This document shows positions 1 through 64,000 of a stretch of DNA of 64,000 nucleotides, piece after piece. The DNA is taken from NCBI GenBank assembly GCA_009837445.1, contig VXTM01000026.1, positions 1 to 64,000 of the forward strand. The letters are read 5' to 3'. Positions within the stretch are counted from its first letter, which is position 1. Every line of letters starts with the position of its first letter. Source of the stretch: Acidimicrobiaceae bacterium (GTDB taxonomy: Bacteria; Actinomycetota; Acidimicrobiia; Acidimicrobiales; Aldehydirespiratoraceae). The translations under genes and the position numbers were made by a program. The notes below the pieces were generated by a model that was given only the letters and a program-made list of their open reading frames with translations, was not told the DNA's origin and did not search any database.

Positions 1-36
1 ACCCCAAGGCCCCCAACACCCCCGCCGCCAAGACCC

Positions 37-1800
37 TCACAGGTCCAGCACCAGCCGGTCGGAGGCGGCCCGGGACACGCAGGTCATGATCCGGTCGCCG
101 GCCCGGTGCTCGGAGTCGTTGAGGTAGACGTCCTGATGGTCGGGCTCGCCCTCCAGCACGGTGGCCACGCACGTGCCGCAGGCTCCCTGCTCGCACGACG
201 ACGGCATGATCACGCCGTGGCCCCGCAGCACCTCCAGGATCGTGGCGCCGGCCGGCACGGTCACCGTCATCGCCGAGCGGGCCAGGGCCACCTCGAACGT
301 CGACGAGTCGTCGATCTCGTTGGTGTTCTTGAAGTACTCGAAGTGGACGGCCTCGTCGGGCCAGCCCGCCGCCGAAGCCTCCCGCCGGACCGCCTCCAGC
401 ATCGGCCCCGGACCGCACACGTACAGGTTGGCGAAGCTCTCGTACGAGGCCACCAGGCGCCGGATCTCGGCCACCGTCTCGTCGGGCGACATCCCCAGGT
501 GGCGCACCACCGAATCGCCCAACCCGTCCACCACCTCCGAAAAAGCGACATGCTCGGCCGACTGGACGAAGCAGTGCAGCTCGAACGGGAGGGACATGCG
601 GTCCAGCGCCTGGGCCATGGCCAGCAGCGGCGTGATGCCGATGCCGCCGGCCACCAGGACCGTCCGCGTCGAGTCCCGGCGCAGCGGGAAGTTGTTGCGG
701 GGCTCGGAGATGGCCAGCACGTCACCCTCCCGCACGGTCTCGTGCAGGCAGCTCGACCCGCCGCTGGAGTCGGGCTCCAGCTTCACGCCGATGCGGTAGC
801 TCGCCGACTCGCCGGGGCCGTTGGTGATCGAGTACTGGCGCACCAGACCGTTGGGCAGGTGCACGTCGATGTGCGCCCCCGGCTGGAACGTGGGCAGCAC
901 CCCCTCGATCGGGGCCAGCTCGAAGGCGGCCACCCCGGCCGCGGCCCCCCACTTGCGCTGCACCTGCACCCGCAGCGCGGGCTGGCGGCCCGCCGGCGCG
1001 TCCGGCACCTCGGCCAGATGCAAGGGCACCTGCTGGAGCGCGGGAACCATCGGCTCGGGGGCGGGCAGCGAGGTGGCCTCGGCCTCAATCGCCACCCGCA
1101 ACTGGTCCAGCTCGGTGGCGTGGTGCCGCCAGACGGCCAGCTGCTCGCCGGCGGGCGGCGCGCCGGCCAGCACACCCCGGATCACGCAGCGCCCCGAGTC
1201 GACCGGCTGCACGAAGAACACCACGGTGGACTGGGCGTCGCCGGCCCGGGCGGTGAGCGTCACCGAGTAGTCGGAGACCCCGTCGACGGTCATCGACGGC
1301 GCCTCCGCGTCGAGGCGCCCGCAGGGCGCGAAGCGGTGGGACTGCAAGTGCCGCACGGCCAGCGACACCGACGCGTTGACCGGCAGGTTGCGCAGCCCGA
1401 ACGGCGTCCCCGCCTCCAACACATCGACGGCCGGCGGGTCGCCCGCCGGCGATTCGCCCGACCAGACCAGCCCGTAGCGCTCCACCGAGGAGAAGGTCCG
1501 GTTGCATATGGTGCGGGCCGGCGCGTCGGCCGGATGGGCCGGGATGTAGGTGCAGCCCGCCGACCGGTTGGCGTAGCGCCAGCCGTGGTACTGGCAGCGC
1601 AGCTCGGTCCCGTCGTTGGAGCCGATGGAGAGGCGCACGCCGCGGTGCAGGCAGCGGTTCTCCCACACGTTCACGTAGTCGTCGTCGGCCCGCCACACCG
1701 CCAGCTCCCGGCCCAGCAGCTGGGCCTGGTGGACATGGCGGTAGGGCACGTCGTGCGCCGACGCCACCGGATGCCACATGGTGAACGGATCGGCTGTCAC
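37..1800 (-). CDS. Rieske-reductase fusion, NdmD-like electron-transfer subunit
   Basis: A 587-aa protein with two redox modules. The N-terminal Rieske domain has ligands C50, H52, C69 and H72. The C-terminal phthalate-dioxygenase-reductase-like module has a flavin motif RQYS at 321-324, an NAD-binding GGIGITP at 385-391, CGPGPM at 462-467, and plant-type 2Fe-2S cysteines C536, C541, C544 and C574. Residues 110-270 lack the D-x2-H-x4-H mononuclear-iron motif, so it should carry electrons and not oxygenate. NdmD, the reductase of the caffeine N-demethylase system, has the same extra N-terminal Rieske domain and similar length. The start is GTG with GGGAGG eight bases upstream. It lies 114 bases downstream of the cluster-less catalytic subunit on the same strand and is its likely partner. 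It may also feed the other Rieske oxygenases nearby, since no other reductase gene is visible. Role confident; substrate inferred. Confidence 0.88.
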   Translation of the reverse strand: MTADPFTMWHPVASAHDVPYRHVHQAQLLGRELAVWRADDDYVNVWENRCLHRGVRLSIGSNDGTELRCQYHGWRYANRSAGCTYIPAHPADAPARTICNRTFSSVERYGLVWSGESPAGDPPAVDVLEAGTPFGLRNLPVNASVSLAVRHLQSHRFAPCGRLDAEAPSMTVDGVSDYSVTLTARAGDAQSTVVFFVQPVDSGRCVIRGVLAGAPPAGEQLAVWRHHATELDQLRVAIEAEATSLPAPEPMVPALQQVPLHLAEVPDAPAGRQPALRVQVQRKWGAAAGVAAFELAPIEGVLPTFQPGAHIDVHLPNGLVRQYSITNGPGESASYRIGVKLEPDSSGGSSCLHETVREGDVLAISEPRNNFPLRRDSTRTVLVAGGIGITPLLAMAQALDRMSLPFELHCFVQSAEHVAFSEVVDGLGDSVVRHLGMSPDETVAEIRRLVASYESFANLYVCGPGPMLEAVRREASAAGWPDEAVHFEYFKNTNEIDDSSTFEVALARSAMTVTVPAGATILEVLRGHGVIMPSSCEQGACGTCVATVLEGEPDHQDVYLNDSEHRAGDRIMTCVSRAASDRLVLDL

Positions 1801-1914
1801 GGGGTCACCCTCCCTGCCCGCTCAGGCCGACGAACAGGATGCCGGCTGCCTGGGACGAGCTTGAAGCGAACTGCGACCAGATGATAAGAACCAGTTATCA
1901 CCCTGTCAAAGCTC

Positions 1915-2832
1915 TCATGCCGCTGGTATCACTCCGTAGGTGACGCCGAGGTCGCTGAGCCAGCGCCGGTAGAGGATCGACGCCCGGTCGGACCGGATCG
2001 GGGTCTCGGCCTGCGGATCCAGCGGGAGCCGCTTCGGATTCTGGTTCTCGATGATGGGCAGGTCCTGGGCGAAGATGGTCTGCACGAACCGCCGGATGAG
2101 CCCGACGCTGCTCTCGTCGTCGATGAGGCTCAAGAACATGTGGCCCCGGCAATGCTCTTCGCTGGTGGCCTGCACGAACAGCCCGATCAGGTCCATCCGC
2201 TCCGGTGCCGCCGGGCACGACTTGTAGAGCAGGATCGAGTAGGGCTGCATGATCCGGTAGATGTACTCCACCATCTGGCCCCCGGTGGCGCTGGCCGACG
2301 CGGCCGGCTGCCAGAACTGGCACTCGGTGGCCCAGATCTCGTTGGTGTCGCCGTCGACGTGGACGTTGTAGTCGACCACCTCGGTGCGGGGCTCCGAGCC
2401 CAGATACCCGTCATGGACGAACGGGAAGTGGCCCATGTCGAGGAAGTTCTCGACCGCCCGGGGCGCGGAGGTGTACACGCCGAGCGTGCACGCGTTGAAG
2501 TTGCGCCGGTCGGGCTCGAAGAACTCCGGGATGTGGAAGGACCCCTCGGGCGGGTCGCCCAGACTCGTCCACACGTAGAGGAACTCGCAGCGGCTGGGCA
2601 GCGTGCCGGTCACCGACCCGGGGTCGACGGGCATGCCGGCGGGCAGGTCGCGGCGGGTCCGCCATGCGGCCGAGCGGCCCTCGGGCGTGACCGCGAAGCT
2701 GATCGACTCGCCCAGGAGCCGGGTGACGTGCACCACGTTGGGCTCGGCCTCGTCGACGGCGCCAACCGGATGCCACTGGTCCAGGACCGCCCGGTTCTGG
2801 CACTGGCCGTTCGCGCCCGCCATACCAGCCAT
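1915..2832 (-). CDS. Rieske-less oxygenase catalytic subunit, NdmC-like
   Basis: A 305-aa protein related to the catalytic half of VanA/NdmA-type Rieske oxygenases. It keeps the mononuclear-iron motif with D132, H135 and H140 in ENFLDMGH-FPFVH, and a probable third ligand D257 in the AQDLPIIENQ segment. The N-terminal region starts like the family (QWHPVG) but contains neither C-x-H nor C-x2-H, so it cannot hold a Rieske cluster. In caffeine-degrading Pseudomonas, NdmC has this form and draws electrons from the Rieske domain of NdmD; the next gene downstream encodes such a protein. The start is the ATG at 2832 with GGGGAGG upstream. Its promoter region is shared with a divergent XRE-cupin regulator and holds a perfect inverted repeat. 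Likely an N-demethylase; the substrate (perhaps an N-methylpurine) is inferred. Confidence 0.85.
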   Translation of the reverse strand: MAGMAGANGQCQNRAVLDQWHPVGAVDEAEPNVVHVTRLLGESISFAVTPEGRSAAWRTRRDLPAGMPVDPGSVTGTLPSRCEFLYVWTSLGDPPEGSFHIPEFFEPDRRNFNACTLGVYTSAPRAVENFLDMGHFPFVHDGYLGSEPRTEVVDYNVHVDGDTNEIWATECQFWQPAASASATGGQMVEYIYRIMQPYSILLYKSCPAAPERMDLIGLFVQATSEEHCRGHMFLSLIDDESSVGLIRRFVQTIFAQDLPIIENQNPKRLPLDPQAETPIRSDRASILYRRWLSDLGVTYGVIPAA

Positions 2833-2861
2833 GCAGGTTCAGCCTCCCCGGTGCCGCCATC

Positions 2862-2880
2862 GAACCGGGCCGTCCGGTTC
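2862..2880. promoter_or_regulatory. putative operator, perfect 7-bp inverted repeat
   Basis: GAACCGG (2862-2868) and CCGGTTC (2874-2880) form a perfect inverted repeat with a 5-base spacer. It lies in the 94-base gap between the divergent NdmC-like and XRE-cupin genes, just upstream of the ribosome-binding site of the former. Position and symmetry suggest the binding site of the adjacent XRE regulator. This is inferred; no second copy was noticed. Confidence 0.5.
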
Positions 2881-2926
2881 ACTGCGGTTTGTACCACGCT
2901 CGGGCTCGCCAAGGGAACACCGCGCC

Positions 2927-3490
2927 ATGCCTGATGACTTGGGCCACCAGATCGGGGCCAAGGTCAGGGCCATCCGCGCCGAGCGGGGGCTGTCGGGCCG
3001 CAAGCTGGCCGCGGCCGCCGACGTGAGCCAGCCGTTCCTCAGCCAGCTCGAAGCCGGGCGCACATCGGTAGCCATCGCCACGCTGTACCGCATCGCGGCG
3101 GCCTTGGACGTGCGACCGTCCGACCTGCTACCCGATCCGCCGTCGGGCACCCGGGTCGAGATCCTGAGGGCGGCCGAGCTCAACCAGATGCAGGTGAGCG
3201 AGCTGCCCAACGCCACCACCGCTCGCACCGCCTACCGGGGCGGGCGGCGCATCACCGAGCTGGGCGACTTCCGGATCGAGCCCGGGCCCGACGTGGACGA
3301 GTGGTTCGAGTCCGCCGACGAGACCGTGATCTATGTGATCGAGGGATCACTGCATGTGGAGTTCAGGGACCGGCCCGACGTGATGCTCGACACCGGCGAC
3401 GTAATGTTCCATTCGGCGTGGGTTCAGACCCGCTGGCGCCTGGCGTCGGAGTCGCCCGCCAGGGTGATACTGGTGGCAGCCGGAGGCTGA
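2927..3490 (+). CDS. XRE-family regulator with C-terminal cupin domain
   Basis: A 187-aa protein. Residues 8-66 are a helix-turn-helix of the XRE/Cro type (GLSGRKLAAAADVSQPFLSQLEAG), followed from about residue 100 by a cupin beta-barrel (a single cupin core ending HSAWVQTRW...). Proteins of this build usually sense a small catabolite through the cupin and control a neighbouring catabolic operon. The ATG at 2927 is chosen because the protein then begins at a normal distance from the HTH. It is divergent from the Rieske-less subunit and co-directional with the purine-deaminase-like gene 53 bases downstream, so it may control both sides. Confidence 0.85.
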   Translation: MPDDLGHQIGAKVRAIRAERGLSGRKLAAAADVSQPFLSQLEAGRTSVAIATLYRIAAALDVRPSDLLPDPPSGTRVEILRAAELNQMQVSELPNATTARTAYRGGRRITELGDFRIEPGPDVDEWFESADETVIYVIEGSLHVEFRDRPDVMLDTGDVMFHSAWVQTRWRLASESPARVILVAAGG

Positions 3491-3543
3491 CCGATGAGAT
3501 ACTCCGACAGATCCAAGAGAACCGAGACAAGGGAGGACATGTG

Positions 3544-4566
3544 ATGGGCTCCGTAGAGGACCTGATCCACTCGATCCCCAAGGCTGAGCTCCACCTGCAC
3601 GTGGAGGGCACCCTCGAGCCGGAGCTGAAGTTCGCTCTGGCCGAGCGCAACGGCCTCGACTTGCCCTACGGCGGCGTGGAGGGGATGCGGGCCGCCTACG
3701 ACTTCGACGACCTGCCGTCGTTCCTGGCCCAGTACTACGAGGGCATGAGCGTCCTGCTGGTGGAGGAGGACTTCTACGACCTGGCCATGGCCTACTTCAC
3801 CAAAGTGGCGAGCCAGAACCTGGTGTACGTGGAGATGTTCTTCGACCCCCAGGCCCATACCACCCGGGGCATCGAGTTCGGCACGGTGATCACCGGCCTG
3901 CGCCGGGCCCAGGCCGACGCCCAGCGGCGCCTCGGCATCCGCTCGCACCTGATCATGTGCTTCCTGCGGGACATGTCGACCGAGTCCGCGGCCGAGACCC
4001 TCGAGCAGGCCACCGAGTACCGGGACTGGATCCTCGGCGTCGGCCTCGACTCCGACGAGCGCAACAACCCGCCCATCAAGTTCCGCGACGTGTACGCCGA
4101 CGCCCGGGCCCAGGGCTACCGGCTCACCATGCACTGCGACGTCGACCAGGAGAACTCGGTGGCCCACATCTGGCAGTGCCTCAACGACATCGGCGTGGAG
4201 CGCATCGACCATGGCGTCAACTGCCTGGAGGACGAGGCCCTGGTGGCCGAGATCCAGCGCCGGGGACTGGGCCTCACCGTGTGCCCGATCTCCAACGCCT
4301 ACGTGACCGACGGCACCAAGGCCGCGGCCATCAAGTCCATGCTGGAGCGGGGGATGCGGGTCACCGTCAACTCCGACGATCCGGCCTACTTCCCCGGCTA
4401 CATCGCCGACAACTTCATGCGGGTCCACGACGAGGTCGGCCTCAGCGCCGAGGAGGTGGTGCGGCTGGTGCGCAACTCCTTCGAGATCAGCTGGCTGGAC
4501 GACGACAGCCGGGCCGAATACTTGCACCGGGTCGACGCCGTGGCCGCAGGTTCCGGGGCTTCCTAG
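3544..4566 (+). CDS. adenosine/adenine deaminase family amidohydrolase
   Basis: A 340-aa protein of the adenosine/adenine deaminase family (usual length 330-350). Zinc ligands H17 and H19 lie in ELHLHVEG, and IDHG (H223) and NSDDPAYF (D278/D279) are present. The NSDDPAYF form is more typical of adenine deaminases of the Aah1 type than of adenosine deaminase. The usual HAGE motif reads HCDV (H197-V200), so the catalytic glutamate is missing at its normal place, and specificity or chemistry may differ. GGGAGG lies seven bases before the ATG; an in-frame GTG sits directly before it. It is followed by an AdeC-like gene and a Rieske oxygenase in one operon. Probable role: hydrolytic deamination of a modified adenine or related base. 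Confidence 0.8.
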   Translation: MGSVEDLIHSIPKAELHLHVEGTLEPELKFALAERNGLDLPYGGVEGMRAAYDFDDLPSFLAQYYEGMSVLLVEEDFYDLAMAYFTKVASQNLVYVEMFFDPQAHTTRGIEFGTVITGLRRAQADAQRRLGIRSHLIMCFLRDMSTESAAETLEQATEYRDWILGVGLDSDERNNPPIKFRDVYADARAQGYRLTMHCDVDQENSVAHIWQCLNDIGVERIDHGVNCLEDEALVAEIQRRGLGLTVCPISNAYVTDGTKAAAIKSMLERGMRVTVNSDDPAYFPGYIADNFMRVHDEVGLSAEEVVRLVRNSFEISWLDDDSRAEYLHRVDAVAAGSGAS

Positions 4567-4568
4567 AG

Positions 4569-6350
4569 GTGGTTGAGCAGCCCCCGATCTCCGAGCTGGT
4601 GGCCGCGGGCGCGGCCCGCATCCCGGCCACGACCGTGGTGCGGGGCGGCCGGCTCGTCAACGTAGTGTCGGCCGAGGTCTATGAGGCCGACGTGGCGGTG
4701 TACGGCAACACCGTGGTGGCGCTGGGCGATGTGTCGGCCCACACCGGTCCGGACACCGAGATCGTCGACGCCGCCGGCCGCCACCTGGTGCCCGGACTGT
4801 TCGACGGCCACCAGCACATCGAGTGCTCCAAGCTGTCGATCACCAGCGCGGCCAAGATGCTGGTGCCGCTGGGGACCATCAACGTGGTGTCGGGCCTGGA
4901 CCAGATCCTGGTGGTGGCCGGCCTCGACGGCGCCGAGGCCTTCCTGCGGGAGTCGCAGGGCACCCCGCTGCGGGTGCTGTGGGGCGCGCCCTGCAAGACG
5001 CCCTACACCCTGCCCACCTCCACCGTCGGCCACTACTTCGGACCCGACGACCACCGGGCCGCCCAGAGCTGGCCCGAGTGCGTGGGGGTGTGGGAGACCG
5101 TCCGGGAGTTCGTGACCACCGGCGACCCCGACGTGCTGGCCGCCATGGAGATCGCCCGCCAGAACCGGCTGCCGGTGCTGGGCTGCGCGCCCATGGCCAC
5201 CGGAGCGGACCTCACCAGTTACGCCTGCGGCGGCATCCGCCTCGACCACGAGAGCTACGACTCCCACGAGTGCCTCGAGAAGCTCCGCAACGGCATGTAC
5301 ATCGTGATCCGGGAGTCGTCGTTCGCCCACTTCCTCACCGAGAACATCCGGCTGGTGCTGGAGCACGCGCCGGGCTCGGCCCGCCGGGTGAGCTTCTGCA
5401 CCGACGACGTGGTGGCCTCAGATGTGCTCGACCGGGGCCACCTCGACAACATGGTGCGCATGGCCGTCGACGCCGGCGTCGACCCCATGACGGCCATCCA
5501 GATGGCCACCATCAACGGCGCCGAGGCCTACCGGGTGGACCACATGGTGGGCTCGATCTCGCCGGGCCGCTACGCCGACATCCTCTTCGTGGACGACCTC
5601 GACGACTTCCGGCCGTCGATGGTGATGGCCGGCGGGCAGGTGGTAGCCCGCGACGGCGAGATGACCATCGACCTGAAGCCGCCGAGCCGTGACGGGCTGC
5701 TGACCGGCCCGTTCCCCATGGCCCCCGCGGCCGCCGAGGACTTCGCGGTGCGCACCGGCCTGCCCGACGGCCCGGTGGAGGTGCTGGCCATCGAGGTGAC
5801 CGAGCAGATCTTCGTGCGCAAGCGCCGCGACGTGGTGCTGCAGGCGGCCGGGGGCCGGGTGCAGCCCGACATCGAGGCTGACCTGGCCCTGGTGAGCGTG
5901 GTGGAGCGCTACGGCAAGAACTCGAACCGCCCGACCGCGTTCGTGGCCGGGTTCGGGCTCCGCTCCGGCGCGCTGGCCACCTCCAGCGCCCCCGACGACA
6001 ACAACATCGTGGTGATCGGGACGTCGCCGGAGGACATGGCGGCAGCCGTCAACCACATCGCGGCCCACGGCGGGGGACAGGTGGTGGTGGACGGCTGCGA
6101 GGTGGTGGAGTTCCTGCCCCTGCCCATCGGCGGGATCGTGTCCGACCTCGACCCGCCCGACATGCTGGCCGAGGAGGAGCGGCTCGACCGGGCGGCCAAG
6201 GCGCTGGGCTGCACGGTGGACTGGCCGTTCATGTACCTGTTCTTCCTGCCCATCACCTCGATCCCCGACTACGCCATCACCGACGTGGGCACCGTCGATG
6301 TGGCCGCCATGGACACCTTCGACCCGGTCCTCGGACCAGCGGCGGCATGA
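4569..6350 (+). CDS. AdeC-like adenine deaminase family amidohydrolase
   Basis: About 593 aa from a GTG start three bases after the upstream stop; translational coupling is likely. The metal-site segment PGLFDGHQHIE (H81, H83) matches the AdeC motif, and FCTDD (276-280), the GHLDNMVRMAVDAGVDPMTAI segment and a C-terminal AdeC domain are recognisable. The AdeC segment that normally reads GHAPG is GCAPM here (C206), replacing a conserved histidine, so the substrate may not be adenine. Adenine deaminases convert adenine to hypoxanthine and ammonia; an N-methylated or otherwise modified purine is plausible given the neighbouring Rieske gene, with which it overlaps by four bases. Confidence 0.8.
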   Translation: MVEQPPISELVAAGAARIPATTVVRGGRLVNVVSAEVYEADVAVYGNTVVALGDVSAHTGPDTEIVDAAGRHLVPGLFDGHQHIECSKLSITSAAKMLVPLGTINVVSGLDQILVVAGLDGAEAFLRESQGTPLRVLWGAPCKTPYTLPTSTVGHYFGPDDHRAAQSWPECVGVWETVREFVTTGDPDVLAAMEIARQNRLPVLGCAPMATGADLTSYACGGIRLDHESYDSHECLEKLRNGMYIVIRESSFAHFLTENIRLVLEHAPGSARRVSFCTDDVVASDVLDRGHLDNMVRMAVDAGVDPMTAIQMATINGAEAYRVDHMVGSISPGRYADILFVDDLDDFRPSMVMAGGQVVARDGEMTIDLKPPSRDGLLTGPFPMAPAAAEDFAVRTGLPDGPVEVLAIEVTEQIFVRKRRDVVLQAAGGRVQPDIEADLALVSVVERYGKNSNRPTAFVAGFGLRSGALATSSAPDDNNIVVIGTSPEDMAAAVNHIAAHGGGQVVVDGCEVVEFLPLPIGGIVSDLDPPDMLAEEERLDRAAKALGCTVDWPFMYLFFLPITSIPDYAITDVGTVDVAAMDTFDPVLGPAAA

Positions 6351-7324
6351 GCGAGCCGGCCGAACTGGACGTCCTGAGGCGGCACTGGCATCCGGTGGCC
6401 CGCTCCGACGCCATCGACGACGGTCCGGTCGGGGTGGTGATGCTGGGCCGGCGGTTGGTGGTGTTCCGCAGCGGCGGTGAGGCCTGCGTGGCCTCGGACC
6501 GCTGCCCCCACCGGGGCAGCCCGCTGAGCCTGGGCTCCTACGACGGCGACTGCCTGATGTGCCCTTACCACGGCCTGCGCTACGCCGCCGACGGCCGCTG
6601 CGTGGCCTTCCCGGCGCGTCCCGACGCCCGGCTGCCGAAGCGGCTGACCCTCGACACCCTCCGAACCCGGGAGTGCCACGGTCTGGTGTGGGCCTGCGAG
6701 GGCGAGCCGGCCGCCGACGATCCGCCCGCCTGGGGGTTCTACGACCGACCCGATGTGCAGGCCTTCCAGATCGGCCCGGTGCGCTGGGACGCCTCCGCCA
6801 GCCGGGTGGCCGAGAACTTCAACGACATCGCCCACTTCTCGACCATCCACCGGGTTACGTTCGGGCCCAGCGACCGCCCGGTGGCCCCCCAGGAGGTGGT
6901 CGCCACCGACACCGGCTTCGCCTCCAATATCAGCGTGTTCCAGCAGTACCGCAACACCCTCGACGGCTCGGTGGAGGAGGTCGAGGCCGCCTACCGGTAT
7001 GACTTCACGTTCCCGTTCTCGTCGATGCTCACCATCACCTACCCCGACGGCGAGATCGAGTGCATCCAGATGACGGCGCTGCCCGAGTCGGCCACCTCCA
7101 GCCTGGTGTTCCAGCAGAGCGCCCGCACCAACCTGGGCGGCGACCCGCTAGAGCCGTGGCGGGACTTCCAGGATGCCGTCAACGACGAGGACAGGGTCAT
7201 CTGCGAGGCCCTGCAGCCCCGGGAGGTGTCGTTCGGCCTGGACAGCAGCGGCGAGGTGGCCCTGCCCACAGACGTCTTCTCCATCGCCTACCGGCGCCTC
7301 TGGAAGTCCCTCTGCTCCACCTAG
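6347..7324 (+). CDS. Rieske oxygenase, NdmA/VanA-type
   Basis: A 325-aa Rieske non-heme-iron oxygenase. The Rieske ligands are C53, H55, C72 and H75, with standard 16-residue spacing between the pairs. The mononuclear-iron motif is D160, H163, H168 in ENFNDIAHFSTIH. Proteins of this subgroup do oxidative N- or O-demethylation (NdmA/B, VanA, DdmC) and need a separate reductase. Its start overlaps the AdeC-like gene by four bases (ATGA), so it is cotranscribed with the two deaminase-like genes. The only reductase in the window is the Rieske-reductase fusion at 37-1800, which is a candidate electron donor. It converges with the GcvT-like gene that ends 40 bases away. Confidence 0.9.
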   Translation: MSEPAELDVLRRHWHPVARSDAIDDGPVGVVMLGRRLVVFRSGGEACVASDRCPHRGSPLSLGSYDGDCLMCPYHGLRYAADGRCVAFPARPDARLPKRLTLDTLRTRECHGLVWACEGEPAADDPPAWGFYDRPDVQAFQIGPVRWDASASRVAENFNDIAHFSTIHRVTFGPSDRPVAPQEVVATDTGFASNISVFQQYRNTLDGSVEEVEAAYRYDFTFPFSSMLTITYPDGEIECIQMTALPESATSSLVFQQSARTNLGGDPLEPWRDFQDAVNDEDRVICEALQPREVSFGLDSSGEVALPTDVFSIAYRRLWKSLCST

Positions 7325-7364
7325 CCGCGCCCGTGACCGGGAGCCGTTGAGCCCGCGACGCGGC

Positions 7365-8579
7365 CTAGCGCCTCAATGCGATGAAGGGGTACTCGCACAC
7401 CTCGGCGGAGGCCGGTCCGAGCTCGTGTCCCCAGAAGTCGGACCACTGGACCGTCAAGGACGTGCCGATCTCGGCCAGCTCGGTCGGCACCAGGCCGAAC
7501 CCGACCAGCTTCGAGGCCGTCGGACTCCAGGTGACGCTGCTGGCCCGGCCCACCACCTCGTCGCCCGCCAGCAGCGGGAGATGGTCCCATCTCACCCTGG
7601 GCGAGACCTCCGGGGCCATGCCCGCAGCCAGGAACAGCCCGACGACAGCCCCCAGATCGAACTGCAGCCCGACCAGCCTGCGGCGCGGCCCCCGGCGGTG
7701 CTCCTCCTCGAGGGCTGCCCGGCCCACGAAGTCAGCAGCCTTGTTCAAGTTCACGCAGTGGCCGAGGTTGAGTTCGTAGGGAGTGACGAAGTCGTCGGGG
7801 TTCGGGGCGTTGTCCGTGCTCGGCGCGTCCGTTACGGCGGGCGTGTAGTCGGCCGAGATGAGGATGATCCCCGCTTCGACCCGGGCGATCTCCAGCGCGT
7901 ACTCGGCCGCGGGCCGGATGTCGAACGACGCCCCCGCCTCGGCCACCGCCTCCCAGACCTGATGGCCGTCGGGCCGATCGACCCAGAGCTCGTACCCCAG
8001 CTCGCCGGTGAACCCCTGGCGGGCCACCCGAACGGGAGCCCCGGCCACGGTGGTGGAGCGCACCCGTGAGAACCGAAGGTCGCTCCAGTCCTCGCCCGTG
8101 ACCGCCTCGAGCACGTCGCAGGATTGGGGGCCTTGGAGGGAGAGGATCCCGTAGTCGTCGATCACGTCGGAGACCTGGACGTCGAAGCTGTGCGAATGCT
8201 CCCGCAGCAACAGCTCGCACCGGTCGGCCGACATCACGAAGCGGTCATGCTCGAAGCGGAACACGATCCCGTCCACCGCGACCTTGCCCTCGGGGCTGCA
8301 CCAAGGCGTGTACCACGCGTGCCCGACCTCCATCTTCGACACGTCCCTAGGAATCAGGTAGTCCATACAGGCCTGAGCGTCGGGGCCGCTCACCTCGTAC
8401 CGGGGGATGGGCGACATGTCGCACATCGCCACCCCGGAACGAATCGCGTCTAGTTCGGCGTGGGGGTCGCTGTACACGTCGGGGACCACGTACCCGCCCC
8501 AGCCGAACCACCACGGCGACTCGCACCGGGCCGACGTGCTCTCGTGGAACGGCGTTCCCCTGAAGGCTCCCTCACCCAT
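7365..8579 (-). CDS. GcvT-like folate-binding aminomethyltransferase family protein
   Basis: A 404-aa protein of the GcvT/DMGO/DmdA superfamily: folate-binding beta-barrel core over about 20-290 and a C-terminal barrel over about 300-400. Signature segments include LSLQGPQS, RQGFTGELGYE (the T-protein GYTGE-GYE element) and ASSVTWSP. Members of the family move a one-carbon group from a substrate to tetrahydrofolate, or demethylate small molecules (DmdA, LigM). It is the least similar by eye of the three paralogues here: it opens GTPFHES and has YTPWCSPEG where the others have YSPWC. It is last in a long minus-strand operon and overlaps the preceding amidohydrolase by eight bases; GAGAGGA precedes the ATG. 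Probable role: transfer of a demethylation-derived C1 unit to THF. Confidence 0.82.
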   Translation of the reverse strand: MGEGAFRGTPFHESTSARCESPWWFGWGGYVVPDVYSDPHAELDAIRSGVAMCDMSPIPRYEVSGPDAQACMDYLIPRDVSKMEVGHAWYTPWCSPEGKVAVDGIVFRFEHDRFVMSADRCELLLREHSHSFDVQVSDVIDDYGILSLQGPQSCDVLEAVTGEDWSDLRFSRVRSTTVAGAPVRVARQGFTGELGYELWVDRPDGHQVWEAVAEAGASFDIRPAAEYALEIARVEAGIILISADYTPAVTDAPSTDNAPNPDDFVTPYELNLGHCVNLNKAADFVGRAALEEEHRRGPRRRLVGLQFDLGAVVGLFLAAGMAPEVSPRVRWDHLPLLAGDEVVGRASSVTWSPTASKLVGFGLVPTELAEIGTSLTVQWSDFWGHELGPASAEVCEYPFIALRR

Positions 8580-9969
8580 ACTTGATCCTCTCGGCCAGCT
8601 CGGGGGCCCGGGCCAGCGCCTCGGACACGACTGCGTCCTGGTCGACTCGCGTCGACCGTCCCCCTTCGACGATGATCTCGCCCCCGACGATGTTCATGTC
8701 GACGTCGGTGCCCCGAGCGGTGTACACGATGGCCGCCACCGGGTCGTGCATCGGCGCGAAATGCGGCCGTGTGGTGTCGACCACCACTATGTCGGCCAGC
8801 ATCCCGGTGGCCAGCACCCCGGCCTCGATGCCGTGGACGGCCGCCCCGCCCCGGGTGGCCACCTCGAGGGCCTCGTCGGCCCTCGATGCCTTGGGGTCGA
8901 GATTGTGGAGACGGTGCATCAGCACCATGAGCCTCATGTTCTCGAACAGGTCCTGGCGGTGCCCGCAGCACGACCCGTCGCTGCCCAGGCCCACCGCGGC
9001 CCCGGCGTCGACGAGGTCGTGGAGGGGCATCACCCCGTAGGGCACGTAGAAGTTCGACAGGGGGCAGTGGGCCACCGCGCTGCGGGTGTCCCCGAGGGCC
9101 TCGATCTCCTCGTCATCCACCCATGTGGCGTGGGCGAGGATCGCATCGGGGCCCAGCAGCCCGTTGCGGTGAAGCCACGTGGCCGGGCGGTAGCCGTGCT
9201 GCTGCTTGAACACCTCCGGGTCGTCGCGGGGCGCGCTGAGGTGGGTGTGCCACGCGACCCCATGGGAGCGGGCCTGCTCGACGCTGGCCGCGATCAGGTC
9301 GACGTTGGTGTAGGCCGCGTTCATGGGTCCGGGGCAGATCTCGATCTTCGAGCCCTTAGGCCTCGAGCGGATGCACGCCTCCGTGATGGCCAACTCGTCA
9401 TCGGCCGAACGCTGGAACGACGTCTCGGGCAGCTTCTGCTGCTGGGAGACCGCGGTCCGTGTTCCGGTCATCCCCCGGGCGATCCGTCCCCTCAGCCCGA
9501 CCTCCTCGAGGATCCCGGCCACCATCACGGTGGTGTCGTAGTCGTCGCACCCGTAGTGGTGATCGAGCACGGTCGTGGTCCCTGCCAGGACGGCTTCGAG
9601 GGCTCCCAGGTACACCGAGGCGCTCGTCTCCTGCTGGGTGATGGCGGCCGAATAGGGCCACATGAACTCGCTGAGCCACTCCCAGCCCGTGAGGCCCTCT
9701 CCGAGCGTCCGCCCCAGCGACTGGTAGAGGTGGTTGTGGCAGTCGATCAGCCCGGGCATCACGACCTTCCCCTGGCAGGAGACCGTCCGGTCCGCCTCGA
9801 ACGAGCCCGCCATCCGGCTGTCTCCGACGGCGGCGATCCGGTCGCCCTCGACGGCCACGACCCCGGACTCGATGACGGGCCGGTCCGGGTCGAGCGTCAG
9901 CACGGTGCCGCCGGTCAGCAGCAGGTCGCAGAGGGCAGGCTCCGTCCGGGTGTCGTTCTCAGGGCTCAT
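8572..9969 (-). CDS. amidohydrolase, guanine/8-oxoguanine deaminase or AtzB-like
   Basis: A 465-aa metal-dependent hydrolase of the TrzN/AtzB/8-oxoguanine deaminase group. Zinc-site residues are H78 and H80 (LIDCHNHL), H241 and H243 (WHTHLS), H280 (ILAHATWV) and D331 (GLGSDGS), all in the usual order. Such enzymes remove an amino group from purines, pterins or triazines. The ATG at 9969 is chosen because AGGAGG precedes it by five bases; upstream codons in frame lack family resemblance. It sits between two GcvT-like genes and downstream of a nucleoside-type importer, so a guanine-like or N-methylated purine substrate is the most economical guess. Confidence 0.82.
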   Translation of the reverse strand: MSPENDTRTEPALCDLLLTGGTVLTLDPDRPVIESGVVAVEGDRIAAVGDSRMAGSFEADRTVSCQGKVVMPGLIDCHNHLYQSLGRTLGEGLTGWEWLSEFMWPYSAAITQQETSASVYLGALEAVLAGTTTVLDHHYGCDDYDTTVMVAGILEEVGLRGRIARGMTGTRTAVSQQQKLPETSFQRSADDELAITEACIRSRPKGSKIEICPGPMNAAYTNVDLIAASVEQARSHGVAWHTHLSAPRDDPEVFKQQHGYRPATWLHRNGLLGPDAILAHATWVDDEEIEALGDTRSAVAHCPLSNFYVPYGVMPLHDLVDAGAAVGLGSDGSCCGHRQDLFENMRLMVLMHRLHNLDPKASRADEALEVATRGGAAVHGIEAGVLATGMLADIVVVDTTRPHFAPMHDPVAAIVYTARGTDVDMNIVGGEIIVEGGRSTRVDQDAVVSEALARAPELAERIKYG

Positions 9970-9991
9970 GATTCCTCCTATCCGGCTCGTC

Positions 9992-11218
9992 CTATCCGGC
10001 TCGCCGCACCCGGTAGTGCGGGAGGGCGACCAGGGTGGCGCCGACCTCTCCGCGGACTTCGCCGGCTGTCCAGTCCACGCTGACCGGCGTGCCCGCACCG
10101 GCTTGGTCGGCGGCAACGTGGGCGAAGCCGATGACCTTCTTGACGGTGGGCGACCAGGTCACGCTGGTGGCTCTTCCGATGCGGGCTCCGTCGCGGTGGA
10201 TGGGCAGGGGGTACCGGACGACCCGGGGGGTCACTTCCGGCGGCATATCGAGGTCCCGGTAGAGGCCGACGATGTCGCGCCAGTCGACCTCGATTCCCAC
10301 CATCGAGCGCTTGGGCCCGGCTTCGAGTTCGCGCCGCAGGGCCTCCTTGCCCAGGAAGTCGGCGTGCTTGTCGAAGTCCACGAAGCGGTGCAGGTTCAAC
10401 TCCAGCGGAGTGGTCATGTTCTCAGGAGAGACCGGCAGCGGGTCGCCGAGTCGGTCCATGGCGGCCGGCGTGTAGTCGGCGCCCACGATGACCATCCCGG
10501 CCTCGGTCCGGGCCACGTCGACCGCGTGCAGGCCGCCAGCCGCCAGCCCGAGGGGCTCGCCCGCTTCGAACAGCGCATCCCACACGTCGGCGCCGTCGGC
10601 GGTGGGCACGAAGAACTCATAGCCGATCTCGCCGGTGAACCCCTGACGGAGGACGATGAGCTCCACGCCGCCGATGGTGGTGGTCCGCAGCCGCGAGAAC
10701 CGGAGGTCGGACCACGTCTGGCCGGTCGCCGCCTCGATGACCGCGGTGGATTCGGGCCCCTGCAGGGCGAGTAGCCCGAAGTCGAAGGTGATGTCCTCGA
10801 TGGAAACGTCGTAGCCCTCGGCATGGTGCCTGAACCAGTTCATCATCGGATCGGCCGTGAACATGAACCGGTCCGGTGCGACCCGGGCCACCAGCCCGTC
10901 GCCCACCACGACCCCGTCCTGGTTGCACCAGGGCGAGTAGTAGGCCTGACCCACCTCGATCCTGGTGGCGTCCCGGGTGATCAGGAAGTCCGTCAGCCTT
11001 GCCGCGTCGGGGCCGGAGATGTAGTGCTTGGAGAGCGGCGACTGGTCGAGGGCCGAGGCCCGCTCCCGGATCGTCCTCACCTCGTCCTGCCATTCCGTGT
11101 AGGCGTCCACGATGTGGTAGCGATCCCACGCATTCCACTTCTGGCGCTCGTTGAGAAGGGACGTGCGCGGGTAGAACGCCGTCCCCATGATGGTCCGCTC
11201 CTGGTCGGTAGTGGTCAT
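9992..11218 (-). CDS. GcvT-like folate-binding protein (second paralogue)
   Basis: A 408-aa GcvT-superfamily protein. Characteristic segments are QSPLSKHYISGPDAARL, YYSPWCNQDGVVVGDG, LALQGPES, RQGFTGEIGYE and ATSVTWSP. By eye it is much closer to the paralogue at 17034-18266 than to the one at 7365-8579. AAGGAG lies five bases before the ATG. It begins ten bases after the second permease gene and is followed 22 bases later by the amidohydrolase, placing it in the importer operon. Probable role: THF-dependent acceptance of a methylene or methyl group produced by a neighbouring N-demethylase, or a demethylase in its own right as in DmdA and LigM. Confidence 0.84.
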   Translation of the reverse strand: MTTTDQERTIMGTAFYPRTSLLNERQKWNAWDRYHIVDAYTEWQDEVRTIRERASALDQSPLSKHYISGPDAARLTDFLITRDATRIEVGQAYYSPWCNQDGVVVGDGLVARVAPDRFMFTADPMMNWFRHHAEGYDVSIEDITFDFGLLALQGPESTAVIEAATGQTWSDLRFSRLRTTTIGGVELIVLRQGFTGEIGYEFFVPTADGADVWDALFEAGEPLGLAAGGLHAVDVARTEAGMVIVGADYTPAAMDRLGDPLPVSPENMTTPLELNLHRFVDFDKHADFLGKEALRRELEAGPKRSMVGIEVDWRDIVGLYRDLDMPPEVTPRVVRYPLPIHRDGARIGRATSVTWSPTVKKVIGFAHVAADQAGAGTPVSVDWTAGEVRGEVGATLVALPHYRVRRAG

Positions 11219-11228
11219 CTTGGCTCCT

Positions 11229-12167
11229 TCATCTGCTCTCCCGGAAATAGGGCTCGGCCAGGGCGGCGGGCATCTGGGACCGGCGCTCGGCCGCGGATAC
11301 GAAGACCATGACCAGGTACACGACCAGGAAGGGCAGGATCGCCAGGAGCTCGGTCGGGATGTTCCATCCGAGGAGTTGCAGGGTGAACCCGAGACTCGAG
11401 ATTGCCCCGAAGGCGTAGGCCGCCACCAGCAGCCGCAAGGAGCGCCAGCTGGCGAGGATCACCAGGATGACCGCGATCCAGCCCATGCCGGCCGTCATGT
11501 CGTCGAACCAGTCCGAGAACAGGCGCAGCGTGAGATATCCCCCGCCGGCTCCGGCCGCCGCTCCGCCTAGGGCCACATGCAGGTAGCGCATGCCGCTGAC
11601 ACGGAGCCCGGCGGCGTCGGCGCTGGCGGGGTCGTGGCCCACCGCCCGCAGGTGCATGCCGGTTCTGGTGCGGAAGACGTACCACTGCACCACGGCGACG
11701 AAGGCCCAGGACATGTACACGACCGGATCGTGCGACAGCAGGAGCGGGCCCACCGCCGGCCAGTCGTGGACCGACTCGGGGTACACCGGCGTGAAGATGG
11801 CTCCACTGAACCGTCGGGCCAACGGCGGATCGCCCTGGCTACCGATGAAGCTCGACAGGCCGGATCCGAAAATGACCAGGGCCACCCCGACCACCACCTG
11901 GTTGGCTCGCAACGAGACCGCGAGCACTCCCTGGATCATCGAGAATACGGCTGCCGCGAGGACGGCCACCACCAAGCCCGCGAACGGACTGTCGGTGGCG
12001 GTCGTCACCCAGAACCCGGTCACCGCGCCGATCAGCATCGTGCCCTCGACGCCGAGGTCGAGGACGCCGCTGCGCTGGGTGAGGATCGCCCCGCTACCGG
12101 CGAGAACCACCGGGGTCCCCGTCGACACCGCCACCACCAGGGATTGGATCAAGACCCAGTCGTTCAT
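11229..12167 (-). CDS. ABC transporter permease, BMP/nucleoside type (second)
   Basis: A 312-aa polytopic membrane protein with about eight to ten hydrophobic segments, of the permease family used by BMP/PnrA-type nucleoside importers (BPD_transp_2). GGYLTLRLFSDWF and GWIAVILVILASW belong to the conserved core. The ATG at 12167 overlaps the stop of the first permease by four bases, indicating translational coupling and a heterodimeric channel. In this importer class the pore pairs with one double-ATPase and a lipoprotein receptor, all of which precede it in the operon. Confidence 0.9.
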   Translation of the reverse strand: MNDWVLIQSLVVAVSTGTPVVLAGSGAILTQRSGVLDLGVEGTMLIGAVTGFWVTTATDSPFAGLVVAVLAAAVFSMIQGVLAVSLRANQVVVGVALVIFGSGLSSFIGSQGDPPLARRFSGAIFTPVYPESVHDWPAVGPLLLSHDPVVYMSWAFVAVVQWYVFRTRTGMHLRAVGHDPASADAAGLRVSGMRYLHVALGGAAAGAGGGYLTLRLFSDWFDDMTAGMGWIAVILVILASWRSLRLLVAAYAFGAISSLGFTLQLLGWNIPTELLAILPFLVVYLVMVFVSAAERRSQMPAALAEPYFRESR

Positions 12168-13297
12168 CGGCTGCCAACCTCGACCCGGGTGATCCGGACC
12201 CGGTACCGGATGAAGAACTGGGCTCCGGCGACACAGAGCAGGATGATGCCCTGTATCACGATCACCACCGCGGGCGAAACGCCGAAGATGCTCAACGACG
12301 GGGCGATGCTGAGCAACGCTCCCATCAGGAAGGCGATCGGCACCACCAGCAGCGGCTTCAGCAGGGCGACCGCGGCGACGACGATGCCGACGAATCCCAG
12401 ATTGACCGCTATGGCCCGGGGTTCGAGCGCGAACGTGATGCTCATCACGAACGTTCCACCGGCGATCCCGGCGAGGGCTCCCGAGACGGCGAAGACCGAG
12501 ATGATCTGGCGGGTCGCGCTGATCCCCGCGTAGCTGGCCGCAGCCCGGGAGTCCCCGGCCACCCGCAGCTGGTAGCCCCACACCGTCCTGCGGAGCGCGA
12601 GGGCGACGATCAGCGCCAGCGCCAGCGAGATAATCAGCCCCGCATCGAACACTCCGAAATAGGGATCCAACTGGGCCGACTCCGGGATGACCTTCCCGGC
12701 TGGGAATCCCAGATTGGTGCGATCCCGCCAGTAGCTGACGCTGCCGTAGATCAGGTAGTTCATGATCCCTAGGGCGACGAAGTTGAGCATCAGGGTGGTG
12801 ACCACCTCGTCGGTTCCGAACAGGGCCCGCGGCACGGACGCGAGCGTGGCCCAGGCCGCTCCGCCGAGGGCGGCGGCAATAACGACCGCGGCCACTGCCA
12901 GCGGAGCGGGAAGCGAGGGGCCGAGCACCAGCGCCGCGGCCGCACCGGCCACCGAGCCCGCGATGAGCTGGCCCTCCGCGCCGATTGACCACAGGCCCAT
13001 GCGGAAGCAGACGGTGACCGCCAGCCCGGTGAGGATCAGCGGCGTGGTCGACCGCAGGGTCTCACGGAGAGCCCGGGACGAGCCGAACGCCCGGTCGAAC
13101 ATCTCGCGGTAGACGTCGAAGGGATTGTCACCCGCCATCAGCAGAAGGATCGCTCCGAGTCCGAACGCCAGGACCAGAGCGACGAGGTTGACGCCCAGCT
13201 GCTGGAGGAAGCGGGACGCGGCCCGCTGCTCAACCGTGATGGGAATGTGCCAGCGGCCACTCCGTGGGGCGGCACGGTCGACGGCGGGCGCCGTCAT
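12164..13297 (-). CDS. ABC transporter permease, BMP/nucleoside type (first)
   Basis: A 377-aa inner-membrane permease with about ten hydrophobic segments and a short cytoplasmic N-terminus. The stretch SIGAEGQLIAGSVAGAAAA matches the conserved EGQ-containing loop of this family, and LRVAGDSRAAASYAGIS resembles the EAA-like ATPase-contact loop. It overlaps the upstream ATPase gene by four bases and the downstream permease by four, so all three are made together. Expected to import nucleosides or nucleobase-like compounds with its partners. Confidence 0.9.
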   Translation of the reverse strand: MTAPAVDRAAPRSGRWHIPITVEQRAASRFLQQLGVNLVALVLAFGLGAILLLMAGDNPFDVYREMFDRAFGSSRALRETLRSTTPLILTGLAVTVCFRMGLWSIGAEGQLIAGSVAGAAAALVLGPSLPAPLAVAAVVIAAALGGAAWATLASVPRALFGTDEVVTTLMLNFVALGIMNYLIYGSVSYWRDRTNLGFPAGKVIPESAQLDPYFGVFDAGLIISLALALIVALALRRTVWGYQLRVAGDSRAAASYAGISATRQIISVFAVSGALAGIAGGTFVMSITFALEPRAIAVNLGFVGIVVAAVALLKPLLVVPIAFLMGALLSIAPSLSIFGVSPAVVIVIQGIILLCVAGAQFFIRYRVRITRVEVGSR

Positions 13298-14859
13298 GTC
13301 ACGCCTGCCATCCAGCGCCCGACTTGAGCCACATCGACTTCGGATGCCGGCCGCGACGCCACGATCCGACCCTCGTACATCACGACCACCTCGTCGGAGA
13401 TTCCGAGCACCTCCTCGAGATCCCCCGAGAAGAGGAGGATGCCCACGCCCCGGCCGCGTTCGGTCTTGAGAGTGGTCCGGACCGCTTCGGCCGCCCCGAC
13501 GTCAAGGCCGCGGGTCGGCTCCGACGCGACCAGCAGGGCGGGCTGCCGTGACAGCTCGCGAGCGAGGATCAGCCGCTGGAGGTTGCCTCCCGACAGCACG
13601 CTGATCGGCAGGCCCTTGCGCACGCCGCGGATATCGAACCGATCGATCAGACGTCGAGCCCATTGCCTGATCGCCGACAGCCGTAGGAACGGCCCGATAC
13701 TGAACTCCCGGTCTCGCTGGCTCCTCAGCAGCACGTTGTCCTCGATCTCCAGTCCGAGAACCAGGCCCCTCGTCAAGCGGTCCTCGGGAACGAATCCCAT
13801 CCCCTTGTTGATCCTGCTGCCGATCGTCTGCGATGAGATGTCCTCGCCCCGGAGCCTGATCGTGCCCGACGTCGTGGTGCGGAGCCCGGTGATGACCTCC
13901 GCCAACTCGCGCTGGCCGTTCCCGGACACGCCGGCCACCCCCACGATCTGGCCTGCCCTCACAGTGAGACTCACGTCGTCGAGTTCGGGGCGCGTCGCAG
14001 CGTCGCTGACGACCGATACCGAGTGCAACTCCAGGAGTTTGTCTCCGGTGGTGTGGGATGCGTCGACGCCGGATCCCGGTGCGAGGTCGTCGCCGATCAT
14101 GAGTCTGGCCAGGTCGTGGGTGGTGGTGTCCTCGACGCCTTGGTGAGCGACTTTCTTCCCGGATCGCAGGACCGTCACGGTGTCGGCGGACTGCTGGACC
14201 TCGCGCAGCTTGTGGGTCACGAGAATCACACCCTGGCCCTGGTCGGCGAGGTTCCGGAGTGTCGCGAACAGGGCTTCAGCCTCGCGGGGGGTCAGCACGG
14301 CCGTCGGCTCGTCGAGGATGAGGACCTTCACGCCGCGGTTGAGGAGACGGATGATCTCGGCCTGCTGCTTCTCGCCGACGGCAAGGTCAGCGACATACCT
14401 GGTCGGCTCGATCCACAGGCCGTGCCTGTCCATGACCTCCCGGGCGCGGTCGGCCAGCCCGCTCGCGGTCATCCTGACCGGCACGTCGGGATTGCCGAGC
14501 AGGATGTTCTCGGCGACGGTCATCTGCTCCACCAGCCGGAAGTGCTGGTACACCATCCCGACGCCGGCCTCCAGGGCCGCGTGCGGGGAGTGGGGACTGT
14601 AGGGGGCTCCGGCCAGCATCATCTCGCCCCGGGTGGGGTGGTACAAGCCGGCCAGGATCGAGCACAGCGTCGATTTTCCGGCCCCGTTCTCGCCCAGCAG
14701 GGCGTGGATCTCGCCCCAACGAAGGTCGAAATCCACGTCCTCGAGGACGGACTGGCCGAAGAAGTCCTTGGAGAGGCCGCGTGTGCGGACGGCAGGCTCC
14801 AAGACCTGTCCTAGGGCCTGTTGATCCCCCGCGGTACGGGAGTGCGGGGGTTGTGTCAC
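13294..14859 (-). CDS. ABC transporter ATPase with two nucleotide-binding domains
   Basis: A 521-aa tandem ATPase of the RbsA/MglA/PnrA-importer type. The first domain has a normal Walker A GENGAGKST (about 56-65), a degenerate signature AVGEKQQ, and Walker B LILDEPTAVL. The second has a non-canonical P-loop (GVSGNGQRE) but a good LSGGNLQR signature, the asymmetry usual for this class. The GTG start directly follows the stop codon of the lipoprotein gene, and the 3' end overlaps the first permease by four bases. It energises the importer encoded around it. Confidence 0.92.
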   Translation of the reverse strand: MTQPPHSRTAGDQQALGQVLEPAVRTRGLSKDFFGQSVLEDVDFDLRWGEIHALLGENGAGKSTLCSILAGLYHPTRGEMMLAGAPYSPHSPHAALEAGVGMVYQHFRLVEQMTVAENILLGNPDVPVRMTASGLADRAREVMDRHGLWIEPTRYVADLAVGEKQQAEIIRLLNRGVKVLILDEPTAVLTPREAEALFATLRNLADQGQGVILVTHKLREVQQSADTVTVLRSGKKVAHQGVEDTTTHDLARLMIGDDLAPGSGVDASHTTGDKLLELHSVSVVSDAATRPELDDVSLTVRAGQIVGVAGVSGNGQRELAEVITGLRTTTSGTIRLRGEDISSQTIGSRINKGMGFVPEDRLTRGLVLGLEIEDNVLLRSQRDREFSIGPFLRLSAIRQWARRLIDRFDIRGVRKGLPISVLSGGNLQRLILARELSRQPALLVASEPTRGLDVGAAEAVRTTLKTERGRGVGILLFSGDLEEVLGISDEVVVMYEGRIVASRPASEVDVAQVGRWMAGVT

Positions 14860-16110
14860 TTAGCCGATCTCGCCCTGGACGCCCTCGATCACCCACTCGC
14901 AGCAGATGGCGCGACTGAAGAAGTCAAGGGACTCGCCCTCGGGTACGACGATGTTGCCGTCGCGGTCCACTATCGGACCGGCGAACACATCCAGGTCACC
15001 GGCGGCGATGTCCGCGATCAAGCTGTCCACCAGATCTTGGGCCTCGGCGGGAACCGACGGCCCGAACTCGGCGTAGCCGAGGAGCTCGTCGGCGTAGCCG
15101 CCGTAGATGTATCCGGGTTCCCAAGTGCCCGCGGCTACCTCCTGCGCGGTGGTCACGAAGGCCGCACCCCAGTTGTAGAGCGACCCTCCCAGCCACGAGT
15201 CGGGCGCCTGGAGGCGGGCGTCGTCGTACCCGTATCCGATGAACCCGGCGCCGCGCTGAGCGGCCACTTCCGGCACCGCGGACGACGACAGGTCATAGGT
15301 GAGAACGTCGACACCGAGATCGATCAGGGCGTTGGCCGCTTGAAGCTCGAGACTGGGATCGAACCAGTCGTTGGTGAACACCACATGCACCTCGGCGTCG
15401 GGGTTCACCGAGCGGGCGCCGGCCGCGAACAGGTTCAGCGGCTTGAGCACGAAGGAGATCCCGAATCCCGCCACGTAGCCGAGCTGGCCGGTCTCGCTCA
15501 ACGAGGCGGCCAGCGCGCCGTCCACGTACCGGGCCTCTTCCACCGCCAGGCAGTACTGGCCCATGTTGGCGGTGACGGTGGCGTCGCAAGCATGCAGGAA
15601 CGCGGTGTCGGGATACTCCGCGGACACGATGGCCATGTCGGCGTCATATGTGGCGGTGCCGATGATCAAGTGGTAGCCGTCCTCGGCAAGGTCCGTCATC
15701 GCCCGCTGAGCAGACTGCCCAGGGTCGATTGCCTCGACCCTGAGGACCTCGGCGCCAGGCATCGAGTCCTCGAGAAGCTGCGTCCCCGCATCCATCGAGC
15801 CTTGCCACCCGCCCTGGTCGAGCGTTCCGTCATAGATCACCGCAATCCGCATCCCAGTGCCATCCGACGCGTCCAGAGTGTCGGCAACCTCCGTGGGCGC
15901 CTCGGGCACGGTGGTCGTCACTTCAGCGGGCGCTTCAGGCGCGGCGGTGGTCGTGGTTTCGGGCGCTTCAGGCGCGGCCGTGGTCTCAGGCGCCGCCGCA
16001 GGCGCCTCAGGCTCCGCGGCCGGTGCGTCCTCGGCGTCGTCCCCGCAAGCTGCGGCCACCAAGCACAGCGTCAGAGCGGTGGCTAGCCACCCTAGGGTTT
16101 TCCCTCTCAT
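14860..16110 (-). CDS. BMP/PnrA-family substrate-binding lipoprotein
   Basis: A 416-aa secreted lipoprotein. The signal peptide ends in a lipobox LVAAAC with C22 as the lipidated cysteine; residues 23-80 are a flexible Ala/Pro/Glu/Thr linker; the rest is a BMP (basic membrane protein) periplasmic-binding fold (IAVIYDGTLDQGGWQGSM, GFIGYGYDDARLQAPDSWLG). PnrA-type members bind purine nucleosides; the family also includes receptors for other small ligands. It is first of the transporter genes, 48 bases after the GntR gene. The receptor should define what the island consumes, so its ligand is the key unknown. Confidence 0.9.
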   Translation of the reverse strand: MRGKTLGWLATALTLCLVAAACGDDAEDAPAAEPEAPAAAPETTAAPEAPETTTTAAPEAPAEVTTTVPEAPTEVADTLDASDGTGMRIAVIYDGTLDQGGWQGSMDAGTQLLEDSMPGAEVLRVEAIDPGQSAQRAMTDLAEDGYHLIIGTATYDADMAIVSAEYPDTAFLHACDATVTANMGQYCLAVEEARYVDGALAASLSETGQLGYVAGFGISFVLKPLNLFAAGARSVNPDAEVHVVFTNDWFDPSLELQAANALIDLGVDVLTYDLSSSAVPEVAAQRGAGFIGYGYDDARLQAPDSWLGGSLYNWGAAFVTTAQEVAAGTWEPGYIYGGYADELLGYAEFGPSVPAEAQDLVDSLIADIAAGDLDVFAGPIVDRDGNIVVPEGESLDFFSRAICCEWVIEGVQGEIG

Positions 16111-16158
16111 TTCTGCCCCCCTTCATGGAACAGTTGTCGTTGTATATGGCGCCTTCTT

Positions 16159-16932
16159 TCAGCGCGTCCATCGCCTATAGAGGTGAATGGGCACCGCCTG
16201 CGCATTCACGAACGCTTTCGAGAGAACGACCGGAGCCTCGTCCTCCACGCTGAAGAACACGTCGTCGAGTTGCAGCAGCGCGGCGCCCGGTTCCACCTGC
16301 AATCGCCGAGCCACAGCCTCCGGCGCGTTGGCAGCGCTTGTGCGCGACTCCACATGAGCGATCTCCAGGCCGCTGCACTGCCGCACGATGTCGCTCATGA
16401 GCATCGAGCCGTCAATCTCGTTGACCGGCCCTTCGAAGCGATACGGCGGTACTACGTCGTTCGTGAGGGCCACGGGCCGGTCGCCGCCGGAGAACAAGCG
16501 CAGGAACTCGAATACGCGGCCCGGCAGCTGCATCCCGAGTGATCTCGCTTCGTCATCGGTCGCTATCCGCTCGGTCGCGGTGAGCGCCGCGATCCGGGGC
16601 TGCAGGCCCGCAGCCTCGATGATGGACTGCATGTCCCACGAATCGGCGATGTAGGGCTGAGCCGCAGGAGCGCGACGGGACACGAAGGTCCCCTCGCCGT
16701 GTTTGCGCATCACCTGCCCCTGCGATTCGATCCTCGCCAGCGCGGTGCGTACTGAAGCGCGACTCACCGAGAGCTCCGAGGCGAGGTCGCTTTCCGACGG
16801 GAGTTGGTCGCCGGGGCCGTAGACCCCGTAGCGGATCCGCGACAGGATCACGTCCGACACCTGGTCTGCGATTGGTGGTGTGCGTACTACCGGAATAGCT
16901 CGGCCCTGTCTCGGTGCCGTGGCGAGCGCCAT
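16159..16932 (-). CDS. GntR/HutC-family regulator with UTRA domain
   Basis: A 257-aa regulator. Residues 20-90 are a GntR winged helix (DQLPSESDLASELSVSRASVRTAL), and residues 95-250 are a UTRA effector domain that shares the chorismate-lyase fold and binds small molecules. It lies upstream of and on the same strand as the importer/GcvT/amidohydrolase genes, so it is probably the first gene of that operon and autoregulated. The ligand is probably the imported compound or a breakdown product; this is inferred from position. Confidence 0.87.
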   Translation of the reverse strand: MALATAPRQGRAIPVVRTPPIADQVSDVILSRIRYGVYGPGDQLPSESDLASELSVSRASVRTALARIESQGQVMRKHGEGTFVSRRAPAAQPYIADSWDMQSIIEAAGLQPRIAALTATERIATDDEARSLGMQLPGRVFEFLRLFSGGDRPVALTNDVVPPYRFEGPVNEIDGSMLMSDIVRQCSGLEIAHVESRTSAANAPEAVARRLQVEPGAALLQLDDVFFSVEDEAPVVLSKAFVNAQAVPIHLYRRWTR

Positions 16933-17033
16933 CGGGCCAGCCGACGGCGCTCCGATCGACGTAGGACGTCTGACCTATTGGACCACGCCGTCACGTGGAT
17001 GTCAACTGCCGCGGACCAGCCCTCGACCCTGCT

Positions 17034-18266
17034 CTACCCCGCGGCTCGCCTCATCGGTAGGAACGGCAACTCGACAATGGTTCCTCCAACCGCGTGCTCC
17101 TCGCCCATGACGTCCCACCCGAGGGTCACGCCGGTGCCCGGGTCGGCGGCGGAGGGGTGGATGTGGGCGAATCCAATTGCCTGCTCGACGGTAGGACTCC
17201 ACGTGACGCTGGTTGCATGCCCGACCCGCTCCTCGCCTTGGTAGATGGGTACCTGCGGGTCGCGATGCACTCGGGGCAGGATCACCGGCGGGCGACCGAT
17301 GTCGAGGTACACCTCGACGATGTCGCGCCAGTTGACGAGCACGCCGGCAAGTCGACGCGTCGCGGGAGCGTCCTTCGCCTTCAGGAGCGCTTCGCGGCCT
17401 ATGAACGCGGGCTTCTCGAAGTCGACAAAGTGGCCGAGGCCCAACTCGTAGGGCGTGACAAAGGCCTCCTCCTGCTCCGCGGTGGGATGGGCTGAGCGGT
17501 CAGGCCCGGCCCCGAGGTAGTCAGCGACCACGATCAGCAAGCCAGCTTCGATGCGGGCGACATCCTCGGCAAAGTGGCCGGCCGGGAGGAGACCGTCGGG
17601 CTCTCCGGCTTCCATCACCGCATCCCAGAGTGCTGGCGCGGACTTAGCCGGCACCCAGAACTCGTATCCCAACTCACCCGTGAATCCCTGTCTCCAGACC
17701 CAGACGTCGGTGCCGGCCACCTGGGTTTCGGTGCCTCGCGAGAACTTCAGATGAGACCAGTCCTGTCCGGTGAGGCGTTCCAGCACGCTCCTGGACCGGG
17801 GACCCTGCAACGCGAGCAGGCCGTTCGCCCCTTGGGTGTTCTCGATCTCCACGTCGAGGTCGGCAGAGCACTGCGCCAGCCAGGTCATCATCGGGTCGGC
17901 CGTCATGATGAAGCGGTTCTGTTCCAGGCGCACGACGATGCCGTCGCCGATCATCATGCCGTCGTGGTCGCACCAGGGTGAGTAGTACACCTGCCGGTCG
18001 GCCATGGTGTCGACCTGGCGGGTGATGATCCGGTCGACCAGCCGGGCCGCATCCCGGCCGGAGATGAGGTGCTGCGACAGCGGCGACATCTCGATGATGG
18101 CGGCACGATTGCGGATGGCGCCTACTTCCGCCTCGATCGTGCTGAACACGTCGACCAGGTGGAACTGGTCCCAGGACACCCAGCGCCGCCACTTGTTCAG
18201 CGGCGCGGTCCGTGAATTGAACGGGGTGCCCCCGAATGTGTAGACCTCGCTCAAGCTGTTGGCCAT
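17034..18266 (-). CDS. GcvT-like folate-binding protein (third paralogue)
   Basis: A 410-aa GcvT-superfamily protein. It shares SPLSQHLISGRDAARL, YYSPWCDHDGMMIGDG, MTADPMMTWL, LALQGPRS, RQGFTGELGYE and ATSVTWSP with the paralogue at 9992-11218. The ATG at 18266 is preferred because GGAGG stands eight bases upstream and the paralogues align from there. It is divergently arranged with the Rieske oxygenase at 18427, across a 160-base promoter region. That suggests a functional pair: Rieske-mediated N-demethylation with the C1 unit handed to tetrahydrofolate. Confidence 0.84.
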   Translation of the reverse strand: MANSLSEVYTFGGTPFNSRTAPLNKWRRWVSWDQFHLVDVFSTIEAEVGAIRNRAAIIEMSPLSQHLISGRDAARLVDRIITRQVDTMADRQVYYSPWCDHDGMMIGDGIVVRLEQNRFIMTADPMMTWLAQCSADLDVEIENTQGANGLLALQGPRSRSVLERLTGQDWSHLKFSRGTETQVAGTDVWVWRQGFTGELGYEFWVPAKSAPALWDAVMEAGEPDGLLPAGHFAEDVARIEAGLLIVVADYLGAGPDRSAHPTAEQEEAFVTPYELGLGHFVDFEKPAFIGREALLKAKDAPATRRLAGVLVNWRDIVEVYLDIGRPPVILPRVHRDPQVPIYQGEERVGHATSVTWSPTVEQAIGFAHIHPSAADPGTGVTLGWDVMGEEHAVGGTIVELPFLPMRRAAG

Positions 18267-18426
18267 ACCGGCCGCCTCCAGACCCTCGACCGCGCCGCTG
18301 CACCCAACGAAGTGTGCATGTAACGTACAGCCGTCCCGATACTGAATCGATTCCGTAGATAGGCGAGTTCCGATGAGGCGAGCGGCCGGGTAGGGCGAGA
18401 CCCGGAAGCGAGGGGGCCGACGCGTC

Positions 18427-19554
18427 ATGACAACCATCCCCGTCACCGGCGACACCGACTGGGCGCTGTCCAAGAACCAGAATCCGGCCGACCTGAGGGT
18501 CAACCGGATGGACGTCGAGGCCGAGACCCGCATCTACCGGGCGTTGAGGCACTTCTGGCATCCCGTCATCTATTCCGATGAGCTCGACGACGAGCCCAAG
18601 CAGGTCTGGCTGTGCGACGAGCAACTGGTGGCGGTGCGTCTCGACGGCGAGGCCGCCGTCTTCAACGACATGTGCGCGCACCGCGGCACCGCACTGTCAT
18701 TGGGCAAGGTGGTGGTCTCCGAGTGCGGCGAGACGCTGCAGTGCCCTTACCACGGCTGGCGCTACGCACCCGATGGGCGCTGCGTGCTGGCGCCCCAGCG
18801 CCCCGATCTCGCCGGGAGGCTGCGGGCCCGCATCAAGCGGCACAATGTGGTGGAGCGCTACGGCATGGTCTGGGTGTGCCTGGCCGACGAGCCCCATTTC
18901 CCGCTGCCGGAGTTCCCCCAGTTCGAGGACCCCTCCTATGACTGCGTGGCGGTCCCGTCGACGGACTGGGATCACACCTTCGCGGTGCGCCGTACCGAGA
19001 ACTACATCGATCCGGCCCATCTGGCCTTCGTCCACGACGGGTACCTGGGTGATTCCAGCGATCCGGCCATCCCTCGCCACGAGGTGTACCCGACGGCCCG
19101 CAACATCCTCCACATGAGGCTCAGCGAGCCCGCCCGGGAGCCGGCCGGCGCGGCCAAGAACAAGTCGATCGACAACGACAGCGAGTACATGGAGGTCATG
19201 AAGACCTGGGAGTGCTTCATGCCGCTGACGGTGCTTCTGCGATCGTTCAACCCGGCGGGCGAGACCTTCTGCCTGTTCTTCCATCCCACGCCGACATCGC
19301 CGACCACGATCCGCAACTTCACGATCGGCGCCCGCAACTTCGGCTCAGCGTCGACGATCTTCGAGGAGATCGCAGGCTGGAACAAGTTCGTCTACGAGCA
19401 GGACGAGCCCATCGTCTCCTCCCAGCGGCCCGCGCAGCTGCCCGAGGACCTGTCGATGGAGATGTTTCTCGCGGAGGTGGACATCTTCTCGCTGCACTAC
19501 CGCAAGTGGCTGCTCGAGTTGGCCGACGAACTAGTCCCCGCCGGCGCCGGCTGA
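18427..19554 (+). CDS. Rieske oxygenase with extended inter-ligand loop
   Basis: A 375-aa Rieske non-heme-iron oxygenase. The Rieske ligands are C83, H85, C106 and H109; 20 residues separate H85 and C106, four more than in the oxygenases at 6347 and 53522. The iron motif is D195, H198, H203 in ENYIDPAHLAFVH, followed by DGYLG. The FVHDGYLG stretch is identical in the Rieske-less subunit at 1915-2832, suggesting related active sites. About 30 extra residues precede the usual HFWHPV start of the family. It is divergent from a GcvT-like gene and convergent with another Rieske gene. Probable demethylase; needs an external reductase. Confidence 0.9.
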   Translation: MTTIPVTGDTDWALSKNQNPADLRVNRMDVEAETRIYRALRHFWHPVIYSDELDDEPKQVWLCDEQLVAVRLDGEAAVFNDMCAHRGTALSLGKVVVSECGETLQCPYHGWRYAPDGRCVLAPQRPDLAGRLRARIKRHNVVERYGMVWVCLADEPHFPLPEFPQFEDPSYDCVAVPSTDWDHTFAVRRTENYIDPAHLAFVHDGYLGDSSDPAIPRHEVYPTARNILHMRLSEPAREPAGAAKNKSIDNDSEYMEVMKTWECFMPLTVLLRSFNPAGETFCLFFHPTPTSPTTIRNFTIGARNFGSASTIFEEIAGWNKFVYEQDEPIVSSQRPAQLPEDLSMEMFLAEVDIFSLHYRKWLLELADELVPAGAG

Positions 19555-19584
19555 GCCGCGCCACTCAGAGGCCGAGGCGGGCTC

Positions 19585-20667
19585 CTAGGCGACCATCTCC
19601 GGCGCGCCGAGCCCGAACATCTCCACCAGGTCGCGGCGGTACCGGACCGACAGCCGGTCGGCCCGGATGTGGGTCTCGGCGGCCAGGTTGAGCGGCACGT
19701 TCTCGGGACGCTGGCTCTCGACGATCACGATGTCCTCGCTGTTGGTGACCAGCTGGTACTCGGCGTAGTCCTCCACGGTGGCGCCCGGGATGTTGGTCAG
19801 CGAGACCTGGTAGATGTCGGTGGTCCGGGCGCTGACGGGCGAACCGATATCGAAGAAATGGCTGGTGACGAAGCTCTCGCCGTCGTCCTCGTAGTAGTCC
19901 ACTTTCAGGTCGGTGGCGAACGGGTAGGTCAGGTGGTGCTGGTAGAAGACCTCACGCTCCCGCTCGCCGAGGTCGTCGTTGAAGCCCCGCTCGACCTCGA
20001 TGTAGGGCAGCGCCATGTACAGGCCGTAGTCGGTCTGCTCCAGCGTGTAGTCGGGCACGACGGGCCTGGCCCGGTTCCCGAACGTCTTCATGTGGACCCA
20101 GGAGATGTGGGCGATGTCGTTGAAGTTCTCGCAATGGCGGCTGGCGGTGGCAGCCCACGTGCCCTTCGGGATCTGGATCCTCAGCCATTCCGGCCCGAAC
20201 TCGTCGAGGTGCGGCCACTCGGGGAGGGGGCGGAGGGGCTCCGGCTTCATGCATGCCCACACGATCCCGTAACGCTCGGCGGCGAGATAGCTGAACAGCC
20301 TCATGGTCTTGGCCGGTGGGGGACTGTCGGGGTCGTTGGCGGGAATCCAGGTGCACTGGCCCGAGCGGTCGTAGTGCAGCCCGTGGTAGGGGCACACGAT
20401 GCAGGCACCGTCGTCGCTCATCCAGCCGTTGCTCAGCTTCGAGCCCCGATGCACGCAGAGGTCCCTGGCCACCGCCGCACCCTCGCTGGTGCGGTAGACG
20501 ACGAGGTCGACGTCGAGCAGCTTGGACGCCACCGGTCCGTTGGCCAGATCCGATGAGAACGCCACCGGATGCCAGAACCCGGCCAGGATGTGCCAGTCGC
20601 TCTCGCGTATCTCGGACCCTGCCGGGTACTCCGTCGCAGTTGAAGCTTGGTCGGTCGGCTCGTACAT
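19585..20667 (-). CDS. Rieske oxygenase, NdmA/VanA-type
   Basis: A 360-aa Rieske oxygenase. The ligands are C71, H73, C92 and H95 (18-residue spacing), and the mononuclear-iron motif is D184, H187, H192 in ENFNDIAHISWVH. NFNDIAH is shared with the oxygenase at 6347. The ATG has AGGAG six bases upstream. It ends 30 bases from the convergent Rieske gene and is transcribed from the 118-base gap beside the GH2-like gene. No reductase lies beside it. Probable N- or O-demethylase of the same island. Confidence 0.9.
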   Translation of the reverse strand: MYEPTDQASTATEYPAGSEIRESDWHILAGFWHPVAFSSDLANGPVASKLLDVDLVVYRTSEGAAVARDLCVHRGSKLSNGWMSDDGACIVCPYHGLHYDRSGQCTWIPANDPDSPPPAKTMRLFSYLAAERYGIVWACMKPEPLRPLPEWPHLDEFGPEWLRIQIPKGTWAATASRHCENFNDIAHISWVHMKTFGNRARPVVPDYTLEQTDYGLYMALPYIEVERGFNDDLGEREREVFYQHHLTYPFATDLKVDYYEDDGESFVTSHFFDIGSPVSARTTDIYQVSLTNIPGATVEDYAEYQLVTNSEDIVIVESQRPENVPLNLAAETHIRADRLSVRYRRDLVEMFGLGAPEMVA

Positions 20668-20785
20668 CGCTGCTCCTGCCCGCCTGTCGGATTCTGGGAT
20701 TTCCTGGGCGGCAACAATATATGCACAGGCAATATCGCTAGAAGTCCCGCGGTCGTGTGCCGCCCACCTGCGGGATCGTGGCGGT

Positions 20786-22831
20786 CTAGGCGATCGTGGC
20801 GGTGTAGGAGTTCGTGGCGAGGACTTCCGGTGGGTCGCCGCCGGTGCCGGCGGGTGAGGCTGCGGTGAGGGTCAGCTCCACCGTCAACTGACCGGGCTGG
20901 AGCACCTCTGGCAGGACGGTCTCGATCCGGCCCACAAGCACGCAACTGTCGGCGGGGGCCGCCCCGACCCATCGATGCTCGCTCAGGACGGGGCCGTCAC
21001 CTCCGAGCACCCGGGCCCGGGCCACGATGCCGTCCAGACCGCGGCGAGTGTCGTTGACCACGTGCACGGCCAGGTCGACACGGCCGCCGGTACGCAGTTC
21101 CTCCGGCAGCGGGTCGGCCACCACGGCCACCGGCCGGCAGGCGTCGACCAGCGCCCACCAGCCCGGCTTCGGTCGCCTCAACCCATCCAGCACACCGAAC
21201 CCGCTTTCGAGGCCGCCGTCGAGCACGCCGCCCACGTCGGCCAGGGCGTGAAGCAGGAAGCCTCCGGTGGGCCGGTACTTCAAACGGCGCAGGATCTCGA
21301 CGGTGGTCTTGACGACCTCCGGCTGGTCGGCCCGCACCGGCGTGCCGAAGGCCGACACGAACTGGCCCATCGTCGGGACCCGGGCCAGCGTCGGGGCCAG
21401 ATCGGCGGCCCGGCCGCCGTGGTGGCCGAACCACAGCTGGCTCGTGGTGCCCTCCAGCGACGGGAGATGCGGCGGCACGCCGGCGTGGGACAGGACCGGG
21501 CGCGAGCCGTCGCAGCGGGACATCACCCGGCTCAGGCGCCGGTCGAGCACGTCCCGATTCCATGACGGCCCCAGCCGGCTCCACGCCGCCGGAGTGGCCG
21601 ACCGTCGCCTCTTGCGGGGGAACGGATCGTCGTGGGCGCACCACACCGCCACCGACGGGCGGTGGCCCAGCAGGTCGACGGCCTCCCGGGCCTGCCGCCG
21701 GGCCTCGCCCACCACGCTGCGGCTCATCACCCCCCTAACGGGCAGGTCCTGCCAGACGAGCATCCCCAGCTCGTCGGCGGTGTCGTAGAGCTCCTCGCGG
21801 GCGATGTGGGCGATGGGGCGCACCAGGTCGAGGCCCGCCTTGCGGGCCGCCCGGATGTCGTCGGCCACCTCCGCCGGCGACGCCGTGCCCAGCAGCGGTC
21901 TCGTGGGCAGGAGGTTGGCGCCCTTGGCGAACAGCCGCTCGCCGTTGACGTGCAGCACCCACCGGCGCATCTCCACCGACCGGAAGCCGATGCGGAAGCG
22001 CCTGCGGTCGTGGACCTCCCCACCGGCCAGGGCCTCCATCTCCAGGTCGCACAGGGGCTGGTCGCCTAGGGAGTGGGGCCACCACAGCGGTGGATCGGCC
22101 ACGTCCACGGTCCACTCGACCCGGTTCTCGCCGACGGCCGCGTGGTGGCTGTGGACGTGCTCGGTGCCCGCGACGGTGGTGCGCAGGTACACGGCGCCCC
22201 CGTCCGGCACGTCGAGCACGGCCCGCAGCTCCAGCCGGGCCCGGGCCGCGCTCCCGCCCTCACCCATGGTCACCTCTGCGCAGACCGCCCGGGCGTGGCG
22301 GATCGCGACCGTCCCGCTGGAGCGCAGCCGCACCGGCCGCCACAGGCCGCCCACGATCACGTCGTCGGATCCGCACAGCTCGGGGTCTTGGAGCGCGCCG
22401 GTCAGGGTGGTGCGGTTGTCGGGGTCGCCGAAACGCCGGCAGGTCGCCTCGATGGCCAGTAGGTGCTCGGACCTTGCCGCTAGCAGATCGGTGACCTCTA
22501 GCTCGTGGGGTACGAAGTAGCCGTCGGTGTGCCCGAGGTAGGCGCCGTCGAGCCAGATGTCGCCCTGCTGGGCCAGCCCCTCGATCCGTAGCCACCAGCG
22601 GGTGCCGACCGTCTCGACCCCGGTCGCGGCGGCCGCATCGGGCGGCCCCTCGAAGCGCCGCCGGTACAGCACTGACTCCTCTCCGGCGAGGTCCAGTCCC
22701 CCGGCGCCCTGGGCCCAGTGGCTGGGCACCTCGATCGGGGCCCAGCCCGACTCGTCGTGGTCGAACTCGTGGAAGGTGCGCCGTTGCCCCTCGGTGGCCG
22801 CAGCGATCCGCCACGTGCCGCCCAGATCCAC
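20786..22831 (-). CDS. GH2-like glycosidase homologue, probably inactive
   Basis: A 681-aa protein with the glycoside hydrolase family 2 layout: N-terminal jelly-roll sandwich (about 1-175), immunoglobulin-like domain (about 180-285), then a TIM-barrel region starting at FAKGANLLP. GH2 barrels carry the acid/base glutamate in a W-x-G-N-E type motif; here the aligned stretch is VAVWCAHDDPF, so the glutamate is absent. The barrel is also short (family usual length 800-1000). The start is GTG at the edge of a repeat-rich gap. It may be a carbohydrate-binding or structural relative, or use another residue. No sugar-utilisation genes are adjacent. Confidence 0.72.
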   Translation of the reverse strand: MDLGGTWRIAAATEGQRRTFHEFDHDESGWAPIEVPSHWAQGAGGLDLAGEESVLYRRRFEGPPDAAAATGVETVGTRWWLRIEGLAQQGDIWLDGAYLGHTDGYFVPHELEVTDLLAARSEHLLAIEATCRRFGDPDNRTTLTGALQDPELCGSDDVIVGGLWRPVRLRSSGTVAIRHARAVCAEVTMGEGGSAARARLELRAVLDVPDGGAVYLRTTVAGTEHVHSHHAAVGENRVEWTVDVADPPLWWPHSLGDQPLCDLEMEALAGGEVHDRRRFRIGFRSVEMRRWVLHVNGERLFAKGANLLPTRPLLGTASPAEVADDIRAARKAGLDLVRPIAHIAREELYDTADELGMLVWQDLPVRGVMSRSVVGEARRQAREAVDLLGHRPSVAVWCAHDDPFPRKRRRSATPAAWSRLGPSWNRDVLDRRLSRVMSRCDGSRPVLSHAGVPPHLPSLEGTTSQLWFGHHGGRAADLAPTLARVPTMGQFVSAFGTPVRADQPEVVKTTVEILRRLKYRPTGGFLLHALADVGGVLDGGLESGFGVLDGLRRPKPGWWALVDACRPVAVVADPLPEELRTGGRVDLAVHVVNDTRRGLDGIVARARVLGGDGPVLSEHRWVGAAPADSCVLVGRIETVLPEVLQPGQLTVELTLTAASPAGTGGDPPEVLATNSYTATIA

Positions 22832-23178
22832 GGCCCCAAGCTACCGCCCGCAGTTGCTGTGCCCCGGTGGTTGCTGTGCCCGGTGGTTGCTGCGTCCGGC
22901 GGGTGGCCGGCGGTGGTCGCTTGCTCGCACGGGCTTCGCCGTACTCGCTCGCAAGTCGACCGCCGCCGTCTCCCGCCTGGCGGTCTCCGCCTGGCGGTCT
23001 CTCGCCCGCGGTTGTTGTGCCTCGGTGGTTGTTGTGTCCGGCGGGTGGCCGGCGGTGGTCGCCTGCTCGCACGGGCTTCGCCCTACTCGCTCGCAAGCCG
23101 ACCGCCGCCGTCTCCCGCCTGGCGGTCTCCGCCTCGCCGTTTACTGGGGCCATCACGGCGCCGCTAGGGTTGCCGGCG
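22832..23178. other. gene-free gap with direct repeats
   Basis: This 347-base gap between the divergent GH2-like and AAA+ genes has no convincing gene. It contains two nearly identical copies of a roughly 100-base GC-rich unit (22894-22992 and 23036-23134), plus shorter echoes of a GGTGGTTGCTGTG motif at 22865-22893. Open frames running through it are products of the base composition. Promoters for both flanking genes should lie here but none can be named. Confidence 0.6.
22894..23134. repeat. two-copy direct repeat, about 100 bases, offset 142
   Basis: The units begin GTCCGGCGGGTGGCCGGCGG at 22894 and 23036 and run to GGCGGTCTCCGCCT (ending near 22992 and 23134) with only a few substitutions. 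Each contains a partial inverted repeat (CTTGC...GCAAG or CTGC...GCAAG) around CTCGCACGGGCTTCGCC. The intervening 43 bases echo the same GGTGGTTGTTGTG theme. Confidence 0.85.
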
Positions 23179-24633
23179 ATGCCTGAGCCCCGACCGACCA
23201 CCCTGGGCGAGCTGCGAGCATCCGGCTGGACATCGGTGCCCGTCCGCCAGGAACTGCGGCGCAACGCCGTGGCCCGCATCCGCTCGTCGGAGCCGCTGTT
23301 CGCTGATGTGCTCGGCTACCACAGCACCGTCATCCCCCAGGTAGAGAACGCTCTGCTGGCCGGCCACGACATGATCATGCTGGGGGAGCGGGGCCAGGCC
23401 AAGACCCGGATGATCCGCGGCCTCGTCGGCCTGCTCGACGAGTGGATGCCGATCATCGCCGGATCCGAGATCAACGACGACCCCTACGCCCCCGTCTCGG
23501 CCCACGCCCGGGCGCTGGTGGCGGAGCAGGGCGATGCCACACCCATCGACTGGGTCCACCGCGACGACCGCTACGGCGAGAAGCTGGCCACCCCCGACAC
23601 GTCGATCGCCGACCTGATCGGCGAGGTCGACCCGATCAAGGTGGCCGAGGGCCGCTACCTGTCGGACGAGCTCACCCTGCACTACGGCCTCGTGCCCCGC
23701 ACCAACCGGGGCATCTTCGCCATCAACGAGCTCCCCGACCTGGCCGAGCGCATCCAGGTGGGCCTGCTCAACGTGCTGGAGGAGCGCGACGTGCAGATCC
23801 GGGGCTACAAGGTCCGCCTGCCGCTGGACGTGGTGCTGGTGGCCTCGGCCAACCCGGAGGACTACACCAACCGGGGCCGCATCATCACCCCGCTGAAGGA
23901 CCGCTTCGGGGCTCAGATCCGAACCCACTACCCGCTCGACGCCGGCACTGAGATGGACATCGTCGAGCAGGAGGCCTACCTCGGCCCCGGCCCGGCCGAC
24001 GCCACCGGCGAGGACGGCGTGCCCGGGACCTCGGGCCTGGTGGTCACCGTGCCGGAGTTCATGAACCGCATCGTGGTGGCGCTCACCCGGGCGGCCCGGT
24101 CCAGCCCGCATGTGTCGCAGCGCTCGGGCGTGTCGGTGCGGTTGAGCATCTCCAACGCCGAGACCATGGTGGCCAACGCCATGCGGCGCACCCTGCGAAC
24201 CGGCGGCGACCATGTGGTGCCCCGGGTCACCGACCTCGACGCGCTGTCGTCGTCGACCGCGGGGAAGGTGGAGATCGAGACGTTGGAGGAGGGCCGTGAG
24301 ACCGAGATCCTCCAGCGGCTGGTCAGCTCGGCGGTGCTATCGGTGTTCAAGGACTGCGTGCCGCCCGACATGCACCGCGAGGTGGTGGACGCCTTCGAGG
24401 AGGACCTGGTGGTGGACGTGGGCGATGACGTGGCCGACACCGACTACGCCGCGCTGCTGGCCCAGGTGCCGGCCTTGACCGCTCCCGTCCAGGCGCTGCT
24501 GGCCGGCGACGAGGCGGCCGAGTCGCCGGCCATGGTCGCCGCCGCGGTGGAGCTAGTGCTGGAAGGACTGCACCTGTCCAAGCGCCTCAACAAGGACGCC
24601 CAGGGCCCCCGAGCCCAGTACCGCTCCCGCTAG
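23179..24633 (+). CDS. AAA+ ATPase, MoxR/Mg-chelatase ChlI-like
   Basis: A 484-aa AAA+ protein of the MoxR/ChlI group. Walker A is GERGQAKT (69-76), a Walker-B-like segment reads GIFAINELPDL (about 175-186), and sensor-1 reads VASANPEDYTNRG. These ATPases usually work with a VWA-domain partner to insert metals or remodel complexes; a large VWA protein lies 4.3 kb downstream on the same strand. The ATG at 23179 is chosen because the family-like sequence starts there (MPEPRPTTLGEL) and the upstream frame crosses the repeats. Its 3' end faces the GH1-like gene across a palindrome. Confidence 0.82.
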   Translation: MPEPRPTTLGELRASGWTSVPVRQELRRNAVARIRSSEPLFADVLGYHSTVIPQVENALLAGHDMIMLGERGQAKTRMIRGLVGLLDEWMPIIAGSEINDDPYAPVSAHARALVAEQGDATPIDWVHRDDRYGEKLATPDTSIADLIGEVDPIKVAEGRYLSDELTLHYGLVPRTNRGIFAINELPDLAERIQVGLLNVLEERDVQIRGYKVRLPLDVVLVASANPEDYTNRGRIITPLKDRFGAQIRTHYPLDAGTEMDIVEQEAYLGPGPADATGEDGVPGTSGLVVTVPEFMNRIVVALTRAARSSPHVSQRSGVSVRLSISNAETMVANAMRRTLRTGGDHVVPRVTDLDALSSSTAGKVEIETLEEGRETEILQRLVSSAVLSVFKDCVPPDMHREVVDAFEEDLVVDVGDDVADTDYAALLAQVPALTAPVQALLAGDEAAESPAMVAAAVELVLEGLHLSKRLNKDAQGPRAQYRSR

Positions 24634-24658
24634 ACCCGCCCCTCCCCGCTCCCCGTCC

Positions 24659-24710
24659 CGAAATTGGCGACGAAATGGGTATCAGACACCCAGTTTCGGC
24701 ACCAATTTCG
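24659..24710. repeat. long imperfect palindrome between convergent genes
   Basis: Arms of about 22 bases, CGAAATTGGCGACGAAATGG (from 24659) and its near-complement ending CCAATTTCG (to 24710), flank a short loop at 24681-24687. It sits 26 bases after the AAA+ stop and 6 bases before the end of the GH1-like gene. It could act as a two-way terminator, although a T-run is lacking. It shares its outer CCGAAAT arm with palindromes at 25951 and 48308. Confidence 0.75.
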
Positions 24711-24715
24711 TTGGG

Positions 24716-25936
24716 CTAGCCGTCGCCGACGCCGGAGATGGCGGCGGTGAGGCGCTGGGCTGAGGGCTTGACGACCCGGTCGCGGCCGATGAGGCCCCGC
24801 GGGGCGCCGAAGCCCAGGGCCCACTCGTAGCCGTCGACCGCGCTGTCGTGGAAGTAGCCCCGCAGGCCCGAGGCCCGGGCGTCGGCCACCACCGCCAGCG
24901 ACCCGTCCAGCACCGTGTCGCGCCAGTCGTCGTCATCGGTGGGCACGCCGTGGGCGGCCACCACCACGCCCCGACCCGGTACCGCGTCGATGGCCCGGTG
25001 CACGGCCTCCCCCAGCTCGGCCGGCTCGGGGGCGAAGCCCGCGGCCGAGCGCCGGGCCGACGCCGGCCAGCTGGCGAAACGGCCGGTCTCGGTCACCCCC
25101 ACCGGGTGGTCGTGGCTCAGCCCCACCAGCTCAGGGCCCTTCTCGAAGAACGGCGCGGCCACCGGTGCCCGGCCGGGCACCTCGACCGCACCCTCGCGCA
25201 GGGCCCTGGTCCAGGTGCCCCAGAGCAGGTCGTCCCAGCGGCGGGTCTCGACCGCGGCCGCGCCGGCGTGCTCGCGCTCGACCGGCGCGGCGTGCAGCGT
25301 CGGGGCCCCGAAGGTCGCCATCACCGGCTGCGGCCCCGACTCCAGCAGCCGGCACGACTCGTGCAGGGCCAGCATCGCCCCCTCGGCCGCCTCGGCGGCG
25401 GCCTCGGCGCTGCGTCGCCCCGGCGGCCGGGTGCCCAGCCCGTAGCCCCGTACGGCCCAGCCGATGGGGTCCTCGATCGGGCACCACCCGGCGGCCCGGC
25501 CGTCGAAGGCCTCGGCCATGCGGTCCACATGGCGGGCCCACCGCCGACGCCGAGCCGTCTCGTCGGCGTGGCCGCCCTCGTCGTCGACGTACCAGCCCGG
25601 CAGCGACGTGTGCTGCAGCGTTATCCACACCCCGAGACCGGCGACCGCGGCCGCGTCGGCGATGTCGAGGTAGCGGTCGAGCGCGTCGCTGTCGGGCCTT
25701 CCCGCGGCCGGCTCGACCCGGGCCCATTCCACGGTCAGGCGCAGGCTGTTGAGCCCCAGTGCTCGCAGCTGGGCCAAGTCGTCCCGGAAGTCCCGGGCGA
25801 AGCCGGCGCCGTCGCCCGAGCGGGGCGCCCGCCCGTCACGCTCCCACACCGACCAGTCGGCCGCGGGCGCCACCCCCTCGGCCGACACCGACGACGCTCC
25901 CGCCCCCCACAGGAAGGCACCGTCAGAGTCCGTCAT
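24716..25936 (-). CDS. GH1-like beta-glucosidase homologue, nucleophile missing
   Basis: A 406-aa TIM-barrel protein resembling family 1 glycosidases: FLWGAGASSVSAEG at the start (10-20 region), LNSLRLTVEWARVEP (62-76), and CPIEDP (E155) at the acid/base position that normally reads NEP. The nucleophile motif normally reads ENG; here the aligned stretch is VVAAHGVP (325-332), so the glutamate is replaced. A shorter barrel and the lost nucleophile suggest it does not act as a classical retaining glycosidase. It is the second degenerate glycosidase in 5 kb. It could be non-catalytic or use a different mechanism. Confidence 0.72.
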   Translation of the reverse strand: MTDSDGAFLWGAGASSVSAEGVAPAADWSVWERDGRAPRSGDGAGFARDFRDDLAQLRALGLNSLRLTVEWARVEPAAGRPDSDALDRYLDIADAAAVAGLGVWITLQHTSLPGWYVDDEGGHADETARRRRWARHVDRMAEAFDGRAAGWCPIEDPIGWAVRGYGLGTRPPGRRSAEAAAEAAEGAMLALHESCRLLESGPQPVMATFGAPTLHAAPVEREHAGAAAVETRRWDDLLWGTWTRALREGAVEVPGRAPVAAPFFEKGPELVGLSHDHPVGVTETGRFASWPASARRSAAGFAPEPAELGEAVHRAIDAVPGRGVVVAAHGVPTDDDDWRDTVLDGSLAVVADARASGLRGYFHDSAVDGYEWALGFGAPRGLIGRDRVVKPSAQRLTAAISGVGDG

Positions 25937-25950
25937 CTCAGCGGCATCTC

Positions 25951-26002
25951 CCGAAATTGATGCGGTTGACGCCCTCTGAGGTCACCACATACATCAATTT
26001 GG
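25951..26002. repeat. nested palindrome, CCGAAAT family
   Basis: Outer arms CCGAAATTGATG (25951-25962) and CATCAATTTGG (25992-26002), with inner arms TGAC and GTCA around a 10-base loop. It lies in the 86-base gap between the GH1-like start and the MaoC stop. The outer arm resembles those of the palindromes at 24659 and 48308. Confidence 0.65.
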
Positions 26003-26022
26003 CGCTGCCGTCGGCCACCCGC

Positions 26023-26862
26023 TCAGCGGGTTGTGAAGACGCCGGCGTCGAACACCACCTGGTCGCCCACGCAGGTCTGGAACAGCGTGGAGTCGCCCTC
26101 GTCCCACATGCAGACGTCGAGGCGCTGGCCGGGCAGGACCGGCGCCTTGAAGCGCCCGCCCATCGACCCGAAGCGGGCCGGGTCGCTGCCACAGAGGGTG
26201 TGCAGCAGGGCCCGTCCCGTCACCCCGAAGGTGCACAGCCCGTGCAGGATGGGCGTGTCGAACCCGGCCATGGCCGCGAACGACGGGTCGGAGTGCAGGG
26301 GGTTGCGGTCGCCGTTCAGGCGGTACAGCAGGGCCAGATCGGTGCGGGTGTCGTACCCGGTAACGTGGTCGGGCTCGCGGTCGGGCCGCTGCCAAGTGTT
26401 GGCCGGCCCGCGATCGCCGCCCCAGCCGCCCTCGCCCGAGATGAACAGCCCGGCCCGGCTGGTCCACATCGGCTCGCCGTCGTGGCTGCGGACGTTGGTC
26501 TCCAGCACCACCAGCGCGGCCTTGATCTTGTCGTAGATGCCGGCCACCCGGGACTGGGCCACCGCGGAGCCCGCGGCCGGGATCTCCTGATGGAGCTCGA
26601 TGTGCTGGTCGCCGTGCAGCAGCGCGGCCAGGTTGAAGTCGCCGTAGTCGGGCATCCGGCTGGGGCCGATGACCACGACTTGGGTGGGCAGCATCCGCTG
26701 GGTGACGTCTCGGGTGTTCTCGGTGGTGAACTCCAACTCGAAGCCGGTCGGGTCGGACGCTCCCGCCCCCACGCCGAGGGCGTACAGCAGGCTGTCCTTG
26801 GAGGTCCAGCTGATCTCGGTTTCTTCTCCCACGGCACCCGCGGCATCCGGATTGATGGGCAT
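26023..26862 (-). CDS. MaoC-family hydratase (hydratase-2-like, double hot-dog)
   Basis: A 279-aa protein with two hot-dog halves as in the hydratase part of peroxisomal MFE-2. The catalytic R-hydratase motif is in the second half: YRLNGDRNPLHSDP, with D185 and H190. Members hydrate trans-2-enoyl-CoA to (R)-3-hydroxyacyl-CoA. HGLCTFGVTGRA is also conserved. It is divergent from the PhyH-rhodanese gene across a 61-base gap, so it may be co-regulated with it. No acyl-CoA dehydrogenase or ligase is adjacent, so the pathway is unclear. Confidence 0.85.
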   Translation of the reverse strand: MPINPDAAGAVGEETEISWTSKDSLLYALGVGAGASDPTGFELEFTTENTRDVTQRMLPTQVVVIGPSRMPDYGDFNLAALLHGDQHIELHQEIPAAGSAVAQSRVAGIYDKIKAALVVLETNVRSHDGEPMWTSRAGLFISGEGGWGGDRGPANTWQRPDREPDHVTGYDTRTDLALLYRLNGDRNPLHSDPSFAAMAGFDTPILHGLCTFGVTGRALLHTLCGSDPARFGSMGGRFKAPVLPGQRLDVCMWDEGDSTLFQTCVGDQVVFDAGVFTTR

Positions 26863-26923
26863 GACACCTCCACTCCTTGCGGGCAGCCCACGCTAACGCC
26901 CCTGTCTCGGGCGTACTATTGCC

Positions 26924-28630
26924 ATGGTGACGATCCGCCGCGACACCCCGTTCCCGTCGCGCCAGGAGTGCGACCTGGAGGCGTTCGCCGCGCTGGTCGA
27001 GCAGCCCCTCGACCCCGCCGACTACCCGCTGGCGGACCGGATCACCCAGGGCGTCCCCACCTACGACGCCAGCGCGCTGGCCCACGGTCCTACCGCCGAC
27101 GCCGAGCACCGCACCGCGCTCCGTGACGAGCTCTTCAGAGCCCTGGTCGAGGGACCCGGCATAGTGCTGCTCGAGTCGGCCGTGCCCGCCGAGGCCGTCG
27201 ATCGGGCTTCGCAGGTGTTCTGGGACCTGATCGCGGCCCAGCACGCCCAGGGAGGACCCGCCGGCGACCACTTCGCCAAGCCCGGAACCAACGACCGGGT
27301 GTGGAACGCCCTGGAGAAGCTGGCCGTGACCGATCCCGAGGCCTTCATCGACTATCACCGCTCCGACGCGGTGGCGGTGGCCTGCGAGGCCTGGCTGGGC
27401 CCCCGCTACCAGCTCACCGAGCAGGTCAACGTGGTCAACCCGGGCGGCGAGGCCCAGCACCCCCACCGCGACTACCACATGGGCTTCCTCACCGACGACG
27501 AGGCCGAGCGGTTCCCCCTCCAGGCCCACCGGCTGTCGCCGCTGCTCACCCTCCAGGGCGCCATCGCCCACTGCGACATGGGCACCGAGACCGGTCCCAC
27601 CATGTACCTGCCCCACTCCCACAAGTACGAGCTGGGCTACCTGGCGTGGCGACGCCCCGAGTTCATCGAGTACTTCGCCCAGCACCGGGTGCAGCTGCCG
27701 CTGCGCACCGGCGACGCGGTGTTCTTCAGCCCGGCCATGTTCCACGCCGCGGGCCACAACCGCACCGCCGACGTGCACCGCATGGCCAACCTGCTCCAGA
27801 TCTCCTCCGCGTTCGGGCGGGCCACCGAGGCCGTGGACCGCGCCCGCATGGTCCACGCGGTGTACCCGAGGTTGCGGTCCCGGCTGGCGTCGGGCCTCGA
27901 CCGGGCCGCGGCCGCCAACGTGGTGGCCTGCTGCGCGGAGGGCTACGCCTTCCCCACCAACCTCGACCGGGACCAGCCGGTGGACGGCCTGGCCCCGCCG
28001 TCGCAGGCCGACCTGATGATCCAGGGCCTGGACGAGGACTGGACTCCCGAGCGTCTCAGTCTCGAGCTTTATCTGCACGGCGAACGCCACCGCAGCGCGG
28101 TGGGGGAGGATCCTCCCCTCTTCGGTGCTGATGAGGACGGCGGACCGGCCATCGCGGAGTCGGCCCCACCGGAACCTGCCCTGGTGGGCGGCAGCCTCGG
28201 CCAAGCCGCCCGCCTCACGGTCGACGAGCTGCTGGCGCAGGCCCGGTCCGGCCTGCGGCGGTTCGCCCCCGAGGAGCTGGCCACCAAGATGGAGTCCGCG
28301 ACCGCCCCCGGTCCGGACGGCCCCCTGGTGGTCATCGACATTCGCGACCGCGACGACCGGGAGCGGACCGGGATGATCCCCGGCTCAGCGAGCATCCCGT
28401 TGATCGTGCTGGAGTGGCGCTGCCACCCGTCGGCCAGCTACTCCCACCCGGCCGTCGAGTCGTTCGACCAGCCGCTGGTGGTGGTCTGCAACGAGGGCTA
28501 CACGTCGAGCCTCGCAGCCGCCTCACTGCGCCGCCTCGGCTTCTCCGACGTCAGCGACCTAGAGGGCGGCATCGAGGCCTGGTCGGCGGCCGGTCTGCTC
28601 ACGACCGAGCCCACCGAGCCGAAGCCATAG
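26924..28630 (+). CDS. PhyH-type dioxygenase fused to a rhodanese domain
   Basis: A 568-aa fusion. Residues about 60-340 are a phytanoyl-CoA dioxygenase-like Fe(II)/2-oxoglutarate domain with the H-x-D pair H181/D183 (HPHRDYH) and a distal histidine in FHAAGHNRT (H274 or H278). After a Pro/Gly-rich linker, residues about 430-560 are a rhodanese domain with the active-site cysteine C522 in VVVCNEGYTS and the typical ending GFSDVSDLEGGIEAW. Rhodaneses carry persulfide sulfur; a direct fusion to a PhyH oxygenase is unusual. It could oxidise a sulfur-containing or thioester substrate. Function unproven. ATG at 26924; a MaoC gene is divergent. Confidence 0.83.
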   Translation: MVTIRRDTPFPSRQECDLEAFAALVEQPLDPADYPLADRITQGVPTYDASALAHGPTADAEHRTALRDELFRALVEGPGIVLLESAVPAEAVDRASQVFWDLIAAQHAQGGPAGDHFAKPGTNDRVWNALEKLAVTDPEAFIDYHRSDAVAVACEAWLGPRYQLTEQVNVVNPGGEAQHPHRDYHMGFLTDDEAERFPLQAHRLSPLLTLQGAIAHCDMGTETGPTMYLPHSHKYELGYLAWRRPEFIEYFAQHRVQLPLRTGDAVFFSPAMFHAAGHNRTADVHRMANLLQISSAFGRATEAVDRARMVHAVYPRLRSRLASGLDRAAAANVVACCAEGYAFPTNLDRDQPVDGLAPPSQADLMIQGLDEDWTPERLSLELYLHGERHRSAVGEDPPLFGADEDGGPAIAESAPPEPALVGGSLGQAARLTVDELLAQARSGLRRFAPEELATKMESATAPGPDGPLVVIDIRDRDDRERTGMIPGSASIPLIVLEWRCHPSASYSHPAVESFDQPLVVVCNEGYTSSLAAASLRRLGFSDVSDLEGGIEAWSAAGLLTTEPTEPKP

Positions 28631-28642
28631 CCACCGCCCATC

Positions 28643-28849
28643 GAATTGGCAGCGTTTTGCGCGGTATGCGTGCATTGTGCTGCCAGTTCGCGGCAAGGGA
28701 CGGCCGCCGTCTGGAATTGGCAGCGTTTTGCGCGGTATGCGTGCATTGTGCTGCCAGTTCGCGGCAAAGACCGGCCGCCGTCTGGAATTGGCAGCGTTTT
28801 GCGCGGTATGCGTGCATTGTGCTGCCAGTTCGCGGCAAAGACCGGCCGC
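28643..28849. repeat. three tandem 71-base units, each a hairpin
   Basis: Units start at 28643, 28714 and 28785 (the last is about 65 bases). Each opens with GAATTGGCAG and contains CTGCCAGTTC 37 bases later, forming a 10-bp imperfect stem. The copies differ at only a few bases near GGCAAGGGACGG versus GGCAAAGACCGG. They fill the gap between the PhyH-rhodanese and VWA genes, where they could attenuate transcription. Confidence 0.9.
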
Positions 28850-28883
28850 TGGGCTGGCTGGCCGGCCGGGGTAGGGTCGGGGC

Positions 28884-30953
28884 ATGGCTCTGCGGGAGCG
28901 CTGGCGCCGCCGGCCGAGGGCTAAGCCCGAGCCGGCCCACTTCGCCTACTGGCGCTGGGACGGCACCCAGGCCGGCTTCGACCTCGACGCCGACTCGATC
29001 TTCGACGAGCTGGCCGACGACCTGCTCTACCACGGCGACCTCGCCAGCGCGCTGCGCCGTCTCATGGCCGACGGGTTCGAGGACCGTTCGGGCCGCCGGA
29101 TCCAGGGCCTGCGCGAGATGCTGGAGCGGCTGAGGGAGCGTCGCCGCGACCTGCTGGAGAACCACGACCTGGGCGGCGTGTACGAAGACATCGCCGAGGC
29201 CCTGCGCGATGTAGTGCGCACCGAGCGCCGGGCGCTGGAAGAGCTGGACGCGGCCGCGGCCGAGGCCCGGGACGACGGCGACGAGCGCCGGGCCGACCTC
29301 ACCGCCCAGACCGCAGCCACCAAGAACCTCCAGCTCGACATGTTGCCCCCCGACCTGGCCGGCCAGTTCAAGGCCCTCGACAACTACGACTTCGAGAGCG
29401 ACGAGGCCCGCCAGCAGTTCACCGAGCTGGCCGAACAGCTGCGCGAGCAGCTCATGCAGCAATTCCTGGACCGGATGGCGGGCGCGGTGAACGACGCCAC
29501 CGACGGCGACACGTCCGAGGAGATGCAGCGGCTCAAGGACATGCTGGCCGAGCTCAACGCCATGCTGGCCCAGCGGGCCCGTGGTGAAGAGCCCGACTTC
29601 GACGGGTTCATGGAGCGCTACGGCGACTTCTTCCCCGAGAACCCCAAGACCCTCGACGAGCTCCTTGAGGTGATGGCCCGCCGCATGGCCGCCGCCCAGT
29701 CCCTCATGAACTCGATGACACCGGGCCAGCGCGACCAGCTCCAGCAGCTGTCGGACCAGCTGCTGTCCGACATGGACCTCAACTGGCAGATCAACGAGCT
29801 GGCCGGCCACCTCCGCAACCAGTTCCCGGACCTCGGCTGGGAGCGGCGCTACGAGTTCGGCGGCGTCGACCCCCTCGACTTCGGCGAGGCCACTGACATG
29901 CTGGCCGAGCTGGGCGACATCGACCAGCTCGAGAACCTGCTGCGGGGCTCGCCCAGCCCCGGCGCCCTGGCCGAGGCCGACACCGAGGCCGTCCGCAGGC
30001 TGCTGGGCGACGACGAGGCCGAGAGCCTCGAACGCATGGCCGAGGTGGCCCGCATGCTGGAGGAGGCCGGCCTGATCGAGAACCACGAGGGCCGCTTCGA
30101 CCTCACCCCCAGAGCCATCCGCAAGATCGGCCTGGGTGCGCTCCGCGACCTGTTCGCCAAGCTCGACGCGGACAAACTCGGCCGCCACGCCATCCATCGG
30201 GAGGGCATGGGCCACGAGCGCGAGCCCGACACCAAGCCCTACGAGTTCGGCGACGCCTTCAACCTTCACATCGGCCGGACCATCCGCAACGCCCTGACCC
30301 GCACCGGCGGCGGCGTGCCCGTAAACCTGCACCCAGACGACTTCGAGATCGAGCGGACCGAGCAGCAGGTGCGGTCGGCCACCGTGCTGATGCTGGACCT
30401 GTCGCTGTCGATGCCGATGCGCAACAACTTCCTGCCGGCCAAGAAGGTGGCCATGGCCCTGCACGCGCTGATCTCCAGCCAGTATCCCCGCGACTACCTG
30501 GGCCTGGTGTCGTTCAGCGAGGTGGCCCGGGAGTTCCGGCCCGAGAAGTTGCCCGAGGTCTCATGGGACTACGTGTACGGCACAAACATGCAGCACGGCT
30601 TCATGCTTGCCCGGCGCATGCTCAGCCGCCAGACCGGCACCAAGCAGATCATCATGATCACCGACGGCGAGCCCACCGCCCACATCACCTCGTCGGGCCG
30701 GCCCTTCTTCAGCTACCCGCCCACCCGGGAGACGGTCGATCTCACCCTGGCCGAGGTGGGCCGCTGCACCCGTGACGGCATCCGCATCAACACGTTCATG
30801 CTCGACGCCACGTCGTACCTGACCAACTTCGTGGAGCGCATCACCGAGATGAACGGGGGCCGGGCCTTCTTCACCACCAACGAGAACCTCGGCGACTACG
30901 TGCTCGTGGACTTCGTGGAGCACAAGCGCAGCCTGGTGCGGGCCCGCCGCTGA
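28884..30953 (+). CDS. VWA-domain protein, partner of MoxR-type ATPase
   Basis: A 689-aa protein. The long N-terminal part (about 1-480) is highly charged and helical, with segments likely to form coiled coils. The C-terminal part (about 495-680) is a von Willebrand factor A domain with a MIDAS motif DLSLSM (first Asp 505) and ITDGEPTAH. Such proteins form the second half of MoxR/VWA or ChlI/ChlD-like chaperone pairs. The AAA+ protein at 23179 is the obvious partner, although three genes intervene. The three-copy hairpin repeat lies just upstream. A bidirectional-looking hairpin follows the stop. Confidence 0.85.
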   Translation: MALRERWRRRPRAKPEPAHFAYWRWDGTQAGFDLDADSIFDELADDLLYHGDLASALRRLMADGFEDRSGRRIQGLREMLERLRERRRDLLENHDLGGVYEDIAEALRDVVRTERRALEELDAAAAEARDDGDERRADLTAQTAATKNLQLDMLPPDLAGQFKALDNYDFESDEARQQFTELAEQLREQLMQQFLDRMAGAVNDATDGDTSEEMQRLKDMLAELNAMLAQRARGEEPDFDGFMERYGDFFPENPKTLDELLEVMARRMAAAQSLMNSMTPGQRDQLQQLSDQLLSDMDLNWQINELAGHLRNQFPDLGWERRYEFGGVDPLDFGEATDMLAELGDIDQLENLLRGSPSPGALAEADTEAVRRLLGDDEAESLERMAEVARMLEEAGLIENHEGRFDLTPRAIRKIGLGALRDLFAKLDADKLGRHAIHREGMGHEREPDTKPYEFGDAFNLHIGRTIRNALTRTGGGVPVNLHPDDFEIERTEQQVRSATVLMLDLSLSMPMRNNFLPAKKVAMALHALISSQYPRDYLGLVSFSEVAREFRPEKLPEVSWDYVYGTNMQHGFMLARRMLSRQTGTKQIIMITDGEPTAHITSSGRPFFSYPPTRETVDLTLAEVGRCTRDGIRINTFMLDATSYLTNFVERITEMNGGRAFFTTNENLGDYVLVDFVEHKRSLVRARR

Positions 30954-30977
30954 CAGACCCCTGGTCGAGAATAAGCG

Positions 30978-31008
30978 CCGGGGGAGGGAGGATTTCTTGC
31001 TCCCCGGG
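30978..31008 (+). terminator. hairpin after the VWA gene
   Basis: CCGGGGGAG (30978-30986) pairs with CTCCCCGGG (31000-31008), eight of nine positions matching, around a 13-base loop. It is followed by TTTGCATTT. Position 25 bases after the stop and the stem strength suggest transcription termination; the T-tract is weak. Confidence 0.55.
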
Positions 31009-31009
31009 T

Positions 31010-31038
31010 TTGCATTTGTCGTATGACAGTGGTGTAAT
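31010..31038 (+). promoter_or_regulatory. candidate sigma-70-type promoter for whiB
   Basis: TTGCAT (31010-31015) and TGTAAT (31033-31038) are separated by 17 bases and lie about 90 bases before the WhiB start. Matches are four of six to TTGACA and five of six to TATAAT, in locally AT-rich DNA. Confidence 0.5.
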
Positions 31039-31128
31039 TACATCGATGGCACCCGGGCGGGGCCGGGCTCGAGCCCACCGCTGGGGCCCGGACCAGTTAT
31101 CGAGATGGTCATCGTGGAGGAACACCCA

Positions 31129-31404
31129 ATGGAGCTACACGGCATCTTTCCCGCCGAGGACATGTCCTGGCAGCGCGAGGCCAACTGCTTGGGCGTGCAT
31201 CCCGACCTCTTCTTCCCCGAGCGGGGCGCATCCACCCGGGAGGCCAAGGAGGTCTGCCGGGGCTGCGTGGTGCGCGAGCAGTGCTTGGAGTTCGCGCTGA
31301 ACAACGGCGAGAAGTTCGGCATCTGGGGAGGCATGAGCGAGCGCGAGCGACGCCGCATACGGCGCGCCCGGGCGATGCAGCGCCGAGCGGCCGCCACCGC
31401 CTAG
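31129..31404 (+). CDS. WhiB-family iron-sulfur transcriptional regulator
   Basis: A 91-aa Wbl protein, found only in Actinobacteria and their phages. Four cysteines bind a 4Fe-4S cluster (ANC, VCRGC, EQC), followed by the turn GIWGGMSERERR and a basic tail that contacts DNA and sigma factor. The ATG at 31129 is preferred over an in-frame upstream GTG or ATG because GGAGG lies eight bases before it. The tryptophan-rich start (MSWQREANC) is most like WhiB1/WhiB2-type proteins. Probable role in redox- or cell-division-linked regulation; the exact subfamily is uncertain. Confidence 0.93.
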   Translation: MELHGIFPAEDMSWQREANCLGVHPDLFFPERGASTREAKEVCRGCVVREQCLEFALNNGEKFGIWGGMSERERRRIRRARAMQRRAAATA

Positions 31405-31434
31405 GCATCATCCAGCCGCAAGCCGAGTAAACCG

Positions 31435-31455
31435 GCCGCATACCAGGGATGCGGC
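31435..31455 (+). terminator. hairpin between whiB and tatA
   Basis: GCCGCAT (31435-31441) and ATGCGGC (31449-31455) form a perfect 7-bp stem with a 7-base loop, 31 bases after the WhiB stop and about 30 bases before the TatA start. No T-run follows, so this may be a weak terminator or an RNA-stability element. Confidence 0.45.
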
Positions 31456-31485
31456 TGTGGACAAAGCGCGGTATGCTTCCCAGCG

Positions 31486-31728
31486 ATGGCGAACATTTTC
31501 GCGGTGGTGCCGAGCATCGGCACGTCCGAACTCATCATCATTCTCATCATCGTCCTGCTGGTGTTCGGCGGGGCGAAGCTCCCCAAGCTCGCACGCTCGC
31601 TGGGCCAGGCCCAGAAGGAGTTCAAGGACGGTCTGTCCGAGAGCGCCAGTGAGGGCGACGGGGGAGCCAGCAAGGCCACCGGCAGCGACGGCAACCAAGG
31701 CGCTCCGGGCAAGAACGGCTCCGCCTGA
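31486..31728 (+). CDS. tatA: Sec-independent translocase subunit TatA
   Basis: An 80-aa membrane protein: short N-terminus, one transmembrane helix (ELIIILIIVLLVFGG), the FGG hinge, and an amphipathic helix (AKLPKLARSLGQAQKEFKDG), followed by a polar Ser/Gly tail. This is the classical TatA/E layout. TatA oligomers form the pore that lets folded proteins cross the membrane. TatB and TatC are not in the neighbourhood, which is common for Actinobacteria. Confidence 0.93.
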   Translation: MANIFAVVPSIGTSELIIILIIVLLVFGGAKLPKLARSLGQAQKEFKDGLSESASEGDGGASKATGSDGNQGAPGKNGSA

Positions 31729-31755
31729 GGGCCTCGCCCCGAGGCGGAGGGCATC

Positions 31756-32055
31756 ATGACGATCACCGATGTCGAAGCGGTCGACGAGCCGCCGGTGGGG
31801 CAGGCCACCGTCGTCTACCTCGGTCCGACCGCGCCCCACTGGGAGATCCGACCGGTGTACGGCGACGCCGACTTCATGGCCTCGTTCCGCGACCGGGTCC
31901 ACGCCCGCCTGCTGCTGCTGCCTCCTCACGATCCACAGTTCCGCCGCAACCGCGAGCGGGTCAACCGCGACGCCGAACGCGAGCGGATAATCGTGGACTG
32001 GGACCTCGGCTACCCCGAGGAAGAGGATCCCTACCCGGTCCGGGAGCGGGCCTGA
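31756..32055 (+). CDS. small hypothetical protein
   Basis: A 99-aa soluble protein with no recognised family. It has a hydrophobic strand-like core (ATVVYLGPTAPHWEIRPVYG), a basic helical middle (RDRVHARLLLL...RRNRERVNRDAERER) and an acidic end (YPEEEDPYPVRERA). It lies 27 bases after tatA and 30 before ppk on the same strand, so it is probably cotranscribed. Real coding is supported by codon composition and tight packing; function unknown. Confidence 0.65.
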   Translation: MTITDVEAVDEPPVGQATVVYLGPTAPHWEIRPVYGDADFMASFRDRVHARLLLLPPHDPQFRRNRERVNRDAERERIIVDWDLGYPEEEDPYPVRERA

Positions 32056-32085
32056 CCCGGACGGTCACGTGACCCCGCCCCGTCC

Positions 32086-34155
32086 ATGATGCGTGTCGGC
32101 GGATGGGGCCAGCCCTTCACTGACTACTTCAGCCGGGAGCTTTCCTGGCTTGCCTTCAACGGCCGGGTCCTCAGCCTCGCGGGCGACCCGGACGTCCCGC
32201 TGCTGGAGCGGGCCCGCTACCTGAGCATCTTCTCCACCAACCTCGACGAGTTCTTCCAGGTGCGGGTGTCGGGACTCGCCGACCGGGTGGCGGCCGAGCT
32301 CACCGAGCGCACCCTCGACGGGCACACCCCGGCCGAGCAGCTCCGCAAGGTCCGCCAGGTCAGCTCGGAGCTGTGCTGCGAGCAGCAGCGCCTGTTCCTC
32401 GAGGAGGTCCAGCCCCAACTGGCCGGCGAGGGCATCCATCTGCTCTCGGCCGACGACCTCGACGAAGACGAGCGGGATCGTCTCCGAACGCACTTCTCGG
32501 ACCGTGTCTTCCCGGTGCTCACCCCGCTGGCCGTCGACCCGGGCCACCCCTTCCCGTTCGTGTCGGACCTGTCGCTGAACCTGGCCGTGCTCATGCGCGA
32601 CCCGGTCAACTCCGAGCGTCGCTTCGCCCGGGTCAAGGTTCCCGACACCCTCGACCGGTGGGTGCCCACCGGCGAGGGCACGAACCGGTTCGTGGCCCTC
32701 GAGGACGTCATCGCGGCCCATCTCGACACGCTCTTCCCGGGCATGGAACTGCTGGAGCACCACATGTTCCGGGTCACCCGCAACGCCGACCTCACCCTCA
32801 ACGACGAGGACGCCGAGGACCTGCTGATTGCGGTGCAGCTGGAGCTGCGCCGCCGCCGCTTCCAGTGGGCGGTCCGCCTGGAGGTGGCCGACTCAATGTC
32901 GGAGGAGGTGCTCAATCTGCTGCTGCGTGAGCTCGACCTGCCCGCCGACGCCGTCGACCGCACCCGGGGTCCCGTCGATCTGAGCGGGCTGAACGAGATC
33001 GCCGACCTGCCCCGGCCCGAGCTCAAGTGGCCGCACTGGCGGGGCATCACCGAGCCGGAGCTGTCGTCCGACGGCGGCCGGACCGACTTCTTCAAGGTGC
33101 TGCGCTCGGGCGATGTGCTCGTGCACCACCCGTACTCGTCGTTCAGCCGCTCGGTGGGCGCACTGATAAGGCAGGCCGCCTCCGACCCCGCGGTGCTGGC
33201 CATCAAGCTCACCCTGTACCGCACGTCGGGCGACAGCCCGATCATCGACGCCCTGGTGGAGGCGGCCGACAGCGGCAAGCAGGTGGCCGTGCTGGTGGAG
33301 TTGAAGGCCCGCTTCGACGAGGCTCGCAACATCAGCTGGGCGAGACGGCTGGAGCAGGCGGGGGCCCACGTGGCCTACGGGCTCGTCGGCCTCAAGATCC
33401 ACGCCAAGATCGCCATGATCGTGCGCGAGGAGTCCGACGGCATCCGCCGGTACTGCCACATCGGCACCGGCAACTACAACCACCGGACCGCCCGGCTCTA
33501 CGACGACTTCGGCCTGCTCACTGCCGATCCGGAGGTGGGCGCGGACGTCGCCGGCCTCTTCAACCGGCTCACCGGCTACGGCCACAGCGTCGACCACAAG
33601 CGGCTGATAACCGCGCCCGAGCAGCTCCGGGCCCGCCTCACCGAGCTGATCGAGCAGGAGGCGCACACGCCGGGCGGGGGTCGGATCATCTTCAAGCTGA
33701 ACTCGCTGGCCGACGGGCCGATGATCGACCACCTGTACAAGGCGTCGCAGGCCGGCGTGGAGATCGACCTGATCGTGCGGGGCCTCTGCGGCCTGCGGCC
33801 GGGCGTGGCGGGCCTGTCGGAGAGGATCCGGGTCCGCTCGATAGTGGGCCGGTTCCTGGAGCACTCCCGCATCTACCACTTCGCCAACGGCGACGGTCCG
33901 GGCCGGCCCGCCACCTACATCGGCTCCGCCGACCTGCTCACCCGCAACCTCGATCGGCGGGTGGAGGCGCTCGTACGGGTCGATGATCCGAGGCTGGCCG
34001 CCCGGGTGATGGAGGTGGCCGACGTGTGCCTGACCGACGAGCGCCTGGCCTGGACCCTCGGCGCCGACGGCGTGTGGACCCGCTGCGGCGGGGCTGACGA
34101 CGACCCCCACGTGCGGCTCCAGCAGTTGGCCCTGAACCGAACCCAATCAACGTGA
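32086..34155 (+). CDS. ppk: polyphosphate kinase 1
   Basis: A 689-aa Ppk1, full family length. It opens with the conserved DYFSRELSWLAFNGRVL and STNLDEFFQVRVSGL. The phosphorylated histidine is H458 in YCHIGTGNYN, and the second phospholipase-D-like segment lies at KIHAKIAMIVRE. The enzyme makes polyphosphate from ATP reversibly. Two adjacent Met codons are possible starts. The downstream MFS-type gene begins 19 bases after its stop. Confidence 0.96.
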   Translation: MMRVGGWGQPFTDYFSRELSWLAFNGRVLSLAGDPDVPLLERARYLSIFSTNLDEFFQVRVSGLADRVAAELTERTLDGHTPAEQLRKVRQVSSELCCEQQRLFLEEVQPQLAGEGIHLLSADDLDEDERDRLRTHFSDRVFPVLTPLAVDPGHPFPFVSDLSLNLAVLMRDPVNSERRFARVKVPDTLDRWVPTGEGTNRFVALEDVIAAHLDTLFPGMELLEHHMFRVTRNADLTLNDEDAEDLLIAVQLELRRRRFQWAVRLEVADSMSEEVLNLLLRELDLPADAVDRTRGPVDLSGLNEIADLPRPELKWPHWRGITEPELSSDGGRTDFFKVLRSGDVLVHHPYSSFSRSVGALIRQAASDPAVLAIKLTLYRTSGDSPIIDALVEAADSGKQVAVLVELKARFDEARNISWARRLEQAGAHVAYGLVGLKIHAKIAMIVREESDGIRRYCHIGTGNYNHRTARLYDDFGLLTADPEVGADVAGLFNRLTGYGHSVDHKRLITAPEQLRARLTELIEQEAHTPGGGRIIFKLNSLADGPMIDHLYKASQAGVEIDLIVRGLCGLRPGVAGLSERIRVRSIVGRFLEHSRIYHFANGDGPGRPATYIGSADLLTRNLDRRVEALVRVDDPRLAARVMEVADVCLTDERLAWTLGADGVWTRCGGADDDPHVRLQQLALNRTQST

Positions 34156-34174
34156 CGCCTCCTACCATGAGCGG

Positions 34175-35491
34175 GTGGCCCACGACGGGGTGAATGACAG
34201 CGGGCAGCCGCCACGTCCGGTGCCCTCCTACAGTCCGTTCCAGCGACTGGCCCGGGTCCATGCCGCGGCCACCACCACCGACGCGGTCATAGCGGTTGCG
34301 CTGGCCGGCTCGATCTTCTTCTCCATCAGCCCGGACGCGGCCCGCGACCGGATCGCCCTGTACCTCGCCCTCACGATGGCGCCGTTCGCGCTGGTCACCC
34401 CGCTGATAGGCCCGTTCATCGATCGGATGCCCGGCGGGCGGCGGGCCATGATCCTGGTCACCAACGTGGGCCGCCTGGTGGTGGCCCTGCTCATGATCCG
34501 CCACATCGACACCCTGTGGCTGTTCCCGGAGGCGTTCGCGCTGCTGGTGCTGCAGAAGAGCTACGCGGTGGCCAAGAGCGCGGTGGTGCCCCGCTACGTG
34601 CCCTCGGAGTCGAGCCTGGTGCAGGCCAACAGCCGCCTGGCCCTCATCAGCGCGGTGATGAGCCTCCTCGGGGCGGGCGTGGGAGCCGCCCTGGTCTTCC
34701 TGGGAAGTCCGGCCGTCGCCGCGGGCGTGGCCACCGCGGGCTACGGGGTCGCCACCGCCATCACCCTCCAACTACCGCGCATCCCGGTGGCGCAGAACAG
34801 GGCCAGTTCGACGGAGCGCTCAGCGCTGCGGGCGTCGACCATCCTGCTGTCGGCATCGGCGATGGCGGTGATGCGGGGCGCGGTGGGCTTCGTCACGTTC
34901 CTGCTCGCCTTCGAGCTGCGCGGCGGCGAGGAGGGCCTGAACGTGAGCGAGCAGGGGGCCGCGCTCGGAGGGGCGGTCGCCTCGGAGCGGGGCATCGACA
35001 TAGTGGGCGATCCGGGCGCTCCGGCCTGGCACTACGCGGTGGTGGTGGCGGTGGCCGGACTGCTGGCCTTCACCGGGGTGCAGGTCGCCCCGATCCTGCG
35101 GCGCAGCGTGGTGGAGGAGTTGATGCTGCTCGGGTCGCTGGGTGTGGGCCTGGCCGCGGCCGTCCTCGGGTTGATGACAGGCGGGCTGATGGGGATGGCG
35201 CTGCTGGCGGGCGGGGTGGCCCTGGCCGCGGCGGTGGCCCGGCTCGCCTTCGACTCGCTGGTGCAGCGCGACGCCCCCGACGCCAACCACGGACGGTCGT
35301 TCGCCCGGTTCGAGGCCCGCTTCCAGATCGCCTGGGTGGTCGGGGCGTTCTTCCCGGTGGTCCTGCCGATACCGGTGCGACTGGGCTCGGGGTTCGTGGC
35401 GCTGCTGGCCGCGTTCGCGCTGATCTCGTTCATCGTCGGACGCCGCCGCATCGCGGTGCGCGACAATCCACGCCGCCGGGACGGCCCTTAA
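34175..35491 (+). CDS. MFS-type membrane transporter
   Basis: A 438-aa polytopic protein with about 11-12 hydrophobic segments. The loop DRMPGGRRAMI between segments two and three matches the major facilitator motif D-R-x-G-R-R. A longer loop near residues 245-285 separates the two halves. The substrate cannot be told. A GTG start is used; an ATG eight bases earlier is out of frame. It follows ppk closely, and in other actinobacteria similar MFS genes occur near ppk and MutT-type genes. Confidence 0.75.
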   Translation: MAHDGVNDSGQPPRPVPSYSPFQRLARVHAAATTTDAVIAVALAGSIFFSISPDAARDRIALYLALTMAPFALVTPLIGPFIDRMPGGRRAMILVTNVGRLVVALLMIRHIDTLWLFPEAFALLVLQKSYAVAKSAVVPRYVPSESSLVQANSRLALISAVMSLLGAGVGAALVFLGSPAVAAGVATAGYGVATAITLQLPRIPVAQNRASSTERSALRASTILLSASAMAVMRGAVGFVTFLLAFELRGGEEGLNVSEQGAALGGAVASERGIDIVGDPGAPAWHYAVVVAVAGLLAFTGVQVAPILRRSVVEELMLLGSLGVGLAAAVLGLMTGGLMGMALLAGGVALAAAVARLAFDSLVQRDAPDANHGRSFARFEARFQIAWVVGAFFPVVLPIPVRLGSGFVALLAAFALISFIVGRRRIAVRDNPRRRDGP

Positions 35492-35536
35492 TCTCCGAGC
35501 TTCTAGTCTCCGAGCTTCGGAGCGGGTAGGCGGCTC

Positions 35537-36823
35537 TCAGCGGGGCAGGTCGATCCGGGCCAGCCACAGCCCGGCCGCGTCGACCTCGGCCGGGGTGGGC
35601 AGGTTGGCCGGATCGGTGAACAGCCGCTGCAGCCCCTCGGGTCCGGCCCGCTCCACCACCCCGGCCGCGAAGGCGGCGCCCCGCTCGTACTGGTCCTGGT
35701 CGAGTTCCAGCCCGAGCAGCCGCTCGACGAAGCGGTCGGACTCGCTGGCCTCCACCCGGTGACGCCGCAGCGCCTCGGCGAGCCGGTCGTAGGAGCCGAT
35801 CAGCTGGGTCCCGATGCGGTCCATGGTGTGGTCGACGTATCCGGTGATCGCCGCGATCAGCGCTGTCATCTGGGGCAGCAGCGCCTCCTGGTCCTGGGAG
35901 CGCACCGCTCCCAGGAGGGCGTCGGGGCTGCCCATCGCCTGCTGGAGCTCGGCCAGGGCCTCGGGCCCGCCCGAGAGGGGGTCGAAGCCGTCCAGCAGCT
36001 CCTCCAGACGGTGGGGATTGGTCTCGAAGGCGGACGCGTGGCGCAGCAGCAGGTCGCTCACCGTGCCCCGCACATGCTCGACGCCGAAGACCGCGTGGTA
36101 GACGGCCTCGTGCAGGCACACCCACAGGCGGAGGTCGTCGGCGTCGAGGGACCACTGCCGGCCGAAGTCCTCCACGTTGGGCAACGCGATCAGCATCGGC
36201 TTGCCCGGTGGCCGCGGTACGGGCAGCACGTAGCCCCCGAGTGCGTGCTGGGCCAGGCGACCTACCATCGCGCCGGTGGTCAGCGACAGCATGGCCGGTC
36301 CGATCATGCGAGTTATGCCCGCGAACATGGCCGTCATGGGGTCGGCTGCGGTGTCGTCGGGATCGGGGTCGACCCCCGCGGCGATCGACTCGCCCAGGGC
36401 ATTGAACAGCTCGGAGTAGTCGCCGGTGGTGCGGTCGGACCACCCGACCCGGTTGACGACCTCCACCCGCAGCGGAGCGCCCCGCGACGGCTGGAGACCG
36501 GTCGCGTCGGTGACCCTCAGTTCGGCCACCCGCACGAGCTGCTCCAGAGCGATCCGGTCGGTGGGGTCGATGTTGGGTTCCGATGATCCGCCCGAGGCGA
36601 TGGCCCGGGCCACATCGCGGGCGTGGCTGGACCCGGGCGCCGCCCCCTGGAGGGCCCGCATCAGATCGCCGATCACACCCATGCCGCCCAGGCTCCCCAG
36701 CCCGCCAGCCGGGTCGGGTTCGCCGGTGGAGCCCGGTTCTTCCAGGCCGCCCGACTTGAAGAGGTCCTCCAACCCTTCGAACGGGTCGTCGGGGCCGTCT
36801 CCGGTTGGCGGCACGTCGCTCAT
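35537..36823 (-). CDS. zincin-2 (DUF2342) family putative metalloprotease
   Basis: A 428-aa protein of the actinobacterial DUF2342/zincin_2 family, annotated elsewhere as a putative hydrolase or zinc metalloprotease linked to cofactor F420 genes. The N-terminus is Gly/Asp-rich and disordered (SLGGMGVIGDLMRAL). The metal motif reads HEAVYH, with three residues between E and H in place of the HExxH spacing, so catalysis is doubtful. The rest is helical (EFETNPHRLEELLDGFDPLSGGPEALAELQ). It is divergent from the epimerase gene. The same family sits near PDZ-Lon and UPF0182 genes in mycobacteria, as here. Confidence 0.8.
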   Translation of the reverse strand: MSDVPPTGDGPDDPFEGLEDLFKSGGLEEPGSTGEPDPAGGLGSLGGMGVIGDLMRALQGAAPGSSHARDVARAIASGGSSEPNIDPTDRIALEQLVRVAELRVTDATGLQPSRGAPLRVEVVNRVGWSDRTTGDYSELFNALGESIAAGVDPDPDDTAADPMTAMFAGITRMIGPAMLSLTTGAMVGRLAQHALGGYVLPVPRPPGKPMLIALPNVEDFGRQWSLDADDLRLWVCLHEAVYHAVFGVEHVRGTVSDLLLRHASAFETNPHRLEELLDGFDPLSGGPEALAELQQAMGSPDALLGAVRSQDQEALLPQMTALIAAITGYVDHTMDRIGTQLIGSYDRLAEALRRHRVEASESDRFVERLLGLELDQDQYERGAAFAAGVVERAGPEGLQRLFTDPANLPTPAEVDAAGLWLARIDLPR

Positions 36824-36866
36824 GGAGGCATCGTAGGGGGGTGCAGCCTAGAAAGTCAGGCCAACC

Positions 36867-37934
36867 GTGACCCCGCCGGCCCGGGTAGTGGTGACCGGCG
36901 CCCACGGCTCGGTGGGACGGCGTGTAGTCGCCCGGCTGGCCGGCCAGCATCCTTCAGTGGCCGTCGTCGCCATCGACAGGGAGGCTTCCCCGGCCCCCTA
37001 CCCCTCGGTCACCACCAAGCAGGCCGACCTGGCCGACGCCGATCTGGGCGCCCTGTTCTCGGGGGCCGACTCGGTGGTGCACCTGGCATCCACGGTCACG
37101 GCGGGCACGCTGAACCCGGCCGAGGTCGAGCTGGAGGCGGCGTTGCTGCACCGGGTGCTGGACGGTCTGAACTCCTCACGAGTCCCCCACCTGGCGGTCA
37201 TGTCGTCGGCCATGGTCTACGGCGCCTGGAGGGACAACCCGGTACCGATCACCGAGGACGCCGCGGTACGCCCCAACCCCGACTTCGACTGGGCGCTGCA
37301 GCGGCACAGGCTCGAGCGGCTGGCCCAGCAATGGGGGGCGGGTCCGGACCGCTCCGTCACCGTGCTGAGGCCGGCGGCCGTGGTCGCCGAGGACCGCCTG
37401 GGCCAGCTGGCCAACACCTTGCGGGCCGCCCGTTTCGGGGTGGCCGCCGACGGCGATCCGCCGGTCCAGTACCTCCATGCCGACGACCTCGCCGCCGCCG
37501 TTGTCACCTCGGTGAACGCCCGCTACGACGGGATCCTCAACGTTGCCCCCGACGGCTGGATCCCTCCCGACACCCTCGCCGAGCTGGAGGGGCCGCGGCC
37601 GCGCCTGCGAGTGCCGTCGCACTTGGCGCGCCTGTTGAGCGCGTTGCGCTGGCGCTCGGGACTGGCCCCGACACCGCCGGGGGTCGTGCCCTACACCATC
37701 CACCCGTGGGTGGTGGCCAACGACCGCCTGCGGGCCCTCGGCTGGCGGGCGGCCCACACCAACGAGGAGGCATGGGTGGTCTCCCACGAGCCCGGTCGTC
37801 TGGAGTCGCTGCCGGCCCGGCGCCGCCAGGAGCTACTGCTGGCCGCGGCGGCGGTGCTGGTGGCGGGGTCCGTGGCCACGGCCGTCCTGGCCGTGCGGGC
37901 CTGGCGAAGGCGCCGCCGGCCCGGTCGTTCTTAG
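36867..37934 (+). CDS. NAD-dependent epimerase/dehydratase with C-terminal membrane helix
   Basis: A 355-aa extended-SDR protein. The dinucleotide-binding motif is TGAHGSVGRR (10-19), and a HLAST segment and SSAMVYGAW (Tyr of the catalytic triad) follow. The usual YxxxK lysine is not evident; the aligned segment reads DWALQRHRLERL. Residues about 325-350 are one hydrophobic helix followed by an Arg-rich tail, so the protein is probably membrane-anchored. Such C-terminal anchors are uncommon in epimerases. GTG start. Substrate unknown, probably a nucleotide sugar or lipid-linked intermediate. Confidence 0.75.
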   Translation: MTPPARVVVTGAHGSVGRRVVARLAGQHPSVAVVAIDREASPAPYPSVTTKQADLADADLGALFSGADSVVHLASTVTAGTLNPAEVELEAALLHRVLDGLNSSRVPHLAVMSSAMVYGAWRDNPVPITEDAAVRPNPDFDWALQRHRLERLAQQWGAGPDRSVTVLRPAAVVAEDRLGQLANTLRAARFGVAADGDPPVQYLHADDLAAAVVTSVNARYDGILNVAPDGWIPPDTLAELEGPRPRLRVPSHLARLLSALRWRSGLAPTPPGVVPYTIHPWVVANDRLRALGWRAAHTNEEAWVVSHEPGRLESLPARRRQELLLAAAAVLVAGSVATAVLAVRAWRRRRRPGRS

Positions 37935-37960
37935 AATCCGCTTGACTACTATGTTTGTTG

Positions 37961-38476
37961 GTGCTGGCACCCCCCGAAAGCGGCGACACCTGGCTAGGGC
38001 TGTCACCTGATCCGCTCCCCTCGTCGGAGGTGGCGGATTGGGTGGTGCTGCCTGGATGCGGGGCCGTGGTCCAGTTCAGCGGAACGGCCCGCGACCACTC
38101 CGTCGACCGCCCGGGGGTGGACCGGCTGGAGTACGAGGCCTACGACGAGGTGGTCGAGCCCCGCCTGGACGCCATCGTCTCGGAGATGCGCCGGCGGTGG
38201 GATGACCTGGGCCGCATCGCGGTGCTGCACCGGGTGGGCCGTGTGGCGGTGGGCGATCCCGCAGTGGTGGTGGCCGTGTCGGCGCCCCACCGGGACGCGG
38301 CCTTCGAGGCGGCCCGGTTCGCCATCGACACGCTCAAGACCACCGTGCCCATCTGGAAGCGCGAGCGCTGGCAGGGCGGGGAGAGCTGGGGTCTGGAACC
38401 CCAGCACATCGCCGGCGTGCCCTCGGCGAGCACGGCGGCAGGCAGCGAGCCGTCGCGGCGGGAGGCGGCCCGGTGA
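37961..38476 (+). CDS. moaE: molybdopterin synthase catalytic subunit MoaE
   Basis: A 171-aa MoaE. FSGTARDHS (near residue 45), YEAYDEVVEPRLD, HRVGRVAVGDPAVVV and the C-terminal VPIWKRERWQGGESWG are the family motifs, including the catalytic lysine of the K-x-x-VPIWK region. It converts precursor Z to molybdopterin with sulfur from MoaD, which is not nearby. The start is uncertain: GTG 37961 is chosen over TTG codons at 37955 and 37958; no good ribosome-binding site is visible. Its end overlaps a small membrane-protein gene by four bases. Confidence 0.9.
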   Translation: MLAPPESGDTWLGLSPDPLPSSEVADWVVLPGCGAVVQFSGTARDHSVDRPGVDRLEYEAYDEVVEPRLDAIVSEMRRRWDDLGRIAVLHRVGRVAVGDPAVVVAVSAPHRDAAFEAARFAIDTLKTTVPIWKRERWQGGESWGLEPQHIAGVPSASTAAGSEPSRREAAR

Positions 38477-38721
38477 GGGGCTCCGTCCTGCTGGTCCTCG
38501 CCTCGCTCGGCCTGGCCACCGTCGTCTCCACCCTGCTGTGGCTGATCCGCAAGATCACCTGGCGCCGCCCCGCCCCGTTCCTGAAGCAGCTCGAGGCGGT
38601 GTCGCCCACCCCCGGACGACCGGTCGGGCCGGCCAGCGGCATCTCCAGACTCGACCCGCTGGCACCCGACTCCGAGGGCGGCCCGCCCGCTGAGGCGCCG
38701 GTCGCGGAGAGCGAGCGCTGA
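38473..38721 (+). CDS. small single-span membrane protein
   Basis: An 82-aa protein with one N-terminal transmembrane helix (SVLLVLASLGLATVVSTLLWLI), a basic stop-transfer (RKITWRRP) and a Pro/Gly/Glu-rich disordered tail. No family is recognised. The GTG start overlaps moaE by four bases (GTGA). Its stop codon is in frame with mreB, three codons upstream of the residue at which MreB must begin, so the two are separated only by TGA and one GCC codon. Position suggests a role in envelope or cell-shape work, but this is inference. Confidence 0.7.
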   Translation: MRGSVLLVLASLGLATVVSTLLWLIRKITWRRPAPFLKQLEAVSPTPGRPVGPASGISRLDPLAPDSEGGPPAEAPVAESER

Positions 38722-38724
38722 GCC

Positions 38725-39729
38725 CTGCCCCGCGACCTGGCCATCGACCTCGGCACCGCCAATACCCTCGTGTACGCCCGCGGGCAGGGCGTGGTGCTCA
38801 ACGAGCCGTCGGTGGTGGCCCTCAACACCAACACCAACCAGCTGCTGGCGGTGGGCCACAAGGCGCGGCGGATGCTGGGCCGCACCCCCGGGTACATCGT
38901 CGCCCGGCGCCCGCTGCGCAAGGGCGCCATCACCGACTTCGAGATCACCCAGGACATGATCCGGATCCTGCTGCGGCAGGTGGGTGTCAGCCGCATCAAC
39001 CGGGCTCGCATCGTGGTGTGCGTGCCCTCAGCCATCACCCCGGTAGAGCGCCGGGCCGTGATGGAGGCCGCCCGCCGGGCCGGCGCCATCGAGGTGAGGC
39101 TGATCGATCAGCCCCTGGCGGCCGCCATCGGCGCGGGCCTCCCGATCGACGAGCCGGTCGGGTCGATGGTGGTGGACATCGGCGGCGGCACCACCGAGAC
39201 CGCGCTGTTGAGCCTGGGTGGGGTGGTGGCCCTGGAGGCGGTGAGGGTGGGCTCGTTCGACATCGATGACGCCATCCAGGCCCACATGAGGCGGGTGTAC
39301 GGGATGGCCATCGGGGAGCCCACCGCCGAGCACACCAAGATCGTGGTCGGGTCGGCGGCCGCCACCCGCAACGAGACCGCGGCCGAGATCCGGGGCCGGG
39401 AGCTGATGTCGGGTATGCCCAAGACCACGGTGGTCACCCCCGACGAGATCCGCAAGGCCATCGAGGAGCCGGTGAGCGCCATGGTCGACTCGGTGTTGAG
39501 CTGCCTGTCGCAGTCGCCGCCGGAGCTGGCCCAGGACCTGATCGCCAGGGGCGTCCATCTCGTGGGCGGGGGAGGGCTGCTCAGGGGCATGGACATACGC
39601 CTGTCGCGGGAGATGTCGCTGCGGGTCCGCCGGGTCAACGCGCCGCTAGAGACGGTGGTCCGGGGCGCGGGTCGCTGCCTGGAGCACCTCGGCATGGACA
39701 TCTCGATCTTCAGCGACGACTTCGACTAG
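38725..39729 (+). CDS. mreB: rod-shape protein MreB, CTG start likely
   Basis: About 334 aa, a bacterial actin homologue that polymerises under the membrane and guides cell-wall growth. Phosphate-1 loop DLGTANT (about 6-13), phosphate-2 DIGGGTTET and the C-terminal LVGGGGLLRG are intact. The first conserved residues (RDLAIDLGTANT) lie before the first GTG at 38770, and an in-frame TGA stands at 38719-38721, so the only possible start codon that keeps the nucleotide loop is CTG at 38725 (LPRDLAIDLG). CTG starts are rare. Alternatives are stop-codon readthrough from the small upstream gene or a sequence error. Confidence 0.9.
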   Translation: MPRDLAIDLGTANTLVYARGQGVVLNEPSVVALNTNTNQLLAVGHKARRMLGRTPGYIVARRPLRKGAITDFEITQDMIRILLRQVGVSRINRARIVVCVPSAITPVERRAVMEAARRAGAIEVRLIDQPLAAAIGAGLPIDEPVGSMVVDIGGGTTETALLSLGGVVALEAVRVGSFDIDDAIQAHMRRVYGMAIGEPTAEHTKIVVGSAAATRNETAAEIRGRELMSGMPKTTVVTPDEIRKAIEEPVSAMVDSVLSCLSQSPPELAQDLIARGVHLVGGGGLLRGMDIRLSREMSLRVRRVNAPLETVVRGAGRCLEHLGMDISIFSDDFD

Positions 39730-39736
39730 CCGGCCC

Positions 39737-40393
39737 TCATTCCGCGCCGGTGGCCCCGACTTGCGGGCCGAGCAGTTCGGCGGCGGCTGCCCTGACCTGT
39801 TTGTCCCGGTCCTTGCCGGCCCTGGCCAGCGCGGCCTCCACCTCGGGGCCGTCGAAGGGGGCGAGGGCGATCACCGCCCGGCGCCGGATCTCGGGCTTGT
39901 CGTCCAACCCGGCCAGGACCGCTGGCAGCCCGTCGGGATGGGCGATGGCGCCCAGAGCGGCGATGGCCGACTCCCGGCAGAGCGGGTCAGCATGGGATCG
40001 AGCCACCCGGATGAGGGCCGCTACGACGGGCGCAGAGTCCGCCGGACCGGCGGCTGAGACCTTCTCCCCACAGGTCCAGGCCGCGGCCTCCACTACCCGC
40101 TGGTCGGGGTCGTCGAGCCGGGCCGCGGCCGCGTCCACGGGAACGTCGGGGCGGCTGGCGGCCAGCTCCAGCGCGGTGACCCGAACGCCGGGCGCGGGGT
40201 CCTCGAGGGCCGCGGCCAGGAGAGGGGCATCGAGGTCGCCGGACCGCTCCAGGGCTCGCAGTGCGCTCGCCCGGACCGCCGGCTCGTCGTCGTGGAGGTA
40301 GGCACGGGCTTGAGCCCGGTCGCCCCGGTGGCCGGCCACGGCCGCGGCCCGGCGCCGCGTCATGGCATCGGCCCCTTCGGGTGCCGCCGCCAT
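39737..40393 (-). CDS. HEAT-repeat protein (PBS-lyase-type)
   Basis: A 218-aa all-helical repeat protein. Five to six HEAT-like units are visible, for example EPAVRASALRALERS, APGVRVTALELAAS, DPLCRESAIAALGAI, KPEIRRRAVIALAPF and DKQVRAAAAELLG. These repeats form a solenoid for protein binding. No catalytic residues are seen. The ATG at 40393 is chosen since upstream frame residues are Gly/Arg-rich and non-family. It converges with mreB, eight bases away, and follows a small membrane protein gene by 29 bases. Confidence 0.75.
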   Translation of the reverse strand: MAAAPEGADAMTRRRAAAVAGHRGDRAQARAYLHDDEPAVRASALRALERSGDLDAPLLAAALEDPAPGVRVTALELAASRPDVPVDAAAARLDDPDQRVVEAAAWTCGEKVSAAGPADSAPVVAALIRVARSHADPLCRESAIAALGAIAHPDGLPAVLAGLDDKPEIRRRAVIALAPFDGPEVEAALARAGKDRDKQVRAAAAELLGPQVGATGAE

Positions 40394-40422
40394 CTCAGCC
40401 ACCCACGTCTCCCTGGCGCCTG

Positions 40423-40812
40423 CTACGAGATGGCGTTCTCGAGCAGGAATCCGGCCACCACGACCATGATGCCCACGGCCGCCGCCAGCACGAAGCCGAT
40501 GACCACGACCAGCCCGATCAGCGCGGCCAACGCCAGCAGGCGCTGCCACCACTGGGGGTAGGCCTTCGGTCCCACCACCGCCCTCGGCACGGCCCGCCTG
40601 GCCAGGCCCAACACCCGCAGCACGTCGATCAGCCGGACGCGCCCGGTGGGTCGGGCCGCCCACGCCGACCGGAGGCCTGCCCGCGCCAGTTGCAGGATCG
40701 CCCGAGCCGACCGGCGGACCGACTGGCCAGCCGACCGGGCGATCCGCGCCCACCGCTCGCTTCTGGCCGGTGCTGATTGGGGAGCCTGGCCGGTGGTCGG
40801 GGCTGTCGCCAT
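40423..40812 (-). CDS. small membrane protein
   Basis: A 129-aa protein. The N-terminal two-thirds is very basic (RSERWARIARSAGQSVRRSAR) and is followed by one long hydrophobic segment or two close helices (RLLALAALIGLVVVIGFVLAAAVGIMVVVAGFLL) at the C-terminus. No family recognised. It is upstream of the HEAT-repeat gene on the same strand, so a two-gene operon is likely. Function unknown. Confidence 0.65.
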   Translation of the reverse strand: MATAPTTGQAPQSAPARSERWARIARSAGQSVRRSARAILQLARAGLRSAWAARPTGRVRLIDVLRVLGLARRAVPRAVVGPKAYPQWWQRLLALAALIGLVVVIGFVLAAAVGIMVVVAGFLLENAIS

Positions 40813-40870
40813 GGGGATACCTTGGGGGCCGGCGCCGCGCCAGGGCGCCTGAGCGAAGACGACTGGACGG

Positions 40871-42064
40871 TTGGCCACGCTAGCTTCCCCACCGCCGACT
40901 TCCCCGGCGCCGGACTCGAACCTCTCGGGCCCTCCGGCGCCTCCATCCCGGTACCCGCGGCACCGGCGCCGGCTCCGCCCCCGAAGGCCCTGGCGACGGC
41001 TGTGGTGGTTCCTGGGGACGGCCTTCGTATTGGCCGTGGCGGCCCTGGTCGGGTCCTTCTTCGTGCCGGCCCAGTGGGCCGGGCGGTTGATTCCCGGCGA
41101 CTCGTTGGTCGACTCCGAGGCAGTGGCCTTCCTACCCGGCACGGCCCTCACCACATCAAACCGGATCGAGGCCGACGGCATTGAGGTGTACGAGTCCGAC
41201 GGGGAGATCCTGCTGCTCACCGTGTCGATCGACAGCGAGCTGTCAGTCGTCGACTGGATCAGGTCCTCCGTCGACGATGCCATCGAATTGCGCAGCCGCG
41301 AGTCGGTGTTCGGCGACCGGTCCAACCAGGAGCAGCGCGAGTTCAACCGGCACTTGATGAGCAGCGCCAAGGACACGGCCACGATCGTGGCCCTGGAGCG
41401 CCTGGGCGTTCACGTCGCGAACTTCACTGGCGTGGTGTTCGTGGAGGCGGTCTCGGGCGGCCCGGCCGACGGTGTGCTGGAGGGCACCGACGTGATCCTG
41501 GAGATCGACGGCCTGCCGGTCACCACCGTCGAGTCGTTGCGGGCCGTGCTGGCCGACCTTGATCCGGGCACGACGGCAACTGTCACGGTGGAGAACTCCG
41601 AGACGGAGGAGCGGCGCGACGTGGAGCTCACGCTCGGCGTCCATCCCGACAGCGGAGGGGCGTACATCGGGGTGAGCGGCGTGGCCGAGCGCGTCGAGAG
41701 GTCCCCGCTCCCCTTCGAGATCGACATCAGCTCCGGCAACGTGGGAGGCCCCTCCGCCGGTCTGGCCTTCACCCTGCTCGTGCTTGATGTCCTCACGCCG
41801 GGCGAGCTGACGGGGGGCAAGCGGGTGGCGGTCACCGGCTCGATCCGCCTCGACGGCTCGGTCGGCGATGTGGGCGGGGTGGCCCAGAAGTCGGTGGCGG
41901 CCCGGCGGGCGGGTGCCGAGATCATCATGGTGCCCGCAGCTCTCGTGGACGAGGCCCGATCGGGTGCGGGCGATGTGCCGGTGGTGGGGGTCGAGGACCT
42001 CGAGGACGCGCTGGAGGCGCTGGCGGCCGAGGGGGGAGATCCGGTCGGGCTCCTGTACGGCTGA
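40871..42064 (+). CDS. membrane-anchored PDZ-Lon protease
   Basis: A 397-aa protein: basic cytoplasmic tail, one signal-anchor helix (WWFLGTAFVLAVAALVGSFFV, about 45-65), a PDZ domain (about 180-255, with VTTVESLRAVLADL) and a C-terminal Lon-type domain with catalytic Ser in GGPSAGLA and Lys in QKSVAARRAG. This is the YlbL/Rv3194c-like family, which degrades outer-leaflet or exported proteins. The start is TTG at 40871. It is co-oriented with the coiled-coil and UPF0182 genes, matching mycobacterial order. Confidence 0.9.
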   Translation: MATLASPPPTSPAPDSNLSGPPAPPSRYPRHRRRLRPRRPWRRLWWFLGTAFVLAVAALVGSFFVPAQWAGRLIPGDSLVDSEAVAFLPGTALTTSNRIEADGIEVYESDGEILLLTVSIDSELSVVDWIRSSVDDAIELRSRESVFGDRSNQEQREFNRHLMSSAKDTATIVALERLGVHVANFTGVVFVEAVSGGPADGVLEGTDVILEIDGLPVTTVESLRAVLADLDPGTTATVTVENSETEERRDVELTLGVHPDSGGAYIGVSGVAERVERSPLPFEIDISSGNVGGPSAGLAFTLLVLDVLTPGELTGGKRVAVTGSIRLDGSVGDVGGVAQKSVAARRAGAEIIMVPAALVDEARSGAGDVPVVGVEDLEDALEALAAEGGDPVGLLYG

Positions 42065-42238
42065 GCCCGCGCCGTCCTCGCGGGGGCCTGCACATGCCTG
42101 CCGCGGTGCCTACGGTCGCGGCTCGTGCTTCGATTGCAGCTTCTGGGCCGGGAGGTCAGCTCAGCCGGGTTATCGGCGCACCGCCAATAGGATTGGTCCC
42201 GTCGGCGGCCAGGTGACGGCGGCCGCGTCGGAGGAGCC

Positions 42239-43843
42239 ATGGCAAACGGCGAGGGACTGGATCCGGAAGTGGGGCTGGCCCCCGAAGAGCTCGAACGGGC
42301 CGATTTCGGCACGGTCCGCCGCGGCTTCGAGCCGGAGCCAGTGCGCAGGCGGCTGCGCGAGGCCGCCGCCGAAGTCCGCCGCCTCAATGGTCTGGTCGAC
42401 TCGCTCCAGCAGCGCCTCGCCGAGCTCGAGTCCGCCCCGCCGGACAAGATCGAGACGGCCCATGTGGTGGAGGCCCTGGGCGACGAGGCGGCCCGCGTGC
42501 TACAGGCGGCCCGGGATGCCGCCCGGGAACGGTTGTCGCGGGCCGAGGCCCAAGGCGATGAGATCACCGCTGAGGCCACCACGGCCGCGGCGGCCATCAT
42601 CGAGGAGAGCCGCGAGCAGGGCCGCGAACTCGTGGCCGAGGCCCGCACCGTGAGGGAGCGGATCCTCTCGGACCTGGCCTTCAAGCGCCATGCGCACCGG
42701 GTGGAGGTGGAGCAGCTCCGGGTCATCCGCGACCGCCTTCTGGAAGCGGTGTCGATCTGCCGCGAGGGTCTGGACGGCTGGATCGCGGACTTCGCTCAGG
42801 CGGGTCCCCAGGCGGAGGCGGCGGCGGCAAGGGCCGGGCTGCTGGTGGCGGCCGAGCCCGAGCTCACCGTGGGCGAGATGGAGGCGGAGATCCGGGCTGC
42901 CCGCGCGGCGAAGCCGCCCCCGACCGAAGAGGCCGTAGAGGTCGCCACCGGCGTCGATGAGGCCACCGAGGCCCCGGAGCCCGAGGCCGACCAGGCCGAC
43001 CAGGAGGCCGGAGCCGAGCCCGCCGAACTCGAAGAGCTGGACGAGCTGGACGAAGAGCCTCCCTACCAGCCGGACGAGGCCGCCGACTTCGGGACCAGCG
43101 AGTACGTGGCGATAGTCGGCTACAAGGACAGGCCGCCCGAGCGGGCCGCGGTCGGTCTCTACGACGTGGAATCCGAGCCCCGCTTCGATCCCGACACCGG
43201 ACAGGGCGCCCCGTACGAGCACGAGATGGGTGCGCAGGCCCATCCGGCCACGGAGACGGAGCCCGAGCCCGCGGCGGACGCGGGCGCGATATTCGCCCGC
43301 CTGCGGACGATCACGAGCCAGCCGGTGTCCGGACCGCCCGGCGAGGAGGACAACGGCGAGGGATCGCAGTCCCAGGATCCCCCCGGCGCAGCACCGGCCG
43401 GGGCGTCTGGGCCCGACGACCTTGTGGGCGCGGCCCGAGCCGTCGCCGTGGGCGGTATCGCCCGCAGGCTCAAGCGGCTGGTGGTGGACGAGCAGGGCGA
43501 GCTGCTGGACTCGTTGCGGCGAGGCGGATCCCGGGCCGTGCGCAACCTGATCTCCGCCGATGCGGGGCTCTACACCCGCGCCGTGGTGGAGCCGCTGCAG
43601 GACTTCGCGTCCGACATCGACGTCAGCATCGACGACATCGACATGAAGGCGGCCGCCTCTGCGATCGTGTCGGTTCTGGTGGAACCGGCCCGGGCCCGCC
43701 TCAGCCAGTTGGTCGACGAGACCGACGACCCCGACGAGCTTGCACGGGCGGTGCGCTCCATCTACCGGGAGTCGCGTTCGCGCCGGGCTGAGGCCGCCGC
43801 CGAAGCCGCCCTCTCTGCTGGCTGGTCAGAGACGGTATCGTGA
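42239..43843 (+). CDS. DivIVA-like coiled-coil protein with long acidic linker
   Basis: A 534-aa protein. The N-terminus (DFGTVRRGFEPEPVRRRLREAAAEV) resembles the DivIVA/GpsB motif that binds membranes, then a coiled coil (about 40-190) rich in Glu/Ala/Arg. Residues 210-400 are acidic, Pro/Ala-rich and probably disordered; a helical C-terminal domain (about 410-520) follows. DivIVA-type proteins mark poles and septa and guide wall growth in Actinobacteria. The long linker is unusual. It is followed six bases later by the UPF0182 gene. Confidence 0.72.
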   Translation: MANGEGLDPEVGLAPEELERADFGTVRRGFEPEPVRRRLREAAAEVRRLNGLVDSLQQRLAELESAPPDKIETAHVVEALGDEAARVLQAARDAARERLSRAEAQGDEITAEATTAAAAIIEESREQGRELVAEARTVRERILSDLAFKRHAHRVEVEQLRVIRDRLLEAVSICREGLDGWIADFAQAGPQAEAAAARAGLLVAAEPELTVGEMEAEIRAARAAKPPPTEEAVEVATGVDEATEAPEPEADQADQEAGAEPAELEELDELDEEPPYQPDEAADFGTSEYVAIVGYKDRPPERAAVGLYDVESEPRFDPDTGQGAPYEHEMGAQAHPATETEPEPAADAGAIFARLRTITSQPVSGPPGEEDNGEGSQSQDPPGAAPAGASGPDDLVGAARAVAVGGIARRLKRLVVDEQGELLDSLRRGGSRAVRNLISADAGLYTRAVVEPLQDFASDIDVSIDDIDMKAAASAIVSVLVEPARARLSQLVDETDDPDELARAVRSIYRESRSRRAEAAAEAALSAGWSETVS

Positions 43844-43849
43844 TCGGCA

Positions 43850-46765
43850 GTGCGCACCGTTTCCCCCTCCCCCGCCGGCGGCCGACCGCGTTTCGGCACT
43901 AGAAGAACCCGAATAATCGCCCTGCTGGTAGCCGGCGGCCTTCTGGCCCTGCTGCTGTCGCTGCGGGGCATCGCCCGCTTCTACACCGACTACCTCTGGT
44001 TCGACTCGCTCGACCGGACCGACGTGTGGGGGCGGGTCCTGCTGGCCAAGGTCGCGCTGTTCGTGATCTTCGCGGTGGCGTTCTTCATCCTGATCTGGAT
44101 CAACCTGATGATCGTGGAGCGGCTCGCGCCGAAGGTGCGGCCGCCCGGACCCGAGGAGGAGCTCCTCAGCCGCTACCACTCCATGGTCTCGGGCCGCAAC
44201 CGGCTCGTGCGCTTGGCGGTGTCGGTGCTCTTCTCGCTGCTGGCCGCGTCGGGCGTGTCCAACCAGTGGGAGGAGTGGCTGCTCTTCGTCAACCGCAAGG
44301 ACTTCGGCGTAACCGACCCGCTGTTCAACACCGACATCGGCTTCTACGTCTTCCGGCTTCCGTTCCTGTCGTTCCTGGTCAACTGGGGCTTCGCCGCGCT
44401 CATGATCCTGCTGGTGGTGGTCGGCATCGGCCACTACCTGCACGGCGGCATCAGGCTCCAGGTCACGCCGGGGTCGCAGCGGGTGCTGCCCTCGGTGAAG
44501 GTCCACCTGTCGGCCATCCTGGCCGGGCTGGCGCTGGTGAAGGCGGCCGACTACTGGCTGTCCCGCTACGAGCTGACTGTGTCGGGCCGGGGCGTGGTCG
44601 ACGGCGCCCTCTACACCGACGTGAATGCCAAGCTCCCCGCGCTCAACCTGCTGCTGCTCATCTCGCTGGCCGCGGCCGTGCTGCTGATAGTGAACCTGCG
44701 CCGCCGGGGCTGGGTGCTGCCGGTGCTGGCCGTGGTCCTGTGGGCCTTCACCTCCCTGCTGGCTGGCAGCATGTACCCGGCGTTCGTCCAGCGGTTCCAG
44801 GTGGACCCCAACACCACCGACCGCGAGTCGGTCTACACCGACCGCAACATTGCGGCCACCCGATCGGCCTACGGGCTCGTGCCCGATGCCGATGTCGCGC
44901 TGGAAGTGTTCGACTACACCGAGAACCCGTCGCCCGCGCAGCTGCGGACCGCGGCCCAGACGGTCCGCAACGCCCGGATCCTCGATCCGCTGACCCTCAC
45001 CGACACCTTCGAGAAGGACCAGGGCGAGCGGGACTTCTACCGCTTCTCATCGGTGCTCGACGTCGACCGCTACGAGGTGGACGGCGAGCTGACCCAGGTG
45101 GTGCTGGCCGCCCGCGAGCTGAACCTGAGCGAACTGGGCTCCTGGGAGCGCCAGCATGTGGCCATCACCCACGGCTATGGAGCCGCCGTCGCCCGGGCCA
45201 ACGTGACCGACGTCCGGGGCAGCCCGGTGTTCATCACCGGCGGCCTCCCCGTCGAGGTGGACCCGGCGATCGGCCTGGAGCTGGAGCAGCCGCAGATATA
45301 CGTGGGCGAGAATCTCGAGGGCTACGCGCTGGTGGGGGCCACCCGTGACGAGGTCGACTACGTGGACGGCCAGGGCAACGAGGAGAGCTTCCGCTACGAC
45401 GGCGAGGGCGGCGTCAACATGGGGTCGTTCCTGCGCCAGACCGCCTTCGCGCTGCGCTTCGGGCAGCTCGACCCGCTGATCTCCGACTTCGTCGCGGGCG
45501 ACACCCGCATCATCTACATCCGCGATGCGCAGGACCGGGTGCGCAGCGTCGCCCCGTTCCTCGAATTCGACTCCGACGCCTATCCGGTGGTGTTCGAGGG
45601 CCGCATCCACTACGTGCTCGACGCCTACACCACCACCGACCGCTACCCGTACTCCCAGAGCGCCGACACCAGCGGCCTGGGTTCCGCGTCGGAGCTGGCC
45701 GGCGCCGGCGCCAACTACATCCGCAACTCGGTGAAGGCCGTGGTCGACGCCTACGACGGCGATGTGACGCTGTACGTCATGCCGGTGCGGGACCCCATCG
45801 TCGAGGCGTGGCAGTCGGCGTTCCCCGACCTGTTCACCGACTTCTCGGAGATGCCCGACGGCCTGCGCGACCATCTGCGCTTCCCGACCGACTTGTTCAC
45901 GGTGCAGACCAACATGTGGGCGTCGTACCAGGTGTCGGACCCCGAGGCGCTGATCATCGGCACCGAACGCTGGGCGGTGGCCCAGGACCCGGGCCGCAGC
46001 GTGCTGGCCGGAGGCACCGCCGAGGCCGTGGTCGGCGAGCGGGGCCTGCTGACCAGCCGTGAGCGGCGGGTGCCGGCCTACTACTCGCTGATCCAGCTCC
46101 CCGGCGAGGACGACGCCTCGTTCGTGGCCCTGCGCTCGTTCGTGCCCACCTCCGACGACGACAGCCGCAAGGAGTTGACCGCCTTCATGGTAGGCGAGAC
46201 CGTCTCCGACGGGACGTCGAGGCTGGTGTCCTACGAGATGTCGAACCTGCTGGCGCCGGGTCCGGCCATCGTGGCGTCCAACATCTCCACCAACCCCGAC
46301 ATCAGCCGGGAGCTGACGCTGCTCAACGACCAGGGCTCGCTGGTCGACTTCGGCGACATGCTGCTGCTGCCGATCGAGGACTCGTTGCTGTATGTGCGGC
46401 CGATGTACGTGCGGGCCCAGGGAACCCAGATCCCGCTGCTGGCCGGGGTGATCGCCTCTGTCGGCAACCGCACCGCGCTGGGCAAGACGCTGGGCGAAGC
46501 CCTCTCCGACCTCTACCCGGGCACCGACTTCGAAGGGGTGGTGCTGCCGCCGATAGTCACCGACGGCGACGTTCCCCTAATCGACGACACCGGCCGCGAC
46601 GAGCCGGCCGACGACGGCGCCCAGCCCTCGGGCACGGACACGCCCTCAGTGGAGCTGGGTGACCTGACCCCGTCGGAGACCCAGCAGCTGATCGACGAGC
46701 TGGCCGAGCTGCGGCGCCGCCAGGACGAGATCCTGGCCCGCCTGCTGGAGCAACTCGAGAACTAG
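43850..46765 (+). CDS. UPF0182 family membrane protein
   Basis: A 971-aa protein of the UPF0182/COG1615 family, widespread in Actinobacteria and Cyanobacteria; function unknown. About seven transmembrane helices occupy residues 20-320 (for example TRIIALLVAGGLLALLLSL), followed by a large extracytoplasmic region (about 325-900) and an acidic, Gln-rich coiled tail (TPSETQQLIDELAELRRR). GTG start; six bases after the DivIVA-like gene. Confidence 0.9.
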   Translation: MRTVSPSPAGGRPRFGTRRTRIIALLVAGGLLALLLSLRGIARFYTDYLWFDSLDRTDVWGRVLLAKVALFVIFAVAFFILIWINLMIVERLAPKVRPPGPEEELLSRYHSMVSGRNRLVRLAVSVLFSLLAASGVSNQWEEWLLFVNRKDFGVTDPLFNTDIGFYVFRLPFLSFLVNWGFAALMILLVVVGIGHYLHGGIRLQVTPGSQRVLPSVKVHLSAILAGLALVKAADYWLSRYELTVSGRGVVDGALYTDVNAKLPALNLLLLISLAAAVLLIVNLRRRGWVLPVLAVVLWAFTSLLAGSMYPAFVQRFQVDPNTTDRESVYTDRNIAATRSAYGLVPDADVALEVFDYTENPSPAQLRTAAQTVRNARILDPLTLTDTFEKDQGERDFYRFSSVLDVDRYEVDGELTQVVLAARELNLSELGSWERQHVAITHGYGAAVARANVTDVRGSPVFITGGLPVEVDPAIGLELEQPQIYVGENLEGYALVGATRDEVDYVDGQGNEESFRYDGEGGVNMGSFLRQTAFALRFGQLDPLISDFVAGDTRIIYIRDAQDRVRSVAPFLEFDSDAYPVVFEGRIHYVLDAYTTTDRYPYSQSADTSGLGSASELAGAGANYIRNSVKAVVDAYDGDVTLYVMPVRDPIVEAWQSAFPDLFTDFSEMPDGLRDHLRFPTDLFTVQTNMWASYQVSDPEALIIGTERWAVAQDPGRSVLAGGTAEAVVGERGLLTSRERRVPAYYSLIQLPGEDDASFVALRSFVPTSDDDSRKELTAFMVGETVSDGTSRLVSYEMSNLLAPGPAIVASNISTNPDISRELTLLNDQGSLVDFGDMLLLPIEDSLLYVRPMYVRAQGTQIPLLAGVIASVGNRTALGKTLGEALSDLYPGTDFEGVVLPPIVTDGDVPLIDDTGRDEPADDGAQPSGTDTPSVELGDLTPSETQQLIDELAELRRRQDEILARLLEQLEN

Positions 46766-46767
46766 CT

Positions 46768-48300
46768 CTACGAACCGGTCGAGTCGGCGAAGATTCGGGC
46801 GTCCCGGGCCACGTCGCCCAGGGCGATGCGGGCCTCCTTGGCTGCGGTCGAGTAGCCGACGGCATCGAGGATGGGCATCAGCTCTCCCCGGCGTATGCGC
46901 ATCTCCACCGCGGCCGGGTCCACCAGCGACGGATGCTCCTCGCCCATGGCCTCGGCCAGCATCCGCAGTTCCTGGCGCAGTCCGGCGACGTAGTTGGCCA
47001 CCCGCCCCGACTTGCTGCCGGGATCGAGCCCCCGGGTGAGCCACTTGCTCTGGGTGGCCACACCGGTCGGGCATCGCCCGCTGTGACAGCGCTGGGCCTG
47101 GATGCAGCCGACCGCCATCATGGCCTCCCGCCCGACGTTGATCAGGTCGGCGCCGAGGGCCATCGCCACCATGGCGTCGGGCGCGAAGCCGAGCTTGCCC
47201 GAACCCCCGAACATGACGGCTTCGTTCAGGTCGACCTCAGCGAAGGCCTGGTAGACCTCGGCGAAGCCCACCCGGAACGGCAGCGAGACGTGATCGGTGA
47301 ACGTGAGCGGCCCTGCGCCGGTGCCGCCCTCGCCGCCGTCGACCACGACGAAGTCCGGGCCCCGGCCCGTGTCGGCCATGTGGGAGGCGAGTTCTGTCCA
47401 GAAGCGGCGGTCGCCGACCGCCGACTTGATGCCCACCGGCACCCCGGAGGCGTCGGCGATGCGCTCCACGAAGTCGACCAGGCCGGCGACGCCGTCGAAC
47501 TCGGGATGGTGGTTGGGGCTGCGCACGGTCACACCCACCGGCACGCCCCGGGCTTCGGCGATCTCCGGCGTGACCTTGGCCGCGGGCAGCACCCCGCCCA
47601 GGCCCGGCTTCGCTCCCTGGCTCAGCTTCAGCTCCACCGCCTTGACCGGGGCCGAGTCGAGGCTGGCCAGGAACGTGTCCATGCAGAAGCGCCCCTTGGT
47701 GTCGCGGGCGCCGAAGTACCCCGTGCCTAGCTGGAACACCAGGTCGGCGCCGTGGCGGTGGTAGTCGCTGATCCCGCCCTCGCCGGTGTTGTGGAGGCAC
47801 CCGGCTCCGGCCGCCCCCAGGTTGAGAGCCTCCACCGCCGGTCCCGACAGCGAGCCGTAGGACATGCCCGAGATGTTCACCACTGAATCGGGCCGGAACG
47901 CGCCGGGCCGGTTGCGCCAGGCTCCAAGCACCTTGGCCGCTCGCAGCTCACCGTAGGCGGCGTCGCAGCTCATTGGGAAGGCCGAGTGCCGGAAGAAGAC
48001 GTAGCCGTCGGCGTCGAGACGGTTGTCGGAGCCGAACCCGAAGTACGGGTTCTCCCGCTTGGCGGTGGCGTACACCCAGCGTCGCTGGTTGCGGTTGAAG
48101 GGCCGCTCCTCGTCGTTGTCGCTGACGATGTACTGGCGCAGCTCCGGACCGAACGACTCCAGCAGGTAGCGGAGATGGCCGATGATCGGGAAGTTGCGCA
48201 GGATGGCGTGGCGCTTCTGCACAACGTCGTACACGGTCGTGACGATGAGCAGGGCCCCCACCGCGGCCAGCGCCCACAGCCACCAGTTCATGCGTCGCAC
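46768..48300 (-). CDS. glutamate synthase-like FMN/iron-sulfur protein
   Basis: A 510-aa protein of the FMN-binding glutamate synthase family (GltB2-like). An N-terminal membrane helix (NWWLWALAAVGALLIVTTVYDV) precedes a TIM barrel with the FMN/2-oxoglutarate elements NISGMSYGSLSG and VDGGEGGTGAGP. The 3Fe-4S cysteines lie in CIQAQRCHSGRC. Unlike GltB there is no glutaminase domain. The membrane anchor suggests coupling to a membrane electron donor. GTG start, with ATG three codons later. It is divergent from the APC permease across a palindrome. Confidence 0.88.
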   Translation of the reverse strand: MRRMNWWLWALAAVGALLIVTTVYDVVQKRHAILRNFPIIGHLRYLLESFGPELRQYIVSDNDEERPFNRNQRRWVYATAKRENPYFGFGSDNRLDADGYVFFRHSAFPMSCDAAYGELRAAKVLGAWRNRPGAFRPDSVVNISGMSYGSLSGPAVEALNLGAAGAGCLHNTGEGGISDYHRHGADLVFQLGTGYFGARDTKGRFCMDTFLASLDSAPVKAVELKLSQGAKPGLGGVLPAAKVTPEIAEARGVPVGVTVRSPNHHPEFDGVAGLVDFVERIADASGVPVGIKSAVGDRRFWTELASHMADTGRGPDFVVVDGGEGGTGAGPLTFTDHVSLPFRVGFAEVYQAFAEVDLNEAVMFGGSGKLGFAPDAMVAMALGADLINVGREAMMAVGCIQAQRCHSGRCPTGVATQSKWLTRGLDPGSKSGRVANYVAGLRQELRMLAEAMGEEHPSLVDPAAVEMRIRRGELMPILDAVGYSTAAKEARIALGDVARDARIFADSTGS

Positions 48301-48307
48301 GCTAATA

Positions 48308-48360
48308 CCGAAATCCCTGTAGTTGAGGACCGCTGAAGTCCTTGCCGACAGGAATCTCGG
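48308..48360. repeat. symmetric nested palindrome, CCGAAAT family
   Basis: Outer arms CCGAAATCCCTGT (48308-48320) and ACAGGAATCTCGG (48348-48360) pair at 11 of 13 positions; inner arms AGGAC and GTCCT pair perfectly around a 7-base loop; each junction is a 5-base spacer. It lies between divergent genes. Could be a REP-like element, an RNA structure in the APC leader, or an operator. Confidence 0.75.
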
Positions 48361-48442
48361 TGGGAGACCGGCCGCCGGCCGGCGTTGAGCGTGGGGAGCG
48401 GGCCGGGTTAGGTTTGGGAATGGCCCAGCCGGTGAGAGGCAT

Positions 48443-50539
48443 GTGAACGAGCGCGCCGCCGGCGGGCCGGGCAGGGGGCTGGCCCGCTCGCTGGGTCTCC
48501 GTCATGTCTTCGTGCTGAGCACCGGGGCGATGCTCAGCTCGGGCCTGTTCCTGCTGCCTGGCCTGGCCGCGGCCGAGGCCGGGCCCAGCGCGGTGCTGGC
48601 CTACGCCCTGGCCGGCGTGGTGGCCGTGCCCGCCATGCTGAGCGTGGCCGAGCTGTCTACGGCCATGCCCCGGGCCGGGGGCGCCTACTACTTCCTGGTG
48701 CGGGCCTACGGTCCGGCGGTGGGGACCGTCTCGGGAATGGCCACCTGGCTGTCGCTGGTGCTCAAGGACGCCTTCGCGCTGGTCGGGATGAGCGCCTACC
48801 TCAACCTCGTCCTCGACGTGCCGGCCAAGCCGCTGGCCGTGGTGCTGATCGCGGGCTTCACTTGCGTCAACATCGTGGGCACCAGGGCCTCAGCGCTGGT
48901 GCAGATGCTGCTGGTGGGCTTCGTGCTGGCCGTGATGGGCTGGTTCGTGGCGGCCGGCCTGTGGGGTGCGGGCTCGGGCGCCGGCGACGGCCGGCTGGAG
49001 CCCGTCTTCGCCGACGGTGTGGGCGGGCTGGTGAGCGTGGTCGGGCTGGTGTTCGTGTCCTACGGCGGGCTCACCAAGGTGGCCAGCGCGGCCGAGGAGA
49101 TCAACGACCCGTCCCGCAACATCCCGCTGGGGATGGCGCTGTCGCTGCTGGTGAGCACCGCCCTGTACACGCTCGGGGTGCTGGTGGCGGTGGCCGTGGT
49201 GCCGCCGACGGAGCTGCACGACGACTTGGCTCCGATCTACACCGCGGCGGTGGAGGTTCTGCCCACTGCGGGGGCGGTGCTGGTGGCGCTGGCCGCGCTG
49301 GCCGCCTTCTCGTCGGCCACCAACGCCGGGATCCTGGCCGCGGGCCGCTACCCGCTGGCCATGAGCCGCGACCGGCTGGTGGGCGAGCGGCTCGGGCGCC
49401 TCAACCGGTTCAACACCCCGGCCTGGGGGGTGGCTCTCACCGGGGTGGGGATGGCGGTGGTGGTGCTGGCCTTCGACGTGGCCGCCATCGCCAAGGTGGC
49501 CAGCGCTTTCGTGCTGTTGACGCTGGCGTTAGTGAACTCGGCGGTGCTGGTGCTGCGGGCGTCGCGCATCGCCTCCTACGCACCGGGGTTCACCGCCCCG
49601 CTGTTCCCCTACCTGCAGCTGGCCGGCATCGTCATCGACGTGTACCTGATCGTCGAGCTGGGCGCGACGGCCATGCTGCTGACCGGGGCGTCGGTGGTAC
49701 TGGGGGTGGTCGGGTACCTGTTCTACGGCCGGACCCGGTCGATGCACGGCGGGGCCATCTACCACGTGTTCGAGCGCTGGGGGCAGCTGGTGGACCGGGG
49801 CCTGGACCGCGAGCTGAGCGCCGCGGTGCAGAGCCACGGGGTGCGGGCCGGTGACGAGTACCCGGGGCTGATCGCCCGGGCCGCGGTGGTGAGCATCCCG
49901 CAGGGCACCGATATCAACGAGGCCGCGGTGCGGGCCTCGGAGGTGCTGTCGACCCAGACGAACGTGGACGTGTCCACGGTGACCGACCGGTTCCTGGAGT
50001 CGGGCTCACTGTGGATCCAGCCCTCGGAGCTGCATCCCACAGCCACGCCGGTGGCCTTCTTCGACACTGACGACGACTACCTGGTGATCGTGCGGGCCGC
50101 GGGCGGAATCCGGATCCCGGCGGCCTGGGGTGGTCGGGACGAGCAGGTGAAGGCGCTGTTCTTCCTGGCCGGGTGCAGCGCCGAGCCGGGCCGGGTGCTG
50201 CGCCTCGCCGGCGAGTTGGCCGCCTACCTGCACTCGGACCGGGCCGAGGCGGTGGCCGAAGCCGCCTACGAGGCCGAGGTCAAGGAGGCCCTGCTGCCGG
50301 ACCTGTCGATCGGCCAGTACCCGCTGATGCCGGAGCTGTCGACGGCTGCGCTGATAGGGCGCCGGGTGGGCGGCCTCACCATCGACAGCGGCTTCTTCCT
50401 GGAGGCGGTCAGCCGCGAGGGCCGGGTGCTGCGGGCCGAGTCGGACCTGGTGCTGGAGGCCGACGACCAGATCACCGTGCTGGGCCCGCTCGACGGCCTT
50501 CCCGACGTGGACGGCGTGGCCCGGGTCCTAGCCGACTGA
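48443..50539 (+). CDS. APC-family permease with RCK_C-type tail
   Basis: A 698-aa protein. Residues about 10-420 are an amino acid-polyamine-organocation transporter with about 12 transmembrane helices (starting RHVFVLSTGAMLSSGLFLLPG). Residues about 450-610 are a cytoplasmic domain related to universal stress proteins, and residues about 620-695 are a TrkA-C/RCK_C module (GGLTIDSGFFLEAVSREGRVL). Such tails gate transport in response to ligands, as in some bacterial APC and K+ transporters. Substrate unknown. GTG start preceded by GAGAGG. A palindrome stands upstream. Confidence 0.85.
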   Translation: MNERAAGGPGRGLARSLGLRHVFVLSTGAMLSSGLFLLPGLAAAEAGPSAVLAYALAGVVAVPAMLSVAELSTAMPRAGGAYYFLVRAYGPAVGTVSGMATWLSLVLKDAFALVGMSAYLNLVLDVPAKPLAVVLIAGFTCVNIVGTRASALVQMLLVGFVLAVMGWFVAAGLWGAGSGAGDGRLEPVFADGVGGLVSVVGLVFVSYGGLTKVASAAEEINDPSRNIPLGMALSLLVSTALYTLGVLVAVAVVPPTELHDDLAPIYTAAVEVLPTAGAVLVALAALAAFSSATNAGILAAGRYPLAMSRDRLVGERLGRLNRFNTPAWGVALTGVGMAVVVLAFDVAAIAKVASAFVLLTLALVNSAVLVLRASRIASYAPGFTAPLFPYLQLAGIVIDVYLIVELGATAMLLTGASVVLGVVGYLFYGRTRSMHGGAIYHVFERWGQLVDRGLDRELSAAVQSHGVRAGDEYPGLIARAAVVSIPQGTDINEAAVRASEVLSTQTNVDVSTVTDRFLESGSLWIQPSELHPTATPVAFFDTDDDYLVIVRAAGGIRIPAAWGGRDEQVKALFFLAGCSAEPGRVLRLAGELAAYLHSDRAEAVAEAAYEAEVKEALLPDLSIGQYPLMPELSTAALIGRRVGGLTIDSGFFLEAVSREGRVLRAESDLVLEADDQITVLGPLDGLPDVDGVARVLAD

Positions 50540-50628
50540 CCCCTTCGCCGTTGGCTGGCGGGCTTGCTCGTGCCGCCTCTGTGGACGGGCATCAGGGCTG
50601 GTGACCGTCTCGCGGTCTCGCTGACTCC

Positions 50629-50675
50629 TTCTTAACGTAGTTGTGCCGCCCTGATGCGTACATCTACGTTAAGAA
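50629..50675. repeat. perfect 12-bp inverted repeat
   Basis: TTCTTAACGTAG (50629-50640) and CTACGTTAAGAA (50664-50675) are exact reverse complements around a 23-base spacer, in AT-richer DNA, 90 bases after the APC stop and 100 before the SDR start. Could be a terminator-like stem or a dimeric regulator site for the SDR gene. No T-run follows. Confidence 0.75.
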
Positions 50676-50774
50676 TGCGGGCTCGGGCATGTCGTCGGTG
50701 CGATTAGGACTGCGGGTTGGCGGTTCGGCCTCTAGGTTGTGCGGGTTGGCCGGCTCCGACCAAGGGGGACCGAC

Positions 50775-51545
50775 ATGGAATTGGCAGGGGCTGCGGCCAT
50801 CGTCACCGGCGGTGCCTCAGGGATCGGGCGGGCGTGCGCGAACCGGCTGGCCGGGCTGGGCGCGCACTGCGTGATCCTCGACATCCAGGCGGCCAAAGGC
50901 GCTGAGGCGGCCCGCGAGGTCGGCGGGCTGTTCGTGGAGGGCGACGTCGCCGAGGAGGAGCCGGTGCAGGCGGCGGTGGACGCCGCCGGGGAGCTGGGCC
51001 CGCTGCGGGTGCTGGTCAACTCGGCCGGCATCGCCTCGGCGGTGCGCACCGTGGACCGCCACGGCCAGCCGATGCCGTTGGAGCGGTTCGAGCGGGTGGT
51101 GGCCACCAACCTGATAGGGACGTTCAACTGCATCCGGCTGGCGGCCGCGGCCATGGCCCGAACCGAGCCGCTGGACGACGACGGCCAGCGGGGCGCGATC
51201 GTGAACATGGCGTCGGTGGCCGCCTTCGACGGCCAGACCGGCCAGAACGCCTACTCGGCGTCCAAGGGCGGGGTGGTGGGCATGACGCTGCCCATCGCCC
51301 GGGACCTGGTGCCGATCGGGGTACGGGTCAACACCATCGCGCCGGGCCTGATCAACACGCCCATCTACGGCACAGGCGAGGAGGCCGAGCAGTTCAAGGC
51401 CCGGCTGGCTGAGGGGGTGCTGTTCCCCAAGCGGCTGGGCACCGCCGACGAGCTGGCCTCGATGGTGATGGAGCTCCTCACCAACGACTACATCAACGGC
51501 GAGACCGTAAGGGTCGACGCCGGCATCCGCCTACCACCGAAGTAA
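50775..51545 (+). CDS. short-chain dehydrogenase, HSD10/FabG-like
   Basis: A 256-aa SDR. The NAD-binding TGGASGIG lies at about 11-18, NSAGIA near 87, and the catalytic Ser and YSASK Tyr-Lys at about 155-175. The overall sequence (SGIASAVRTVDRHGQPMPLERFERVVATNLIGTFN) resembles 3-hydroxyacyl-CoA dehydrogenase type 2 (HSD17B10), suggesting beta-oxidation of a short or branched acyl-CoA. ATG at 50775; a GGGGGA element lies six bases upstream. It stands alone before the tRNA. Confidence 0.88.
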   Translation: MELAGAAAIVTGGASGIGRACANRLAGLGAHCVILDIQAAKGAEAAREVGGLFVEGDVAEEEPVQAAVDAAGELGPLRVLVNSAGIASAVRTVDRHGQPMPLERFERVVATNLIGTFNCIRLAAAAMARTEPLDDDGQRGAIVNMASVAAFDGQTGQNAYSASKGGVVGMTLPIARDLVPIGVRVNTIAPGLINTPIYGTGEEAEQFKARLAEGVLFPKRLGTADELASMVMELLTNDYINGETVRVDAGIRLPPK

Positions 51546-51604
51546 GCGTCTCAGGCCCGCTCCGAGGCGTTGCGGGCCTCCGGGGGCGGCCGGTAGAGTT
51601 GTGC

Positions 51605-51681
<77 letters not shown>

Positions 51682-51761
51682 ACCAGAGGCCCAGGTCAGA
51701 GCACGCGCTCCGGCTTGGGCTTCACCGCGCCGGGGCCGATCTTCGAATTGCGTCGCTGGCG

Positions 51762-52394
51762 CTAGCCGTGTGGGCTGGGTGAGGGTGCCATGCCGGTGAT
51801 CACGTGCGCCAGCAGCGCGACCCAGCCCTGCTCGGACGGGACATGGCGATCGGACAGCCCGCCGGACAACAGCAGATGCGTGCCGATCCCGATGGATTGG
51901 ATCAGCAACGCAAGGGCAGCGGTTTCGTGTTCGGTGTCGCAGTATTCCTCGTCCTTGGCCTGCTCAACTAGACGGTGGAACTCGTCGGCCTGCTTGTCCA
52001 GGAAGTGTTGCAGGAGCTGCTGGATCGCGGTGTTGCTGCGGGCGCTGCCGAAGACTTGGACCAGCACGTCTCTCACTGAGTCAGAGGTCAAGAGGGACGC
52101 CCCCCATACCTCGAAGAGCTCCGGCAGGGTCAGTTCGCTGAGGCCCAGATCCTCGAGTCTCTGCTCCGGCCGCAACTGCTCCAGGAGGTGCTCGATGGCT
52201 GCGAGCATCAAGTCGTTCTTGTGGGGCCACCGCGGGTAGATCGCGCCCGAGGACACCCCGGCGCGGCGGGCGATGTCGCTGATGACAGCCCCGTCATAGC
52301 CGCGCTCCACGAACTCCGCGGCAGCGGCCTCCAGCACCCGCCGCGCCGTGTCCTCCGGAGCGCTCCTCAGGCGTAGCTCGCCGCCGCTAGCCAT
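51762..52394 (-). CDS. TetR-family regulator
   Basis: A 210-aa repressor-type protein. The N-terminal HTH (RVLEAAAAEFVERGYDGAVISDIARRAGVSSGAIYPRWPHKNDLM, in parts) is a standard TetR DNA-binding domain; the rest is a helical ligand domain. The ATG at 52394 is preferred over an upstream in-frame start because GGAGGTG precedes it. It is separated by 157 bases from the Lrp-type gene on the same strand. The target is unknown; the SDR across the tRNA or the second island are candidates. Confidence 0.85.
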   Translation of the reverse strand: MASGGELRLRSAPEDTARRVLEAAAAEFVERGYDGAVISDIARRAGVSSGAIYPRWPHKNDLMLAAIEHLLEQLRPEQRLEDLGLSELTLPELFEVWGASLLTSDSVRDVLVQVFGSARSNTAIQQLLQHFLDKQADEFHRLVEQAKDEEYCDTEHETAALALLIQSIGIGTHLLLSGGLSDRHVPSEQGWVALLAHVITGMAPSPSPHG

Positions 52395-52551
52395 GACGTC
52401 ACCTCCGAAGCGGAGTCCTGCGGACCACGGCACTGGATTGCATTAAGAGTATTGAACACTATTGGCGGCGACGATGCCCAACATAGCGACGCCGACCGCC
52501 CACGAGCGCCTCCGGCGACAGCCGATGCCCAACGCAACATCGGCACGGCGG

Positions 52552-53040
52552 CTACGGACCCAGCAGCGTCTCCGGGAGTGCGCCGGCGGCGACCGCCAAC
52601 GTCGCTTGCTGCCTGTTGTCGGTCACAAGGTTGGTCAGCACGTCGAGCACGCCGTCGATCGTCTGGATCTTGTCGTGGATCAACCCACGCAGATGGGCAA
52701 CGTCGCGGCAGAAGACATCGGCGACGGCGTCGTAGGCGCCTACCAGAGTGGCCACATAGCTCGCTTCGTCGAGGCCGGACAGCGCGTCGGCCACCTCCAC
52801 AAGGCGGCCGGGCCGGACCTTGAGGAGCAGGGTCGCGTGGATCCCGAGGCCGGAGAGGCTGGGATCCAGCCAGACATTGACTGAGAGCATCCCCGACGAC
52901 CGCATCTGGTTGATCCGGTTCCGGACCGTTCCGGCACTCACGCCGACGGCCTTGGAGATGTCGCTGTAGCTGGTCCGGCCGTCCTGTTGCAGGGTCCGAA
53001 CAATCTTGAGATCTATGTCGTCCAACTGCACGGCGGCCAC
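52552..53040 (-). CDS. Lrp/AsnC-family regulator
   Basis: A 162-aa regulator: N-terminal HTH (LDDIDLKIVRTLQQDGR, then SYSDISKAVGVSAGTVRNRI) and an RAM/AsnC effector domain with the VGAYDAVADVFCRD strand. Lrp-type proteins usually respond to amino acids. GTG at 53040 is chosen; a TTG at 53055 is also open. No strong ribosome-binding site is seen. It faces the AT-rich gap 53041-53521, which should hold its promoter. Confidence 0.82.
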   Translation of the reverse strand: MAAVQLDDIDLKIVRTLQQDGRTSYSDISKAVGVSAGTVRNRINQMRSSGMLSVNVWLDPSLSGLGIHATLLLKVRPGRLVEVADALSGLDEASYVATLVGAYDAVADVFCRDVAHLRGLIHDKIQTIDGVLDVLTNLVTDNRQQATLAVAAGALPETLLGP

Positions 53041-53521
53041 GTTACAAGACGTCAAATACCACCGGTGTTATCCCCGCGAAATCGCAGGTTAAGGGTTACA
53101 CCACTTGATTCATCTATTTCATTTGAGCCTGCCAGGTTGGATCTCCTCATGGGGTCGGTCCCTCCGTGCGGAGGGGTGCAGCACAACAATACCTGAGAAC
53201 ATAGTTAGTAATATTAGATATCAGCTCCCTGGACCGCTGGCTGCTGTCTGGGAACGAGTCTCACTGAGCCTCAGATCCCGCATTACCTGAGCAACCAGAT
53301 CATCCTTTGTCTCGCAAATCTGCGCGTACTATCGACAGATAATGGTGCTGATTCTTAGGCATTCGCAATGTGAAATGAGTGTGATTCCTGTTTCACGAAT
53401 CCTCGGCACCTGTCCAGCCAACGTTGACGTCCCAGGACCTAATAGCCAGCGCACGATTCGAGTTCACCCGAATGCGGTTCGTCGACCGCGTGATCCGGCG
53501 AGAACATAGCCCCCGCCACGG
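53041..53521. other. AT-richer gene-free gap with small inverted repeats
   Basis: About 480 bases of clearly lower GC than the surroundings, without a convincing gene. It contains a perfect hairpin-like palindrome CCCTCCGTGCGGAGGG at 53160-53175, and GTGAAA (53370-53375) with TTTCAC (53391-53396). It must include the promoter of the Lrp gene to the left, but the gene to the right is transcribed away from it, so most of its length has no evident purpose. Possibly a remnant of foreign DNA or a non-coding RNA. Confidence 0.55.
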
Positions 53522-54544
53522 CTAGCTCAGGCCGGCGAGGAAGTCGGCGAGGGCTTGGCGGTAGGCGATGCCGGGCCGATCGTGCTTGGAGTGGGTCTGG
53601 AGCCTCGGGTCGAGCGGGAAGGCGGCCGGCAGCGTCTCGAGGACGGCCTTGTCCTCGAGCTCCACCGCCATCTCGAAATCGATGATCGCCTGCCGGTCAA
53701 AGGCGTCGCTGACGTCGTTGCGCAGGACGGCGAGGTGGACATCGGTCACGCCGTCCTCCACCGGGCAGCACCCCTTGACCAGGATGTGGGTGCTGCCGTC
53801 GGAGTAGTGCATGCGCCCCACCTGCACGAACGGCAGCCACATCTCGGTGACCGACCAGCGCGTGCCTCGCCGCTGCGCCGTGGGAGTGCGGGCGACCGGC
53901 ATCTCACCGAAGCTGATGGAGATGCCGAACGAGGTTCGTTCCACGGACCCGATCCCGATCTGCGGGTCCTGATCCGCGCCGAAGGAGCCCGAGTGGACGA
54001 AGGCGACGTGGGTGGAGTCGGTGTTGTTGTCGATGATGGCCGGCGCGCTGGCGTGGTAGCGGATCACGCCGACCTCGACGCGATCGAAGCGCGTGTCGGT
54101 GAACTCGGGGATGACCGGGATCGGAACGGGCGGCTGTGCCTCCAGCGACACCCACGCCATGCCGCACGCCTCGACCGCCGGCAGCATGCTCAGACACGCC
54201 GACGGCGGCAGCGGCGCACCTTCCTCGAGTTGCGGGATCTCGACCACAGCACCGTCGGGCCCGAACTGCCAGCCGTGGTACGGGCACACGAGCCGGTCGC
54301 CGGCGATGGTGCCCCTAGAGAGCTGGGCCCAGCGATGCGGGCATCGATCCACGGCCGAATGGAGCAGGCCGTCGGGGGTACGCCACAGCACGACCGGGGT
54401 TCCCAGCAGCGTCCGGGCCACCGGTGCCGCCGCGATCTGTCCGCAGAAGGCGACAGGGTGCCAGCACCGCCGCAGAGCCGGGGACTGGCCGACTAGCAAC
54501 ACACCGTCCCGGGGCCCGCTCCCAGGATCCGCCGCAACTGTCAT
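53522..54544 (-). CDS. Rieske oxygenase of the second island
   Basis: A 340-aa Rieske oxygenase. Rieske ligands are C68, H70, C87 and H90; the iron motif is D176, H179, H184 in IDNNTDSTHVAFVH. It is of the VanA/NdmA/DdmC type but more divergent than those of the first island (CPHRWAQLSRG instead of CxHRGxxLS). The ATG at 54544 gives a normal start; an upstream TTG-like or ATG start adds six residues. It is divergent from an orphan antitoxin gene. No reductase or GcvT-like gene is beside it; the neighbouring DAO-type flavoprotein may continue the pathway. Likely N-demethylase. Confidence 0.88.
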   Translation of the reverse strand: MTVAADPGSGPRDGVLLVGQSPALRRCWHPVAFCGQIAAAPVARTLLGTPVVLWRTPDGLLHSAVDRCPHRWAQLSRGTIAGDRLVCPYHGWQFGPDGAVVEIPQLEEGAPLPPSACLSMLPAVEACGMAWVSLEAQPPVPIPVIPEFTDTRFDRVEVGVIRYHASAPAIIDNNTDSTHVAFVHSGSFGADQDPQIGIGSVERTSFGISISFGEMPVARTPTAQRRGTRWSVTEMWLPFVQVGRMHYSDGSTHILVKGCCPVEDGVTDVHLAVLRNDVSDAFDRQAIIDFEMAVELEDKAVLETLPAAFPLDPRLQTHSKHDRPGIAYRQALADFLAGLS

Positions 54545-54802
54545 GCAACCGCATGGTGGCACGGGAGCGGCGTCCCCAGCCAGCCCGACGCCACCAGCAC
54601 CACCGGGGCCGCGTCGAGCTGCTCCACGACCTGCGTGAGCAGGCCATCAGCCGAGCCACCCACCGCTACGGCGACGTCCTGTGATGCCGCGCCCCGCTAT
54701 GGCCGAAGGTCGTCATCGTTCTCATTGCCCCTGCAAAGCAGAGTGGCATGGCACCGCTCATGCCATCGTCGACCTGGTCTGGCTGGCGAATATAGTCGTA
54801 GA

Positions 54803-55045
54803 ATGATTGTAGATCAACCAGAAATAGTGAATATTCATAAGGCTAGGATCCTCCTGTCGAGGCTTCTGGAGCGGGCGCATGCGGGCGAGGAGATCATCCT
54901 GGCCAAGGCTGGCAAGCCATACGCCAGACTCATGCCGCTGGCTCCGAAGCGCCGCCGCGGCGGGCAGCTCCCGGGTTTGGTCGTCGGGCCCGAGTTCTTC
55001 GAGCCGCTGCCCGAGCAGGAGCTGAGGGCCTGGGAAGGCGGCTGA
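54803..55045 (+). CDS. orphan Phd/YefM-type antitoxin
   Basis: An 80-aa protein with the Phd/YefM/VapB antitoxin pattern: VNIHKARILLSRLLERAHAGEEIILAKAGKPYARL in the first 45 residues is the DNA-binding and dimer region, and the rest (GQLPGLVVGPEFFEPLPEQELRAW) is the toxin-neutralising tail. These proteins are normally followed by a PIN-domain VapC toxin. Here the next gene is a flavoprotein, and the 116-base gap between them shows no toxin start, so it seems orphaned. It may be an island remnant or act as a regulator. Confidence 0.82.
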   Translation: MIVDQPEIVNIHKARILLSRLLERAHAGEEIILAKAGKPYARLMPLAPKRRRGGQLPGLVVGPEFFEPLPEQELRAWEGG

Positions 55046-55161
55046 CGGGCCCTCTGCCGCGGTTTGATCGGTGGTCGAGGGCGACACGCTGGCCGTTGTG
55101 GCCGTGGAGCAGCCGAGTGCCCATCCACCGGCGCGAGCGGGTTCGTATAGTTCGTGATGCG

Positions 55162-56295
55162 ATGACCGGTACCTCCTCCCGCTCCTTCGATGCAGTCGTT
55201 GTCGGCGGGGGTATCGCCGGGGTGTCGGCCGCTTGGGCGCTGGCCCGGCGGGGGCAACGGGTAGCGGTCGTCGAGCGGGAGGCTTCCCTGGCCGCGCACA
55301 GCACGGGACGGTCGGTGGCCCAGTTCTTGGCCTCCTACGGCGGACCGGCCAGCCGGATCCTGAGCGCGGCATCGCGGCCCTTCCTGGAATCTGGTGCAGA
55401 CGGCCTAGCCGACAGCGAGCTGCTGGAGCCCCGCAACGTGCTGTGGGTCACGCCAGCGGGCTTCGAGGAGCAGCTGGAGGCCAAGATCGCCGCCAACGAG
55501 ACCACCGGCACGCCGTGCGGGCGCCTCGATGCCGCTGGCGCCATGGAACTCTGCCCCGTGCTCGACCCGCGGTGGCTGGACGCCGGCGTGATCGAGTACG
55601 GCGGCTTCGACATCGACGTCGCCGAGCTGCACCAGTCCTTTCTGCGCGGCGCCCGCGCCGAAGGGGCGAGGGTGCTGCGGGAACACGGGGTGCGGGCGCT
55701 CGCCCGCCGCGGTGGGTCTTGGCAGGTGGACACGGGAGAGCGGCTGCTGAGCTGCGCGACAGTCGTCAACGCTGCCGGCGCCTGGGCCGACGAGGTGGCC
55801 CGCATGGCCGGCGCGCCCCCCGTCGGCCTGCAGCCGTACCGGCGTACCGTGTTCACCTTCGCCAGCCACTTCGAGTCGGCCAGCTGGCCCCTGGTTGTCG
55901 GAGCGGACGAGAGCTTCTACTTCAAGCCCGAGGGCGCCGGCCAGTTCGTGGCCTCGCCGGCCGACGAGGCTCCGATCGAGCCGTGCGACGTCAAGCCCCG
56001 CGAGATCGACGTTGCCGCCGGGATCGAGGCTGTCAACCGGGCCACGATCCTCGACGTGCGCTCCGTCCGCTCTACCTGGGCCGGCCTGCGCACGTTCGCT
56101 CCGGACCGGATCCCGGTCGTCGGCTTCGATCCCGGCGAGCCCGGGTTCTTCTGGTGTGCCGGCCAGGGCGGTACCGGAATACAGACCTCCCGGGCCATCG
56201 CCTCGCTGGTCGCCGACCTGATCAGCGGTGAGACTCCTGCGCCCCCTCTCGACAGCATCGCATCGGAACTCAGTCCCCAGCGCTTCCTGAAATAG
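55162..56295 (+). CDS. DAO-type FAD-dependent oxidoreductase
   Basis: A 377-aa flavoprotein of the D-amino-acid/glycine/sarcosine oxidase superfamily. The FAD-binding dinucleotide motif is VVVGGGIAGVSAAWALARRG (about 12-31), and the C-terminal GxGGxGIQTSRAIASLVADL is also typical. These enzymes oxidise secondary amines or amino acids with oxygen, a quinone or THF as acceptor. The ATG at 55162 puts the motif at the normal distance. Downstream come a racemase, DUF917 and a hydantoinase. It could oxidise an N-methyl or imino acid made by the hydantoin-type pathway. Confidence 0.87.
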   Translation: MTGTSSRSFDAVVVGGGIAGVSAAWALARRGQRVAVVEREASLAAHSTGRSVAQFLASYGGPASRILSAASRPFLESGADGLADSELLEPRNVLWVTPAGFEEQLEAKIAANETTGTPCGRLDAAGAMELCPVLDPRWLDAGVIEYGGFDIDVAELHQSFLRGARAEGARVLREHGVRALARRGGSWQVDTGERLLSCATVVNAAGAWADEVARMAGAPPVGLQPYRRTVFTFASHFESASWPLVVGADESFYFKPEGAGQFVASPADEAPIEPCDVKPREIDVAAGIEAVNRATILDVRSVRSTWAGLRTFAPDRIPVVGFDPGEPGFFWCAGQGGTGIQTSRAIASLVADLISGETPAPPLDSIASELSPQRFLK

Positions 56296-56310
56296 GCAGT
56301 GCTGAACGCA

Positions 56311-56330
56311 CACCTATGGGCATCCGGCTA
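56311..56330. promoter_or_regulatory. putative shared CACCTATG element
   Basis: CACCTATGGGCATC begins at 56311, within the 119-base leader of the racemase operon, and a similar CACCTATGCATC begins at 62517 before the transporter gene. AATAGG stands upstream of both. The neighbouring PucR regulator is a natural candidate to bind them; inferred. Confidence 0.35.
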
Positions 56331-56414
56331 TGCCGAATGCCTATGAACCTGGACGTCGGGGTCCAAATACTGTGACACCGACCGACCTCGGATCACGAAC
56401 GGGAGACAGCGCGA

Positions 56415-57191
56415 ATGGTCCGGATACTGTGGATCAATCCCGTCGGCACCGACGCGTACGACGCGCCCATAGGCGCCGAACTGCGGGCCGAGGCCGCGCC
56501 GGCAACCCGCGTGGATGTCTGCTCGCTGCCCGGCATCGGCCCCCAGCATCTCGAATGGAACGCGCTGGAGGCGGTGGTGGCCGGCCCGACCATGGGCGTG
56601 ATCCGCTGGGCTTCCGAGCAGCAGGGCTACAACGCCGCGGTGATCGGCTGCTTCTACGATCCGTTCCTGCGGGGCGCCCGGGAGCTGGCCGGCCCCATGG
56701 CTGTCACCGCGCCGGCCGAGGCCTGCCTCCGCATCGCAGCCACCGTCGGTGAACGGGTCTCGATCCTGGTGGGAAGGCGCAAGTGGATCCCGGAGATGCA
56801 CGAGAACGTGGTCAAGTACGGACACGGCGACCATCTGGCGTCGTTCCGGGTCCTAGACATGAGCGTCGACGAGTTCCAGGCCGACCCCGAGACCACCCAG
56901 CAGCGCATCCTCGCCGAGGCCGAGACCGCGGTGCGCGCCGACCGCGCCGACGCGATCGTGTTGGGATGCACGATCGAGTTCGGCTTCTACCGGGAGGTGC
57001 AGGACAAGATCGGCGTCCCGGTGATCGACGCCATCACCGCGCCCCTGCGCTACGCCGAGTTTCTGGCCAATATGGGCACCGATCACGGCTGGTGGACCAG
57101 CCGGGTCGGCGGCTACGACTCCGTTCCAGCACGGGAGCTGGAGTGGGTCCCGATGCTGGAGCCCGTGCTCGACATCGACCCCAGGCTTTGA
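56415..57191 (+). CDS. Asp/Glu/hydantoin racemase family protein
   Basis: A 258-aa protein of the aspartate/glutamate/hydantoin racemase family. Two catalytic cysteines are present: C79 in VIGCFYDP and C185 in VLGCTIEF. Hydantoin racemases interconvert the enantiomers of 5-substituted hydantoins so that a stereospecific hydantoinase can use both. The next two genes (DUF917 and hydantoinase A) make that reading likely. It starts 119 bases after the flavoprotein gene. Confidence 0.85.
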   Translation: MVRILWINPVGTDAYDAPIGAELRAEAAPATRVDVCSLPGIGPQHLEWNALEAVVAGPTMGVIRWASEQQGYNAAVIGCFYDPFLRGARELAGPMAVTAPAEACLRIAATVGERVSILVGRRKWIPEMHENVVKYGHGDHLASFRVLDMSVDEFQADPETTQQRILAEAETAVRADRADAIVLGCTIEFGFYREVQDKIGVPVIDAITAPLRYAEFLANMGTDHGWWTSRVGGYDSVPARELEWVPMLEPVLDIDPRL

Positions 57192-57225
57192 CCCGGGCTA
57201 CGACACCTGCCCCGATGGAGCAGCC

Positions 57226-58293
57226 ATGGACACGCTGACCGCCGACGACATTGAAGCCCTCTGCCTCGGCGCGACCCTGCTCGGAACCGGCGGAGGCGGC
57301 GACCCGTACATCGCCAAGCTGGTCGCCCACCAAGCGCTAGAGACCTACGGACCTGTTGAGGTGGTGAACGCGGCCGACCTTCCCGGAGACGCGCTGGTGC
57401 TGACCACCGCGGTGATAGGCGCACCCACCGTGATCCTGGAGAAGATTCCCGCCGGCACCGAGTACGTGGCCGGCGTGGAGGCCCTGGCCTCGTACCTGGG
57501 CAAGGAGCCGGCCGCGATCATGCCGATCGAGGTCGGAGGGTGCAACACGCTGCTGCCCATCGCCACCGCCGCGGAGATGGGATTGCCCATAGTGAACGCC
57601 GACTCGATGCGCCGGGCCTTCCCCCAGATCGAGATGACGGTGTTCACGTTGGCCGGGCTGCCGGCCGGTCCGCTGTCGGTCGCCGACGAGAAGGGCAACC
57701 AGTGCGTGTTCGAGACAACCACCAACCAGGTGGCGGAGACGCTGGCCCGCACCGCCGTCATCCAGCTCGGGATGGCCAACTCGATCAGCTGCTATCCGCT
57801 CACCGCGGCCCAGGTCGCCGAGCACGCCATCGGTGGCTCGCTCACCTACTGCACCGAGGTCGGGCGCCTGCTGCAGGCGGTGAAGGACGGCGAGGACGGC
57901 GCATGGGAGAGGTTCCTCGCCGAATCGGGGTCCAGGAGGTTCTTCAACGGCAAGGTGGTCGACCTCGACCGGCGCACCACCGACGGCTTCGCCCGGTCGA
58001 CGGTGATCCTCGAAGACCTCGACGGACTCGACGCCACCATGCGCATCGAAGTGCAGAACGAGAACCTGATCGCCTTCCTCGACGGCAAGCCCGCCATCAC
58101 CACCCCCAACCTGATCTGCCTGCTCGACTGCGAGACGTTCGATCCCATCACCACCGAGGCCCTGGCCTACGGCAACCGCGTGCTGGTGATCGGCATGCCC
58201 TGCGCACCGGAATGGCATCAGGAGGGGATGCTCGACCTCGTCGGACCCCGGGCCTTCGGCTACGACATCGACTTCGTGGAACTGCCGGCATGA
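57226..58293 (+). CDS. DUF917 protein (hydantoinase-associated)
   Basis: A 355-aa member of DUF917, a family that travels with hydantoinase/oxoprolinase genes. The N-terminal CLGATLLGTGGGGDPY is its hallmark, along with EVGGCNTLLPI and a C-terminal region YDIDFVELPA. One group of the family acts on sulfur-containing hydantoins; the general biochemical role is unsettled. It begins 34 bases after the racemase stop and overlaps the hydantoinase gene by four bases, so the two proteins are made together. Confidence 0.88.
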   Translation: MDTLTADDIEALCLGATLLGTGGGGDPYIAKLVAHQALETYGPVEVVNAADLPGDALVLTTAVIGAPTVILEKIPAGTEYVAGVEALASYLGKEPAAIMPIEVGGCNTLLPIATAAEMGLPIVNADSMRRAFPQIEMTVFTLAGLPAGPLSVADEKGNQCVFETTTNQVAETLARTAVIQLGMANSISCYPLTAAQVAEHAIGGSLTYCTEVGRLLQAVKDGEDGAWERFLAESGSRRFFNGKVVDLDRRTTDGFARSTVILEDLDGLDATMRIEVQNENLIAFLDGKPAITTPNLICLLDCETFDPITTEALAYGNRVLVIGMPCAPEWHQEGMLDLVGPRAFGYDIDFVELPA

Positions 58294-59864
58294 GCGAGGA
58301 CCGGGAGTTCCGCATCGGCATCGACGTCGGGGGCACCAACACCGACGCGGTGGTCATCGACGCCGAGGGCTCCGTGATCAGCGCGGTCAAGGTGGCCACC
58401 ACCCCCGAACCCATCGACGGCATCCGCGAGTCGCTCAGCGAGGTACTACAGGGCGTCGACAGGAAGCGGGTGGCCAAGGCCATGCTGGGGACCACCCACC
58501 CCACCAACGCCATCATCCAGCGTCGAGACCTCGACACGGTGGGTGTGCTGCGCCTGGCCGCCCCGTCCTCGCTGGGAGTGAGGCCCGGCGCGGCCTGGCC
58601 CTCCGACATCAGGGACATGGTCATAGGGGTCTCGGCCATCATCGAGGGTGGCAACGAGTACACCGGAGCCGAGATCGCCCCGCTGGACACCGAAGCGGCC
58701 CGCCGCTTCGCGGCCGACGCAGTCGCCGCAGGATGCCGCGCCATCGCGGTGTCCGCCGCCTTCAGCCCGGCAACCAGCGAGCACGAACTGCGGGTCCGCG
58801 ACGTCCTCACCGCCGAGCTGGGCGACGCGTTTCCCGTGTCTCTCAGCCACCAGGTCGGATCGCTGGGCCTGCTCGAGCGCGAGAACGCCACCATCCTCAA
58901 CGCCGCGCTGCTGAGCGTGGCCTCCAGCGTGGTGAACGGCTTCGAGAACGCCCTCGCCGCGCATGACCTGGCCATAGACGCCTACCTCACACAGAATGAC
59001 GGGACACTGCTCACCGCGGCCGAGGCGGGACGCTTTCCGGTGCTGACCCTCGGGTCGGGTCCCACCAACTCGATGCGGGGCGCCTGCGCGCTGGCGAGGG
59101 TCAATGACGCGGTCGTCATCGATGTGGGCGGCACGTCGGCCGATGCGGGCATTCTCGTGGACGGGTTCCCCCGCGAGTCCACCGCGGCGGTGGAGGTGGG
59201 CGGCGTGCGCACCAACTTCCGGATGCCTGATCTGATCTCCATCGGGCTGGGAGGAGGCACCGTGGTGCGCGACGCCCGGGCCGGCAACGGCTCCGCCCTC
59301 GCCATCGGTCCCGACTCGGTGGGCTACGCGGTGGCGACCGAGGCCCTGTGTGTTGGCGGCGGCACGCTGACCCTGTCGGACGTCTCGCTGGCGTCGGGAC
59401 GTCTGGACGACTTCGGCGATCGCGAGCTGGTCGAACACCTGGAGTCCGGCCTGGTGCGAGACGCGTTGAGCTGGGTGGACGACCAAGTGTCGATCATGAG
59501 CGACCGCATGAAGTCCAGCCGCGCCGAGATCCCGCTGCTGGCCGTCGGCGGGGGAGCCCATCTGATCGCCGAGCGGGTGCCCGGCATCTCCGAGGTGCTG
59601 CGTCCGCAGAGCTACTCCGTGGCCAACGCCTACGGCGCCTGCATCGCGGAGGCCTCCGGGACGGTCGACCGGGTCTACAGCTACGACCGGTCCAGCCGCG
59701 ACGAGTGCCTCGACGACGCCAAGGAACTGGCGGCCAACGCGGCCGTGCGCTCCGGCGCCCACCCGGACTGCATCCGCATCACCACGGTCACCGAGGTTCC
59801 CATGACCTACGTGCCCGGAGGCGGCTGCCGAGTCATGGTCAAGGCCGTCGGCCCCCTTGCCTGA
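58290..59864 (+). CDS. hydantoinase/oxoprolinase A-type subunit
   Basis: A 524-aa protein of the HyuA/OplA family, which uses ATP to open hydantoins, 5-oxoproline or N-methylhydantoin. The actin-fold nucleotide motif GIDVGGTNTDAVV starts at about residue 9, and a second phosphate loop VIDVGGTSADAG is near residue 275. It is shorter than classic HyuA (about 690 aa) because the C-terminal domain is reduced, as in DUF917-linked members. A HyuB partner is not seen; DUF917 may replace it. It overlaps the DUF917 and dipeptidase genes. Confidence 0.87.
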   Translation: MSEDREFRIGIDVGGTNTDAVVIDAEGSVISAVKVATTPEPIDGIRESLSEVLQGVDRKRVAKAMLGTTHPTNAIIQRRDLDTVGVLRLAAPSSLGVRPGAAWPSDIRDMVIGVSAIIEGGNEYTGAEIAPLDTEAARRFAADAVAAGCRAIAVSAAFSPATSEHELRVRDVLTAELGDAFPVSLSHQVGSLGLLERENATILNAALLSVASSVVNGFENALAAHDLAIDAYLTQNDGTLLTAAEAGRFPVLTLGSGPTNSMRGACALARVNDAVVIDVGGTSADAGILVDGFPRESTAAVEVGGVRTNFRMPDLISIGLGGGTVVRDARAGNGSALAIGPDSVGYAVATEALCVGGGTLTLSDVSLASGRLDDFGDRELVEHLESGLVRDALSWVDDQVSIMSDRMKSSRAEIPLLAVGGGAHLIAERVPGISEVLRPQSYSVANAYGACIAEASGTVDRVYSYDRSSRDECLDDAKELAANAAVRSGAHPDCIRITTVTEVPMTYVPGGGCRVMVKAVGPLA

Positions 59865-60858
59865 TCTCCCCATCGCCGACTCTCACAACGACCTGCTGCT
59901 GGCCTGCATGCACCGGCGCGAACGGGGCGGGTCCGACCCCTTCGGCGACGACTGGCTGCCGGCGCTGAGGGCGGGGGGCGTGGTGTTCCAGGTCCTCCCC
60001 ATCTTCACCGAGGAGCAGTTCGTCGGCGAGGCTGCTCTGCGGCGCACCCTGGAGATCATCGCTCTGGCCCGCGAGATCGCAGCCGTCCACCGGCACGACG
60101 TAGCCATCGCGGAGAGCGCCGTCGAGATCGACTCCATCATCGACAGCGGACGGATCGCCCTGCTGATCGCCATCGAGGGGGCCGAGCCCGTCGGCTCGTC
60201 CATCTCGATGTTCGAGACGCTGCACCGCCTAGGAGTGCGCATGGCGTCGCTCACCTGGAACCGGCGCACGATGCTGGCCGACGGAACCGCCGAATCCGGA
60301 ACGGGCGGCCGTCTCTCGTCGCTGGGCGTGGAAGCCGTGGCCGAGATGGAGCGACTCGGGATGGTGGTCGACATCAGCCACCTGTCCGCAGCCGGTGTGG
60401 ACCACCTGGCGGAGGTCGCCACCAAGCCCTTCGTGGCCAGCCACTCGTCGTGCAGAGCGCTGTGCGACCATCCGCGCAACCTCACCGACGACCAGATCCG
60501 GCTGGTGGCCGGCTCGGGCGGGTTCGTGGCCGTCAACGCCTTCGGGGCGTTCGTCTCCGACGCGGCACCGACCATCGACAATTTCGTTGACCACATCGAG
60601 CACGCCGCCGCAATCGCCGGCGAGGACCGGGCAGCCATCGGAGCGGACTTCATTGAAGACCTGATCGCCACCGTCGATCCCATACTCGGGCGCCAACTGC
60701 TCGTGGATCCCGCCGAGCTCTCGTTCATCGACGATCTGAAGGCACCGTCCGACTACGGGAACCTGTCCGGGTGCCTCGTCGAGCGGTTCGGCACCGACCG
60801 CGCCACGCGCTTCGCCAGCGCCAACATGCTCGACTTCTTCCGGGCCAACCTGCGGTAG
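59857..60858 (+). CDS. membrane dipeptidase-type peptidase (M19)
   Basis: A 333-aa M19 (renal dipeptidase) zinc enzyme. The first metal pair H10/D12 lies in IADSHNDLL, the bridging Glu in LIAIEGAEP, and ASHSS and DHPRN continue the metal and substrate sites. M19 enzymes cleave dipeptides, including D-residues at the C-terminus, and some act on lactams or N-acyl amino acids. The TTG start overlaps the hydantoinase gene by eight bases. It may cleave the carbamoyl or peptide product of the ring-opening step. No signal peptide, so cytoplasmic. Confidence 0.86.
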   Translation: MPDLPIADSHNDLLLACMHRRERGGSDPFGDDWLPALRAGGVVFQVLPIFTEEQFVGEAALRRTLEIIALAREIAAVHRHDVAIAESAVEIDSIIDSGRIALLIAIEGAEPVGSSISMFETLHRLGVRMASLTWNRRTMLADGTAESGTGGRLSSLGVEAVAEMERLGMVVDISHLSAAGVDHLAEVATKPFVASHSSCRALCDHPRNLTDDQIRLVAGSGGFVAVNAFGAFVSDAAPTIDNFVDHIEHAAAIAGEDRAAIGADFIEDLIATVDPILGRQLLVDPAELSFIDDLKAPSDYGNLSGCLVERFGTDRATRFASANMLDFFRANLR

Positions 60859-60901
60859 GGCCGGACCGGCCCCTGCTTCACAATCTCTGTAGGTTGGCGT
60901 C

Positions 60902-62509
60902 GTGGGCAACGAGCGCCCGATCACCGTGGGACAGCTACTGGCCTCGCCCGCGCTCACCACCGCTGAGCTGCTGGCCGGCGGCGCCGGACTGGACGACGCG
61001 GTCACGGAGGTCGCCCTCCACGGGAGACTCCGGCCTGAGGCCCCTCCGCAGCCGGGGGAGGCGGTCGTGTTCGACGCGGCCGGCATCGGCGAGCACCTCT
61101 ACCAGATCGACATGGCCATCCGCATCGTCGCCGACGCGGGCTCGTCCACGCTGATCGTCACCAACCCAGGCTTCGAGCTCGGTGTCGGCGTGCGTCGGCT
61201 CGCCAACCGGTTCGACGTGCCGCTGGTCGTCGTCGGTGACGCGGACGCGATGACGCTCACCCACCAGCTGAGGGCGCAGCTCTGGGCGGCTGACGTCGAG
61301 CACGCCTCGGCGGTCGACTCTCTGCTGGTCTCGCTGAGCCGGACCCAGACCGCCAGCGTGGATCGGGTGCTCGACTCCATCGCCGAGCTCAGCGCGGCGA
61401 GCGTCTGCCTGCTCGGTCAAGACCGGAGCCTGGTGGCGGGTGAGGACATCGAGGTCGGCGATCGCCGGCTGGCGTCGGGTTCGGCCCACCTCGTCGACAA
61501 CTCCAGCGAGGCAGCCCTCCACAGCACTGCCATCAGGCTGACCCCCGGTGAACCGGGCGAGGACGCCGACTACTGGCTGGTGGCCGAGAGCGGCGGGCCC
61601 GACGGAGTCCAGCGCCTGCTGCGGTCCCTGCTCCAGATCGGCTCCTGGTACCTGGCAGCCCTCCTGGCCTCGGTGCGGACCCGGACCGAGAGCGACGCCC
61701 GGCGCCGCATCGCGGTGCTCAACGAACTCCTGGCGACGAGCGACCTCCACGAACGCGATATCCGCAACCAGATGCTGGCGCTGGGATGGAGCGCCGCGGG
61801 ATGGAACACCGGCCTCCACATCACGCTTCACGGCGCCGATACCTCGCGGATCATCGACCTCCACGCCGAGATGCGGGAGCGACTGCGCGGCGCCGGTCTC
61901 GACGGGCCGCTGGTGGAGCGCAACGACGGATGGAGCGGCTGGGTGACCGATGCCTCGGAGCCCGCGGTGGAGAACTACACGATGATGGTGCGCCGCCTCA
62001 GCGACGCCCTGGCCGAGTTCGTCGACGCACACTCGGGCCTGCGGGCCCACGCCGGCATCGGGCGCCCCTACCCCGACCTTGGCGGTCTGCGCCTATCGCT
62101 GACGGAGGCCCACGAGGCGGCCCTGATCGCCAACACCCGCTTCGGGGGCCGTTCCGGCGCGGCCCACATCGACCAGCTCGGCGTGCAGCGGGTGCTGATG
62201 GGCTGGTTCGGGTCCGAGGACTTCGCCCGCTACGCCCGGTTCATACTGCAGCCGATCCTCGATGTCGACAACGACAACGAGCTGCTTCGCACGCTCGAGG
62301 TGTATCTCGATGCGAGCTGCTCCACTACAGAGGCGGCCCTGGAACTGGACCTGCACCGCAACACCGTAGCCAACCGCATGCGCCGCATAGCCGGACTGCT
62401 AGGCGTCGCTCTGGACGATGCAGAAACCCGACTGTCTCTGCAACTGGCCTGCCGGATGCTGCGCATCAACCGCCAGCCGGCCTCACTTGTGCAGAGCGCA
62501 CTTCAATAG
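60902..62509 (+). CDS. PucR-family transcriptional regulator
   Basis: A 535-aa activator-type regulator. The N-terminal PucR domain (ITVGQLLASPALTTAELLAGG, about 6-130) is followed by a GGDEF-like middle (about 280-400) and a C-terminal HTH_30 (LEVYLDASCSTTEAALELDLH, then NTVANRMRRI). The family is named for Bacillus subtilis PucR, which controls purine catabolism. It is positioned between the hydantoinase operon and the transporter genes, 43 bases after the dipeptidase stop, with a GTG start. Its presence supports a nitrogen-heterocycle substrate. Confidence 0.88.
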   Translation: MGNERPITVGQLLASPALTTAELLAGGAGLDDAVTEVALHGRLRPEAPPQPGEAVVFDAAGIGEHLYQIDMAIRIVADAGSSTLIVTNPGFELGVGVRRLANRFDVPLVVVGDADAMTLTHQLRAQLWAADVEHASAVDSLLVSLSRTQTASVDRVLDSIAELSAASVCLLGQDRSLVAGEDIEVGDRRLASGSAHLVDNSSEAALHSTAIRLTPGEPGEDADYWLVAESGGPDGVQRLLRSLLQIGSWYLAALLASVRTRTESDARRRIAVLNELLATSDLHERDIRNQMLALGWSAAGWNTGLHITLHGADTSRIIDLHAEMRERLRGAGLDGPLVERNDGWSGWVTDASEPAVENYTMMVRRLSDALAEFVDAHSGLRAHAGIGRPYPDLGGLRLSLTEAHEAALIANTRFGGRSGAAHIDQLGVQRVLMGWFGSEDFARYARFILQPILDVDNDNELLRTLEVYLDASCSTTEAALELDLHRNTVANRMRRIAGLLGVALDDAETRLSLQLACRMLRINRQPASLVQSALQ

Positions 62510-62516
62510 GCCCTTC

Positions 62517-62532
62517 ACCTATGCATCAAGCC
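62517..62532. promoter_or_regulatory. putative shared CACCTATG element
   Basis: CACCTATGCATC follows AATAGGCCCTT in the 105-base leader of the transporter gene, matching the element at 56311. ATAGG (62507-62511) and CCTAT (62519-62523) are inverted around seven bases. Candidate PucR site; inferred. Confidence 0.35.
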
Positions 62533-62614
62533 TAAGTCTGCGCTTGGCGCATCGCCTTATGGTGCGATCAGCTCGGCATGAGCCGGGCGGCGTACCAGGA
62601 GGAGGTGACGCCTG

Positions 62615-63835
62615 ATGGCGAGAATTCTGCGCAGCAGACCGGCGCTCCTGTGGCTCGCACTCATAGCAGTCTTCGCTGTGGTCGCGGGCTCTTGCGGCGA
62701 AGACGGAGATTCCGGCGGTGAGCAGGCACCCGAGCCGACCGCGGTTGACCAGCCTGCGCCTGAGCCCGCGCCCGACGAGGGCGACGAAATGGAGCCGGCC
62801 GCGCCCGACGAGGGCGAGGAGATGGACGAACCGGAGCCGGCCGCGTCCGAGGAGCCTGCGGCCGACCAGCCCGCGCCTGAGCCCGCGCCCGACGAGGGCG
62901 ACGATATGGAGCCGGCCGCGCCTGAGGAGCCCTTCCAGGTCGCCTATCTCTCGGCCAGCTCGGCCAACACGTGGCTGCTGTCGTCACGCCTGGAGATGCA
63001 GGCTGTAGCCGCGGCCAACAACATCGAGATCACCGAGTTCGACGCCCAGTTCGACCCGGGCCTGCAGACGACCCAGTTCCAGGACGCCATCGCCTCGGGC
63101 GCTTACGACGGCGTGATCCTGGTGGCGATCGCCGGCATCGCCTCGGCCCCCGACATCGAGGCTGCGATCGCCGCAGGCATGGAGGTGGTCATCCTCAACC
63201 AGGTGGTGGGTGAGGACTACACGACCTCCGAGCCCCAGGTGCCCGGAGTGAGCGCCAACGTCATGGCCGCACCGTTCGTGAACGGCAAGCGTCTCGGCGA
63301 GCTGACCGTGCGCGCCTGCGCCGCCCTCGACCCGTGCGAGGTGGTCTATATCTACGGGATCAAGGGACTGCCGATCGACGACGCGGCCCGCGCCGGCCTC
63401 GACGAGGTCATCGCCGCTTACCCGGCCATCACCATCGTCGCCGAGGGCGAGGGCCAGTACCTCGGTCCGGAGGGCGGCATCAACGCCACCCAGGACATCC
63501 TCCAGGTCGCCCCGGACTTCGACGTGCTCGTCGGCGCCGACCAGTCGGTGCAAGGCGCCGAGATCGTTCTCGCCGACGAGGGCAAGCTCGACCAGGTCCG
63601 CCTCGTGGGCTGGGGCGGCTCGGTGCCGGCGATCGAGGGCATCGCGGCCGGACGCTGGTTCGGCGGGGTGTTCGGCGCCCCCGGCGACGAGGGACGGATC
63701 GCCATGGAGGCCATGGTCTCGGCGCTGGCCGGTGGCCCGGACTTCGGGGGAGTGGACCCGCTGGCCGATCTCCCCGACAATGGACTCGTGACCGCCGACA
63801 ACGTGGACTTGTTCACGCCCCAGTGGGACGGCTGA
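62615..63835 (+). CDS. RbsB-type substrate-binding lipoprotein
   Basis: A 406-aa secreted lipoprotein with lipobox VVAGSC (lipidated C27). Residues 28-105 are an acidic Pro/Ala/Glu linker with near-repeats of PAPEPAPDEGD. From about residue 107 (FQVAYLSASSANTW) the protein has a ribose-binding-protein-type fold (type 1, peripla_BP_4). AGGAGGTGA, a near-perfect anti-SD match, lies seven bases before the ATG. The ligand may be the compound degraded by the upstream operon rather than a sugar. An RbsA-type ATPase follows 52 bases later. Confidence 0.88.
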   Translation: MARILRSRPALLWLALIAVFAVVAGSCGEDGDSGGEQAPEPTAVDQPAPEPAPDEGDEMEPAAPDEGEEMDEPEPAASEEPAADQPAPEPAPDEGDDMEPAAPEEPFQVAYLSASSANTWLLSSRLEMQAVAAANNIEITEFDAQFDPGLQTTQFQDAIASGAYDGVILVAIAGIASAPDIEAAIAAGMEVVILNQVVGEDYTTSEPQVPGVSANVMAAPFVNGKRLGELTVRACAALDPCEVVYIYGIKGLPIDDAARAGLDEVIAAYPAITIVAEGEGQYLGPEGGINATQDILQVAPDFDVLVGADQSVQGAEIVLADEGKLDQVRLVGWGGSVPAIEGIAAGRWFGGVFGAPGDEGRIAMEAMVSALAGGPDFGGVDPLADLPDNGLVTADNVDLFTPQWDG

Positions 63836-63887
63836 GGCAGCCGCCTGCGCTTGAGAATCCCGCGCCCGGGGCGCGGATCGCAGCCCG

Positions 63888-64000
63888 ATGAAGCACGCCG
63901 AAGCGCTTGTCAGCGTTCGCAACGCCAGCAAGCGCTTCGGCGCGACTCAGGCCCTTGAAGACGTCTCTGTCGACTTCGAGGTCGGACGCGTCCATGGGCT
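63888..64000 (+). CDS. ABC transporter ATPase, RbsA/MglA type (partial)
   Basis: The first 37 codons of an ABC ATPase, cut by the window edge. MKHAEALVSVRNASKRFG followed by ATQALEDVSVDFEVGRVHG is the A-loop and first strands of the N-terminal nucleotide-binding domain; Walker A would lie just beyond. By position it energises the importer whose receptor is the preceding gene. Confidence 0.82.
   Translation, partial: MKHAEALVSVRNASKRFGATQALEDVSVDFEVGRVHG

Follow-up and report, generated by a model that had tools for sequence, protein, structure and literature searches.

A candidate N-methylpurine catabolic island with GcvT-like proteins in an Acidimicrobiaceae bacterium

The gene island at positions 37 to 20,667 of the window (the whole 64,000-nucleotide stretch of DNA analysed here) is proposed, with a probability of roughly one in two judged from sequence, to catabolize N-methylated purine bases and to pass the released carbon to a folate arm. 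We call it the known ndm pathway plus a folate arm. If true, this would be a route for recovering the methyl carbon of purine alkaloids; among the literature matches listed, read as titles and abstract openings, no such recovery is described. The accessible part of PMC4408171 records ndmCDE homologues in Sinorhizobium and Mesorhizobium and assigns them no function. The gene order with GcvT, PurU and SHMT, found in S. meliloti 1021 among others, provides a testable proposal for these rhizobial homologues. Methylated purines occur in marine sponges and ascidians according to the accessible portion of PMC5793054, and would be a plausible source of substrate if the host is marine.

Gene content of the island

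A sequence-only reading had listed oxygenases, folate proteins, deaminases and an importer, and each named element was found again (Table 1): one NdmD-like fusion, four catalytic subunits, three GcvT-like proteins, two adenine-deaminase-type proteins, one amidohydrolase and a BMP importer. Its count of four catalytic Rieske subunits holds for the subunits, but only three of them (F, P and Q) carry a Rieske cluster of their own. The genes for BMP receptor, ATPase, permeases, GcvT2, amidohydrolase and GcvT1 form a run on one strand with intergenic gaps of at most 40 bp. The regulator C is retained alongside NdmC in relatives. As the window starts at a contig end, the gene cluster extends beyond it. 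At Rfam gathering thresholds the window contains no riboswitch, its sole match being one tRNA, and seven related loci likewise contain no riboswitch, one of them having a tRNA and an sRNA.

Table 1. Genes of the island, with positions in the window
Gene	Position	Strand	Assignment	Features
A	37..1800	-	NdmD-like fusion, 587 aa	N-terminal Rieske, flavin reductase, plant-type ferredoxin (Fer2)
B	1915..2832	-	NdmC-like catalytic subunit	VanA_C without Rieske domain
C	2927..3490	+	XRE-type HTH regulator with cupin	PF01381, PF07883
D	3544..4566	+	Adenine-deaminase-type ADA family protein	PF00962
E	4569..6350	+	AdeC-type adenine deaminase	PF13382, PF01979
F	6347..7324	+	Rieske/VanA_C oxygenase	HpxD clade
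G	7365..8579	-	GcvT-like protein 1 (GcvT1)	
H	8572..9969	-	Amidohydrolase	8-oxoguanine/guanine deaminase-like
I	9992..11188	-	GcvT-like protein 2 (GcvT2)	
J	11229..12167	-	ABC permease 2	PF02653; start taken from translation
K	12164..13297	-	ABC permease 1	PF02653
L	13294..14859	-	ABC ATPase	PF00005 in two stretches
M	14860..16110	-	BMP-family lipoprotein receptor	nearest solved: AtzT (guanine), 3S99 (adenine)
N	16159..16932	-	GntR/UTRA regulator	
O	17034..18266	-	GcvT-like protein 3	
P	18427..19554	+	Rieske/VanA_C oxygenase	actinobacterial clade occurring beside GcvT/BMP genes
Q	19585..20667	-	Rieske/VanA_C oxygenase	HpxD-side clade with rhizobial Rie3

An NdmCDE-type core

Two hallmarks of an NdmCDE-type system are present, namely an extra N-terminal Rieske domain in the reductase A and a catalytic subunit, B, that lacks a Rieske cluster while keeping candidate iron ligands. 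These ligands, which we take to be H135, H140 and D257, recur among 12 aligned subunits (H140 and D257 in all 12, H135 in 11). A is 40% identical to the NdmD-position protein of P. caffeinilytica, which presumably grows on caffeine, and 35% to those of Klebsiella; identity to the rhizobial counterparts is mostly 56-65%. B falls within the NdmC clade (100/99), which also includes the P. caffeinilytica protein at the NdmC position. Inside this clade it groups with rhizobial proteins and paralogues from its own genome, off the sub-branch of Pseudomonas, Paraburkholderia and Klebsiella NdmC, so that the methyl position acted on may differ.

The third component is not in the island. Another contig of the same genome, C44, encodes a further NdmC, a Rieske protein and a protein with GST domains, the latter 55% identical to the GST in the P. 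caffeinilytica locus. In G007 and G009 the NdmE-like GST adjoins NdmD, and C44 is placed next to NdmD by synteny with G009 only. With the missing NdmE thus located on a neighbouring contig by synteny, the core is read as an ndmCDE-type module. Across 71 named loci with NdmD, a GST is present in 68 and a BMP receptor in 53, and the P. caffeinilytica locus has a BMP receptor as well.

Companion oxygenases

The view of all the Rieske proteins as N-demethylases was not borne out. Although NdmA is the best solved match of F, P and Q, F and Q lie in the HpxD clade (100/99, with or without two long rows), and the tree contains no characterised protein close to P. Forcing F and Q together with the Ndm-locus oxygenases gave a p-AU of 0.016, and forcing P likewise 0.045, for groups that were named after the first tree and with reference genes called NdmA or NdmB by locus position only.

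The placement of F and Q suits another explanation, in which the island performs plain purine catabolism with deaminases and HpxD-like ring hydroxylases, NdmC/D likewise hydroxylates, and the GcvT genes take no part. The two adenine-deaminase-type genes agree with this, as does the accessible text of PMC4408171, which assigns a function only to the Pseudomonas NdmCDE. However, NdmC, NdmD and the GST stay together, the pairing with GcvT recurs across phyla, and two GcvT genes sit inside the importer operon. We consider plain purine catabolism of this kind improbable.

Evidence for purine bases as substrates

The purine theme is supported by both the deaminases and the importer. The top solved relative of D is 3ou8 (320 bits), which we take to be the adenine deaminase PA0148, and D scores 428 bits with NF006850, above the cut-off of 419. 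E has the solved relative 3nqb and reaches 343 bits with TIGR01178, under the cut-off of 472.5, while H matches no NCBIfam equivalog above cut-off. Among the eight NdmC loci of the genus, own genome counted, AdeC is found in seven and D in six; G004 lacks both in the stretch covered and G010 lacks D. The replacement of HAGE by HCDVDQ in D was considered as a substrate-specific change and dropped; it is also present in a Streptomyces homologue, and a L. reuteri homologue has HADIDQ. Scanning viral contigs with a DNA pattern of the deaminase motif gave no match. A search of the genome for OHCU decarboxylase gave none either, which counts against the proposed pathway.

The best solved relatives of the receptor M are AtzT (180 bits) and 3S99 (167 bits), which bind guanine and adenine. 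The importer is of the BMP type, as had been claimed, but its receptor is closest to binders of purine bases and not to receptors for nucleosides. For the imported substrate, proposed earlier as nucleobases or nucleosides, bases are favoured and nucleosides are less likely.

Recruitment of purine-type proteins for triazines is also exemplified by AtzT and by relatives of H from the atrazine pathway. The substrate could by the same token be another N-methylated heterocycle (e.g. trigonelline in rhizobia, or triazine or flavin-type rings) for which the deaminases were recruited. The polar residues of the M site differ from those of AtzT, and the lack of an assigned function for the rhizobial ndmCDE homologues in the accessible part of PMC4408171 leaves room for such a substrate. 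Against it stand the frequency of AdeC and D in the loci of the genus and a D homologue (73%) beside NdmC, NdmD and GST in a contig labelled Dehalococcoidia, and we consider this substrate improbable. Among the matches listed, no publication on trigonelline catabolism in S. meliloti could be tied to the genes of the pSymA cluster.

Recurrence of the GcvT-Ndm pairing

The co-occurrence of NdmC/D with GcvT-like genes, which the sequence-only reading had put forward as a check, recurs in Acidimicrobiia, Microthrix and rhizobia. In two relatives, G010 and G012, GcvT1 is directly upstream of NdmD, the aligned stretches lying 17 bp apart on one strand with GcvT first. In Microthrix it follows 9 bp behind NdmC, and in L061 it lies between a Q-type Rieske protein and a reductase. 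S. meliloti pSymA shows the order GcvT, MTHFR, PurU, aminotransferase (AGXT), dehydrogenase (HPR), SHMT, NdmC and ABC importer, and so do five of five further rhizobial loci, which had been picked because SHMT lies upstream of NdmC in them. A GcvT gene is found within the 10-kb flanks of only 5 of 71 NdmD loci, or 10 of 71 with the five rhizobial extensions. The link between GcvT and NdmC/D is real but a minority variant.

Within the genome itself there are 19 GcvT-domain matches. Of the 11 in frames shorter than 520 aa, six have a VanA-type Rieske match no more than 10 kb away, compared with none of the eight in frames of at least 520 aa. When positions were rotated at random (nine contigs at known size, the remainder modelled as 21 equal pieces), 93 of 20,000 rotations reached six near GcvTs. 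Counting one GcvT per cluster, four of eight are near a Rieske protein, a number reached in 165 of 20,000 rotations. The proximity of GcvT and Rieske genes hence exceeds chance.

Function of the GcvT-like proteins

G, I and O retain the residues equivalent to Asp96 and Glu195 of the T. maritima protein, the Asp and Glu of the folate site. Among NCBIfam models, G and O score best with that of TMAO demethylase, whose 763 positions put its cut-off beyond a single domain. For I, TMAO demethylase gives the best match among solved structures. None of the three (given here in the order G, I, O) reaches the cut-off of DmdA (141, 141 and 136 bits; cut-off 410), LigM (76, 89 and 94; 580), DesA (84, 114 and 96; 800) or the glycine cleavage T-protein TIGR00528 (144, 132.5 and 118; 235.85). 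GcvT1 as modelled by AlphaFold (mean pLDDT 63.5) gave similar TM-scores to the T-protein, DMGDH, DmdA and LigM folds and did not discriminate between them.

The GcvT-like proteins could instead be N-demethylases that depend on THF, comparable to DmdA, LigM or Dmt, and act on methylated, perhaps cationic, purines beside the Rieske enzymes and not after them. Precedents in the accessible parts of PMC9404685 and PMC5547118 pass a methyl or methylene group to THF. Further, 16 of 19 additional GcvT neighbourhoods of the class, ten of these 16 forming one close clade and some regions ending at contig ends, contain no Rieske motif by a regular expression that recovers each of the window's five Rieske proteins; some GcvTs may thus be demethylases themselves. 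Across the 19, a BMP receptor was found in six, an H-like protein (at least 44%) in nine and a Rieske motif in three, and without the ten-row clade the counts are six, four and three of nine. In six of six rhizobial clusters the gene after GcvT encodes a distant MTHFR homologue, as expected if the product is 5-methyl-THF. However, the identification as MTHFR is weak (25.7 bits against a cut-off of 24, and no NCBIfam model match), the scores of G, I and O are far under the DmdA, LigM and DesA cut-offs, and GcvT1 pairs with NdmD or NdmC. G010 and G012, mapped earlier with NdmD beside GcvT, are outside the 19. Direct demethylation beside the Rieske enzymes is, on balance, rather unlikely.

Handling of formaldehyde

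The earlier statement that known caffeine pathways release formaldehyde and do without GcvT agrees with PMC4408171, in the accessible text of which caffeine N-demethylation frees formaldehyde, frmA/frmB are involved and the terms 'gcvT' and 'tetrahydrofolate' do not appear. No FrmA-type gene is among the assigned genes of the island, and none was matched in the scanned Acidimicrobiia loci. Outside the island, the genome has a mycothiol formaldehyde dehydrogenase, and an FrmA-type gene is present in the five rhizobial clusters and pSymA; folate is hence not the sole outlet.

Proposed pathway

In the ndm pathway with a folate arm, the BMP/ABC importer would bring a purine base into the cell, where D, E and H, going by their families, may convert amino-purines into oxo-purines. 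NdmC would strip one N-methyl group oxidatively, presumably with NdmD, the Rieske-bearing reductase, feeding it and a GST-like protein, NdmE, holding it; the position, N7, is guessed from NdmCDE, which demethylates 7-methylxanthine there. F and Q, as kin of HpxD, more likely hydroxylate a ring carbon or use related methylpurines as substrates. The released one-carbon unit would be put on THF by the GcvT-like proteins, which would catch the formaldehyde or hydroxymethyl group that the oxygenase yields; some of them may instead take the methyl directly onto THF.

In rhizobia, where the pairing sits with PurU, SHMT and glyoxylate-type genes, the methyl carbon and ring-derived glyoxylate could join as serine. 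We tentatively suggest that NdmC/D/E, or the GcvTs directly, might pass the purine N-methyl to THF without free formaldehyde, and that SHMT in rhizobia might join methylene-THF with glycine made from the ring glyoxylate. If true, one rhizobial cluster would assimilate both parts of a methylated purine, and the orphan rhizobial ndmCDE homologues would gain a function.

Comparison with known systems

The closest known system is ndmABCDE of P. putida CBB5 (in the accessible part of PMC4408171) and of the P. caffeinilytica plasmid p1. Common to these and the island are a Rieske-less NdmC, an NdmD with an extra Rieske domain, a GST-like NdmE and companion Rieske oxygenases, and the p1 locus is flanked by BMP importer genes as well. 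In contrast to ndmABCDE with frmA/frmB, the island has three GcvT-like and two adenine-deaminase-type genes and lacks FrmA/FrmB, and its F and Q lie on another branch than the companion oxygenases of P. caffeinilytica.

F and Q share the clade of HpxD from HpxDE, the Mo-independent xanthine hydroxylase of Klebsiella and Erwinia (as annotated). Unlike in HpxDE, no separate HpxE adjoins F or Q, and the fused NdmD may serve both in its place. Compared with AtzT, M retains the aromatic sandwich (Tyr45 replaced by Trp, Trp194 the same), whereas the positions of Ser97, Phe98, Glu165, Asn218 and Asn220 are altered, and the polar contacts that AtzT makes with the purine are changed in M.

G, I and O belong to the fold family of the TMAO demethylase GcvT domain, T-protein, DmdA and LigM/DesA, and keep the folate-site Asp and Glu; BrdA and Dmt, of the same family, are likened to them from the papers' descriptions only. 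Unlike TMAO demethylase, T-protein, DmdA and LigM/DesA, the three proteins score far under the NCBIfam cut-offs and are stand-alone proteins encoded in purine-type operons.

Layout of the island and its ndmCDE-type core

The 64 kb comprise the initial part of a 125,521-base contig (C51) in a 3.9 Mb assembly of 52 contigs, and every gene type listed for the island by the sequence-only reading was recovered. Presence, order, family and clade of the genes are direct observations. The NdmC-like (B) and NdmD-like (A) genes occupy the minus strand, while the XRE/cupin regulator, the ADA-type and AdeC-type deaminases and the Rieske oxygenase F occupy the plus strand. The BMP receptor (M), an ABC ATPase, two permeases, GcvT2, an amidohydrolase and GcvT1 are consecutive on the minus strand with all gaps ≤40 bp; as this run is unbroken, two of the three GcvT genes look like members of the importer operon. 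Beyond it lie a GntR regulator and GcvT3 (minus), the Rieske oxygenase P (plus) and its counterpart Q (minus). Start positions of one permease (J), the XRE/cupin regulator and the AdeC-type deaminase were set from translations.

B has no Rieske domain and retains the presumed iron ligands, and A is a fusion of Rieske, reductase and ferredoxin parts. B shares a clade (100/99) with proteins in NdmC position from P. caffeinilytica, P. putida pKF715A and Klebsiella, but on a different sub-branch, together with paralogues from its own genome and one S. meliloti copy. Compared with their equivalents in Klebsiella and P. caffeinilytica, identity is 42–43% for B and 35–40% for A. The genome holds four Rieske-less paralogues (C51, C21, C44 and C46). 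The nearest named NdmC relatives (75–92%) come from Acidimicrobiaceae/Acidimicrobiia MAGs, presumably of sponge origin. The GST-like NdmE is absent from the window end, where the contig end cuts the cluster off. A GST directly adjoins NdmD in two relatives (G007 and G009), and contig C44 of the same genome (3,989 bases) carries a further NdmC, a Rieske protein and a GST, arranged as in G009; from this synteny we infer that C44 adjoins C51. The core is of a known kind, ndmCDE.

Two other loci deserve mention. In the NdmC homologue of genome G033, Arg replaces the first His presumed to bind iron, which points to either an inactive copy or an assembly error. On a contig labelled Dehalococcoidia (DCAW01000073), and so assigned to another phylum, NdmC-NdmD-GST precedes an adenine-deaminase-type gene with 73% identity to the ADA-type deaminase of the island; either transfer or misbinning would account for the set there.

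Coordinates of the island and of features outside it
Feature	Sequence	Positions
Island	window	37-20667
Region with the four genes listed next	window	52000-64000
VanA-type Rieske protein	window	53522-54562
S-Me-THD protein	window	57226-58293
PucR-type regulator	window	60902-62509
Periplasmic binding protein	window	62615-63835
NdmC homologue of G033	L032	2403-3311
GcvT/MtmB-family locus L169 (G710)	C110	13001-32900

Receptor and Rieske oxygenases

The solved relatives nearest to M are AtzT and 3S99. Published KD values of AtzT are 0.11 µM for guanine and 2.5 µM for adenine, and the 3S99 structure was modelled with adenine (PMC6834077). M has a Trp/Trp aromatic sandwich but differs from AtzT at the polar residues that contact the purine; the predicted site is compatible with a modified purine, without proving it. 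On plasmid p1 of P. caffeinilytica, an ndm-type locus is flanked by genes for a BMP receptor and for ABC permease and ATPase, and methylxanthines may thus be taken up by BMP systems in general.

Among solved structures, NdmA ranks first for each of F, P and Q, with SxtT/SxtDIOX a near second for F and Q; the xanthine hydroxylase HpxD is absent from their lists of solved relatives. The tree places F and Q with HpxD (100/99). Forcing them together with Ndm-locus oxygenases gave a p-AU of 0.016, and forcing P there gave 0.045, values that serve as guides only because the groups were named after the first tree had been seen. Ring hydroxylases, or relatives of these, are thus the likelier identity of F and Q, and the earlier proposal that each Rieske protein removes an N-methyl group is not supported for them. 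For P, the tree contains no characterised close relative; an 81% copy of it lies in another island of the genome (C36).

Distribution of NdmD and GcvT

In named genomes, the best 80 of 379 relatives gave 79 loci, 71 with an NdmD-query match; the counts cover flanks of ≤10 kb, many of them truncated where a contig stops. These 71 contain a GST in 68, a BMP receptor in 53, at least two NdmC matches in 48, an FrmA-type dehydrogenase in 22, ADA-like genes in 9, amidohydrolase and SHMT in 8 each, and AdeC in 7. The proposed pairing of NdmC/D with GcvT stands insofar as it recurs in relatives and rhizobia, but GcvT occurs in only 5/71 of these loci. Rhizobiales are numerous among them, in agreement with the ndmCDE homologues of unknown function that a review notes for Sinorhizobium and Mesorhizobium (PMC4408171). 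Across 396 genomes sampled from the phylum, two (this one included) matched NdmD at 1e-60; as only the reductase part was covered in the other, the fusion is rare in this sample.

Eight genomes of the genus, this one included, have NdmC at ≥75%, and five (G000, G007, G009, G010 and G012) carry GcvT in the locus. In two others (G006 and G014) a short contig truncates the locus, and no GcvT lay within the 20 kb examined around NdmC in G004. GcvT1 precedes NdmD on the same strand in G010 and G012, their aligned stretches 17 bp apart. Candidatus Microthrix has NdmC, 9 bp, GcvT1 and then another NdmC, and a Rhizobiaceae MAG (L061) has GcvT1 between a Q-type Rieske protein and a reductase.

On pSymA of S. 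meliloti 1021, a plasmid search with GcvT1 found a 46% homologue as first gene of the cluster GcvT-MTHFR-like-PurU-aminotransferase-2-hydroxyacid dehydrogenase-SHMT-AraC-NdmC-BMP importer-NdmC-NdmC-NdmD, followed by GST and an FrmA-type gene. The order from GcvT through SHMT and NdmC to the importer was likewise read out in 5/5 rhizobial genomes (L082, L095, L102, L103 and L119) picked for HPR and SHMT upstream of NdmC at the locus edge, each with one GcvT (44–47%) 3.6–3.7 kb upstream. The pattern does not extend to every SHMT neighbour: L096 has SHMT otherwise arranged and a GcvT match of just 37% elsewhere, and the genome search found none in L088, another SHMT neighbour. Overall, 11 of 20 genomes examined had a GcvT match at 1e-40 and nine had none. 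Among the 30 matches listed from 166 plasmid records matching GcvT1, only three, from S. meliloti, exceed 33%. Both the cluster PurU and the FrmA-type protein of L061 score above their curated cut-offs, the latter as a class III formaldehyde dehydrogenase; the FrmA-type gene on pSymA shares 87% identity with the L061 one. For the aminotransferase, the nearest match is the aspartate-glyoxylate aminotransferase BhcA, at a score below the BhcA cut-off, and the MTHFR assignment is weak.

Role of the GcvT-like proteins

With GcvT1 as query, 16 of 395 genomes of the class matched at 1e-80. Among 19 neighbourhoods other than that of the window (flanks of at most about 10 kb, several shortened by contig ends; G010 and G012, mapped earlier, excluded), a Rieske motif occurs in three, a BMP receptor match in six and an H-like amidohydrolase (≥44%) in nine; ten belong to one close clade, and the remaining nine show three, six and four, respectively. 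Genes for purine-type import and deamination thus accompany the subfamily no less often than Rieske genes do, so direct demethylation by GcvT stays a live alternative to simple capture of carbon from a Rieske step. In locus L169, five MtmB-family genes stand around an amidohydrolase, BMP importer genes and two GcvTs, with no Rieske motif found. These monomethylamine methyltransferase genes have open frames, a homocysteine S-methyltransferase family gene lies near, and the locus possibly encodes a corrinoid route for N-methyl compounds.

Asp96, Glu195, Tyr188 and Arg227 have functional roles in the T-protein of T. maritima. All three island GcvTs conserve the first two positions, have Phe for Tyr188 and lose Arg227. 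The best NCBIfam model for GcvT1, GcvT3 and the pSymA homologue is TMAO demethylase; for GcvT2 the general GcvT model ranks first and TMAO demethylase second, the latter far below cut-off in every case. The GcvT tree neither supports nor rejects a single clade of rhizobial and actinobacterial GcvTs.

Proposed pathway and known systems

A methylated purine base would be imported and deaminated, NdmC/D/E would N-demethylate it, and the methyl carbon would pass to THF. GcvT, VanA-type Rieske and BMP importer genes recur together in two more islands, on C39 (L125 and L126) and, with an amidohydrolase, on C36 (L128). Of the GcvT matches of the genome, 6/11 in short frames have a VanA-type Rieske gene no more than 10 kb away, versus 0/8 in long frames. 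The genome also has 18 molybdenum-hydroxylase matches, three on C39, and a mycothiol-dependent formaldehyde dehydrogenase above cut-off; OHCU decarboxylase had no match in it. The tabulated genes at the far end of the window perhaps form a second ring-catabolic cluster.

No description of the folate arm was recognised among the listed open-licence papers, judged by title or abstract start. The folate arm is a variant on the known ndmCDE core.
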